Position numbers and translations under genes: made by a program | Shown: piece after piece, positions 1 to 45,022 of the stretch | Layout: every line of letters starts with the position of its first letter | How positions within the stretch are numbered: position 1 is the stretch's first letter | NCBI GenBank assembly: GCA_903933805.1 | Contig: CAIZLM010000077.1 | Span: 1-45,022 of the forward strand | From: an uncultured Bacteroidota bacterium | GTDB taxonomy: Bacteria > Bacteroidota > Bacteroidia > Chitinophagales > Saprospiraceae | Reading direction: 5' to 3' | DNA: 45,022 nt | The notes under the pieces: generated by a model | Seen by the model: the letters and a program-made list of their open reading frames with translations, nothing else | Database searches by the model: none | What the model was told of the DNA's origin: nothing

Positions 1-654
1 GATCTCCTCATAATTCCTAAAAACCGCTTCGTTTTTGCGCCGGTTGATCCGAATTTCTTTGAACCCTTCTAATATGTGGTTGAGCTTTTCGTAAAAAATC
101 GTCTCCTTGACCGATACCGCCCGCCACATGTTCTGAAAACTGTCCGAGTAACCCATGTAGTAAAAAACCCCAAGGCCAAGCCCAGCCGAAATCAGAACAA
201 ATGACCACATCGATATCGAAGCAACGTACAACAGCGTGAAAAAAATCATGACACTCGACTGAACGCTGTTGATGATACTGGTCGTTACATTCGAGATAAT
301 CGTGGCATCTTGGCTGATCCGCGCATAAATGGTCGCCGTCCCGTATTTATCCAAGGATACCAATTCCGTGTGCCTGACCTTGTCCGCCAGCCTGCGCCTG
401 ACACGGTTGATCACCCACTCCACCAACTCAGACGAACGATCCAAGGTGTACTTTTTTGAGTAGAAAAAAACAAAGGCGCACAAAACATACAGTATGGTGT
501 ACTGCCAATTGATGGACTTGTTTGAAACAGACTCCGCAGCACCATTGATCACAGCTATCAGACAAGCGTTGGATATCCCTGACAGTGCACTGAACACAAC
601 CAACAGGGGGGATGGATTCGGAATTTCTCGCTTTAGCAGTTCAATCAGTTTCAT
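1..654 (-). CDS. Cyclic-peptide export ABC transporter, N-terminal part (cut by window edge)
   Basis: An open frame of 218 codons runs leftward off the window. It begins at ATG 654-652 with MKLIELLKREIPNPSPLL. It shows a transmembrane segment at about residues 16-38, another at about 50-66, a charged loop (VEWVINRVRRRLADKVRHTELV), the conserved stretch YGTATIYARISQDATIISN, then a hydrophobic block at about 131-167. This order and these phrases match the membrane domain of the SyrD/PvdE family, fused exporters of cyclic or nonribosomal peptides in the inner membrane. The C-terminal ATPase domain (Walker A, signature, Walker B) must lie beyond the edge, so ATP binding cannot be seen. The frame stays open upstream for about 30 codons without another ATG. 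Family call is by eye; alternative is another type of fused ABC exporter. Confidence 0.75.
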   Translation of the reverse strand, partial: MKLIELLKREIPNPSPLLVVFSALSGISNACLIAVINGAAESVSNKSINWQYTILYVLCAFVFFYSKKYTLDRSSELVEWVINRVRRRLADKVRHTELVSLDKYGTATIYARISQDATIISNVTTSIINSVQSSVMIFFTLLYVASISMWSFVLISAGLGLGVFYYMGYSDSFQNMWRAVSVKETIFYEKLNHILEGFKEIRINRRKNEAVFRNYEEI

Positions 655-1096
655 AAAAAAACTACTGTTTAGCACGCTGATGAAGCGCAACAAAAAACGA
701 ACATTCAAATAAATTGGTGTAACAAGATTCTTTTCTCACTGATCGAAATCTATGGGTGATTAATTGTAATAAAGTGAACGATTGCAAAATATTTTTTCAT
801 GATGGGTTTAGTGCCGTGACCAAAGGGAAAGTGCGTTTTATCATTACTGTTTGGAAATTAAAAGCGACGCCGCGGGAAAAATCGGCTGTGCCAGATAAAT
901 ACAAGGACGGAATGATTGGTAGCTCTTTGGATCGCGGTGCAAAATGACAAAAATTTATTTATTTCACAAAATTTTAAATACCTACAATTATACATACAAT
1001 TTAGAGGTAAAAACAAGTTTTTGTAGTGGTTGTTTTTTAGCTATTTGTCCAATAAAAACTCATACAAATTATTATTTTTTGTAATAGAATAATAAT

Positions 1097-1134
1097 AAAA
1101 AAGCTTCACAGAATGCCTTGTGAAGCTTTTTTTT
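1097..1134 (+). terminator. Terminator-like hairpin with T-run
   Basis: AAGCTTCACA (1101-1110) and TGTGAAGCTT (1119-1128) form a perfect 10-bp stem with an 8-base loop, followed by a run of T on the plus strand and preceded by A on the same strand, so it could act in both directions. No gene that would need it was identified on either side, which suggests an unrecognised small transcript or a relic. Confidence 0.55.
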
Positions 1135-1398
1135 CTGAGATACTGCTCAAAACATAAAAAAAATGGTGACGTAGGTTTAACAGGTGCCAAGAAGATAAAT
1201 TTTGATGGCTAGGGGCGATGGCTTGTTCTCACTCGGAAACATTCCGTGAAGATAAATAAGGGTTGTATGTTTTCTAATGTCGTTTACATACTCACCATCA
1301 TAGGCAATTCTAACAAATGAGGTATTTGGTATAAGCGCTAACTGGTGATGCTATCTGACTATTCTTCGACCGGTCGGCCTTCTCACGGCGCAAAGAAG

Positions 1399-1443
1399 CT
1401 AACTGGTTGGTTGGGTAGGCGCGTGTGATAAAAAAAGCGGCCA
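1399..1443 (-). repeat. Half-copy of the dispersed intergenic repeat (one outer arm)
   Basis: CTAACTGGTTGGTTGGGTAG followed by GCGCGTGTGATAAAAAAAGCGGCC resembles the outer arm seen intact at 26852 (GTAACTGGTTAGCGTGGTCG, then CGTCTGAGACAAAAAA). The opposite arm is not clearly present; a weak match may lie at 1336-1358. Probably a decayed copy. Confidence 0.4.
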
Positions 1444-1948
1444 TGCTACTTCTTAAAAAACACCCCCTCCACCCACCGCCCAAACAACCTAAAATTTTTT
1501 TGTTCAATAAATAATTAGTTTTTTTAACGAAAAAAATACCTTTACGCAGAATTAAAGCATCGTTTTTTAGAAATCAACCATCCTAGAACACGGCAAATGC
1601 TCATAAATCAAGGTTAAACGGCGCTTTTCTTGTCATTTACACCATTAATGCCTCGATTAAGACAATTTGTCAACAGGAAAAGATGGCCGTGTATTCTCCT
1701 TTTTTATCTGACATGTTCCCAATATACAAGGGATCAATTTGATAAAAACAAAAAAATCAACTTTTAATTGGTATAAAATACGATTACATCATGATGCTTT
1801 CGGGATAATTCATGACAGCGGCCAATACCCACCACCCTCTAAAAAGGCGCCGTTTCCCCCTCCAGTACCCCTAACTGGCAAGACCTAAAAAAACACCCCG
1901 AACATCATTTTTTTACAATTCATCATTATTAACCAACATTCTAGACGT

Positions 1949-4900
1949 ATGATGCAAAAGTCAATTACCCTGTCTGGCCGGATGCTTTGGATGGTAGCCT
2001 TCGTGCTGCTCACCAATCTCCTGCTTGCCCAAGGCCGCCGTGTTTCGGGCACAGTCGCCGACGCCGACGGCCCGCTCCCAGGAGCCACCGTTGTCGAAAA
2101 GGGCACCACCAACGGAACCACCACCGATATCAATGGCACCTTCACCCTGACAGTGCAGGCGAAAGAGCCAATCATCGTGGTTTCCTACACCGGCTACCAA
2201 ACCATTGAAGCTGGTATCGGAGCCCAATCCAGCATTAGCCTGCTGCTACAACCATCTGAATCGGTACTGACCGAAATCGTGGTAACCGGTTACACCGTGG
2301 AAACACGCAAACAGGCGACAAGCGCGGTTGCTACCGTCAAAACACGCGACCTTAAAGCTGTACCTTCTGGCAACGTGGAGCAACAACTGCAAGGCCGTGT
2401 GAGCGGTCTGACAGTCATTTCCAACGGTCAGCCCGGCACCAACAGCCAGGTTCGTATCCGCGGTTTTGGTTCGTTCTTTGGCAACCAACCCCTCTACATT
2501 GTAGATGGCGTTCCCACTCAAAACGTTGATTTCCTCTCTCCCGATGATATCGACAACACAACCGTCATGAAGGATGCATCCTCTGCGTCTATTTATGGTG
2601 CACGTGCCGCCGGTGGCGTTATTGTTCTGACCACCAAAAAAGGTGCTAAGAAACCACAGCGGGTAAAAGTTTCCTACGATGCCCTCATGGGATGGACAGA
2701 CCCAGGTACCGGTTCTGAAATTCTCAATCCACAGGAGCAAGCCGACTGGACTTGGAAAGCCCTGGGCAACGCCGGTCAGCCGCTGTCGCACCCACAGTAT
2801 GGTTCAGGCGCAACCCCAACCCTGCCAGACTACATCAACGTAGGAGGCTTGGCCGGTTTGTCGGCTTCTCAAGTAGATTTGAATGCCGAACTGGCCAAGT
2901 ACAACGTCAATCCCGACAACGGATCCGTGTACCAAGTGGTAAAAGCAAACAAAACGGGTACCGACTGGTATGACGCCATCACCCGCACGGCCCCCATGAC
3001 CCGCCACAACCTCGGTTTCCAAGGTTCTACTGAAAGCGCTCGCTACTACATCGGCATGAGCTTGCAAAACCAGTCGGGTATCCTGTTGAACAATGACTTC
3101 AAGCGCTACACCTTCCGCGCCAACACAGAGTTCGATGTGTTCAAAAATTTCCGCGTTGGAGAAAACCTCCAGTTTACCTATCGCTCTGTCTTAGGTCAAT
3201 TGGGCGGCGGCAGCGGCGCCAACGTATCACAAGACGAAAACCCCATCCTCGGGGCTTTCCGTATGCCATCCATCATTCCGGTGTACGACGAGCTCGGTGG
3301 TTATGCCGGCACTGCGGCCAAAGGATTCAACAATCCACGCAACCCAGTGGCTGAACGCGATGGCATCAAAGACAACCGCGGCAACAATGTGACCGGTTTC
3401 GGTAACGTGTACGCCGAATATGATTTGATGAAAGGCCTTACCCTCCGCACTAGCCTCGGGGGCAACTACTACAGCTATGGTGGATATGGTTACAACCGCC
3501 GTACCTACGAAAACTCCGAAAACAACTCCAGCTTCGGATACGATGAATATTACGGCAACGGGTATTCTTGGGTATTCACCAATACGGCTCAGTACAAAAA
3601 AGAGTTTGGCCAAAACAGCCTTGAAGTACTCGTTGGCCAAGAGGCCCTCTCCGATGGCAATGGTCGCAACATCTCTGCTTCAGGCCTGGACCCTTTCTCA
3701 CTCGATCCCAACTATATCACCCTCAGCACTGTCTCAAACAGGAATGTTAACAGTAGCAACAACACCCACTGGAACTATTTGTCGCTCTTCAGCCGTGTAC
3801 ACTATGGCCTGCAAGACAAATACTACGTCACCGGTGTGGTTCGCCGCGATGGATCATCCCGCTTTGGCGCCAGCACACGTTATGGTGTGTTCCCCGGCGT
3901 ATCAGCGGCATGGCGTGTTAGCGGAGAAGAATTCATGAAAGATATTTCTTGGGTAGACGACTTTAAAATACGCGGCGGATGGGGTCAAATGGGCAATGAT
4001 AACCCGGTTAACCCTTCCAACCAGTTTAGCCTGTATGCTTCCAGCCTCTCCAACTCCGCCTACGATATTACCGGCTCCAACGGAAACGTTGCCAACGGCT
4101 TCTATCAAAGCCAAGTGGGTGATCCAAACGCAAAATGGGAAGTGAGCACCACCAGCAACGTAGGCTTTGAAGCGTTGTTGTGGAAAGGAAAACTCGACGT
4201 TATTATTGACCTGTGGAAGAAAAAAACCAGCGAATTGCTCTTCAACCCTCCTTTGGCCAGCGTATTGGGTAGCTTCCCAAGCGCACCGTTCAAAAATGTG
4301 GCTGAAATGGACAACAAGGGTATTGATCTGCAAATTGTCAACAAAGGCAAATTCAGCAGCAAAGTTGGCTACGAACTCACCCTCACAAGCTCGTTCCTCG
4401 ACAATAAAATCGTTAAAATTGACGAAGGAATTGACTATTTTGACGTAAACCCAGCCAGCAATCGCTTGGCAGGAACGATGGTGCGCAACCAAGTGGGATA
4501 CTCCATTTCTTCCTTCTATGGCTACAAAGTGCTGGGGCTATTCCAAAGCCAAGCCGAAGCAGATGCCGCACCGGAACAACTCGGCGCAGGCGCAGGTCGC
4601 TTCCGCTATGCTGACCTGAATGGCTACGACGATGCAGGCAAACTGACAGGAGCACCCGACGGCAAAATTGATGCCGCAGACCGTACCTACATTGGCAGCC
4701 CAGTTCCTAAATTTACTGGTGGCGCCAACCTGAAGGTTACTTTCGGCCAATTCGACGTTGAAACATACCTGTACACCTCCATCGGCAACAAAATATTCCA
4801 CCTCGCCAAATGGTTCCAGGATTTCTACCCCTCTTTCAAAGGTGCTGCCATCAGCTCCCGTGTGAAAGACTCTTGGTCTCCTGACAATACAGGTTCCGAA

Positions 4901-5209
4901 AACCCAATCTTTGAAGACGTTTCCAACTTCAGCACCAACACACAACCCAATTCTTGGTATGTGGAAGACGGCTCTTACCTGCGTATCCAAAACCTTACGT
5001 TTGGCTATACCCTGTCTGACAGCATGATGAAACGCTGGAAAGTTTCCCGCGCCCGCGTCTTTGCTTCCACCAACAACCTGCTGACGGTGACCAAATACAA
5101 AGGACTAGACCCAAGTGTGGGCGGAGCCGCTGATACCAATTTCGGTATCGACGTGGGCAACTACCCCATCACCCGCAGTGTGGTCGTTGGTTTGGGTATC
5201 ACATTCTAG
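1949..5209 (+). CDS. SusC/RagA-family TonB-dependent outer-membrane receptor
   Basis: 1086 aa. Signal peptide at about residues 1-28 (hydrophobic run ending LLLAQG). It is followed by a carboxypeptidase-regulatory-like beta-sandwich (RRVSGTVADADGPLPGATVV to YTGYQTIEAG, about 30-95), the SusC-type linker LTEIVVTGYTVETRK, a plug domain (VRIRGFGSFFGNQPLYIVDG, MKDASSASIYGARAAGGVI) and a long barrel ending in aromatic F (VVVGLGITF). This is the SusC class of receptor that works with a SusD lipoprotein to import oligosaccharides or other large nutrients using TonB energy. susD follows 67 bp downstream. ATG at 1949 was chosen because the signal peptide starts there. The substrate cannot be read from the sequence; the downstream oxidoreductase pair suggests a glycoside. 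Confidence 0.95.
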   Translation: MMQKSITLSGRMLWMVAFVLLTNLLLAQGRRVSGTVADADGPLPGATVVEKGTTNGTTTDINGTFTLTVQAKEPIIVVSYTGYQTIEAGIGAQSSISLLLQPSESVLTEIVVTGYTVETRKQATSAVATVKTRDLKAVPSGNVEQQLQGRVSGLTVISNGQPGTNSQVRIRGFGSFFGNQPLYIVDGVPTQNVDFLSPDDIDNTTVMKDASSASIYGARAAGGVIVLTTKKGAKKPQRVKVSYDALMGWTDPGTGSEILNPQEQADWTWKALGNAGQPLSHPQYGSGATPTLPDYINVGGLAGLSASQVDLNAELAKYNVNPDNGSVYQVVKANKTGTDWYDAITRTAPMTRHNLGFQGSTESARYYIGMSLQNQSGILLNNDFKRYTFRANTEFDVFKNFRVGENLQFTYRSVLGQLGGGSGANVSQDENPILGAFRMPSIIPVYDELGGYAGTAAKGFNNPRNPVAERDGIKDNRGNNVTGFGNVYAEYDLMKGLTLRTSLGGNYYSYGGYGYNRRTYENSENNSSFGYDEYYGNGYSWVFTNTAQYKKEFGQNSLEVLVGQEALSDGNGRNISASGLDPFSLDPNYITLSTVSNRNVNSSNNTHWNYLSLFSRVHYGLQDKYYVTGVVRRDGSSRFGASTRYGVFPGVSAAWRVSGEEFMKDISWVDDFKIRGGWGQMGNDNPVNPSNQFSLYASSLSNSAYDITGSNGNVANGFYQSQVGDPNAKWEVSTTSNVGFEALLWKGKLDVIIDLWKKKTSELLFNPPLASVLGSFPSAPFKNVAEMDNKGIDLQIVNKGKFSSKVGYELTLTSSFLDNKIVKIDEGIDYFDVNPASNRLAGTMVRNQVGYSISSFYGYKVLGLFQSQAEADAAPEQLGAGAGRFRYADLNGYDDAGKLTGAPDGKIDAADRTYIGSPVPKFTGGANLKVTFGQFDVETYLYTSIGNKIFHLAKWFQDFYPSFKGAAISSRVKDSWSPDNTGSENPIFEDVSNFSTNTQPNSWYVEDGSYLRIQNLTFGYTLSDSMMKRWKVSRARVFASTNNLLTVTKYKGLDPSVGGAADTNFGIDVGNYPITRSVVVGLGITF

Positions 5210-5221
5210 TAAACCGGCCTC

Positions 5222-5237
5222 GGCCAATCAATTGGCC
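5222..5237 (+). other. Small intercistronic hairpin between susC and susD
   Basis: GGCCAAT-CA-ATTGGCC is a perfect 7-bp inverted repeat 12 bases after the susC stop codon. It could stabilise the susC transcript 3' end or let part of transcription stop. There is no T-run, so it is not a classical terminator. Confidence 0.45.
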
Positions 5238-5276
5238 AAAGTCAACTGATGAAACAATAAAAATCAATTTCAAATT

Positions 5277-7031
5277 ATGAAAAAATTGACCAAAAGTATA
5301 CTGGTGCTGGCAGTTTTTGCGGTGATGGCAAACATCATTTTCAGCGCCTGCAAAAAAGACTTCCTAGAAGTTACACCGACGGCTTCGGCCACTGAATCGG
5401 TGTTGGGCAGCAAAAAAGGCCTCGACGGCCTCTTGATTGGCTGCTACAGCGTGCTAACCGGCCGCGATATCTTGTTCTTCTCCGGTTTCGGCAACTGGGT
5501 ACATGGCAGTATCCTCGGTGGCGAAGCAAACAAAGGCACCAATGGTGGTGACCAAGCTGTTGTAAATCCTGTTCAGCGCTTCGAAACGCTGCCAAACAAC
5601 GACTTGCCTTCCCAAAAGTGGAATATGTGCTATGAAGGGGTTTCCCGTTGCAACCAAGTGTTGCGGGTACTCAACAATACCACCGACCCAACCGTTACGG
5701 ACGCAGACAAGACGCGTATCCGTGGAGAAGCCCGCTTCCTGCGCGGTTTTTACTACTTCGAACTGCGCCGCTTGTTTGGAAAAGTGCCTTTCGTGGACGA
5801 AAATATGGCGCCGGACGAAGCAACAAAAGTGCGGAACGACGTTGATATTTACGGCAGCATCGAAGCTGACTTCCAGTTTGCCATCGACAACCTCCCAGAA
5901 ACTCAGCCAGCGGTCGGGCGGGCAAACAGTTGGGCGGCAAAAGCTTTCCTAGCCAAAGTTCACCTCTACCAACAACACTACGCGGAAGCAAAGTCGCTCT
6001 TTGACGATATCATCGCCAACGGAAAAAATGCCGGTGGACTGAAATATTCACTGACGAGCAGCTACCCGGATATTTTCAAACCTGAGTTCGAGAACAATGG
6101 AGAATCAATATTTGCCGTGCAAGCAGCGGTAAACACGGGTTCTACAGCCAATGCCAACGGCGAACATGTGCTCAATTTCCCCTACAACTCAGGATCTGAT
6201 GGCCCTGCTGGTTGCTGCGGGTTCTTCCAGCCCAGTTTCGACCTGGCCAACTCGTTCCGTACCAATGACAACGGCCTGCCTTTGCTCGACGGATCCTACA
6301 ACAACGCTACCAACGAGTTGAAAAACGACTTCGGCGTGAAATCAGCAGACCCCTTCTCCCCGGATGCCGGCACTGTTGATCCTCGCCTCGACCACTCTGT
6401 GGGCCGTCGCGGTATTCCTTACCTCGACTGGATCAACCACCCCGGTGACAACTGGATTCGCGACCAAGCCTACGCAGGACCCTATTCTCCTAAGAAATTC
6501 GTGTTCTACAAAGGTACCCTCTCTACTTTCACCGATGGATCCTCCTGGACCCGCGGCTGGACTGCCATCAACCAACCACTGATGCGCTACGCTGATGTGC
6601 TGCTGATGGCCGCTGAATGTGAAATTGAGGTCGGTAGCGTGGACAAAGCCCGTGATTACGTCAATCAAGTACGTGCCCGCGCAGCCAACCCTGCTTCCTA
6701 CGTGAAAAAATTAACCGACGGTTCCAATGCCGCCAACTACACCATCGGGCTGTATAATACCCCTTGGTCTGACAAAGATGCCGCACGTACCGCCGTTCGG
6801 ATGGAGCGCAAACTGGAGCTTTCCGGCGAAGGTCACCGCTTCTTTGACCTTGTTCGTTGGGGCATTGCCGACCAAGTGCTGGATGCTTACCTGCAATACG
6901 AAGGTGGCAAACTGCCAACGTCCCTCGGTGGCGCCCAATTCACAGCAGGTAAAACGGAAGTTTATCCAATTCCGCAAAGCCAAATTGATATCCAGGGCAC
7001 CGATGTGCTCAAACAAAATCCAGGGTATTAA
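5277..7031 (+). CDS. SusD/RagB-family nutrient-binding lipoprotein
   Basis: 584 aa. N-terminus MKKLTKSILVLAVF with lipobox IFSAC (Cys25) followed by KKDFLEV, the usual beginning of SusD proteins, so it is lipidated and sits on the cell surface over SusC. The N-terminal TPR-like part has the typical NQVLRVLNN and RFLRGFYYFELRRLFGKVPF stretches (about residues 125-175). The C-terminal SusD/RagB hallmark ERKLELSGEGHRFFDLVRWG lies at about 508-527. The end, VYPIPQSQIDIQGTDVLKQNPGY, is typical. It is co-oriented with susC 67 bp upstream and followed by two terminator-like hairpins, so susC-susD is probably one transcription unit. Confidence 0.95.
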   Translation: MKKLTKSILVLAVFAVMANIIFSACKKDFLEVTPTASATESVLGSKKGLDGLLIGCYSVLTGRDILFFSGFGNWVHGSILGGEANKGTNGGDQAVVNPVQRFETLPNNDLPSQKWNMCYEGVSRCNQVLRVLNNTTDPTVTDADKTRIRGEARFLRGFYYFELRRLFGKVPFVDENMAPDEATKVRNDVDIYGSIEADFQFAIDNLPETQPAVGRANSWAAKAFLAKVHLYQQHYAEAKSLFDDIIANGKNAGGLKYSLTSSYPDIFKPEFENNGESIFAVQAAVNTGSTANANGEHVLNFPYNSGSDGPAGCCGFFQPSFDLANSFRTNDNGLPLLDGSYNNATNELKNDFGVKSADPFSPDAGTVDPRLDHSVGRRGIPYLDWINHPGDNWIRDQAYAGPYSPKKFVFYKGTLSTFTDGSSWTRGWTAINQPLMRYADVLLMAAECEIEVGSVDKARDYVNQVRARAANPASYVKKLTDGSNAANYTIGLYNTPWSDKDAARTAVRMERKLELSGEGHRFFDLVRWGIADQVLDAYLQYEGGKLPTSLGGAQFTAGKTEVYPIPQSQIDIQGTDVLKQNPGY

Positions 7032-7039
7032 GTCCTGAT

Positions 7040-7105
7040 GTGGCAGCATTGGAGGGGTTTGTGGAAAACCTATACCACAACATTCCTTCAATGCTGCTAC
7101 TTTTT
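7040..7105 (+). terminator. Rho-independent terminator after susD
   Basis: GTGGCAGCATTGGAGG (7040-7055) pairs with CCTTCAATGCTGCTAC (7085-7100) with two mismatches. An inner TTGTGG/CCACAA stem caps it, and TTTTT follows at 7101-7105. It lies 9 bases after the susD stop codon. Confidence 0.75.
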
Positions 7106-7127
7106 GATCTTCATACATTTTTGGTTG

Positions 7128-7172
7128 GACGAACTTGAGGCTTTACAAGGGCTTTCGGTTCGTCTTTTTTTT
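7128..7172 (+). terminator. Second terminator-like hairpin after susD
   Basis: GACGAAC (7128-7134) pairs with GTTCGTC (7158-7164) and is followed directly by eight T. It is in tandem with the terminator at 7040-7105. Confidence 0.55.
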
Positions 7173-7173
7173 C

Positions 7174-7249
7174 TAACTGGTTAGATGACACGCTGGCTGG
7201 CCTAAAAGACCAACTTTTTTTGTCTCAGACGCGACCACGCTAACCAGTT
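7174..7249 (+). repeat. Dispersed palindromic repeat, short form (copy A1)
   Basis: About 76 bp, starting TAACTGGTTAGATGACACGC and ending GACCACGCTAACCAGTT. It contains the outer arms of the long element but lacks its inner arms and apex, so it folds as a short hairpin with a T-rich centre. It lies 5 bp from long copy A2 in the same orientation. Confidence 0.85.
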
Positions 7250-7254
7250 TTTTC

Positions 7255-7418
7255 GTAACTGATTAGGTGGCGCGCTGTCTGGCCTAAAAAGGCCCATTTT
7301 CCGCCATACTTCGCAGATTTTTTTGACCGTAGCGCTACTACGGCCTACAAAAATCCGCTTCGTCTGGCAAAAAATGGCCACTTTTTTTGTCTCAGACGCG
7401 ACCACGCTAATCAGTTAC
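7255..7418 (+). repeat. Dispersed palindromic repeat, long form (copy A2)
   Basis: 164 bp, starting GTAACTGATTAGGTGGCGCG and ending CCACGCTAATCAGTTAC. Left and right halves are nearly reverse complements, with apex CCGTAG-CGCTA-CTACGG. Both terminal repeats carry the matching change GATTAG/CTAATC (GGTTAG/CTAACC in other copies), a compensatory difference that supports base-pairing of the ends. It ends 24 bp before the GTG start of the next gene. Confidence 0.9.
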
Positions 7419-7442
7419 CTTTTTTCTTAAAAATCATCGCCG

Positions 7443-10400
7443 GTGAAACTCATCCCCTTGCTATCTGCCCTCTCCCTATTGTGCCTGCTGGCATCTTGCA
7501 CGGGTAAGCCCACGTTGTTTGTCTTACTCGACAACAAAAAAACCGGAATCACTTTCCGAAATGACATCAAAGAATCCGATTCCCTCAACATCCTAAACAA
7601 CGAATTTGTCTACAACGGCGGTGGCGTCGGGGTCGGCGATGTCAACGGTGACGGATTACCCGACCTGTACTTCACCGGAAATCAGGTGGAAAACAAACTC
7701 TACCTGAACCGTGGAAATTTACACTTTGAAGATGTCACACAACAATCCGGCGCCCAAAAAAAATCAGGGCAATGGTCCTCCGGTATCAACATGATCGACA
7801 TCAACCGCGACGGCCGTACCGACATCTACGTCTGCAATACCTTCCTTAAAAACCCCGAAAAAAGAAAAAATAACCTGTTCATCAACCAAGGCAATGGCCC
7901 TGACGGCATACCACAGTTTGTGGACATGGCCGCCGAATATGGCGTGGCCGATACCACCCACAGCAGCCACGCCCAATTTTTTGACAGCGACAATGATGGA
8001 GATCTTGACCTCTTTGTCGGTGTCAATGAAATGGATACCAAAATCCCCAATCGATACATCACAAAGGTGACGGATGGCACTTCGCGCAACTGCGACCGCC
8101 TATACCGCAACGACGGCGGTGCTTTCACCGATGTGTCCAGAAAAGCAGGAATCAATCTGGCGGGGTTCAGCCACTCAACACTGACCGCTGATTTCAACGC
8201 CGATGGCTGGCAAGACATCTACGTCGCCAATGATTATGTCAGCAATGACTTACTCTACATCAACAATCATAACGGCACTTTTTCAAATCAAATTGCCGGC
8301 ATTTTCAAACACCAAGCTGCTTCCGCAATGGGCAGTGACCTGGGTGATATCAACAACGATGGACTGCCCGACCTGTTTACAACAGAGATGTTGCCCTATT
8401 ACAACAAACGAAAAAAACTGTTCCTCGGTGGAAACAATTACGCCACCTATATCAACAATGACCAGTTCGGTTATGAATACCAATACGGCAGGAATGTGCT
8501 CCAACTCAACCGCGGTATCAACCCTGAAACAGGCCTGCCGGTATTCAGCGACGTCTCCTTTATCACCGGAACCCACGAAACAGAGTGGAGCTGGGCACCC
8601 CTGTTCGCTGATTTTGACAACGACGGACTGCGCGACCTTTTCGTTACCAATGGATTTCCAAAGGATGTAACAGACCACGACTTCTCTGCTTTTTTTAGCT
8701 CGAAACGGTATCTCGTAGCACCCATGGATTTACAGGAAGATATTCCACAGGTGAAAAGTCCGAAGTTTCTTTTCCACAACAACGGCGACCTGAAATTCGA
8801 TGACATCTCCGAAAATGCCGGTGTCAATTTGCCAGCCTTCTCCAACGGATCAATTTACGCAGACCTAGACCTAGACGGCGACCTGGACCTAGTGGTCAAC
8901 AATATTGACGACGAGGCGTTCGTATTCAAAAATACTCTGAATGACCGGGAAGAGAAACCCGATTATCTCCGTATTACGCTCGTTGGTCGACCCGAAAACC
9001 CGGATGCCATCGGCGCTGAGGTCATCGCCTATTACGGCGGAAAAAGTCAGCAGGCTGTCGTGATGTCCGGACGCGGTTATTTGTCTTGTCCCGAACGTAC
9101 CCTCCATTTCGGCCTCGGGAAAAATACGCCCGTGGACTCCATTGAAGTGCGTTGGGGTTGTGGTGAACGATCTGTCTTGAAACAACTCGCCCTCAATCAA
9201 ACACATACCATCCGATATACTGAGGTCGCCAAAAGCCCCTTGCTGTTAAAAAGCACCGAAATTACAACCCTACAACAACAAAATGCTGCCACCATAGGGC
9301 TGGATTTTGTGTCTGACGACAACGACTATGTTGACTTCAATGCGCAGCCTACCCTACCCCACAAGCTCAACCAGTTTGGACCAGGCATCACCGTGGGTGA
9401 TGTGACCGGCGATGGATTAGACGACCTTGTTATCCCGGGAAGTGCCCAACACGATGCCAGTTTGTTCACACAACACAACGATGGAACCTTCTCCAAACAG
9501 GCTTTAGACCTCAAAAAAGAACCTGGCAAAATGGAAGAAGACCTCGGCTCGTTGCTTTTCGATGCCGATGGCGATGGAGACCTAGATCTGTTCATTGCCC
9601 GGGGAAGCCCACAGCAATCAGCAGGTTGGTCGTATTACCAAGATGTACTGTTTACCAACGACGGTTCAGGCCATTTTACGGCAGCGCCACAAGCCTTGCC
9701 CCTGGAAAAAGCCTGTAACCAAGCCGCAAAAGCCGCTGATTTTGATGGCGATGGCGACCTGGACTTGTTTGTAGGCGGCCGGGTAATGCCCAAAAACTAC
9801 CCAAAACCCGACCAAAGTTTCCTGCTTCGCAACGATACCAAACGCGGTGGGCCACCCGTATTTACCGATGTTACTGCCCAATATTGTCCGGAGTTGTCGC
9901 TCATTGGCATGGTCAGCGATGCCATTTGGACAGATTTCAACCAAGACAACCGTCCCGATTTGTTGCTCGCCGGGGAGTGGATGCCACTCGTGTTCCTTCA
10001 AAATGACGGTCAAAAACTCGTGCGTTTGGCCCACCCGTTGACAACAAACGCAACCGGATGGTGGACAAGTCTTGCTGCCGCAGATTTTGACAACGATGGT
10101 GATACCGATTATCTCGCCGGCAACTACGGCCAAAACACCTACTTCCAAGGTGACGCCGACCTCCCACTGCACATTTACGCGAAGGATTTTGACAACAACG
10201 GGGTGTACGACCCCTTTATTTCCTGCTTCTGGCAAGACTCGCTGGGCAGAAAACGGGAATATTTCTACCATACCCGCGATGATATGCTCAAGCAACTCAT
10301 CACGATCCGCAAAAAATTTAACACGTATGGCCAATTCGGAGAAGCAACCGTACAAGATGTTTTTAGCAAAAAAGACCTCGAAGATGCTCAAATACTGGAA

Positions 10401-10985
10401 GCTAATTGGATGTCAACAAGTTATGTAGAGAATCTTGGCAATGGTACGTTTAAACTCACCCCACTACCCAACCCGGTACAATTGGCTCCGGTATTTGGAA
10501 TGCTGCCATTTGACTGCGATGCAGACGGCCTGACCGATGTCATCATGGTCGGGAACGATTACGGCATGGAACTGCTTCAGGGGCGTGCGGATGCCTTTTA
10601 TGGAATGGTACTGCACAACCTTGGGTCTGGGAATTTTCAACCGTTGGAGATTGGCAAAAGTGGTTTTGTTGTTCCAGGAGACGGGCGTTCGGTGACCCGC
10701 ATCTGCCTGGCGGGAGGCGCCTCTGCCATTGTGGCCACACAAAATGCCGGCGCCATGAAGGTATTTATCCCTTCCATGGCAAACGCCAAACAAACCATTC
10801 GATTGACCGAAAATGAAGTGTGGGCAGAGATATTGTTCCAACAAGGCCAACGACAACGACGCGAATTTTTTCGGGGAAATGGATTTCTTTCCCAAGAATC
10901 TCGTACCGTTCTACTGCCCAATGGCGTCCGGGAAATGGTTGTTTATGACGGGAAAGGCCGTGAGACCAGGCGCATAAAAGGTTGA
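7443..10985 (+). CDS. FG-GAP/VCBS-repeat and ASPIC/UnbV-domain lipoprotein (CRTAC1-like)
   Basis: 1180 aa, GTG start chosen because a lipoprotein signal follows directly (LLSALSLLCLLASC, Cys19). The protein is a chain of beta-propeller blades, each with a calcium-binding DxDxDG-type loop. About fourteen are visible, for example DVNGDGLPD, DINRDGRTD, DSDNDGDLD, DFNADGWQD, DINNDGLPD, DFDNDGLRD, DLDLDGDLD, DVTGDGLDD, DADGDGDLD, DFDGDGDLD, DFDNDGDTD and DCDADGLTD. An ASPIC/UnbV domain (LRITLVGRPENPDAIGAEV to HTIRYTE, about 509-594) separates two propeller halves. Such proteins are common beside SusC/SusD pairs in this group; their function is unproven, probably binding or adhesion on the cell surface. 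It may be co-transcribed with the two dehydrogenase genes downstream. Confidence 0.9.
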   Translation: MKLIPLLSALSLLCLLASCTGKPTLFVLLDNKKTGITFRNDIKESDSLNILNNEFVYNGGGVGVGDVNGDGLPDLYFTGNQVENKLYLNRGNLHFEDVTQQSGAQKKSGQWSSGINMIDINRDGRTDIYVCNTFLKNPEKRKNNLFINQGNGPDGIPQFVDMAAEYGVADTTHSSHAQFFDSDNDGDLDLFVGVNEMDTKIPNRYITKVTDGTSRNCDRLYRNDGGAFTDVSRKAGINLAGFSHSTLTADFNADGWQDIYVANDYVSNDLLYINNHNGTFSNQIAGIFKHQAASAMGSDLGDINNDGLPDLFTTEMLPYYNKRKKLFLGGNNYATYINNDQFGYEYQYGRNVLQLNRGINPETGLPVFSDVSFITGTHETEWSWAPLFADFDNDGLRDLFVTNGFPKDVTDHDFSAFFSSKRYLVAPMDLQEDIPQVKSPKFLFHNNGDLKFDDISENAGVNLPAFSNGSIYADLDLDGDLDLVVNNIDDEAFVFKNTLNDREEKPDYLRITLVGRPENPDAIGAEVIAYYGGKSQQAVVMSGRGYLSCPERTLHFGLGKNTPVDSIEVRWGCGERSVLKQLALNQTHTIRYTEVAKSPLLLKSTEITTLQQQNAATIGLDFVSDDNDYVDFNAQPTLPHKLNQFGPGITVGDVTGDGLDDLVIPGSAQHDASLFTQHNDGTFSKQALDLKKEPGKMEEDLGSLLFDADGDGDLDLFIARGSPQQSAGWSYYQDVLFTNDGSGHFTAAPQALPLEKACNQAAKAADFDGDGDLDLFVGGRVMPKNYPKPDQSFLLRNDTKRGGPPVFTDVTAQYCPELSLIGMVSDAIWTDFNQDNRPDLLLAGEWMPLVFLQNDGQKLVRLAHPLTTNATGWWTSLAAADFDNDGDTDYLAGNYGQNTYFQGDADLPLHIYAKDFDNNGVYDPFISCFWQDSLGRKREYFYHTRDDMLKQLITIRKKFNTYGQFGEATVQDVFSKKDLEDAQILEANWMSTSYVENLGNGTFKLTPLPNPVQLAPVFGMLPFDCDADGLTDVIMVGNDYGMELLQGRADAFYGMVLHNLGSGNFQPLEIGKSGFVVPGDGRSVTRICLAGGASAIVATQNAGAMKVFIPSMANAKQTIRLTENEVWAEILFQQGQRQRREFFRGNGFLSQESRTVLLPNGVREMVVYDGKGRETRRIKG

Positions 10986-10992
10986 ATATTTG

Positions 10993-11069
10993 CAACTGGT
11001 TGGGTGGAACGCTGTCAGGTCCAAAAAGGCCCATTTTTTGTCTCAGCAGCGACCACGCTATCCAGTTAC
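10993..11069 (+). repeat. Dispersed palindromic repeat, short form (copy B)
   Basis: 77 bp, from CAACTGGTTGGGTGGAACGC to CGACCACGCTATCCAGTTAC. The left arm runs as far as AAAAAGGCCCATTTT and joins directly to TTGTCTCAGC of the right arm, so the inner hairpin of the long form is missing. It lies between two co-oriented genes, 7 bp after one stop codon and 25 bp before the next start. Confidence 0.85.
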
Positions 11070-11070
11070 A

Positions 11071-11078
11071 TATTTTTG
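11071..11078 (+). promoter_or_regulatory. Possible -7 promoter box (TATTTTTG)
   Basis: Matches the Bacteroidota -7 consensus TAnnTTTG and lies 16 bp before the ATG at 11095, right after repeat copy B. No TTG was found at the -33 distance (that position falls inside the repeat), so this is a weak call. Confidence 0.3.
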
Positions 11079-11094
11079 ATAACTATACCATCTT

Positions 11095-11655
11095 ATGAAC
11101 AGACGAGAATCACTCCAACGCATTGCCCTCGTGCTCGGGGGAGTAGCCATAGCGCCTGATTTGCTGGCCCAAGCAATCGCAGGCCCGTCTGCTACACGTC
11201 AAAACACCCCCGAAGACCGACTTCATATCCTCGATGAAATGGCCGAAACCATCATTCCAACCACCGATACCCCCGGTGCAAAAGCGGCAAAGGTGGGCGA
11301 ATTTATTGTCCACGCCGTGGAATATTGCCTACCCAATGATCGGAAAAAACGTTTTTGGGATGACTTGGACGCGGCAGAAACAGCCTGCAAACGCCAAATG
11401 GGAAAGTCATTCACCTCGTGTTCCGACAATGAAAGAACCCGTTTCTTGCAACAATTACAAGCCCAAAAACACGCAAAAGGAGATGACCCAAGCGTGCCCA
11501 TGTTTTTTACCGCCCTTAAAATGCTGGTGTTACACGGGTACTTCACCGCTGAAATAGGCGCAACGCTGGCACTGAATTACGACCCGATTCCAGGAGGATG
11601 GATACCCGATATGCTCATTGAACCCGATACGAAAGCTTGGACACCACTGTTTTAA
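11095..11655 (+). CDS. Gluconate 2-dehydrogenase subunit 3 family protein (small subunit, Tat signal)
   Basis: 186 aa. The N-terminus MNRRESLQRIALVLGGVAIA is a twin-arginine-type signal (RR at 3-4 followed by a hydrophobic stretch), so it is likely exported folded. The rest fits the subunit-3 family: ILDEMAETIIPTTDTPGAKAAKV near the start, FFTALKMLVLHGYFTAEIGA and DPIPGGWIPD near the end. In characterised systems this small subunit forms a complex with a GMC-family flavoprotein and carries it through the Tat system, as in bacterial glucoside 3-dehydrogenase and FAD-glucose dehydrogenase. The GMC gene begins 21 bp downstream, supporting that partnership. Confidence 0.9.
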   Translation: MNRRESLQRIALVLGGVAIAPDLLAQAIAGPSATRQNTPEDRLHILDEMAETIIPTTDTPGAKAAKVGEFIVHAVEYCLPNDRKKRFWDDLDAAETACKRQMGKSFTSCSDNERTRFLQQLQAQKHAKGDDPSVPMFFTALKMLVLHGYFTAEIGATLALNYDPIPGGWIPDMLIEPDTKAWTPLF

Positions 11656-11676
11656 TCTTCTAAATCAACATAGACT

Positions 11677-13380
11677 GTGAACATCAACATAGACGCTCGA
11701 AAAAAAAGAACCTACGATGCCATCGTCATCGGATCCGGAATTTCCGGGGGCTGGTCGGCCAAAGAACTCTGTGAAAAAGGACTGAAAACGCTCGTCCTGG
11801 AGCGCGGCAACAAACTTGACCATATTTCCGACTACCATACCGCCTTAAAAGACCCTTGGGACCTCGAAAACCGAAACATGCAAACCGAAGACGACCGGAA
11901 TCAATACGCCATTCAGTCTCGTTGCTATGCTTTCAACGACGGCACACGCCACCTCTTTGTTCGTGATACCGACAACCCTTACGAACAAACAAAACCATTT
12001 GAGTGGATCCGTGGATACCACGTGGGCGGAAAAAGCCTGATGTGGGCGCGACAAACCTACCGGTGGTCTGACTTCGATTTTGAAGCCAACGCCCAAGACG
12101 GCCACGGCACCGATTGGCCAATACGCTATGCCGACCTGGCGCCTTGGTACAGCTACGTGGAGCGTTTCGTGGGTATCAGCGGCAACCCAGATGGGCTGCC
12201 ACAAATTCCAGACAGCGAATTCCTGCCAGCCATCGAACTGACGGCGGTAGAAAAACACCTGCAAAAAAGCATCAAAGACAACTACCCCGGCAGAACCCTG
12301 ATCAGCGGTCGTTGCGCCAACCTCACCGCACGCATAAACGACCGCGGACCTTGCCAATTCAGAAGTTTGTGCCACCGAGGCTGCCCTTTCAGTGCCGCAT
12401 TTGCAAGCCAGTCCGCCACACTACCCGCGGCGGCAGCCACCAAAAAAATGACGCTGCGCACCGACAGTATTGTCCATTCCATCCTCTACGATGAAAAAAA
12501 ACAACGCGCCACCGGTGTGCGGGTGATTGACGCCAATACCCGTGAAATGACCGAATATTACGCGAAAATCATTTTCGTCAACGCCGGCACTGTCAATACC
12601 ACGGCAATCCTGCTCAACTCTGAGTCAACCCGTTTCCCCAACGGGCTTGGCAACGACAGCGGTGTACTGGGGCACTACCTCATGGACCACTGTTACCGGG
12701 GCCGCGCATGGGCCACTTTTGACGGTTACGAAAATCATTACCACAAAGGCCGCCGGCCAACAGGATTTTACATCCCTCGGTTCCGGAACCTTTTGGGTGA
12801 CAAACAACAAAATTTTGTGCGCGGCTACTCCATCGGCGGTAGTTGCGAGCGCGGTGCCGCTTGGCAACAGGGCGCCTGGCAGGAAGGATTCGGCGCCGAT
12901 TTCAAAAAATCAATGACCCGGCCCGGACAGTGGGAATTGGGCCTGCACGCCCAAGGAGAGTGTCTCCCACATTTTGACAACAAACTGACCATCAATAAAA
13001 TAAAACTGGATGCATGGGGAATGCCCACAGTCAATTTTGACTGCCAATGGAGAGAAAACGAACTCGCAATGCTGAAAGATAGTTCCAATACCATGCAGGA
13101 AATGCTCGAAACAGCAGGTTTCAAAAATATCCAAATCAGTGACTCCCAGGAATCCCCCGGCAAAGGAATCCACGAAATGGGTACCGCCCGTATGGGCCGA
13201 GACCCCAAAACAAGCATGCTCAATGCCCACAATCAGCTGCACTCGGCGCCCAATGTCTTTGTCACAGACGGCGCCTGCATGGCCTCTACAGCCACCCAAA
13301 ATCCTTCCCTGACGTATATGGCCCTCACGGCCAGAGCAGCAGATTTTGCCGTCAAAGCACTCAACAAGCGGACGATTTAG
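11677..13380 (+). CDS. GMC-family FAD oxidoreductase with Cys cluster (glucoside 3-dehydrogenase-like)
   Basis: 567 aa, GTG start 21 bp after the small-subunit gene. The FAD-binding motif VIGSGISGG is at residues 18-25. The GMC stretch GYHVGGKSLMWARQTYRWS follows at about 113-131. Cys226-x5-Cys232-x3-Cys236 (GPCQFRSLCHRGCPF) matches the spacing of three of the cysteines of the [3Fe-4S]-type FAD-glucose dehydrogenases. Active-site His (GIHEMGTARMG) and Asn (TQNPSLTYMALT) are near the C-terminus. No own signal peptide is seen, so export would depend on the Tat-borne small subunit. Known relatives oxidise sugars or glycosides in the periplasm, passing electrons via the cluster to a cytochrome c; no cytochrome gene is in this window. 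The substrate is inferred, not shown. Confidence 0.85.
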   Translation: MNINIDARKKRTYDAIVIGSGISGGWSAKELCEKGLKTLVLERGNKLDHISDYHTALKDPWDLENRNMQTEDDRNQYAIQSRCYAFNDGTRHLFVRDTDNPYEQTKPFEWIRGYHVGGKSLMWARQTYRWSDFDFEANAQDGHGTDWPIRYADLAPWYSYVERFVGISGNPDGLPQIPDSEFLPAIELTAVEKHLQKSIKDNYPGRTLISGRCANLTARINDRGPCQFRSLCHRGCPFSAAFASQSATLPAAAATKKMTLRTDSIVHSILYDEKKQRATGVRVIDANTREMTEYYAKIIFVNAGTVNTTAILLNSESTRFPNGLGNDSGVLGHYLMDHCYRGRAWATFDGYENHYHKGRRPTGFYIPRFRNLLGDKQQNFVRGYSIGGSCERGAAWQQGAWQEGFGADFKKSMTRPGQWELGLHAQGECLPHFDNKLTINKIKLDAWGMPTVNFDCQWRENELAMLKDSSNTMQEMLETAGFKNIQISDSQESPGKGIHEMGTARMGRDPKTSMLNAHNQLHSAPNVFVTDGACMASTATQNPSLTYMALTARAADFAVKALNKRTI

Positions 13381-13389
13381 TCGCTAATT

Positions 13390-13424
13390 CATGGATACCA
13401 ACCCAGGCTGGGTTGGTATCCATG
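13390..13424 (+). terminator. Perfect 17-bp inverted repeat after the GMC gene
   Basis: CATGGATACCAACCCAG and CTGGGTTGGTATCCATG are separated by one base, 9 bases after the stop codon. This is a very stable hairpin without a T-run; probable transcript 3' end or stabiliser. Confidence 0.6.
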
Positions 13425-13441
13425 ACAACACCACAAGCACT

Positions 13442-13478
13442 ATGCCGGCGGACATCTCATGGCCGCCGGCATTATTTT
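13442..13478 (+). terminator. GC-rich hairpin followed by TATTTT
   Basis: ATGCCGGCGG (13442-13451) pairs perfectly with CCGCCGGCAT (13463-13472), followed by TATTTT. It is the second hairpin between the GMC and E1 genes. The ATG inside it (13459) opens the E1 reading frame early, but that start would lie in the hairpin and adds 67 residues without homology. Confidence 0.6.
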
Positions 13479-13515
13479 CCAAGCATATTTGCACCCATAT
13501 TTCCCGTTACCGGTT

Positions 13516-13540
13516 TTTCGCCTGACTTTTGCAGGCGAAA
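13516..13540 (+). other. Leader hairpin 3 before the E1 dehydrogenase
   Basis: TTTCGCCTG (13516-13524) and CAGGCGAAA (13532-13540) form a perfect 9-bp stem with loop ACTTTTG. It is not followed by T, so it looks like an RNA structure rather than a terminator. Confidence 0.45.
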
Positions 13541-13578
13541 TCACCGCACAGGGGTTTGGTGTCTCGATGGACCGTCTT

Positions 13579-13616
13579 ACAAGTCCACGGAAGGCATGTC
13601 CCCTTGGCCGACTTGT
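13579..13616 (+). other. Leader hairpin 4 before the E1 dehydrogenase
   Basis: ACAAGTC (13579-13585) pairs with GACTTGT (13610-13616), with a possible inner AAGG/CCTT stem. It ends 43 bases before the chosen start codon. Confidence 0.35.
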
Positions 13617-13659
13617 ATCAATAGCCCTTATCCCTTACCAAATATTCAAATTGTCCACC

Positions 13660-15639
13660 ATGCCTGCCATTCATTACAACAAAGAAGGCTTCTCCAACGA
13701 GACCCTGCTCCACCTGTACGAACAACTCGTAAAGCCTCGCCTCATTGAAGAAAAGATGCTCAACTTGTTGCGACAAGGGCGTATTTCTAAGTGGTTCAGC
13801 GGCATCGGTCAGGAAGGTATCAGCGTGGGTGCCGCCTGCGCCCTACTGCCCGACGAAGTTATTTTCACCATGCACCGCAACCTCGGGGTGTTCACCGCCC
13901 GTCATTTGCCGCTCGACCGACTGTTTTGCCAGTGGCAGGGCAACAAACACGGCTACACCAAGGCTCGGGATAGATCCTTTCACTTTGGAGCGCTCGACCA
14001 TGGTATTGTGGGCATGATTTCACACCTCGGACCACAACTGTCACTTGCTGCGGGTGTCGCAATGGCCCACAAATTGAATGGAGAAGGCCGCGTTTCCTTG
14101 GCCTTTACGGGTGACGGCGCCACCAGTCAGGGCGAATTTCACGAGGCACTCAATGTCGCATCCGTTTGGAAACTTCCGGTCATATTTCTCATCGAAAACA
14201 ATGGGTACGGCCTCAGCACACTCCCCAATGAACAATACGCCTGCATTGACCTCGTGGACAGGGCCATAGGATACGGGATGCGGTCTGCGAAAATTGACGG
14301 CAATAACATCCTGGAAGTCTATTCCACCATCCAAAAAATAGCCCACGAGATGCGGAACGATCCGCAACCATTTCTCCTCGAATGTGTCACATTCCGCATG
14401 AGGGGCCACGAAGAAGCCAGCGGAACCAAGTACGTTCCCAAAGAAATGATGGAAACTTGGGCACTCAAAGATCCCATTGAAAACTTTGAAAAATGGCTGC
14501 TCCAAGAAGGTATTCTGACTGAAGAATACCAGAAATCGCTGAAAGAAGGCTACAAAATAGCCATTCAACAAGCTGTAGATACCATGTTCGCCGTACCAGA
14601 ACCTGTAGCTGATACCGCAGAAGAACTTGCCGACGTGTACGCTCCAGCACCCGCAGCCCTCGCACCAACCAGTCCTGAAAAAGAAATTCGATACATTGAT
14701 GCCATTTCTGATGGACTACGGGAAGCCATGCGCCGACACCAGAACCTCATCCTAATGGGACAAGACATAGCAGATTATGGTGGTGTATTCAAAATCACCC
14801 AAGGATTTACAGCAGAATTTGGGAAAGACCGTGTGCGCAACACGCCTTTGTGCGAGTCTGCTGTTGTGGGCATCAGCCTCGGCCTCAGTATGGGTGGATT
14901 CAAAAGTATGGTGGAAATGCAGTTCGCTGACTTCGTGACCTGCGGGTTCAATCAAATCATCAACAACCTCGCAAAAATACATTGGCGCTGGGGACATCCG
15001 GCAGACGTGGTCATTCGTATGCCCACCGGCGGCGGATCTGGTGCCGGACCCTTCCACTCCCAATCCAACGAAGCGTGGTTTACCCATACCCCAGGGCTGA
15101 AAATTGTGTACCCCAGTACGCCCGCAGATGCCAAAGGCTTGATGCTGGCCGCCTTTGAAGACCCCAACCCGGTCATGTTTTTTGAACACAAAGCCTTGTA
15201 CCGGAGTGAAAACGGTATGGTGCCGGAAGGCTACTACACCATTGAAATCGGAAAAGCACGACAGGTGCGAAAGGGCCATGACGTGAGCATCCTGACCTAT
15301 GGACTCGGCGTTCGATGGGCCCAGCACCTGGCGGAAGAACTGAAACTGGATGCCGACATCGTTGACCTTCGGTCACTGGTACCCCTCGATTATCAAGCCA
15401 TTGAAGATTCTGTAAAACGAACCAACCGCGTGCTCATTCTCCACGAAGACACCCTCTTCGGAGGTATAGGGGGCGAAATATCGGCCTGGATTTCCGAGCA
15501 CTTGTTCGAACACCTCGATGCACCTGTCATGCGTGCAGCAAGCCTCGATACCCCCGTACCATTTGCAATACCGCTGGAACAAAATTTCTTCCCCCTCGAA
15601 CGCGCAAAAAAATTACTAATTAAACTGATGCAGTACTGA
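13660..15639 (+). CDS. Branched-chain 2-oxoacid dehydrogenase E1, fused alpha-beta subunits
   Basis: 659 aa. ATG 13660 was chosen over an in-frame ATG 67 codons upstream because MPAIHYNKEGFSNETLLHLYEQLVKPRLIEEKM is where family similarity begins and the upstream part lies in hairpins. Alpha part (about 1-330): thiamine-diphosphate motif GDGATSQGEFHEALNVASVW at 151-170, then IENNGYGLST. A short A/P-rich linker (about 320-340) leads to the beta part: ILMGQDIADYGGVFKIT, LCESAVVGISLGLSMGG, RMPTGGGSGAGPFHSQS, VDLRSLVPLDYQAI, LHEDTLFGGIGGEISAWI. It decarboxylates branched-chain 2-oxo acids and feeds an E2/E3 complex not encoded here. Fused E1 genes are common in Bacteroidota. It may be expressed from its own promoter, as four hairpins separate it from the gene before. 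Confidence 0.92.
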   Translation: MPAIHYNKEGFSNETLLHLYEQLVKPRLIEEKMLNLLRQGRISKWFSGIGQEGISVGAACALLPDEVIFTMHRNLGVFTARHLPLDRLFCQWQGNKHGYTKARDRSFHFGALDHGIVGMISHLGPQLSLAAGVAMAHKLNGEGRVSLAFTGDGATSQGEFHEALNVASVWKLPVIFLIENNGYGLSTLPNEQYACIDLVDRAIGYGMRSAKIDGNNILEVYSTIQKIAHEMRNDPQPFLLECVTFRMRGHEEASGTKYVPKEMMETWALKDPIENFEKWLLQEGILTEEYQKSLKEGYKIAIQQAVDTMFAVPEPVADTAEELADVYAPAPAALAPTSPEKEIRYIDAISDGLREAMRRHQNLILMGQDIADYGGVFKITQGFTAEFGKDRVRNTPLCESAVVGISLGLSMGGFKSMVEMQFADFVTCGFNQIINNLAKIHWRWGHPADVVIRMPTGGGSGAGPFHSQSNEAWFTHTPGLKIVYPSTPADAKGLMLAAFEDPNPVMFFEHKALYRSENGMVPEGYYTIEIGKARQVRKGHDVSILTYGLGVRWAQHLAEELKLDADIVDLRSLVPLDYQAIEDSVKRTNRVLILHEDTLFGGIGGEISAWISEHLFEHLDAPVMRAASLDTPVPFAIPLEQNFFPLERAKKLLIKLMQY

Positions 15640-15644
15640 TTTAT

Positions 15645-15672
15645 TTGGTCAAATCCCCCATGTTTTGACCAA
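15645..15672. terminator. Hairpin between convergent genes
   Basis: TTGGTCAAA (15645-15653) and TTTGACCAA (15664-15672) form a perfect 9-bp stem, 5 bases after the E1 stop codon and before the convergent nuclease gene. No T-run. Confidence 0.5.
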
Positions 15673-15744
15673 CACTAGGGCTGAATTAGGCCTTATTTGG
15701 CCATCAATCAAATGAAACTGGCAAATCTGGTTGGTCATATTTAT

Positions 15745-15786
15745 GTACAACTGGTTTGGTGGTCGCGTCTGATACAAAAAAAATCC
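15745..15786 (-). repeat. Half-copy of the dispersed intergenic repeat
   Basis: GTACAACTGGTTTGGTGGTC followed by GCGTCTGATACAAAAAAAATCC matches one outer arm of the long element (GTAACTGGTTAGCGTGGTCG, then CGTCTGAGACAAAAAA). It lies next to the nuclease stop codon at 15791. The partner arm is not recognisable. Confidence 0.55.
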
Positions 15787-15790
15787 GTTT

Positions 15791-17212
15791 TTACAACTCC
15801 ACTTCCTCCCCCAAAGCAGGTATACCAATGTTGGAAAATCCGTGTTCATGTAAGTACTGACGCCACTTTTCCTGGCGGTCGATGGTGCCATGCACCAGCC
15901 ACAATTGTTGGAGGGAGTTTTTCTGATGGGCAATAACTTCCAGCATCTCGCCGCGGTCGCCATGGGCAGAAAAAGAGTCCATCACAACAACATCGGCCAA
16001 CACTTGTCTGTATTGTCCCATGATGTGCAGGCTTTTCGCCCCTTCTCGGAGCCTTCCACCGGGTGTATTGGGGGTACAATAACCGACGATCAGGAATGTA
16101 TTGCGTTGATTTTCAATGTTGTTGAGCAGGTGATGCCGAATGCGTCCGGCGTTCATCATGCCCGAAGCGGCAATGATGATACAGGGCTTGTGCATGCTGT
16201 TGAGCTGTCTGGAGCCTTCCGAACCGCGGATGTAGTACAGGTTGTTGAACCCAAAAGGATTCTCATTATCGGCCATATACCGGTGCACCTGGCTGTCAAA
16301 ACATTCCGGGTGGTTGATGAAAATCTCTGTGGCATTCACCGCCAAAGGACTGTCCACATACACGGGTACCTGTGGCAATTTTCCGGCACTTTGAAGCTGG
16401 TCTAGCATGTACACAATTTCTTGGGTGCGCCCGACAGAAAAAGCAGGGATGATGACCTTGCCTTTTTTCTCCACACACGTATGCCGAATAACCTCCAAAA
16501 ACTCCTCCATTTCAGAAGGCGCCGATTCGTGATCCCGGTCTCCGTATGTGCTTTCGCAGATCAAATAATCCAACGGCGGCATGGGCAAAGGATCGCCCAA
16601 AATTGGACGATTGGGGCGGCCCAAGTCGCCCGTAAAGCCAAACATCACCGTTTTGTCACCTTGCTTTATTTCCAAGGTAACCGTGGCGCTGCCCAGAATA
16701 TGACCGGCATCGCGGAACATGACCCTCACATCGGGGTGTATGTGAAACCACTGCTCATAGTTATAACCCGCAAACAACCGCATGGCCATCTGTACATCCT
16801 CCACGGTATAAAGCGGCTCTACTTCGGGCTCATGGTCCTGTTTGTGCCTGTTTTGGTGGTCGGCATCTCCCTCCTGAATTTTTGCGCTGTCCAACAACAT
16901 GATGGAACAGAGGTCACGCGTGGCTTGCGTGGCATAAATTTTACCCTGAAAACCATTTTTGACCAACTTGGGCACCCGACCGGTATGGTCAATGTGCGCG
17001 TGGCTGAGTATTAGGCAATCAATGTCTTTGGGCTGAAATAGCCACTTTTCATTGAACCCAAACATGGGGTTTTCTGATCCACTCTGGCCATCGTCATCAC
17101 CGCCACCTTGGTACAAACCGCAATCGAGCAGTATCCGGTATCCATCATCCAAGGTAAGCAAGTGGGCACTACCAGTGACTTCTTGAGCGGCGCCGCAAAA
17201 TTTTATTTTCAT
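15791..17212 (-). CDS. MBL-fold beta-CASP RNase (CPSF-73-like exonuclease/endonuclease)
   Basis: 473 aa. The N-terminus MKIKFCGAAQEVTGSAHLL is typical. Metal-binding HxHxDH is seen as SHAHIDH (His71, His73, Asp75, His76). Further metal ligands are in DAGHILGSA and GFTGDLGRP. The beta-CASP insertion carries IIPAFSVGRTQEIVYML, IIIAASGMMNAGRIRHHL, DSFSAHGDRGEML and the terminal LVHG. The fold and motifs assign it to cytoplasmic RNA-processing nucleases of the archaeal/bacterial CPSF-73-like group; the exact RNA substrate is unknown. Residues 36-50 contain an acidic, glycine-rich insertion (GGGDDDGQSGSENP). It is transcribed alone or leads the leftward row, with 108 bp to the preceding gene. Confidence 0.92.
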   Translation of the reverse strand: MKIKFCGAAQEVTGSAHLLTLDDGYRILLDCGLYQGGGDDDGQSGSENPMFGFNEKWLFQPKDIDCLILSHAHIDHTGRVPKLVKNGFQGKIYATQATRDLCSIMLLDSAKIQEGDADHQNRHKQDHEPEVEPLYTVEDVQMAMRLFAGYNYEQWFHIHPDVRVMFRDAGHILGSATVTLEIKQGDKTVMFGFTGDLGRPNRPILGDPLPMPPLDYLICESTYGDRDHESAPSEMEEFLEVIRHTCVEKKGKVIIPAFSVGRTQEIVYMLDQLQSAGKLPQVPVYVDSPLAVNATEIFINHPECFDSQVHRYMADNENPFGFNNLYYIRGSEGSRQLNSMHKPCIIIAASGMMNAGRIRHHLLNNIENQRNTFLIVGYCTPNTPGGRLREGAKSLHIMGQYRQVLADVVVMDSFSAHGDRGEMLEVIAHQKNSLQQLWLVHGTIDRQEKWRQYLHEHGFSNIGIPALGEEVEL

Positions 17213-17320
17213 GTTTGAGGTTTTTTTAAACGGTGTGATAAAACGTAACTGCGTATTGGGGGATATCTTTCATTGGGTCAAATCCCAAACTGTCCTAGAA
17301 CGCGGACGTGACAAAACCAA

Positions 17321-18022
17321 TCAATTTAAGTGCTTGAGTACTTCAGATTTTTCTATAAACCCGGTGTTAGTCCAAGTAACTACACCTTTATTATACACGT
17401 GTAAAACCGGTAACACATCAATATTCAACGTTTTACAAAGTGATTGATGATCATCTGCGTTGATGCGTACCACCACCACTTTGTCGGACATATCCGTTGC
17501 AATCTCCTCCAGATAGGGCTTCATTTTTTTACAAGGGCCGCACCAATCAGCATAAAAATCAACCAAAACCAATTTGTCAGATTGCACAAGCGCTTCAAAT
17601 TGCTGGCGTGTCATGCCGGTTGTGGGTGTGTTGTTGCTTTTTATTTCAGGTAAATCAGCCGCACGCCACTTCATGATTCCACCGGCCAATTCATACACTT
17701 GGAAGCCTAAGGCACGCATTTTAGCAGCGGCAGAAGCACTCCTTCCTCCGCTCAAACAATAAATAAAAACTGGGTTTGACTTTTCCAAGGTCAGTATTTG
17801 AGTCTCAAAATCGGATCCATTCCAGTCGATGTTTCGGGCTGTTGGCAGGTGTCCCTTGGCGAATTCTTCCGGCGTACGTACATCCACAACAGGGGATTGG
17901 GGCAATTCCCTTATTTTTTCAGCAAACGCAGCAGCAGGTATTGGCGCTTGTGCGGATTGTTTTTGTGCGTTGCCGCAACTGCTGAACAACAAGACGAAAA
18001 CAAAAAAAACAGACTGTTTCAT
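17321..18022 (-). CDS. Rhodanese-thioredoxin fusion lipoprotein
   Basis: 233 aa with lipobox LLFSSC (Cys16), so anchored outside the cytoplasm. Rhodanese domain at about 28-125: VVDVRTPEEFAKGHLPTARNI and the active-site loop IYCLSGGRSAS (Cys89). Thioredoxin domain at about 135-233: VDFYADWCGPCKKMKPYLEEI (Cys161, Cys164) and cis-proline loop DVLPVLHVY. Both active sites look intact. A fusion of a sulfur transferase and a disulfide reductase suggests periplasmic sulfur relay or repair of oxidised thiols, but no substrate can be named. It lies 75 bp downstream of the S41 protease gene in the same orientation. Confidence 0.9.
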   Translation of the reverse strand: MKQSVFFVFVLLFSSCGNAQKQSAQAPIPAAAFAEKIRELPQSPVVDVRTPEEFAKGHLPTARNIDWNGSDFETQILTLEKSNPVFIYCLSGGRSASAAAKMRALGFQVYELAGGIMKWRAADLPEIKSNNTPTTGMTRQQFEALVQSDKLVLVDFYADWCGPCKKMKPYLEEIATDMSDKVVVVRINADDHQSLCKTLNIDVLPVLHVYNKGVVTWTNTGFIEKSEVLKHLN

Positions 18023-18097
18023 GTGGCATGGGTCTAAATGAATCTACGTACGAATATAGGTAAATATCCAGAAAAAACAATCATTGTGCGCAAGTGG

Positions 18098-19729
18098 TTA
18101 TTTTTTTGTCACCTGAATTCCAGCAGAAAGCAATTGAAGGGCCTTCTCAACAGCCGGGTCATCGTCGTTTTCCACGGTGTAACGGCCCAGATCACCAAAG
18201 AGTATTTTTGCGACCCGTGCTTTGAGTAGGGTTTTAAATTCGTTGCGACAGTGTATAAACTGGGTCGCATCCCGTTTTGCCCCCTGATTGTCCGTATAGT
18301 CTGCCAAACTGTCCAACATAGCATCTGATGCCGACCAATTTCTGGTAAATTCTTGGAGATCCGCAGGCATAGCCTTCCGATCCTGACTTTCCATCCAGCG
18401 GGTGACAAACTGCGTCAAATTTTGGCGGAGTAGCTGGCAATATTCACCGGATAGTACCGTATCGTAGGGAATAAAAACATCCGGGGTTATTCCGCCGCCA
18501 CCGTACACCACCCGGCCAAATCCCGTGTAATATTTGGTACTGTCAGGGAGTATGACTTTGGAAGCGTCGGAAAGTTCACCATGCTTGAGTCGTCGTTCGC
18601 CATCATGGGCGTAGTCGGTGTCGTGTTTGTAATCCCGTTGGATGCAACGGCCACTGGGTGTGTAATAGCGGGCGATGGTGAGGCGCAGGGCACCGCCATC
18701 GCTGAGTGGATATTGTTCCTGTACCAGCCCTTTGCCGTAAGAACGTCGTCCTATCACCCAGCCGCGGTCCCAATCTTGCACAGCACCCGCCATGATTTCA
18801 CTGGCCGAGGCCGTGCCCTCGTCAATCAGCACCGCTACTTGCTGGATGTTAAATCTGGCACGACCGTTGCTTTTATAATCCTTTCGCTGTTCCGTCCGAC
18901 CTTTTGTATAAACCAGCAGCTTGGTGTCTGGGAAAATCTGACTGAGGATTTCAGTGGCTTCTTCCAAGTATCCTCCTGGATTACCCCGTAAGTCAATGAC
19001 CAGGTTTTGCATGCCTTTGTCTTCTGCAAGCGGACGCAAGGCGCCCATAAATTCCTGGTATGTTTGGTTGGTAAAGCGGTTAATTTTTAGATAGCCGGTT
19101 CGATCGTCGAGCATATAGGCAATATCCACGCTGTGAACAGGGATTATCGCCCGTACGATGTTAAAATTTCGCAGTGCTGTTTCAGCGCCTCGCAGTACGC
19201 CAATCTTCACCGAAGTACCTTTTTCTCCGCGCAATTTCTTGTAAATCAATCCATTATCGGTTTTATTTCCGGCAATAGCGGTATCGTTTATACTGACAAT
19301 TTTATCACCGGCAAGGATACCGGCTGCCTCTGCGGGCCCGCCGGTAAGCGGTGTCACCACCTGCATCGTATCATCCACTAGGATGAACTCGATGCCAACC
19401 CCCTCAAAGCCACCATTCATATCGTCTTCGACCGCTTTCAATTCATCGGGGCTGATATAGATCGAATGCGGATCGAGTTTGGAAAGTAGGTGATCAATGG
19501 CTTCATCGCGCAAGTCATTGGTATTGACCGTATCCACATATTTAGACGAGACAAACCGAAGTATTTCATCCAGCGATCCGCCGCCAGCTTTGTACGAACC
19601 GGAAAGGCTAAATTGTTGGTCGTAATGCGGCAATAATTGGCCGATCAACATGCCAACGGCCAGTGTGGCGGCCAGGATCAACGGCAATCGAATTTGAACT
19701 TTGGTTGAGGTTTGTTCCGTGTGCTCCAT
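18098..19729 (-). CDS. S41-family C-terminal-processing peptidase
   Basis: 543 aa. An uncleaved N-terminal membrane anchor (LPLILAATLAVGMLIGQLL, about 15-33) places it in the periplasm. A PDZ domain follows (GGFEGVGIEFILVDDTMQVV to KLRGEKGTSVKIGVLR, about 106-190). The protease core has GYLKINRFTNQTYQEF, VIDLRGNPGGYLEEA and the catalytic Ser308 (DEGTASASEI) with Lys333 (RRSYGKGLVQ). The 25-residue Ser-Lys distance equals that of E. coli Prc. A C-terminal region of about 130 residues after the core is not recognised. It starts 82 bp after the S46 peptidase gene and is probably co-transcribed with it. Confidence 0.93.
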   Translation of the reverse strand: MEHTEQTSTKVQIRLPLILAATLAVGMLIGQLLPHYDQQFSLSGSYKAGGGSLDEILRFVSSKYVDTVNTNDLRDEAIDHLLSKLDPHSIYISPDELKAVEDDMNGGFEGVGIEFILVDDTMQVVTPLTGGPAEAAGILAGDKIVSINDTAIAGNKTDNGLIYKKLRGEKGTSVKIGVLRGAETALRNFNIVRAIIPVHSVDIAYMLDDRTGYLKINRFTNQTYQEFMGALRPLAEDKGMQNLVIDLRGNPGGYLEEATEILSQIFPDTKLLVYTKGRTEQRKDYKSNGRARFNIQQVAVLIDEGTASASEIMAGAVQDWDRGWVIGRRSYGKGLVQEQYPLSDGGALRLTIARYYTPSGRCIQRDYKHDTDYAHDGERRLKHGELSDASKVILPDSTKYYTGFGRVVYGGGGITPDVFIPYDTVLSGEYCQLLRQNLTQFVTRWMESQDRKAMPADLQEFTRNWSASDAMLDSLADYTDNQGAKRDATQFIHCRNEFKTLLKARVAKILFGDLGRYTVENDDDPAVEKALQLLSAGIQVTKK

Positions 19730-19811
19730 TGTTTATACTTGGTCGTGTGGTGAACTATTGTCGGTGTCGGGAAAACGGACTTGTTTGCTCTTTTTGTACC
19801 CAGTTGGGTGG

Positions 19812-21977
19812 TTATCGCTTTTTCTTTTTCCCTTTCACCAGTTTCATCTCTTGCAGGAGGTAACCTGCGCCGCCGAATTTATCGACGATGAACAACACAT
19901 AGCGAACATCCACCATGATGTTGCGACAAATAGCGGGGTTGTAGTTGAGGTCGCTCATCGTACCCTCCCAAACCCGATCAAAATTGAGGCCGATGAGGTT
20001 GCCTCGGGCATCTAGGGCTGGGCTGCCGGAGTTGCCGCCGGTGGTATGGTTGCTGGCAATGAATGCTACGGGCAATCGGCCATCCGGCGTGGCGTATTGA
20101 CCATAATCTTTGGATTGCCACAGATCCCGGAGTTTTTGGGGGACATCGAATTCATAATCACCGGGGATGTATTTCTCCATGACGCCATCAAGGGTGGTCT
20201 GGTATTCGTAAGACACAGCATCGCGGGGAGAAAATCCGCGCACTTTTCCGTAGGTAAGACGGAGGGTACTGTTGGCGTCCGGGAAGAACTTTTTTTCTTT
20301 GAACACCACCATTTGAGCCGCCATGTATTGGCGCTGCAGCAGGTTGATCTGGGGCTGAATTTCCTGCAATTTGGGCTGCACATTGGTTTGGAAAGCATCG
20401 TTCAGCGTTTTCCAGAAGACAAAAGCCGGGTCTTTTCGGAGTGTTTCAGCGACTTTATCGGGACTTTCCGTGAACAGGGCCTGTAGTTTTTCGCGGTTGG
20501 GGATGACACTGTTTTGAAAAATATGGGCAGCGAGTTGGGGAAAACCGCCGTATTTGGCAGCTTCTTTTTGGACAAAATCAGCCCCCCATTCCGGTTTTGT
20601 ATTTTGGGCATAAAGTTCAGCCATTGCTGCAAAAACAGCTTCATCTACTTCGGGTCGGTAGTCTTTGAAAAAGCTATTCAGTGCGGGCGCGATATCCCGT
20701 TGTTTTTGGGCAAAAAACACCGCGCCATTTTTGTCAAAAACCTCTATAAGGCTGTTGAGTGACGCCGCCTGAGCGAGTATTTCATTGTTTCGAAGGCAGG
20801 TTTCCGAGTAATAATCCCGGGCAAATATATAGGGCTCTTGGTCTTTATACAGTTGGCGAAGGCGCGGCAACAGATTCCCAAAACGGTATTTTAAATCGGC
20901 GTTTTGTTCTACGCGTTGGGTGAATTCGGCCTCGTACCGGTTTTTTATATCCAGGGCCTTGTAGGTTTTAAGACCCTGCATTTCGCCCAGCCATTTTTTC
21001 CAAGCATTGGCAATACTGGCATACTTGGCGACATAGGCGATTTTAACGGCGGGATCTTTGCGCATAAATCCATCCATGATTTTTAAGGATCGGTCCCGGA
21101 TGGCGACTTTTGCCGGGTCGAGCACTTCGCCTGTCTGCGCAACAGCCGTAGCAGTAAGGTATTCATCTGTTCGGCCGGGGAAACCATACACCATGGTAAA
21201 ATCGCCTTCTTCAATACCGTCTAAGGAGATGGGCAGGAATTGTCGTGGGTGATAGGGTACATTGTCCACTTGGTAAGGGGCTGGATGGCCATCTTTGTCG
21301 GCGTAAATCCTAAACATCGAGAAATCTCCGGTGTGTCGAGGCCAGACCCAATTGTCGGTATCCGATCCAAATTTGCCGATGCTACTGGGTGGAGCCCCTA
21401 CAAAACGGAGATCCTTGAACGTTTGGGTAACAAACAAAAAGTATTGGTTGCCATTGTAAAAAGGGCGAATCAGGAGTTCTTCCCACTTTTCTTTTTTGGT
21501 GTTGACCTTTATTTGGGCGATATTCTTGTCTATTTGTGACTGCCGGTCGCGCTCTGCCATACTTTCTGATACGTTTTGAAGGGCGAGGGCCGTCACATCT
21601 TCCATTCTGCTGACAAACATAGCCGTAACGCCTGGAGCAGGAAGTTCTGTTGAGCGGTCTGTCGCCCAATAGCCATTTTCAATGTAGTTGTTTTCAAGGG
21701 TACTCAGTTGCTGGATGGCCGAAAACCCACAGTGGTGGTTGGTCAACAGCAAACCATCGGGCGAAATCACCTCGCCGGTACAACCACCGTCGAACATGCA
21801 AATAGCATCTTTTACACTGGGATCTACACCATGATACAAATCATCGGCGCTGATTTTGAGACCCAGTGCTTTCATGTCCTTTTCATTCTGCTTTTCCAAC
21901 AGCAGTGGTAACCACATGCCCTGGGCAGGAAGTAAAAAAGGCGCCAACAACAGGAGAAGGAGGAAATTTTTTTTCAT
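19812..21977 (-). CDS. S46-family dipeptidyl peptidase, DPP11-like (Asp/Glu-specific predicted)
   Basis: 721 aa with signal peptide (LLLLLLAPFLLPAQG). Start of the mature protein MWLPLLLEKQNEKDMKALGL is typical of S46. Catalytic His82 (LLTNHHCGFS) and Ser650 (TTGGNSGSPAL) are seen. Arg668 in GLNFDRVWEGTMSD lies 18 residues after the catalytic Ser, exactly the spacing of Ser655-Arg673 in Porphyromonas gingivalis DPP11, whose Arg673 gives preference for acidic P1 residues; DPP7 has Gly there. This supports an Asp/Glu-specific dipeptidyl peptidase in the periplasm, releasing dipeptides from imported peptides. A TATTTTTG box lies 19 bp upstream. Confidence 0.93.
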   Translation of the reverse strand: MKKNFLLLLLLAPFLLPAQGMWLPLLLEKQNEKDMKALGLKISADDLYHGVDPSVKDAICMFDGGCTGEVISPDGLLLTNHHCGFSAIQQLSTLENNYIENGYWATDRSTELPAPGVTAMFVSRMEDVTALALQNVSESMAERDRQSQIDKNIAQIKVNTKKEKWEELLIRPFYNGNQYFLFVTQTFKDLRFVGAPPSSIGKFGSDTDNWVWPRHTGDFSMFRIYADKDGHPAPYQVDNVPYHPRQFLPISLDGIEEGDFTMVYGFPGRTDEYLTATAVAQTGEVLDPAKVAIRDRSLKIMDGFMRKDPAVKIAYVAKYASIANAWKKWLGEMQGLKTYKALDIKNRYEAEFTQRVEQNADLKYRFGNLLPRLRQLYKDQEPYIFARDYYSETCLRNNEILAQAASLNSLIEVFDKNGAVFFAQKQRDIAPALNSFFKDYRPEVDEAVFAAMAELYAQNTKPEWGADFVQKEAAKYGGFPQLAAHIFQNSVIPNREKLQALFTESPDKVAETLRKDPAFVFWKTLNDAFQTNVQPKLQEIQPQINLLQRQYMAAQMVVFKEKKFFPDANSTLRLTYGKVRGFSPRDAVSYEYQTTLDGVMEKYIPGDYEFDVPQKLRDLWQSKDYGQYATPDGRLPVAFIASNHTTGGNSGSPALDARGNLIGLNFDRVWEGTMSDLNYNPAICRNIMVDVRYVLFIVDKFGGAGYLLQEMKLVKGKKKKR

Positions 21978-21996
21978 AGTTGATACATTTGTAGGG

Positions 21997-22004
21997 CAAA
22001 AATA
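21997..22004 (-). promoter_or_regulatory. Possible -7 promoter box of the S46 gene
   Basis: On the minus strand this reads TATTTTTG, matching TAnnTTTG, 19 bp before the start codon. No TTG at the expected -33 distance. Confidence 0.35.
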
Positions 22005-22081
22005 CTCAATCGTTGGTGGGTCGCAGTGCGCATATCATCGGATACGCCATATTTGGAAGAAAAAATCGGCATGAGCCACCT

Positions 22082-22423
22082 TCAACGGAGGCAAATCACC
22101 TGAAACTGCACCCCATCAGAACGGTTTTCAGGTTGTTCTGCCCCGCGAAGTACCTCAAGGGCGGCCTGGCGCTTCTCCGGTTTTTCTTTTGAGAGAAATG
22201 CAGCAGGATGGTGAATAAGGAGTACAACATGGTTGCGGCCCACTACTTCTAGCGAACACAGACAGTCGAACAAAGCATCAAGATTTTTGCCAAAATAGTC
22301 AGGGAATAGCAAGGTTTTTGCAATTCTAGGATAAAAACTGCGCAAGGTATGTGTTTTATTGCCGTCAATTTCTGCCACAAAAACCTCGGGTGAAAAGACA
22401 GGGCGTTTGTCCGTGAATTCCAT
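22082..22423 (-). CDS. Barstar-family RNase inhibitor
   Basis: 113 aa. The segment FPDYFGKNLDALFDCLCSLE (residues 40-59) aligns directly with barstar's YYGENLDALWDCL. Asp49 and Asp53 correspond to the barnase-contacting Asp35 and Asp39. It is cytoplasmic, without a signal. The gene begins 64 bp after the barnase-like RNase gene, same strand, so it is almost certainly the cognate inhibitor that protects the producer from enzyme not yet exported. The order is RNase first, inhibitor second. Confidence 0.88.
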   Translation of the reverse strand: MEFTDKRPVFSPEVFVAEIDGNKTHTLRSFYPRIAKTLLFPDYFGKNLDALFDCLCSLEVVGRNHVVLLIHHPAAFLSKEKPEKRQAALEVLRGAEQPENRSDGVQFQVICLR

Positions 22424-22486
22424 ATTCTAGCGTGTTGGTGGGCGTTTTATTGGATGGAAAAGGCTATCACGACGTCGCATGCTGCG

Positions 22487-22918
22487 TCAGTCAATGGTCA
22501 GATATGTTTTATAATGGTCTTGGGTGTACCAGGCATGGTGATCAGAACTGGTGACGAGGCGTTCTGGGCCGCGGGATTGACCGGTCACTTTGGGGTGTAC
22601 ATCCCATTCCGAGTAGCGAATACGGAGACCTGTAGCGGTTTTTACAGGCAGTTTTTTTTCACGGTTTTGAAATTCCCGGCCTCCAACATACCCATCTGGG
22701 GCGTGACCATTGCGGCGAATGTATTGCAACACCTCGAGCGCATATACTGGTGCTCCGTGTTGGGAAACCTGTGCTGTTGACGTACCGGTATGGATGGCTT
22801 CTGCTGGCAACAGGTGGGCCTTGTCGCTGCGGTGGCGGATAAACCACACAATGCCGAATAAAACAGCAAGAACGAGCAGGCGGGTAAGCAGGCGATTGCG
22901 CGCGAAAATAGTGGCCAT
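22487..22918 (-). CDS. Barnase-family ribonuclease with N-terminal membrane segment
   Basis: 143 aa. ATG 22918 was chosen; an upstream in-frame start (22960) would add 14 residues encoded by the dispersed repeat. Residues 9-27 (RLLTRLLVLAVLFGIVWFI) form a membrane segment followed by RHR. The catalytic half matches barnase closely: YSEWDVHP (Glu104 = Glu73), QSRGPER (Arg116, Arg120 = Arg83, Arg87), SSDHHAWYTQDHYKTY (His135 = His102). All catalytic residues are kept. No clear cleavage site is seen, so it may remain membrane-anchored with the nuclease outside. A barstar gene follows. The start codon lies only 9 bases after repeat copy C, so the message leader would contain that long hairpin. 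Confidence 0.88.
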   Translation of the reverse strand: MATIFARNRLLTRLLVLAVLFGIVWFIRHRSDKAHLLPAEAIHTGTSTAQVSQHGAPVYALEVLQYIRRNGHAPDGYVGGREFQNREKKLPVKTATGLRIRYSEWDVHPKVTGQSRGPERLVTSSDHHAWYTQDHYKTYLTID

Positions 22919-22927
22919 TGGCTGAAA

Positions 22928-23090
22928 GTAACTGGTTAGGTGGCACGCTGTCTGGCCCAAAGAGGCCCATTTTCCGCCATACTTCGCAGATTTTTTTGAC
23001 CGTAGCGCTGCTACGGCCTACAAAAACCCGCTTCGTCTGGCAAAAAATGGCCTCTTTTTTGTCTCAGACGCGACCAAGCTAACCAGTTAC
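22928..23090 (+). repeat. Dispersed palindromic repeat, long form (copy C)
   Basis: 163 bp, from GTAACTGGTTAGGTGGCACG to CCAAGCTAACCAGTTAC, same orientation as A2. The halves pair almost throughout; the apex is CCGTAGC-GCT-GCTACGG. It lies between a possible promoter box (23117-23124) and the RNase start codon. Confidence 0.92.
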
Positions 23091-23116
23091 GGCTGAAAAT
23101 TATAAGATACCGCTTG

Positions 23117-23124
23117 CAAAAATA
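23117..23124 (-). promoter_or_regulatory. Possible -7 promoter box of the RNase-barstar pair
   Basis: Reads TATTTTTG on the minus strand (consensus TAnnTTTG). Transcription from it would cross repeat copy C before reaching the RNase start at 22918. No -33 TTG seen. Confidence 0.35.
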
Positions 23125-23165
23125 GTGTATGACAGCGTGTTTCGCTCGATTCTTTCTAAGATAAA

Positions 23166-23210
23166 GCCATGCGCCCCGATCATCATAGATAGACGACCGG
23201 GGCGCATGGC
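23166..23210 (-). terminator. Hairpin after the TlpA-like gene
   Basis: GCCATGCGCCCCG (23166-23178) and CGGGGCGCATGGC (23198-23210) form a perfect 13-bp stem with a 19-base loop, 15 bases after the stop codon of the leftward gene. CTTTATCTT follows on the minus strand rather than a clean T-run. Confidence 0.65.
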
Positions 23211-23225
23211 ATCGGAGACAAAAAA

Positions 23226-24293
23226 TTAAAGCACTTTTAATAGTTCCTCTTCGAGTGTCATCCTCGGATCCACGGCGACAATCTTACCGTCTTTGCCAAT
23301 CAGAAAAGTTTTTGGAATGGATCGCACGCCATAATCGGCAGCGGGTGCACAATCCCAAAATTTGAGATCACTCACGTGGTTTTCCCACACCAAGCCATCC
23401 TGCTGGATAGCTTCTATCCATTTGTCTTTGCCATCGGGCCGATCGAGTGACACACTGAATACGTCGAATCCTTTCGATTTATACTTTTTGTACATCTCTA
23501 CTACGTGCGGATTGGCATTGCGACACGGGCGACACCAAGAAGCCCAAAAATCAAGGAGGACCACCTTGCCACGCAAGCCCGACAAGGTATGCGTCTTGCC
23601 ATTGGGGCCCGGCAGGCTGATGTCCGGCGCCGTCATACCAACTTTGATGGGACCACTGTCAGGATCTCCTCCTTTTTGCTGCTGGGCCTGCTGTTTTCCC
23701 AATTGCCCAACCAAGGTTGACAGGTCTGAAGCATATTTGGAGCCCGGCATGGCTTTGGCAAGCGCACTGCTTTGGGCCTTAAACTCGTCCATAAACAGCG
23801 CAGGGTTTTGTCCGAGCAACTGGGTCGCCAAAAAAGCCCGCATGAGCGGTGTACAGCCTTTATTGACAGCGGCTTTGGCCTCATCCGGGGTTTTAAGTTG
23901 ATTTTTGAGAAGATTCTGAATCAAGTTGGCGTAACACGTGAATGTTTCAGAGCCCGTTACGGTCACCTCCATGCGATCCAAGGTGTTGAGGTCGCCCGTA
24001 ATGTCCACCACGTTTTCTTGGCCGTCGAGGATAAAATACAGTCGTTTGGCGCCAATGCTGAGGCGATATAAACCTTCCTCATAGGCTTTATCCTTTTTAA
24101 TCTCAAAATTTCCAGCGGCATCGCAAGTAGCTTTACCCAATGGAACATTCGTTCGGTCAAAATGGGTTTGGTCTAGGGCGACTTGAAGATTGGCGGCATT
24201 GGCCACAGTGCCCTTGATGGCATGCCCCGACATGGAATTGCAGGCATTCAGAAATACCAAAACAGGAATGGTAAGAAGCAATAATTTTTTCAT
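23226..24293 (-). CDS. TlpA-like thiol-disulfide lipoprotein with DUF4369-type N-domain
   Basis: 355 aa. ATG 24293 (MKKLLLLTIPVLVFLNAC) was chosen; an upstream TTG adds two residues. Lipobox FLNAC gives Cys18 after cleavage. The N-terminal part (about 25-110: IKGTVANAANLQVALDQ, GNFEIKK, LYFILDGQENVVDITGDL) resembles the DUF4369 domain often fused to thioredoxin-like proteins in Bacteroidota. A helical middle ends in a Gln-rich linker (about 195-207). The C-terminal AhpC/TSA-type thioredoxin fold has VGMTAPDISLPGPNGK and the CxxC FWASWCRPCRNANP (Cys254, Cys257). Likely a periplasmic thiol reductase. It lies 54 bp downstream of purL on the same strand. Confidence 0.9.
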   Translation of the reverse strand: MKKLLLLTIPVLVFLNACNSMSGHAIKGTVANAANLQVALDQTHFDRTNVPLGKATCDAAGNFEIKKDKAYEEGLYRLSIGAKRLYFILDGQENVVDITGDLNTLDRMEVTVTGSETFTCYANLIQNLLKNQLKTPDEAKAAVNKGCTPLMRAFLATQLLGQNPALFMDEFKAQSSALAKAMPGSKYASDLSTLVGQLGKQQAQQQKGGDPDSGPIKVGMTAPDISLPGPNGKTHTLSGLRGKVVLLDFWASWCRPCRNANPHVVEMYKKYKSKGFDVFSVSLDRPDGKDKWIEAIQQDGLVWENHVSDLKFWDCAPAADYGVRSIPKTFLIGKDGKIVAVDPRMTLEEELLKVL

Positions 24294-24347
24294 TTTCAAC
24301 AGGATATTATCATTGTAAACGATTGACGCAGAATATTTTCACAAGGC

Positions 24348-26555
24348 TTAGCCCTGTGCGTTATGTTGATGGTTGGTGATCCAAGTGTCTATGGAACCAA
24401 AATCCTCACCGTCCACGGTGATTGTCATCCCACGCACTGTTCCAGCAACTTCGAATGTCAAACCCGCTTCTTTTAAAAAACGTTCGAGGGTAGCACAATG
24501 TTCCGGTGCCACCGAAACAACAACGCGGCTCTGGGATTCCCCAAACAACCAGGCGTCTTTGCGGACATCGGGATTGGAGACAACCTCAAAACCCAGTTTA
24601 CGGGGCATGGCACTTTCGATCAGGTTGGCAAAAAGCCCCCCATCCGACACATCGTGCACGGAGGAAAGCAGGTTCATGCTGATGGCCTTTTTCACCGCTT
24701 GTTGGAGGGTGAACTCTTCTTCTAAGTCAAAATATGGGCAATGACTGAATTCAACACCATGAACTGTGCGCAGGTATTCACTGCTACCCAAGTCGTCGCG
24801 GCTGATGCCAAGGAGGTAAATCACGTCGCCCTCGTTTTTGAAATCAAGGGTCATCAATTGGTTGTAATCATCCAGCAAACCAAGCATACCGATGGTGGGT
24901 GTGGGGTACACCGGTAAGGTTTCTCCATTTTGGGAGTATTGGTTGTAAAAACTGACATTTCCACCTGTCACCGGTGTTTCAAATCTCCGGCAGGCTTCTC
25001 CCATGCCACGGATGGCTTCGGCAAACTGGTAATACACCTCCGGGTTGTAGGGGTTGCCAAAATTAAGGCAATTCGTAATGGCCACCGGTTCGCCACCGGC
25101 ACATACAATATTGCGTGCAGCTTCTGCCACCGCAATCATCGTACCCTTGTATGGATCGGCGTACACATAGGCTGAATTGCAGTCGGTGGTCAACGCAAGT
25201 GCCTTTTTGGTCCCTTTCACATACACCACCGCGGCATCGCTGGGGCGGTTGGTGGTCATAGTACCGGTACGGACCATGGAGTCATACTGTTGGGTAATTT
25301 TGTGTTTGGAGCCCATGTTGGGAGATCCCATCAATTGGAGCGCGGCTGCTTTGTACTGTTCAGGTTGTGCGATACTGTCGGGGTTGAATGTAGCTATTTG
25401 AGCTAGGTAAGCGGGCTTCTGTTGCTCGCGTACATACACAGGCGCACCGCCGCCGAGCACGAGAATATCTGCTGGTACATCGGCCACGAGTTGGCCCTCA
25501 TAATAATATTCGAGCCGATCTGCTTCAATGGTGGTGCCGATGGCCACACACGACAGGTCCCACTTGTCAAACACCGCCTTGATTTCAGCCTCTCGGCCAG
25601 GCTTGACCACGATCAACATGCGCTCCTGGCTTTCAGAAAGCAGGATCTCCCAGTCTTTCATGTTTTTTTGCCGCATGGGCACCTTTGAAAGGTCAATGCG
25701 CATGCCGCAACCAGCCTTGGCCGACATTTCAGAGGTTGAACAGGTGATACCTGCCGCGCCCATATCTTGCATACCAACGATGGCGCCTGTGGTGATGGCT
25801 TCAAGACTGGCCTCGAGCAACAATTTTTCCTGAAAAGGATCCCCCACTTGTACCGCAGGCAGATCCTGAGATGAATCTTCTGACAAGTCTGCAGACGCAA
25901 ACGTGGCCCCGTGAATACCGTCTTTACCGGTCGCAGAACCGACGATAAACACCGGATTACCCGGACCGCCTGCCGTAGCGCTGACCGTTTCGCCTACTTT
26001 CACAATACCGGCAGACATTGCATTGACCAAGATGTCGTGGTTGTAACAAGGCATGAAATACACCTCGCCACCCACGGTTGGCACGCCAAAACTGTTGCCA
26101 TAATCGCCAATACCGCGTACAACGCCTTCGATGAGTTGTTTCATGCGCGGAGTCTCCGGCATACCAAAACGGAGTGAATTCAAGGCCGCAATGGGCCTGG
26201 CGCCCATGGTAAAAATATCGCGGTGGATACCGCCAACACCGGTTGCAGCCCCTTGGTATGGCTCAATGGCAGACGGGTGGTTGTGGCTTTCTATCTTAAA
26301 CACACAAGCGAGGTTGTCCCCAATATCCACCAATCCAGCATTTTCTTCTCCAGCGCCCACCAGCAATCGCTTGCCTGAACGCGGCAGTGTTTTGAGTTGT
26401 ACAATGCTGTTTTTGTAAGAACAGTGCTCACTCCACATCACGGAGAAGATGCTCAATTCGGTAAAGTTGGGCACTCGGCCCAGCACTTGCTTGATTTTTT
26501 CAAACTCGTCGGCGGTAAGCCCCAGTTTTTTGGCAGTTTCTAGCGTAGGCTCCAT
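24348..26555 (-). CDS. purL: Phosphoribosylformylglycinamidine synthase subunit PurL
   Basis: 735 aa, the usual size of the small (PurS/PurL/PurQ-type) PurL. It catalyses the ATP-dependent conversion of FGAR to FGAM in purine synthesis, in the cytoplasm. Visible hallmarks: [20 protein letters not shown] near the N-terminus, [59 protein letters not shown], and in the second half [32 protein letters not shown] and [13 protein letters not shown]. PurS and PurQ are not in the window. A TACTTTTG box (26591-26598, minus) lies 35 bp before the start. Confidence 0.97.
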
Positions 26556-26590
26556 CGTGGTAATCGTCGTATGAAAAGTGAGTAGGTGGT

Positions 26591-26598
26591 CAAAAGTA
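26591..26598 (-). promoter_or_regulatory. Possible -7 promoter box of purL
   Basis: Reads TACTTTTG on the minus strand, matching TAnnTTTG, 35 bp before the purL start. A TGTT at the -33 distance is only a partial match. Confidence 0.35.
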
Positions 26599-26851
26599 AC
26601 GGATCAATAAAAATAGAACATCAGGGTCGACAACGGTCAAAAAGTCTATATCCTAAAATTCTCCGCAAAAGTAGAGAGTGTTGTGCAGAGCAGGGAATAT
26701 TCCGGGTACAGTATTCACCCGGAATGGGAAAAATCACCGAAAAGAAAAGGGCGACCTGCCGTTATATTACAATCAGACCGAGCGACAAGATGTTTGTCAA
26801 AAAAAATTGGCCTCAGAGCAAACGTTGTGGCCCTTGATCTGTTTGTTTTAC

Positions 26852-27015
26852 GTAACTGGTTAGCGTGGTCGCGTCTGAGACAAAAAATTTGGCCATTTTT
26901 TGCCAGACGAAGCGGATTTTTGTAGGCTGCAGCAGCGCTACGGTCAAAAAAATCTGCGAAGTATGACGGAAAATGGGCCTTTTTGGGCCAGACAGCGTGC
27001 CCCCTAACCAGTTAC
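26852..27015 (-). repeat. Dispersed palindromic repeat, long form (copy D, inverted)
   Basis: 164 bp, GTAACTGGTTAGCGTGGTCG at the left end and CCCCCTAACCAGTTAC at the right, the reverse orientation relative to copies A, B, C, E and F. The tip reads GGCTGCAGCAGCGCTACGG and pairs less well than in other copies. It sits between the divergent purL and msrA genes, so it is not downstream of either. Confidence 0.92.
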
Positions 27016-27089
27016 GTTTTTACTTTGTGCCTTGTTCTGCCCATTTCACCATTATATACCGCGGTTGAATAGACACCCACATTTCGTTG

Positions 27090-27764
27090 ATGTACACAAA
27101 AGATATACAAAAAATGTTCCACCAATTCATCCTATCGCCACTCGCTGCCGCGCTCCTACTGCTATCCTGCAACACTTTTTCCGGAAAAACAGTCGAAAGA
27201 AAACCCCTGGAATCTCCCGAGGTGGTGTTTGGAAAACTGGACACTGCTACCTTCGCCGCCGGGTGTTTTTGGTGCGAAGAAGCCATTTTTGAAGGACTAA
27301 AAGGGGTGAAAGATGCTGTCTCAGGGTACTCAGGAGGCCACACACAAAATCCGACCTACGAAGAAGTGTGTTCCCACACCACCGGTCATGCTGAAACGGT
27401 ACAACTCTACTATGACCCGTCCCTTATTTCGTATCAAACACTCCTGGAAGTCTATTTTGTTGGCCAAGATCCGACGCAGGTGAACGGCCAAGGGCCCGAC
27501 CACGGGGATTCTTACCGCTCGGTGATCTTTTACCGCAACGACACCGAACGCTCCCTCGCAGAAACCTATATCAAGCAACTGAACGATTCAGGCAAATACG
27601 ACCAACCAATTGCCGTCCGCTTGGAGCCATTGACTATTTTCTACCCCGCAGAAGACTATCACCAAGATTATGAACGGAATCACCCCGAAAACGCTTATGT
27701 CCAACGCGTCTCTATTCCCCGGATCAACAAGGTGAAAACGGCCTTTCCGCAGCTCCTTAAATAG
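27090..27764 (+). CDS. msrA: Peptide-methionine (S)-S-oxide reductase, exported
   Basis: 224 aa from ATG 27090; a further in-frame ATG is at 27114. Lipobox-like LLLLSC (Cys27) after a hydrophobic run indicates a lipoprotein outside the cytoplasm. The MsrA catalytic motif is FAAGCFWCEEAIFEGLKGV (catalytic Cys59), followed by SGYSGGHTQNPTYEEVCSHTTGHAETVQ, DPTQVNGQGPDHGDSYRS and the terminal FYPAEDYHQDY. It reduces methionine-S-sulfoxide in damaged periplasmic proteins. It is a single MsrA without a fused MsrB. It converges with the DUF3857 gene, 21 bp apart. Confidence 0.95.
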   Translation: MYTKDIQKMFHQFILSPLAAALLLLSCNTFSGKTVERKPLESPEVVFGKLDTATFAAGCFWCEEAIFEGLKGVKDAVSGYSGGHTQNPTYEEVCSHTTGHAETVQLYYDPSLISYQTLLEVYFVGQDPTQVNGQGPDHGDSYRSVIFYRNDTERSLAETYIKQLNDSGKYDQPIAVRLEPLTIFYPAEDYHQDYERNHPENAYVQRVSIPRINKVKTAFPQLLK

Positions 27765-27785
27765 AAACCAATACCGTTCTTGCAA

Positions 27786-29672
27786 TCAGGTGGCTTTTGT
27801 AAGCACCAGTTTGGTTTTGTCGGCCTTGGCAATGTTTTTGAAGAATGTCAGGAAGCTTTCAAACTGTGTATTGGGCTGAATGGAATTGTTCAGCACCAGC
27901 TTTCGGAAGATGTGCAATTGCCCTTCAGATGTCTTTTTTATGGAAAGTTCATACGTGCCAAAAGGCGATGAATACGCGGTCGATTCAAAACCACTCTCCA
28001 ACGTGTATCCCGCAGGCAGGGCAATGGTCAGGTTGTCTTCTACGGTGATGCCCCTGCCGGAAGCTTGTATAGGATATTTCCGATCAAGCTCCATGGGAGG
28101 AACTGTAATTTTTTGTGCCAACGCCACCACGGGTACAAACAACCTTTTCCCACTGATGGAAGCAAATTTCGGTACCGACAGCGAAAGGTCGCAGCGGGCT
28201 TCTGGCAAACGCCCTTTTTGAAGGTGGATGTCAAGTGCGGTAATTTCAAAATCACTCAAGCCAATGTTTTCGTACCATATTTTTTCCTGCTCCGCACGGG
28301 CCATACCGACCATGCCAGCGACTTCTGATTGTGCAATTCCCCGATAGATGTCCACGGATTGAAGCACTGCACTGCCATCAGCGGCGAGCGCAAGCTGCGT
28401 TGTTCGCAGAATAGAATTGTTTTTTTCATCATAGGCAGGAGTATGGACCATTTTCCCCCCTTCAGGCGTGATCAACAAGGCGAGTCGATCGTCCGTCGCA
28501 TCGCCAAGGAACCCACAACTTTCTGTCTGACTGGTGCACTCCAGCCACAGCGTGTCGGGCACCATGGGCACACAAACAAAGGCATGGTTAAAACGGGGGT
28601 TGGGGAAATCTGGATACTGCCCGTTCCGCTCTTTTTTTCCAGCCTTGATCAGGGCATAATAGGCGGGAACACCCACCGCCCGGAGCATGGCCACGGTGTA
28701 ATTGCTCAACCCCTTACAATCGCTGTACTTGAATTCGTCCACTGATTTTGCCGGCATGGGTTGCCACCCACCGATACCAAGGCCCACAAAAAAATAGCGG
28801 GTATTCTGTTGTAAATACTCGTACACCCGCGCCACTTTACAAGCCGCATCGGGGCAATCTGCCGTCAATGTTCGGAGTTTTTGTTCCGTGGCAAGGGGCA
28901 ATTCACGCCGGTCGCTGTTGAGTTTTTCAATAAATTTGCCATAGGATTCCCAGGTACTCATATCACCTTCGTAGCCTTCCATGGTAAACTTTGTGGGCGC
29001 GCTCAGCACCCGAGGCAATGGGACGTACTCCACCGGGGAAAACGGTTCGTCCGAAAGGGCCGTAATTTGGTGAAAATCCCAGCGCAAAGGGCCTGTTTTA
29101 GCGCCCGTCGGAAGGTTCATCTCGAGTACCCTAACCTCTAATCCTGCGGGCATCACAATTTCACAACTGGCAGATTCTACCGATTCAGACATCGATTCCT
29201 GCGGGTAAAAATCAGGGTATATCATGAGCCCGTGGTACTTTCTTACCACGGTGTACTCGATGGTAAAAGGAAACGGAAGCCGCGGAAACTGGATAATTTT
29301 CATCCGGTTGTCGTTGACAGCATACTCTGCACCCTTCACATCCTGCACATCTTTTCGTTTGATGGTACGAATCAGTTGGCCGCTTCCGTCGTACACCGCA
29401 CCGTCAATGTCTGTTATGGAGACAATTGGATCATACCAGAAATATTGATCCGTTTCGTGCTCCGCCCGTTCGTTCAAAATCGTCATAACTTTGTGCTCCG
29501 TTTCAATGGCATCTCCCTGGTTGAGCACTTCAAATTTTAGATCGTGGCGGCGCACGACGACGTTGGCGTTTTTGAGCAATGACACCGGAATGTTGGCCGC
29601 TGCAAAATTATTTTGTGCGAACAAGCCCAGCGACGCGCTGACAAAAAAGATTAGAAGGGGTGGTTTTTTCAT
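27786..29672 (-). CDS. DUF3857/transglutaminase-like exported protein, catalytic residues present
   Basis: 628 aa with signal peptide (LLIFFVSASLGLFAQ). A DUF3857 beta domain spans about 30-240 (VVRRHDLKFEVLNQGDAIE, FTIEYTVVRKYHGLMIYPDF). The transglutaminase-like core has YSDCKGLSNYTVAMLRAVGV (Cys319), FNHAFVCVPM (His363) and LWLECT (Glu378, where family members usually have Asp). Thus Cys and His remain. A C-terminal beta-rich region follows. Such proteins are common in Bacteroidota outer layers; activity (cross-linking or proteolysis) is unproven. It starts 3 bp after the stop of the related upstream gene, so the two are one operon. Confidence 0.85.
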   Translation of the reverse strand: MKKPPLLIFFVSASLGLFAQNNFAAANIPVSLLKNANVVVRRHDLKFEVLNQGDAIETEHKVMTILNERAEHETDQYFWYDPIVSITDIDGAVYDGSGQLIRTIKRKDVQDVKGAEYAVNDNRMKIIQFPRLPFPFTIEYTVVRKYHGLMIYPDFYPQESMSESVESASCEIVMPAGLEVRVLEMNLPTGAKTGPLRWDFHQITALSDEPFSPVEYVPLPRVLSAPTKFTMEGYEGDMSTWESYGKFIEKLNSDRRELPLATEQKLRTLTADCPDAACKVARVYEYLQQNTRYFFVGLGIGGWQPMPAKSVDEFKYSDCKGLSNYTVAMLRAVGVPAYYALIKAGKKERNGQYPDFPNPRFNHAFVCVPMVPDTLWLECTSQTESCGFLGDATDDRLALLITPEGGKMVHTPAYDEKNNSILRTTQLALAADGSAVLQSVDIYRGIAQSEVAGMVGMARAEQEKIWYENIGLSDFEITALDIHLQKGRLPEARCDLSLSVPKFASISGKRLFVPVVALAQKITVPPMELDRKYPIQASGRGITVEDNLTIALPAGYTLESGFESTAYSSPFGTYELSIKKTSEGQLHIFRKLVLNNSIQPNTQFESFLTFFKNIAKADKTKLVLTKAT

Positions 29673-29675
29673 CGG

Positions 29676-31688
29676 TTATAGTTTGGTCAAGACAACCTGC
29701 TCTTCGAGTTTAGAGACGATATTACCATAAAACTGCTGCAAATCGGCGTAATGTTCCACCGAGATATACGGTTGTCGGATGCTTCGGCGGACGGTTATTT
29801 TCACGGCGTCAGGGGATATTTCTGAGAAATACTCAAAGATAAGCCCATTTTCGCCGAACATCATTTTGGCGCTTTTGGGCGCCTCCTCGACCTTGTACCC
29901 TACGGGTATGGCAAATACAAAATTGTACACAGCGGTACGCGGTACGCCGAGTTCAATGTTGAATTTTCGGACCGGATTTTTGAATGGATTGTCTTTCCAC
30001 CCAAAGCCAAGGGCTGGGCTCAGGTAAATTTTATTGCCCGAAACCGTGGCAAACCCGGTGGTCTCCAAGTCAAAAGTACCTTTTATGTTGGCCTCCTGCC
30101 AATCGTCGAGATTTTCAAACAACAAATTGGCAAAACTGCCGTCGCTCAACAGCACGGAGAATTTCTCGCGTAGAAAGGCCGACGCATTGTTTGCTTTGAT
30201 GCGGGACCTTGCCATAACGGCCCCATAGCCTGTTTCAGAGAAGGAAACAGCACCAGACAGTTTACCCTCGGACGTTAGCGAAAGATTGGCCTGAACCGCG
30301 CTGCGCACCAAGGCCTTGTTCTGAAGCGCTATCCAGGTAATATTGCCTTTGTCGCGCATCAATAATCCTTCAACGTTGAGGTCTTCCTCCGGCAAAAAGC
30401 CCATGGGAAGTGGCCAGGCAGCGGCATCCAGTAACAAGATGGTACTGTCATCTGCTTCCACCGCCGTGATCAATCGGTCAAAGGCACTGGGCGATACCCG
30501 AAAGGGCACGATATGGCCATTATCCAAGGTACTGATGGCCACGGGAAAAGCTTTCACGTTGGCCCTTTGAAGCATGTTGATGAGTACAACGTTGAGGTCT
30601 GTCGGCGTTCCTTTTTTCTTTTTGGTGATATTTTCCAGCGATTCACTCATCCAGATCATATCGAAGTTGCCCGATTGGTAGTTTTTCCCGACATACTCAT
30701 AGAGCGCCGCTATTTTCTCACTGGTGGTCGCTTTTCCAGCAATGGCGGCAGCGGTTGCTTCTGCCGTATATTTGGTAGAACTGATAGGGTCTTCATACGC
30801 ATCCTCCAACAGCTCCTTGCCCAGATTTTCCCAAGTATCGTTGCGGTCTTTCGGCGGCCCGTTCACCAGTTTGTAACCATAGGAACTCCCCGTTGGCTCC
30901 AACCGGGCCTTGTAAATGGTCCGAACATCAAAATTGATCTGTGAACGGTAGTCGTTGATAGAGGTCACAAATGGCTCTGGTTTGAGCGCCGGAATGTTTT
31001 CCTGGATAAAGTGCATTTCGTGACACACATAAGAAATGCTGTTGGAACTATTGGTCCTGTCTTCTTCCTGCGCCAATGAAAATGGCACCTCCCCTTGTGC
31101 CACTTTTCTGAATTCAATAAATGAGGGTACAGAAGCTTTGTACTCGCTCCAGATTTTGGGAATATTTTCGTCCTGAAACACCCAGCCGGGAACATCAAAA
31201 TCCATGTTGGTCTGCGTGTACTGAAATTCGATGATAGTACCTTCCCTGACAGCAGGGATGGTCAGTTTTTTCAACCTCCGATACCGCGTCAATTTTTCAT
31301 CAAACACATTGTCCTTGTCAAGTTTTGTTTCCACCAGCACCCCATTTTCGAGGTTGTAACTGGATGCCCGCAAGTCGGCAATTTTTTCGTCCCCGAAGTA
31401 CGGAATGACGACATCTGCCAAATAATATGCCTCTTTGTTGAATATTTTGATGCGCACATGGTGCTCCATCTCAAAAAGAAAGCCTTGTTGTTCATTGTAC
31501 CGATTGCTTAATTCCGCTTTGTCAAACAACACGACTGCCGGCGCACCCGGATCCAGTGCGTAGGATTTCATCGCCATCTCCTCCTCTGATATTTTTCCGA
31601 ATTTGGCTTTTATTTTCTTTTCCTGGGCCATCAAAGGCACATAGCAGAGCAGTATAAAAAGGGTTAATGGGATTATATTTTTCATCAT
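29676..31688 (-). CDS. DUF3857 protein with degenerate transglutaminase-like domain
   Basis: 670 aa, signal peptide (IIPLTLFILLCYVPLMAQ). Same architecture as the next gene: DUF3857 beta domain (about 70-270; EMEHHVRIKIFNKEAYYLAD, IIEFQYTQTNMDFDVPGWVF) then a transglutaminase-like fold. At the catalytic cysteine the sequence is KKKGTPTDLNVVLINMLQRA, with Pro362 in place of Cys. At the histidine it is FDRLITAV (Arg405). Only the aspartate is kept (LLLDAAA, Asp421). It is therefore probably non-catalytic, perhaps a binding or scaffold partner of the protein encoded 3 bp downstream. Alignment positions were made by eye. Confidence 0.83.
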   Translation of the reverse strand: MMKNIIPLTLFILLCYVPLMAQEKKIKAKFGKISEEEMAMKSYALDPGAPAVVLFDKAELSNRYNEQQGFLFEMEHHVRIKIFNKEAYYLADVVIPYFGDEKIADLRASSYNLENGVLVETKLDKDNVFDEKLTRYRRLKKLTIPAVREGTIIEFQYTQTNMDFDVPGWVFQDENIPKIWSEYKASVPSFIEFRKVAQGEVPFSLAQEEDRTNSSNSISYVCHEMHFIQENIPALKPEPFVTSINDYRSQINFDVRTIYKARLEPTGSSYGYKLVNGPPKDRNDTWENLGKELLEDAYEDPISSTKYTAEATAAAIAGKATTSEKIAALYEYVGKNYQSGNFDMIWMSESLENITKKKKGTPTDLNVVLINMLQRANVKAFPVAISTLDNGHIVPFRVSPSAFDRLITAVEADDSTILLLDAAAWPLPMGFLPEEDLNVEGLLMRDKGNITWIALQNKALVRSAVQANLSLTSEGKLSGAVSFSETGYGAVMARSRIKANNASAFLREKFSVLLSDGSFANLLFENLDDWQEANIKGTFDLETTGFATVSGNKIYLSPALGFGWKDNPFKNPVRKFNIELGVPRTAVYNFVFAIPVGYKVEEAPKSAKMMFGENGLIFEYFSEISPDAVKITVRRSIRQPYISVEHYADLQQFYGNIVSKLEEQVVLTKL

Positions 31689-31713
31689 ATCGGTATTATA
31701 CGTTCAAAAAAAC

Positions 31714-31725
31714 GTAACTGGTTAC
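31714..31725. repeat. Minimal remnant of the repeat ends (GTAACTGGTTAC)
   Basis: GTAACTGGTTAC looks like the two terminal sequences of the dispersed repeat joined without any interior, 25 bp before the DUF3857 operon start. It could be a deletion remnant or chance. Confidence 0.25.
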
Positions 31726-31733
31726 AAAACAAC

Positions 31734-31766
31734 AAAAAAACCTCCGACGTGGAAACGTCGGAGGTT
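31734..31766 (-). terminator. Rho-independent terminator of the cold-shock gene
   Basis: On the minus strand AACCTCCGACGT and ACGTCGGAGGTT (12-bp perfect stem, 4-base loop) run into TTTTTTT. It lies 33 bases after the stop codon of the leftward cold-shock gene. Confidence 0.85.
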
Positions 31767-31798
31767 CGGAATGAATATGAATTCAAAATTAAACCCTC

Positions 31799-31990
31799 TT
31801 AGGAAAGTTTAACGTTAACTGCATTCATGCCCTTTTTACCGCGTGCGGTATCGAAAGTGACGGTGTCGCCTTCGCGGATTTCGTCAACTAAGCCACTGAC
31901 GTGGACAAAAATTTCCTCTTTCGAAGAGGAGTCAACGATGAAACCAAAGCCTTTGGTAGAGTTGAAGAATTTTACTGTTCCGGTATTCAT
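31799..31990 (-). CDS. Cold-shock domain protein
   Basis: 63 aa, ATG 31990 chosen because MNTGTVKFFNSTKGFGFI is the universal start of this family; the frame stays open upstream without homology. RNA-binding motifs RNP1 (KGFGFI) and RNP2 (IFVHVSGL, normally VFVHFSAI) are present. It binds single-stranded RNA and acts as an RNA chaperone in the cytoplasm. Single gene with its own terminator; a TACCTTTG box lies about 42 bp upstream on the minus strand. Confidence 0.95.
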   Translation of the reverse strand: MNTGTVKFFNSTKGFGFIVDSSSKEEIFVHVSGLVDEIREGDTVTFDTARGKKGMNAVNVKLS

Positions 31991-32390
31991 TGTAAAAAAA
32001 GAAAAAAATGTGATGTGGCAATGCGCCAGTACAAAGGTACGCTGTTTTATCAAAAAAAATGGTTTTGCTTTTATTTTGAAAAAAAATAACATTTTGTCCA
32101 AAATGAGCAGAGGCCCTTCATCAACGGGTTTTTGTGTTAATGGCGGTTTATGTTGGCTGAATAGCACACGTTATACCAATCATAAAATAACGAATATCTT
32201 CATATTTTATGCTTAAAAACTCATCGTTTTACCCCATTATTGTTGGAATATTGACAATTTAGTTGTTGCTTTTCATGCTTACATTGGTATCTGACACATA
32301 ATTGTTGCCACTATTTTTTGCACTTTTTCCAACGCGATTTTATCAAAAGACGTACGACTGCCCCAAAAAAAGTCGATTTTTGCTGCTTAT
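31991..32390. promoter_or_regulatory. Divergent intergenic region, cold-shock gene / TIR gene
   Basis: 400 bp without a gene. On the minus strand TACCTTTG (32032-32039) fits the -7 consensus for the cold-shock gene. On the plus strand TATTTTTTG (near 32315) resembles a -7 box with one extra base, about 75 bp before the TIR start. Rich in A/T tracts. Nothing else was seen. Confidence 0.35.
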
Positions 32391-35300
32391 ATGAGCCACG
32401 CTGTCCATATTTTTATCTCCTACGACGCTGCCGACACGCGCAGCGCCCTCGACCTGCAGCGCCAGATTGGTCTGGCCTTGCAGCCAAGGGATACTGTTTT
32501 TTGGAACAGGGAACTTGTGCCCCCGGAAGCTTTTCGGGCACAAGCGCTTGCTTTCCTGGAACACACAGACCTCTTTGTGGCCATCCTTTCCATGAACTAC
32601 GAAGACACCCCCGATGTGCGGTGGGAAATGTCCACAGTACTGGATTTGCAGGACAACCGCCCCAACCTGCAAGTCCTGACTGTTCTGGCACGGGAATCCG
32701 TGGCACCTACCCTGCTTCGCACCTGTCAAACAGCGCTTCCAACACCTGAAAGTATTGAAAAACTTCCTGCCTACCGGGACCAACAACTTCGGCGCGCCGC
32801 TGAATCGGCTGTAGCCATACTGGAGGCCGCCCCCTTGGCCAATCGTATTCCCATCGGCGACATAGTGCTACCCTTCAGCATCGAAGCCCTCCGAGAGCGA
32901 TTGCTGGCGCAAACAGACCGTATCAACCACACACCCCTGTTGTCTTTGCTGAAACGCATCATCAAAGACGTGCCGGTAAAACGCGCGATACTCGATATCG
33001 AAGACGCCTATCGACAACTGCGGGAACAAACCAGGCTTTCCCAAGTCACCATCCAAGCGTTGCAACAGCAGTCAAAACCTATTCTCCAGGATTTGCAGTA
33101 CCTGCTGGAAAGGCTGGAAGAGCCCCAATTGGTGCCCGCGTGGCGCTCGGTTTTTATTCGAGACTATTATCACTTTACCCCAGAAAGCCGCGACGAAAGC
33201 TCCGTACCACCCTTTTTTGTGCCCACCGACGAAATTTATATTCCGGAGTCACTCCACAGACAAACGAATGGGTACGAACAAACCACGGCAGAAGCCTTCG
33301 AATCGCTTTCCTTTGAACAACAAAATGAGTTTCGACGCAGCTTGCTCCTCGCAAAAGATGCCCTGGCCGTAAATAATCCCGCACAAGCGTACGCCCACTG
33401 CGACCATGCGCGACAAAAAATTGATCCGCAATCGGCGCAGTTGTACGAGTACCTAATGATGACGTTTATCCAGAAAGAAACACCCTCGCGGATAATGGGA
33501 GAAGCATCAAAAGGCAATGACCGATTGTTACAGCACGTCTTGTTGTTTGCCAGCCGCCTCCGAGAACACCAAAACACAGGAAAGTGCCCTTCTAGTACGG
33601 CCCTCCACAACCTGGCCGTCGCCGCTGAAAGCCTCTCCGATGCAGCCCTAAGAACCTACTTCCACCTGCCCAACGATCCCATTCGGGATACCGGCAAACA
33701 CGCGGAAGCGGTGCCCGACCATCGGCCGTTGATTCGCTCGTTGTTGGGTTATACGCTGCAAGTGTGTCAACTGGTATATCCGGCAGAAGAGTTGCTGGAG
33801 GCTGCCGTTATCGAAAATTGCGGCGGTGGAAAATGCCACTGGGTAAAACGGGTAGAGGTGGTTGATCAAAATTTTCAATTTATTTCCGAAGGCCACCTCG
33901 ATGTGATCGGCGAAATCCAAGAATTGCTGGCCATGCTGCAAGGAATGGAAAGCAATGATCCCAATAAAATCGTCAAAGGGCGCGTCCTGTTGCGGGAAGA
34001 TTTGTATTTCAGCCTGTTGGCCAAACGCCAAACCCTCCACACACAACTGTTAGAGGACGCCAAACGAATGAGACCGTACACCGATGTGCGCAGTTCTATC
34101 ATTCGCTTTACCCATGCCTGTCTGCTGGGGGCACATGTCTTTGGCGATGAAGATGCGCTCGGAAAAGGCCATTCCTTCCTACGACTAGCCCTGGAATACT
34201 TGCTTCCGGGACTGCTCAACACACCGGCTGTGGTAGAAGCGGCAAGCATACCTTGGTTTACCTTGGATGAAAATGGCCGAGCAACAGCACATCCAGACTG
34301 CGCTGGCTACCATTTTGATGTCGCCGGTATTGTTGAAAAAATTGTGTTGGACCTAGCGGGACCTGCCGGCTGGAGCCATGTAGCACCCAATATCCAAGAG
34401 CGTATTTACCTACAATACGTTGCCGATACCGCGGTGCTGTACGAAAAAGTAAGAACCGGACTGACGCCAACCGATATCCGAAAAATGGACATAATGGACG
34501 CACGCAGGTTGCTCATAGCGTGTATCCATCGGTGGGTTGTCGCTTTCAAAGCCGATCCGGTACGCGGTGTTCCGTTGCTGGAAAATGGCATCCGGGAAAT
34601 GATCGGGGATGGCTTATTAATCTGGCTCCAACACGATCCCTACTCGTTGGTGGCCCATCCCGATAGTTTGGCCCAAGGCTTTGATGCCCCCGTTGCCCTA
34701 AAAAAAATCCATGACCTGCTCTTGTCCGCCCAACCAAACGCAAACACCGCCCATGAAACCTTTTTGAGTGGTCGAATTGCCACCAATTTGTTCGAAAAAA
34801 GAATACTCCCGACCTACCATGCCTGCCGAAAAGGGGATGAAAGCCAACGTGCCAACATCGCACTGCTGCTCCTGGAAACACTTCGAAACTATCAACTGCA
34901 CCCAGATATCAACTACCTCCACTTCGTGTGGCAAGAACTGACCGAAGAAATTAAATTGCCCTGGATTGACGTTGGAACAGATGGACAAGCGGTTGATTTC
35001 AAGCCCGTAAAAGGATTTGACCCCACGGTGGTCGTGCGGGAGATCAACACAACAGATCCAACAGTGTTTCGCCTGCTGGATGTTCGTACACGCATTGCCG
35101 ACCTTCGACACGCCGACCAAGTACGCCGTTATTTTCGTGAAATCAGCGAGTTTACCAACGAAAACAGACAAACAGAACGACAAATCGCCATTGAAATCAT
35201 CCAAAAAACAAAATGCATTTTCCGGTACTACCCCAAAGCAGCGTACCTGCAACTGGCTTGGGACGAACTACACGGAAAGCCTGGCAAACATCGTATTCGC

Positions 35301-35456
35301 TGGAATACCCGTTTCCTAGGTATTGTTCCCACCAACAACGACCATTACGAAAACCAATTCTTAAATTTTAATTACAAATACGAGCGATTCGAACTTCGTC
35401 GACTCCTCGACAATCAATTCAACGAAATGCAACGCGTCCTGTCCAGCCTTTCCTGA
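32391..35456 (+). CDS. TIR-domain protein with large unrecognised C-terminal region
   Basis: 1021 aa, no signal peptide. Residues 4-145 form a TIR domain: box 1 VHIFISYDAADTRSALDLQR, BB-loop region FWNRELVPPEAFRAQ, then LFVAILSMNYEDTPDVRWEM. Glu79 lies 12 residues after Ser67, the same offset as the catalytic Glu of NAD-cleaving TIR domains, so NADase activity is possible. The rest (about 150-1021) is mostly predicted helical and was not recognised: a coiled-coil-like part at about 205-245, a helical middle, and YNYKYERFELRRLLDNQFNEMQ at the end. No NB-ARC, TPR or STING domain was seen. TIR with a large sensor-like region resembles anti-phage or cell-death proteins, but that is inference. HAD and acyltransferase genes follow closely. 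Confidence 0.75.
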   Translation: MSHAVHIFISYDAADTRSALDLQRQIGLALQPRDTVFWNRELVPPEAFRAQALAFLEHTDLFVAILSMNYEDTPDVRWEMSTVLDLQDNRPNLQVLTVLARESVAPTLLRTCQTALPTPESIEKLPAYRDQQLRRAAESAVAILEAAPLANRIPIGDIVLPFSIEALRERLLAQTDRINHTPLLSLLKRIIKDVPVKRAILDIEDAYRQLREQTRLSQVTIQALQQQSKPILQDLQYLLERLEEPQLVPAWRSVFIRDYYHFTPESRDESSVPPFFVPTDEIYIPESLHRQTNGYEQTTAEAFESLSFEQQNEFRRSLLLAKDALAVNNPAQAYAHCDHARQKIDPQSAQLYEYLMMTFIQKETPSRIMGEASKGNDRLLQHVLLFASRLREHQNTGKCPSSTALHNLAVAAESLSDAALRTYFHLPNDPIRDTGKHAEAVPDHRPLIRSLLGYTLQVCQLVYPAEELLEAAVIENCGGGKCHWVKRVEVVDQNFQFISEGHLDVIGEIQELLAMLQGMESNDPNKIVKGRVLLREDLYFSLLAKRQTLHTQLLEDAKRMRPYTDVRSSIIRFTHACLLGAHVFGDEDALGKGHSFLRLALEYLLPGLLNTPAVVEAASIPWFTLDENGRATAHPDCAGYHFDVAGIVEKIVLDLAGPAGWSHVAPNIQERIYLQYVADTAVLYEKVRTGLTPTDIRKMDIMDARRLLIACIHRWVVAFKADPVRGVPLLENGIREMIGDGLLIWLQHDPYSLVAHPDSLAQGFDAPVALKKIHDLLLSAQPNANTAHETFLSGRIATNLFEKRILPTYHACRKGDESQRANIALLLLETLRNYQLHPDINYLHFVWQELTEEIKLPWIDVGTDGQAVDFKPVKGFDPTVVVREINTTDPTVFRLLDVRTRIADLRHADQVRRYFREISEFTNENRQTERQIAIEIIQKTKCIFRYYPKAAYLQLAWDELHGKPGKHRIRWNTRFLGIVPTNNDHYENQFLNFNYKYERFELRRLLDNQFNEMQRVLSSLS

Positions 35457-35487
35457 GGCATAAGATGCTGTTGAAAAAACAATCATC

Positions 35488-36117
35488 ATGACAAACATTA
35501 CCACCATTATTTTCGACCTCGGCGGGGTACTCATTGACTGGAATCCAGAGTACGTTTTCAAAGATGTCATTCCAGATGCCGAACGCAGGGCATTCTTTTT
35601 CCAAAATATTTGTACCCACGACTGGAACGTGGAACAGGATGCAGGTCGGCGAATTGCAGTAGCCACCGAAATACTGGTACAAGAACACCCAGCGTGGGAA
35701 GCAGAAATAAGAGACTATTATGGCCGATGGGAAGAAATGCTGGGTGGACCCATCCCCGAAACAGTGGCGCTGCTGCGCACTTTGCGCGACAAAGGGCAAC
35801 ATCGCCTGTTGGCGCTGACAAACTGGAGCAATGAAACTTTTCCAGTGGCGCTGGAGCGCTACGATTTTCTGCACTGGTTTGAGGGAATTGTCGTTTCTGG
35901 CGACGAAGGTACCCGCAAGCCGTTTCCAGACATCTATCAAATATTGCTGGACCGCTACCAAGTAAATCCAGAAGAGGCCGTATTTATTGACGACAGCCAC
36001 CACAATATTCTGGGTGCAGAAGCCCTGAAAATCAAGGGCATTCATTTTCTGAGTCCGTCCCAACTGCAGGATACCCTCCTGGCATGGGGAGTCCTGGACA
36101 CAACGCCCGAAGTATGA
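35488..36117 (+). CDS. HAD-superfamily (subclass IA) phosphatase
   Basis: 209 aa, cytoplasmic. Motif I IIFDLGGVLIDWN has the nucleophile Asp10 but Gly instead of the second Asp, as in YihX-type HAD phosphatases. Motif II LALTNWSNETF, the Lys of motif III in GTRKPFPDIYQ and motif IV VFIDDSHHNI are all present. A helical cap (about 15-90) is of type C1. Likely a small-molecule phosphatase (sugar phosphate or nucleotide), exact substrate unknown. It begins 31 bp after the TIR gene and its stop codon overlaps the start of the acyltransferase (ATGA), so the three genes probably share a transcript. Confidence 0.9.
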   Translation: MTNITTIIFDLGGVLIDWNPEYVFKDVIPDAERRAFFFQNICTHDWNVEQDAGRRIAVATEILVQEHPAWEAEIRDYYGRWEEMLGGPIPETVALLRTLRDKGQHRLLALTNWSNETFPVALERYDFLHWFEGIVVSGDEGTRKPFPDIYQILLDRYQVNPEEAVFIDDSHHNILGAEALKIKGIHFLSPSQLQDTLLAWGVLDTTPEV

Positions 36118-37190
36118 TACCACACGCGCAAATCGTCGGAACATCCACCCACCGCAACAGGTGGGTGGCCCTCGATTATTGGCGCGGTTTGATGGCCCTC
36201 GCAGTCATGACTTTTCACTTTGACAAATGGGCTTCGGGCGTTTGGGACGCTTCGACGGCACAAGGCAAACTGGGTGTATATGCCGTATCTGTTTTTTTCA
36301 TGCTGAGTGGAATGGCCCTGACAGAAACATACCAAAAATCACTACTACCCGATTGGAAATCGCTTTCCTCATACGCGCTCCGACGTGTTTGTAGGATATT
36401 TCCGCTGTTGTGGGCAGCAACCAGCTTGACACTCCTATTGGACGACGCACCGAGGAGTGGGCGCGAAATTTTTCTAAATTTTACAGGATTGTTCGGTTTT
36501 ATAGACCCTTCGAAAGACATCGCAACGGGCGCTTGGTCCATCGGTTGTGAATTGGTATTTTACGCATTCTTTCCGATTATACTGCTCGTGGGTCGAAAAA
36601 ACAGGTGGTTCATCCCTGCCTCCCTGGCGGTTGTGGCGTGTATTGGCATGATACGAGCCTTTGAAGGGCCCTTTGTACTTCATCCAGTGTCACAATCCCA
36701 GTGGTGGCCTTACTACGTGCAAGTGCCCAACCACGCCTTTTTTTTTGTGACAGGGATGGCTTTGTCGGCACACAGCAATTGGTTGCAACAAATACAAAAC
36801 TTCATCTGGCGGTTCTTACTGGTTGTGAGTGCCGCGGTATTTTTCTGGATGCCTGTCGGCAGCGATCCTGTGTATTTGGTCAGCGGCGGGCAGCGCGTGG
36901 TGCTTTCGGCGTTGGCTGTGCTGGCGACAACAGCCTGGAGTTTCGGTGTTACGACCTTGGCTGATATTCCACACCGGCTGTTTGTTTGGCTCGGGACCAT
37001 TTCCTATTCCATTTACCTGTTGCATCCCTTGGTCTATCGGGCGACAAAAGCCGTATTTACGCGGTTTGCCGATATTCCGACCTGGCTGCTACTGCCAACG
37101 GCCTGTGTCACAACACTGTTGGCTGGCCATATCGCGTACCACTGGTTTGAAAAACCAGCCATGCGGGTATCAAAACAAACGGCGCCATAA
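36114..37190 (+). CDS. Acyltransferase-3 family integral membrane protein
   Basis: 358 aa. ATG 36114 was chosen because it overlaps the HAD stop codon (ATGA), a usual sign of translational coupling; a start at 36084 would add ten residues. The family start RWVALDYWRGLMALAVMTFHFDKW contains the conserved His. SVFFMLSGMALTETYQKS, SYALRRVCRIFPLLW and ATGAWSIGCELVFYAFFP follow, then about eight more hydrophobic segments and the closing TISYSIYLLHPLVYRATK. Members O-acetylate sugars, peptidoglycan or lipids in the inner membrane. Substrate unknown. Confidence 0.9.
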   Translation: MIPHAQIVGTSTHRNRWVALDYWRGLMALAVMTFHFDKWASGVWDASTAQGKLGVYAVSVFFMLSGMALTETYQKSLLPDWKSLSSYALRRVCRIFPLLWAATSLTLLLDDAPRSGREIFLNFTGLFGFIDPSKDIATGAWSIGCELVFYAFFPIILLVGRKNRWFIPASLAVVACIGMIRAFEGPFVLHPVSQSQWWPYYVQVPNHAFFFVTGMALSAHSNWLQQIQNFIWRFLLVVSAAVFFWMPVGSDPVYLVSGGQRVVLSALAVLATTAWSFGVTTLADIPHRLFVWLGTISYSIYLLHPLVYRATKAVFTRFADIPTWLLLPTACVTTLLAGHIAYHWFEKPAMRVSKQTAP

Positions 37191-37213
37191 ATCACCCCAC
37201 CAAAAAACGCACG

Positions 37214-37241
37214 ATCCAAGGCATAACCAACAAACTTGGAT
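37214..37241. terminator. Weak hairpin between convergent genes
   Basis: ATCCAAG (37214-37220) and CTTGGAT (37235-37241) form a 7-bp stem in the 60-bp gap between the acyltransferase and panB stop codons. No T-run. Confidence 0.35.
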
Positions 37242-37250
37242 GGTGGCTAC

Positions 37251-38069
37251 TCAATACTGTTCCGAATCATTGGGAAAGTCCTTGGCCTTAACATCGGCGA
37301 TATAGCGTTGGGTAGCATCCGTCATCACGTCAAAAAGTTCTGCATACCGGCGTAAAAAACGCGGTTTAAAATCTTTGGTAATACCCAACATGTCATGTGT
37401 CACCAAAACCTGACCGTCGGCATGCTTGCCAGCACCAATGCCGATGGTGGGAATGGCAATGGCCGAAGACACCTCTTTGGTCAATTGTGCCGGAATTTTT
37501 TCCAGCACCAACGCAAAACAGCCTATTTCTTCCAGCAACCGCGCGTCATCCCGCAATTTCTGGGCTTCAACATCTTCCTTGGCACGAACGGTATATGTAC
37601 CAAATTTGTAAATACTCTGCGGCGTCAGTCCGAGGTGCCCCATAACAGGAATGCCGGCTAGAAGGATTCGTTTGATACAGTCTTCTACTTCAGCGCCACC
37701 CTCCAGTTTAACAGCATGGGCGCCCGACTCTTTCATGATGCGGATAGCACTCGATAAAGCTATTTCCGAATTCGACTGATAAGACCCGAAGGGCATATCC
37801 ACCACCACCATGGCACGGTGAACTGCCCTTACCACCGATTGAGCGTGGTAAATCATTTGGTCTAGGGTGATGGGCAGCGTCGTCTCGTGACCCGCCATGA
37901 CATTCGAGGCAGAGTCACCTACCAAGAGAATGTCTATGCCAGCGTCATCGAGGATGCGGGCCATCGAAAAATCGTAAGCGGTAAGCATGGCGATTTTTTC
38001 CCCGCGGTCTTTCATGGCCTGAATGACATGGGTTGTCACACGTTTGATTTCTCCCGTTGCTTTTGACAT
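37251..38069 (-). CDS. panB: 3-methyl-2-oxobutanoate hydroxymethyltransferase
   Basis: 272 aa, normal for PanB. It makes ketopantoate from 2-oxoisovalerate in pantothenate/CoA synthesis. Hallmarks: [99 protein letters not shown]. The metal- and substrate-binding Asp and Glu residues in these motifs are intact. No panC or panD is adjacent. The leader contains a terminator-like hairpin and repeat copy E. Confidence 0.97.
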
Positions 38070-38130
38070 GGTATGGTATATTGTTGGATCGAAAAGGTAG
38101 AATTGAGGGCGAAAGGTAGGCCCATAAAAG

Positions 38131-38164
38131 AAAAAAACTGCACCTAATGTAGGGCAGTTTTTTT
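38131..38164 (-). terminator. Terminator-like hairpin in the panB leader
   Basis: AAAAAAACTGC and GCAGTTTTTTT form an 11-bp stem with CCT/AGG extending it inside the loop. It has a U-rich end in either direction. On the minus strand it lies 62 bp before the panB start, so it could attenuate panB or end a short upstream transcript. Confidence 0.5.
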
Positions 38165-38211
38165 AAACAAATTATCATCGCATGACTATTGTTGTAAAAG
38201 CAGGTTAAATC

Positions 38212-38375
38212 GTAACTGGTTGGGTGGCACGCTGTCTGGCCCACAAAGACTCATTTTCCGCCATACTTCGCAGATTTTTTTGACCGTAGCGCTGGCTACG
38301 GCCTACAAAAATCCGCTTCGTCTGGCAAAAAATGGCCACGTTTTTGTCTCAGACGCGACCGCGCTAACCAGTAAC
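38212..38375 (+). repeat. Dispersed palindromic repeat, long form (copy E)
   Basis: 164 bp, from GTAACTGGTTGGGTGGCACG to GACCGCGCTAACCAGTAAC. Apex CCGTAGC-GCTG-GCTACGG differs in the loop from copies A2 and C while keeping the stem. It lies upstream of panB (143 bp) and downstream of the DUF4249 gene. Confidence 0.92.
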
Positions 38376-38383
38376 GATAAATC

Positions 38384-38435
38384 TTAGGTAAGCAAGCCCT
38401 CAACGTGATATTGAAGGTCTTGCGATCTCACCTAA
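38384..38435. other. Imperfect multi-segment stem-loop
   Basis: TTAGGT/ACCTAA, GCAAG/CTTGC and CCCTCAA/TTGAAGG are nested in order around a 7-base loop. It directly follows repeat copy E in a region with no gene. Possibly a small structured RNA or a decayed repeat. Confidence 0.35.
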
Positions 38436-38610
38436 AAATGTATAATCCCATGAACTTATCTCAGACGATGGTGCTTTCACCACCGCCGTTCACGCAACAA
38501 AAGTGATACATTAACCTGAATAATTCTAGGGAAATTTTTTAACAGTACTTTTACAAGGTAGGCGATATTAATCTATTTTACATTGTGTATTATATTGATT
38601 TTCAATAATT

Positions 38611-38644
38611 TAAGCCCCTATTTTTCGTAAAAAATAGGGGCTTA
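38611..38644. terminator. Long A/T-capped hairpin
   Basis: TAAGCCCCTATTTTT and AAAAATAGGGGCTTA form a perfect 15-bp stem around a 4-base loop. It lies 158 bp after the DUF4249 stop codon on the leftward strand, with repeat copy F between. There is no clean T-run after it on either strand. Confidence 0.5.
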
Positions 38645-38677
38645 AAAATTAAAAATTATGTATGATATTTTTTTATT

Positions 38678-38750
38678 GTAACTGTTTTGATGTACGTATC
38701 CGTCAATAAACGGCCATTTTTGTCTCATGCGTGTCCGCCCAAACAGGTAC
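38678..38750 (+). repeat. Dispersed palindromic repeat, degenerate short form (copy F)
   Basis: About 73 bp: GTAACTGTTTTGATGTACGT at the left, GTCTCATGCGTGTCCGCCCA then AACAGGTAC at the right, with GGCCATTTTTGTCTCA in the middle as in the short forms A1 and B. Clearly diverged. Confidence 0.6.
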
Positions 38751-38801
38751 CATAAAATTTGCCTTGACTGTGGCGAAGATCCCCCGTAAGCAGGGCTGGA
38801 A

Positions 38802-39818
38802 TTAAATTCTAAATTTTAGCGCTTGTGTAAGTGGGTGTATCTGCAGAGAGTCTATGGTTTTCTGTGAGATCTGGACATTGTTCAGTCTGAACTCATTTTT
38901 AGCAGAAAACACGCCCAAGCCATTGGTGACATTGGTGTACGTGGGGTACACCTCTGCGCCGGTGAGGCCGGAATTGGCAGAAGCGGTGATGTTGAATTCT
39001 TTAATTTCTTTACCGCCGCCTTCTAGTAGGATGGAACATTTTTCAAAGTAGCGGAAGTTGGTGGTGGGTTGCAGGCTTTCTGACAGGAATCGAAAAAACT
39101 GTGCGCCAGGCAATTCCGTGGTACCCTTGTAAACGCCCGCTCCAACCTGAGATCCCGATCTTTCTACATTGTTGGCCCCTCTCCAGATGAGTGTGTCGCG
39201 CAGCAATGTGGTACCATCGGGCGCTTCTTCTCGGTACGGAAGAATTAAAAAGACATTGAAGTACACCCCATACTCATCGGTACGCCAATCCACCGTGGTA
39301 GTTTCGCTGTAGGTGAAAGTAACCTTTCGAACAATGTTGGTGGGGTCAGGATTGGTGATGGTAAAATCCTTTGGGATCGTAGTTTCTGCTGTGATGTTAG
39401 GCTTTCCATCGGCACGTTCGACGACGAGTCGATACAGGCCACCTGGCGTCAGTGCGCTTCCCTTGAATTTGTAGAGCCAGTTGGGGCTGTCCGCAAAGGT
39501 GCCTGTTTCGCGAACATGGCCCTCGAGGTTGCCATCAACGCGGGTCAAGGGTACTCGGAAGGTGGTGCCGGGGCGCTCCAGCCAAACCGCAATAGCAGCC
39601 TCCGGGTAGTACAACGAGTCTGCTATTTTTGCAATAACATCTGCGCTGGTGCTGGGATCTAAAAAAGCTTTTTCGACCCGAATATAATGGGCTGTATCGC
39701 GGGGCGAAAGCACGCCATACACAATAGGCACCTCTTTCCAAGGGGCTGTGACTTCGAAATCATTGGAGCAGGAGCTCCAAACGGCTCCTAGCAAGAGGAT
39801 ATAGAATACGTTTTTCAT
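38802..39818 (-). CDS. DUF4249-type lipoprotein
   Basis: 338 aa. Lipobox VWSSC (Cys17) then SNDFEVTAPWKEVPIVYGVLSPRDTAHYIRVEKAFLD, the typical opening of DUF4249 proteins of Bacteroidota. The rest is beta-rich with TPGGLYRLVVERADG and AETTIPKDFTI. These lipoproteins are usually encoded beside TonB-dependent receptors and may be surface ligand-binding partners; here no receptor gene is adjacent. Function unknown. AAAGGAAAAAAATG precedes the start, and a TATTTTTG box lies 23 bp upstream. Confidence 0.75.
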   Translation of the reverse strand: MKNVFYILLLGAVWSSCSNDFEVTAPWKEVPIVYGVLSPRDTAHYIRVEKAFLDPSTSADVIAKIADSLYYPEAAIAVWLERPGTTFRVPLTRVDGNLEGHVRETGTFADSPNWLYKFKGSALTPGGLYRLVVERADGKPNITAETTIPKDFTITNPDPTNIVRKVTFTYSETTTVDWRTDEYGVYFNVFLILPYREEAPDGTTLLRDTLIWRGANNVERSGSQVGAGVYKGTTELPGAQFFRFLSESLQPTTNFRYFEKCSILLEGGGKEIKEFNITASANSGLTGAEVYPTYTNVTNGLGVFSAKNEFRLNNVQISQKTIDSLQIHPLTQALKFRI

Positions 39819-39840
39819 TTTTTTCCTTTAAATAAGGCTG

Positions 39841-39848
39841 CAAAAATA
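39841..39848 (-). promoter_or_regulatory. Possible -7 promoter box of the DUF4249 gene
   Basis: Reads TATTTTTG on the minus strand, 23 bp before the start codon. No TTG at the -33 distance. Confidence 0.35.
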
Positions 39849-40070
39849 GGCTATTGAAAACAATGCGCGCGGTAAAAAAACAAGTACGTCTTTTAATGGC
39901 GAAGTCGGGTATTGGAAACAACGCTTTCCGCGGTAAAACGGCATCTCCGGCTCGCGGTGGTCATGTGGCGCCAAATGGTTGGAATATGGACGATATTCAT
40001 GGCTTGCAATGCTTAAACACCACAATCCATCAAAATTTTATTTTGGATGATAAAAAGTTCAACTTATCCA

Positions 40071-40099
40071 TTGTTTTATACCAAAGTGGTGTAATTTTG
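40071..40099 (+). promoter_or_regulatory. Promoter of atpD-atpC
   Basis: TTG (40071-40073), 18-base spacer, TAATTTTG (40092-40099): a good match to the Bacteroidota TTG/TAnnTTTG promoter, about 93 bp before the atpD start. The remaining 39819-40191 region has no convincing gene. Confidence 0.6.
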
Positions 40100-40128
40100 C
40101 GCGGCTTTTATAGAAAAAAGTGTCCTGA

Positions 40129-41712
<1,584 letters not shown>

Positions 41713-41725
41713 ATCAACTAGGTAT

Positions 41726-41768
41726 GCGTTGTGCGCGGCAGATTGTTTTATCCGCCCGCACAACGCAC
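41726..41768 (+). other. Hairpin between atpD and atpC
   Basis: TGCGTTGTGCG-CGG (41726-41739) pairs with CCG-C-CGCACAACGCA (41753-41768) with one bulge. It fills most of the 75-bp gap and could set the ratio of beta to epsilon subunit by protecting the atpD message or slowing transcription. Confidence 0.55.
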
Positions 41769-41787
41769 AACATACAACCAGAGCATC

Positions 41788-42036
41788 ATGAATTTAGTAG
41801 TCCTTTCTCCTGAAAAAGAAATCTTCTCCGGCGAGGTAAAGTCCGTACAAGTACCCGGTTCAGACGGCAGTTTCCAAATACTCGACGGCCACGTGGCCAT
41901 CGTAGCCTCCCTGCGAAAAGGTCCTGTGAACGTGCTGAAAAGCAATGGAGAGAAGTTGTCTTTCGAGGTGACTGGCGGATTTGTAGAGTGCCTCAACAAT
42001 GAGGTGTCACTGCTGGTCTCCGGTACCAACGGATAG
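41788..42036 (+). CDS. atpC: F1F0 ATP synthase subunit epsilon (short form)
   Basis: 82 aa. ATG 41788 was chosen because MNLVVLSPEKEIFSGEVKSVQVPGSDG is the family start; an upstream ATG would lie inside the hairpin. Contains the beta-sandwich features FQILDGHVAIVASLRKGPV and FVECLNNEVSLLVSG. The C-terminal two-helix domain of the full-length subunit (about 130 aa in E. coli) is absent, as is common in Bacteroidota, so helix-based inhibition of ATP hydrolysis is not expected. Confidence 0.95.
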   Translation: MNLVVLSPEKEIFSGEVKSVQVPGSDGSFQILDGHVAIVASLRKGPVNVLKSNGEKLSFEVTGGFVECLNNEVSLLVSGTNG

Positions 42037-42059
42037 TTTTTTCGCGCTTACGTTGCTAA

Positions 42060-42096
42060 ATGAGTCATCCGATTTCCGGGTGACTCATTTTTTTTA
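42060..42096 (+). terminator. Rho-independent terminator after atpC
   Basis: ATGAGTCATCC and GGGTGACTCAT form an 11-bp stem with one bulge or mismatch, followed by eight T. 23 bases after the atpC stop codon. Confidence 0.85.
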
Positions 42097-42110
42097 CCCA
42101 ATACAAAGGG

Positions 42111-42728
42111 TCAGCCCAAACCCATGAGCCCCCAAATGCCGGACAAAACCAATATTACCCCGGAAATAATGCCGGCATTGTGCTCCAATGCATGCCAGTT
42201 GGTTCGGGAAAGCCCCCGCCATACCACCCATACCCAAACGGCCATACCACCCACGGTGGTGATAAAATAAAGGAGGCTCAAGGAAAAAACAACCTGATAG
42301 CCCATCGTGCCTGCCACCAAGAAAAAAGCGCCTATCTCCAAGCAGGGCGACAAAAACATGGCCAGTGACAACGCCAGAATCAGTTGTCGCTCCGGCAATT
42401 CCCCTTGGATCTGTCCGTGTAAATGAAAATGTCGGTGGTAATAGTGCCGCCAAATAAAAATCAATCCCAACACGATCAACATAGATGGTGCCGCAACCCT
42501 GGTGAAAAGCTCTACCCAACCTGCCAACCGCCAACCCACCAAACTCAACACCAAGCCAATTATGATGGTGCTGAGCGCGTGCGCACTCCCCGCCAAAACG
42601 GTGATACGCACGGTTTTACCCGCCGTCCAAGCTGATTTTCGGCCGATGGCCACAATCGGAAGCCAGTGATTGGGAATCGTGGCGTGAAGTACACTGATGC
42701 TAAGGCTCGCAAGAAGGAGTTCGTACAT
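42111..42728 (-). CDS. Polytopic membrane protein, probable metal permease (NiCoT/UreH-like)
   Basis: 205 aa from ATG 42728, supported by a promoter just upstream; earlier in-frame starts would lie at or before that promoter. Six hydrophobic segments are visible. Segment 1 carries SVLHATIPNHWLPI, segment 2 LAGSAHALSTIIIGL; a His-rich loop WRHYYHRHFHLHG follows about residue 100, then LAMFLSPCLEIGAFF. The paired His motifs and His-rich loop resemble nickel/cobalt permease-like and UreH-type membrane proteins and suggest transition-metal handling. No metal enzyme is adjacent, so the substrate is unknown. Confidence 0.6.
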   Translation of the reverse strand: MYELLLASLSISVLHATIPNHWLPIVAIGRKSAWTAGKTVRITVLAGSAHALSTIIIGLVLSLVGWRLAGWVELFTRVAAPSMLIVLGLIFIWRHYYHRHFHLHGQIQGELPERQLILALSLAMFLSPCLEIGAFFLVAGTMGYQVVFSLSLLYFITTVGGMAVWVWVVWRGLSRTNWHALEHNAGIISGVILVLSGIWGLMGLG

Positions 42729-42745
42729 GTATCGGGCGTTGGACA

Positions 42746-42778
42746 CAAAAGTATTCACCAGAAGCGGTATGTTACAAA
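42746..42778 (-). promoter_or_regulatory. Promoter of the metal-permease-like gene
   Basis: On the minus strand TTTG (42778-42775), a 21-base spacer, then TACTTTTG (42753-42746), 17 bp before the ATG at 42728. Both boxes of the Bacteroidota promoter are present. Confidence 0.6.
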
Positions 42779-43005
42779 ATACCGTGTTCATTTTTTGATA
42801 CGGCACCTTGTTGACCCAAACAGATCCTATTAAATCACCAAACCGCAATAACCGCAAAATGTTGCATTTAATCGCAATACATGCCTTCCAAGGGCAAAAT
42901 GGAACATTCTATGCGTGTTTTTGAGCCATTGACAATCAAACACGTAATTTTACGCGTCAAAAATTGGCATCGATGTGTACGTCAAAAATTCCAACACCCG
43001 ACACA

Positions 43006-43821
43006 ATGGAAAAAATCACAGAATCAGCCTCCCAATACCGCCACTTGGAACACATGGCCGTGCGCGAAATCCTACGCTCTATCAACACAGAAGATCAAAC
43101 AGTGCCCATGGCTGTTGCACAAGCCATTCCGGCCATTGAAATGCTTGTGGAAGCTACCGTACTAAAAATGCGCGAAGGTGGTCGGCTTTTCTACATCGGC
43201 GCCGGCACCAGTGGCCGCCTCGGCGTGCTCGACGCTTCTGAAATTCCACCTACCTTTGGCGCACCCCCGGAATGGGTCGTCGGCATCATCGCAGGGGGAG
43301 ATGAGGCCATTCGAAAACCCATCGAAGTGGCGGAAGACAGTGAAACGCAAGCTTGGAACGACCTCTTGGCCTGGCAAATCGGCCCACTGGATACGGTAGT
43401 CGGCGTCGCGGCTTCCGGAACAACCCCCTATGTGGTCAATGGCTTGCGTGCCTGTCAGTCCAATGGTATCACAACAGCCTGTATTACCTGCAACCCCGGT
43501 GCGCCTTTGTTGGCCGTGTCTGATTTCCCTATTTTGGTGGTGGTGGGCCCTGAATTCATCACAGGCAGCAGCCGAATGAAAGCAGGTACTGCCCAAAAAT
43601 TAACCCTCAACATGATTTCTACGGCGATCATGATCCGACTGGGGCGTGTGCGAGACAACAAAATGGTGGACATGCAACTCACCAACTCGAAATTGGTGGA
43701 TAGAGGAGTCAAGATGGTGATGCAGGACACCGGCCTAGATTATGAAACAGCCGAAACATTACTGCTTCAATATGGCAGCGTCAGGGCCGCTGTCGAACAC
43801 CATGGAAGCCTTACGCAATGA
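43006..43821 (+). CDS. murQ: N-acetylmuramic acid 6-phosphate etherase
   Basis: 271 aa from ATG 43006 (MEKITESASQYRHLEHMAVREIL), the usual family start; an in-frame ATG at 42964 would add 14 residues. SIS-fold motifs RLFYIGAGTSGRLGVLDASEIPPTFG, VVGVAASGTTPYVVNGL, ITCNPGAPL and FITGSSRMKAGTAQKLTLNM are intact. It removes lactate from MurNAc-6-phosphate in cell-wall recycling, cytoplasmic. Its last 11 bases overlap the convergent aminotransferase gene. No other recycling gene is adjacent. Confidence 0.95.
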   Translation: MEKITESASQYRHLEHMAVREILRSINTEDQTVPMAVAQAIPAIEMLVEATVLKMREGGRLFYIGAGTSGRLGVLDASEIPPTFGAPPEWVVGIIAGGDEAIRKPIEVAEDSETQAWNDLLAWQIGPLDTVVGVAASGTTPYVVNGLRACQSNGITTACITCNPGAPLLAVSDFPILVVVGPEFITGSSRMKAGTAQKLTLNMISTAIMIRLGRVRDNKMVDMQLTNSKLVDRGVKMVMQDTGLDYETAETLLLQYGSVRAAVEHHGSLTQ

Positions 43822-44989
43822 TCAGCGATGCTATTTTCCGTATTCGGTCAAACGATTCAGTGAGTATTTTTTCAGACGTAGCATAGCAAATTCTGAGACG
43901 ACCTTCTGAAGCCGACTCAAACCATGCTGCGCCACCGGGCACAAGGGCCACTCGCGCTTTTTGGTGGATTATATCGACCAATGCTGCTGAATTCAGGTTG
44001 GTATGAACGATTTTTGGAAAAGCCAAATAGGTAGCATCCGCAACAACAGGCTCGAAAAACGGCGTATTTTCAATGAATTCAAGGGTGAGGCGCCGCATAT
44101 AAGCGAGGTGTTTCCGAAAAGCGTCGAGCCAATCATCGCAAAGCGTCAGAGCCGCTGTGCCGGCAACCTGCGCAATACCGGTCATCCCAAAAGCAGTGGT
44201 TTGATGTTTAGATGCCTGGAACAAAGCCCGGTAGGTGGGTTCATCGGGACAAATGACATATCCAACGCGCAAGCCAGCCAGCCCGAAATTCTTGGACAAT
44301 CCCGAAACAATAAGGCGCTTGGCGTAATACGGCAGTTGGCGGGAAGCGATGCTGGTGGTTGGACTGTTGAAATAAATATCAGACCATATTTCATCCGAAA
44401 CCACCCATAAATCGTGTTGTGCAGCGAGCAATAGTATGTCGCGCAAGTGTTCCGATGATGGTTGTATGCCCAAGGGATTGTTGGGGTTACAAATAAAAAT
44501 TGCTTTGGTGTTGGCATCAATGGCTGCCGACAACTTCTCCAAGTCAAACTGCGCAGTTGTTTGGTCAATTTCAACCGCTCGCACCTGCGCGTGCGTATGC
44601 TCGATGGCCTTTCTGAACAAAAAATCGACCGGATTGGGAATAATCGCATTGTCTCCTGCGGAAAGAATCATGTTGGCCGCGGTGAACAGCCCATAAGCCG
44701 CGCTGTTAACGGGCAAAATAAAATCAGGGTTGGCGGGAACTTGGTAGGTGCGTTCGTACCAAGCAGCAATGGCCTGTTTGAAAGCTGGCAGTCCATCGGG
44801 AGGGCCATAGGAAAAGTAGCCATCGGCGCAATAATCGGCAATAGCACGTGAGATTTCCCGGGCAACCGGAAAATCGGGGTCGGCGGCTGTCAGGGGAATG
44901 ACATCTTGTTCAAGGGTGGCCCAGCGGAAGTTGAAAGCCTTCTGTCGGAGGGCGTCCAAATTTACCTGATCATTTGAAAATAAGCTCAT
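43811..44989 (-). CDS. PLP-dependent aminotransferase, MalY/PatB-like (cystathionine beta-lyase type)
   Basis: 392 aa from ATG 44989 (MSLFSNDQVNLDALRQKAFNF); the frame is open to the window edge, so a start further upstream cannot be excluded. Fold-type I features: PLTAADPDFPVAREI, YFSYGPPDGLPAFKQAIAAW, FICNPNNPLG (PLP Asn), WVVSDEIWSD (Asp199) and the Schiff-base Lys233 in SGLSKNFGLAGLRVGY. Similarity to the MalY/PatB group suggests a C-S lyase or aminotransferase; the exact reaction is not decidable here. It converges on murQ with an 11-bp overlap of coding sequence. Confidence 0.85.
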   Translation of the reverse strand: MSLFSNDQVNLDALRQKAFNFRWATLEQDVIPLTAADPDFPVAREISRAIADYCADGYFSYGPPDGLPAFKQAIAAWYERTYQVPANPDFILPVNSAAYGLFTAANMILSAGDNAIIPNPVDFLFRKAIEHTHAQVRAVEIDQTTAQFDLEKLSAAIDANTKAIFICNPNNPLGIQPSSEHLRDILLLAAQHDLWVVSDEIWSDIYFNSPTTSIASRQLPYYAKRLIVSGLSKNFGLAGLRVGYVICPDEPTYRALFQASKHQTTAFGMTGIAQVAGTAALTLCDDWLDAFRKHLAYMRRLTLEFIENTPFFEPVVADATYLAFPKIVHTNLNSAALVDIIHQKARVALVPGGAAWFESASEGRLRICYATSEKILTESFDRIRKIASLIIA

Positions 44990-45022
44990 ATTAACCCGTT
45001 GATTCTGTTGGTCCCACGCCAC

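Follow-up and report, generated by a model that had tools for sequence, protein, structure and literature searches.

Elements comparable to the hairpin family

A MITE is usually viewed as the stripped-down relic of a single insertion sequence, and as bound to the transposase of that sequence; as a rule, MITEs keep their ends and lose their middles. One of the closest described examples comes from Cardinium, a member of the Bacteroidota. This element, MITECca01, is about 240 bp long, has ends resembling those of the resident insertion sequence ISCca4 (IS982 family), and is absent from other Cardinium strains (PMC9769881); it differs from the hairpin family described here in that no core common to several transposase types is reported for it. 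Correia repeat enclosed elements of Neisseria are also short inverted-repeat elements with a conserved core, often found beside genes; more than 120 copies are reported, and they can bind the DNA-bending protein IHF (PMC2649163, PMC10969869). The ERIC and RU repeats of enterobacteria are likewise mobile, short and intergenic, and each has a fixed length, 127 and 168 bp (PMC2759123). The Correia and ERIC/RU elements were compared by description only, and these descriptions report no exchange of ends for either; the hairpin family, unlike the Correia elements as described there, has several types of end and leaves target duplications of two kinds. Published IS66 insertions show 8-bp repeats and ends starting with GTAAGCG (PMC11946415).

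The hairpin family resembles the IS66 family in its ends starting with GTAA, its 8-bp duplications, and 12-bp ends identical to those on PF03050 elements of congeners. It differs in being geneless and in sharing only the terminal 12–17 bp or so with these congener elements; its ends begin with GTAAC, so only GTAA is common with the published ends.

The best overall explanation, to which we assign a probability of about 0.8, is that the element is an IS66-moved MITE that decays neutrally and belongs to a Bacteroidia superfamily with a kept core and different ends. A transposase of the IS66 family, probably from its single-gene group, would recognise the 12-bp ends GTAACTGGTTAG/CTAACCAGTTAC and move the 163-bp unit, leaving an 8-bp duplication. 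The inserted copies would then decay neutrally, and many would lose the central 85 bp through recombination of two direct repeats of about 17 bp flanking the core, giving 78-bp copies. The element is one member of a superfamily present in Saprospiraceae and, more thinly, in other Bacteroidia. Its members are all about 162 bp long and palindromic throughout, and they have the tip hairpin, core blocks and helix-phased A/T tracts in common, but they carry different ends, which different transposases would use.

Copy number, target duplications and IS66 ends

The window, namely the whole stretch of 45,022 nucleotides that was analysed, contains four long copies whose positions, ends, arms and tip agree with those given in the preliminary description. 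The copy at 7255..7418 (plus strand, 164 bp) matches model R2 with an E-value of 4.6e-25, which is rough like all E-values of models R1 and R2, and its flanks GTTTTTTC and CTTTTTTC agree at 7 of 8 positions. The copy at 22928..23090 (plus strand, 163 bp) is enclosed by the exact 8-bp target duplication GGCTGAAA; its fold, which joins the two ends, has an energy of -68.1 kcal/mol (z of -6.8 against 200 shuffles). The remaining two, both 164 bp, lie at 26852..27015 on the minus strand (minus-strand flanks GTAAAAAC and GTAAAACA, 6 of 8 positions agreeing) and at 38212..38375 on the plus strand (flanks GTTAAATC and GATAAATC, 7 of 8). Two plus-strand short copies are without the core: one of 79 bp (7173..7251) directly upstream of the first long copy, with a deletion junction of mixed type and 8-bp flanks that differ at five positions and form no duplication, and one of 78 bp (10992..11069), with flanks agreeing at 5 of 8 positions and a junction of the left-repeat type. 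A right-arm fragment at 15749..15792 (minus strand) was also found, together with a degenerate short copy at about 38678..38750 (plus strand) that was recognised by eye only and lies outside the profile matches at E 1e-3.

The arm TTTGTCTCAGACGCGACC has 676 matches with at most two mismatches in the 4.2-Mb draft genome, and its reversed pattern has none. A 439-kb sample holds 86 element places, which make up 2.2% of its DNA and extrapolate to about 824 per genome, so the hundreds of copies anticipated from the window alone are indeed present. The long form measures 159–165 bp and the short form 72–84 bp in this sample, and both ends are found, with at most four mismatches each, at 62 of the 86 places. 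A unit of 163 bp holds at most 54 codons, and the element is without a transposase gene; in its size (below about 300 bp), terminal inverted repeats, fixed-length target duplication and high copy number, it agrees with MITEs.

When near-palindromes were entered once per place, exact 8-bp target duplications were found at 10 of 30 long copies (0.4 expected), rising to 14 with up to one mismatch allowed (control 0.6), and at 5 of 28 short copies (control 0.2). At other lengths, exact flank matches of the 30 long copies numbered one at 4 bp and none at 6, 7, 9 or 10 bp. The target-site duplications that the preliminary description proposed to look for therefore exist, and the hairpin elements are transposition products. 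To our knowledge, REP/RAYT elements leave no target duplication. A REP/BIME-type family, mobilised by an IS200-like tyrosine transposase of the REP-associated kind, would fit palindromic, intergenic units in hundreds of copies, but it is hardly credible in view of these 8-bp duplications, a unit of 163 bp compared with 20–40 bp, and the DDE-type IS66 elements that share the ends.

Two such IS66 elements (PF03050) were found in congeners. One (L082, genome G311) carries GTAACTGGTTAG at both ends with the exact duplication TTTTCAGA and is interrupted; the other (L083, G332) has a GTAACTGGTTAG end, is shortened, and shows no exact duplication. Within the IS66 family, the closest known counterpart is probably the single-gene, ISBst12-like group. 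In the draft assembly itself, no IS66 element with GTAACTGGTTAG was found at the three PF03050 matches, which have the ends GTAAGCCTCCC (L031) and GTAACTATCCAG (L033) or represent a fragment (L032). The IS66 elements of the same genome were rejected as the direct source because their ends differ. The expected transposase flanked by the same ends was thus located in congeners, in two damaged elements, but not among the PF03050 matches of this assembly. Because the shared sequence is limited to about 12 terminal base pairs, the element is not a simple internal deletion of IS66. Other ends are shared in a similar manner: elements in G300 and G301 are matched by an IS66 element with GTAAAAACTTAG in G323, whose 8-bp duplications are exact at 6 of 9 loci, and the GTAACTATCCAG end of L033, for which no duplication was seen, matches an element of G301.

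The 8-bp duplications, together with an IS66 element of identical end in congeners, make an IS66-mobilised MITE the most likely identity as judged from sequence comparison, and the IS66 transposase would act in trans on these copies. Target duplications, congener IS66 ends and copy number all agree with the original suggestion that these are miniature elements mobilised by an enzyme whose gene lies elsewhere.

The 78-bp copies seem to have arisen many times independently, each by deletion of the core. Among 28 short copies, the junction is mixed in nine, right-type in eight, left-type in six and of another kind in five, and by arm sequence the nearest neighbour belongs to the same size class for 30 of 58 copies. 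A second mobile family of short elements is disfavoured, since the junctions vary between copies and the arm sequences mix.

Near-neutral decay within the genome

The preliminary description took the differences between copies as a sign of selection on structure. Our data largely do not bear this out: copies within the genome decay largely at random, with a slight excess of paired changes. Across 30 long copies, 15 paired changes were counted compared with 8.6 by shuffling, a number inside the range of the slid controls (12–20), and the covariation score was 0.092 versus 0.077, a value matched by one of 500 shuffles. RNAalifold predicted a weak and different structure for these copies with no covariation support (term +0.11), and the mean folding energy was -59.6 compared with -56.7 under simulated random decay of the consensus. 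Based on the RNAalifold result, the pair counts and the decay simulation, structural selection at the level of the individual copy was rejected as the main reading, since the copies decay nearly at random. At sites mismatched in the consensus, 35 changes restore pairing where 23.5 are expected (sd 3.8), and blocks of at least three pairing-restoring changes within 12 bases occur in 3 of 30 copies; part of the paired-change excess therefore looks like templated correction.

These data bear on the alternative that the copies are host-useful RNA hairpins, kept at each site as terminators, RNase III sites or mRNA stabilisers. Each element folds strongly, 77 of the 86 copies do not have most of their length within an open reading frame of at least 100 codons, and the slight paired-change excess would be in keeping with such a function. 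We nevertheless consider it improbable, because structure is lost at roughly the rate expected from random mutation, the core is missing from many copies, and gene orientation gives no clear enrichment. Among 74 intergenic copies flanked by genes on both sides, the two neighbours are co-oriented in 42 cases, convergent in 18 and divergent in 14, where gap number predicts 42.8, 14.9 and 16.3, and gap length 34.3, 20.4 and 19.4, respectively; these counts support the earlier remark that the elements are not simply terminators. Rfam gave no match above the gathering score in the window, and across four loci the single match, at 25.9 bits, was far below its gathering score of 91.

The conserved core and its changing ends

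Beyond this genome, matches to model R1 occur in 28 of the 42 genomes of the genus (nine of which supplied its sequences), and model R2 matches 153 of 298 Saprospiraceae genomes (three of which supplied its sequences) and 36 of 395 class genomes, this one included; specificity is gauged solely by the 359 genomes of the class that gave no match. The work yields a covariance model of a class of repeats that makes up about 2% of the sampled DNA here and matches about half of the sampled family genomes.

Twenty-five loci were delimited, with no second end found for L181, and the palindrome finder failed or chose another place at L161, L162, L165, L178 and L188. The 28 elements aligned, from 25 genomes, are 160–164 bp long and fold end to end; this alignment, which leaves out L164 (158 bp) and L171, has a mean column identity of 63%, and 10 of its 11 invariant columns fall in A/T tracts. 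The kept features of the core include the tip hairpin and blocks such as ACTTCG on the left and GCCTCGTCTG on the right. Covariation between lineages reached 0.362 compared with 0.138 after shuffling and at most 0.222 after sliding, and the palindrome is clearly kept between lineages by paired changes, which could come partly from templated correction. Random differences between copies, named at the outset as a ground for abandoning the structural reading, are thus largely what is seen within the genome but not between genomes. The A/T tracts have a power of 3.27 at the 10.5-bp period versus 0.95 (sd 0.16); among related elements, part of this phasing is simply inherited, and for 6 of 25 elements hardly any additional curvature is predicted (z above -2). 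A literature search on MITEs, IS66, palindromes and these bacteria found no description of the family, and this palindrome of about 162 bp with a predicted bend, occurring in many related bacteria, is apparently undescribed.

About ten types of end occur on the core. Their distribution agrees with the core tree, requiring nine changes for ten types, the minimum, and changes of ends have consequently been few. Duplications, counted by end group without L175 (no left flank), differ among these types. The GA-ended group has 3-bp TNA duplications at 15 of 23 elements (control 7.5), a modest excess, instead of 8-bp ones. A TA duplication fits 9 of 9 elements of the AGTACC group, but it is part of the inverted repeat and the control is also 9.0. 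In the AGACTTG group, no length stands out (3 bp at 3 of 9, control 1.7).

We read this as a chassis in the form of a bent hairpin, conserved through changes of transposase, in a way and for reasons that are inferred from the comparison. The palindrome and predicted bend may be kept to help the ends meet in the transposition complex or to raise the activity of a source copy, and lineages may outlive the loss of one transposase by gaining ends used by another. In its full form, at which we stop slightly short of even odds, this idea holds that a transposase-independent hairpin lineage, a curved palindrome of about 162 bp, persists in Bacteroidia by exchanging the ends of one transposase family for those of an unrelated one. 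The families would be IS66, which leaves 8-bp duplications, a family that duplicates TNA and is perhaps IS5-like, and the AGTACC type as the third; selection would favour the bend and palindrome for promoting synapsis of the current ends. If true, a transposon parasite can outlive its transposase through a change of partner, and the shape of a mini-transposon, namely its length, bend and palindrome, becomes a testable determinant of mobility.

A plain MITE family, with a functionless core owing its similarity to common ancestry and its paired changes to templated correction of an imperfect palindrome, is doubtful but keeps an appreciable probability, as the pairing-restoring changes and correction-like blocks within the genome and the agreement of ends with the core tree would all follow from it. 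It accounts less readily for the narrow length range at 63% identity and for invariant columns concentrated in phased A/T tracts. Moreover, what lasts between lineages is the middle, together with the total length and the register of the A/T tracts on the helix, while the ends change, the reverse of usual MITEs.

One core under different ends could also mean that the core is a separate element or docking site that received the ends of different transposons, comparable with the stem-loop targets of IS1272. The stem-loop-replacing model proposed for IS1272 removes the stem-loop instead of keeping it (PMC5678879). Here the ends are placed symmetrically at a nearly constant total length, and we regard a docking site as very improbable.

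IS630-like (PF13358) and IS5-like (PF13586) elements were considered as the source of the other ends, and no transposase lay between GA or AGTACC ends among the 30 PF13358 and 27 PF13586 genus loci examined. As a separate observation, a chassis element lies near one locus of this set (L260).

Copies in the window and across the genome

The preliminary description had placed four long copies of the element in the window, and reading the sequence bore out their positions, ends, arms and tip. The profile search added short copies at 7173-7251 and 10992-11069 and an element fragment at 15749-15792, and a degenerate copy was recognized by eye at about 38678-38750. A TonB-dependent receptor and SusD-family pair (1949-7031) lies upstream of the first element cluster, and 32391-35456 encodes a protein of 1021 residues whose N-terminal TIR domain is its sole Pfam match at E 0.001. 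The nearest named relatives of the peptidase S46 in the window are mostly from Saprospiraceae MAGs, at no more than 76% identity over nearly the full length, and on this basis we assign the genome to Saprospiraceae.

In the draft assembly of this genome (4.2 Mb, 336 contigs, 97.4% complete), the right-arm pattern with up to two mismatches gave 676 matches, and the reversed pattern gave none. The profile search of 439,195 bases (20 stretches plus the window) identified 86 element places, representing 2.2% of the sample and extrapolating to approximately 824 places genome-wide. Both ends were present in 62 places, with lengths of 159–165 bp (n = 30), 72–84 bp (n = 28), or other values (n = 4). 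Most copies (77 of 86) were not mostly within ORFs, and the orientation of the flanking genes matched expectation by count. Among the 297 other family genomes, the right-arm pattern had one two-mismatch match in each of four and none in the rest, which is not above the reversed control; the closest version outside this genome was an 87%-identity copy in the congener G332. A full-text literature search, which scarcely covers subscription journals, found no published description of the element family.

Target duplications and the fate of copies

The 8-bp flanks of the long copies matched exactly in 10 of 30 cases and with at most one mismatch in 14, compared with 0.4 and 0.6 for re-paired flanks, while exact matches at 4, 6, 7, 9, and 10 bp numbered 1, 0, 0, 0, and 0 of 30. 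Among the short copies, 5 of 28 were exact and 8 had at most one mismatch (control, 0.2 and 0.4). Flanks read in two congeners showed exact 8-bp duplications in 5 of 8 copies with both flanks (G318) and in 2 of 4 copies (G300). At L048:1145-1478 and L045:9684-9934, neighbouring copies lie 8 bp apart and the spacer is the target duplication of one of them; therefore, new copies seem to land next to old ones.

Median divergence from the consensus was 6% for long and 14% for short copies. The short copies have lost the core between the similar repeats CTGGCCCAAAAAGGCCCA and CTGGCAAAAAATGGCCAC, which remain recognizable in 27 (left) and 21 (right) of 30 long copies. The 28 short-copy junctions, classed by a simple motif rule, were left-to-right (9), right-type (8), left-type (6), or other/unclear (5), and since they are so varied, the core deletion probably occurred in many separate events.

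Hairpin pairs changed on both sides in the 30 long copies numbered 15, against 8.6 in shuffles (5 of 500 reached 15) and 12–20 in six slid versions of the pairing. The covariation score was 0.092, compared with 0.077 for shuffles (reached by 1 of 500) and 0.025–0.043 for slid versions, and RNAalifold gave no covariation support on the long copies. The mean folding energy was -59.6, compared with -56.7 under random decay, and pairing-restoring changes numbered 35 against 23.5 expected, lying in blocks in 3 of 30 copies. These palindrome-improving blocks (L054:13115-13277, L045:9422-9584, and L044:1962-2121) are as expected from template switching within the hairpin, and the small excess of paired changes partly looks like templated correction of an imperfect palindrome. 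Inside one genome, these are ordinary MITEs in decay.

A palindromic chassis with a predicted bend and changing ends

Used as a query against the 42 genomes of the genus, the consensus revealed diverged relatives, matching over the whole element in G318 (72%) and in the middle only in G300, G328, G208, and G301; read out, these relatives were 160–163-bp palindromes with differing ends. The core-only covariance model R1, built on 17 sequences taken from 9 genomes, had matches at E <= 0.001 in 28 of the 42 genomes, and 24 of 25 loci examined could be delimited as palindromes of 158–164 bp, with the further end types AGAGCATGTTGGGG, AGAGCTTGTTCAG, AGAAACTG, AGAAGTTG, TAAGTACC, and TAGGCTCC. Single genomes carry several end types (three in G333; two each in G301 and G305).

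All 28 aligned elements (25 genomes, 160–164 bp) fold end to end (z -2.4 to -14.8), and covariation between the lineages scored 0.362, compared with 0.138 after shuffling and 0.222 for the highest-scoring slid version. Pairing was best at the ends (82% of cells) and tip stem (84%); helix 3, the middle stem, was paired in only 47% of cells, although its sequence blocks recur. Ten of the 11 invariant columns fall in A/T tracts, which in most elements centre near positions 34, 44.5, 66, 97, 118, and 130. The tract spectrum of 25 elements peaked at 10.5 bp (3.27 vs. 0.95, sd 0.16), and a wedge model predicted bending beyond shuffles in most (mean z -4.25; z > -2 in 6 of 25), although, as these elements are akin to one another, they are not 25 independent observations of phasing or bending.

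What persists between lineages is the length, the palindrome, the tip, and the phasing of the tracts; the ends change. In the reading we favour, source copies would be under selection to transpose, and their bent, palindromic middle would assist whichever transposase is in use. The main rival is that plain inheritance and templated correction, the latter resembled by the change blocks within this genome, explain the chassis.

The model R2, built from the 28 elements and scored on the best 7–9 candidates per genome, matched 153 of 298 family genomes (78 of 112 genera) and 36 of 395 class genomes (23 of 197 genera). Among 45 named loci, R2 matches at E < 1e-8 were found in JAJTFM010000046.1 (L114, two copies), JADLDL010000080.1 (L127), and JAHBTU010000006.1 (L141). 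Ends and lengths of the 41 added family and class elements come mostly from the model, and those of the 28 aligned elements from palindrome and end motifs. All scored candidates matched in G125 (9 of 9; 4 contigs, 8.8 Mb) and G646 (7 of 7; 1 contig, 4.1 Mb), and these complete or near-complete genomes are suited to empty-site and expression work.

End types and candidate transposases

In a tree of 29 cores, elements with like ends cluster compactly, with nine changes for ten types, the minimum; the exceptions are the G318 element (GTAACTGG), strongly supported as a neighbour of the GTAAAAAC elements, and the split AGACTTG group. This distribution indicates that end changes are genuine but infrequent.

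IS66 ends are described as beginning GTAAGCG, with 8-bp repeats, in one account (PMC11946415). Three places in this genome matched the IS66 transposase profile PF03050, and none of them carries GTAACTGGTTAG ends; across the genus, the profile matched in 11 of 42 genomes. Among the loci examined, an IS66 element in G311 (L082:594-3723) carries GTAACTGGTTAG at both ends and the exact duplication TTTTCAGA, and is broken by two inserts, which we take to be IS1-like from their appearance. At another place in the same genome lies an AGACTTG-ended chassis element (L260:2545-2706; R2 E 2.6e-11) that R1 had missed. A shortened IS66 in G332 (L083) has the same GTAACTGGTTAG ends and no exact duplication. 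The IS66 elements of G323 (475-codon frame, GTAAAAACTTAG ends) showed exact 8-bp duplications at 6 of 9 loci (L076, L080, and L084-L090), and L033 in this genome is an IS66 with GTAACTATCCAG ends. Since the GTAAAAACTTAG and GTAACTATCCAG ends match core-sharing elements in G300 and G301, three different IS66 ends each occur on a transposase element as well as on a hairpin element; only G332 holds both with one end type, GTAACT[G/T]G.

In the GA-ended elements, an 8-bp duplication was present in 0 of 23 and a 3-bp TNA duplication fitted 15 of 23 (7.5 by re-pairing), which together point to a different transposase for this group. We take such ends and TNA duplications to be consistent with the IS5 family. 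For the TAAGTACC-ended group, a candidate TA duplication would fit. No transposase with the ends of either group was found among the loci examined.

One of the three PF03050 matches of this genome is a fragment of an IS66 with a GCAAGCCTCCC end (L032:1221-1300, contig C186); inspection by eye places it inside a short copy, where an IS66 of a different end type had inserted into the repeat.
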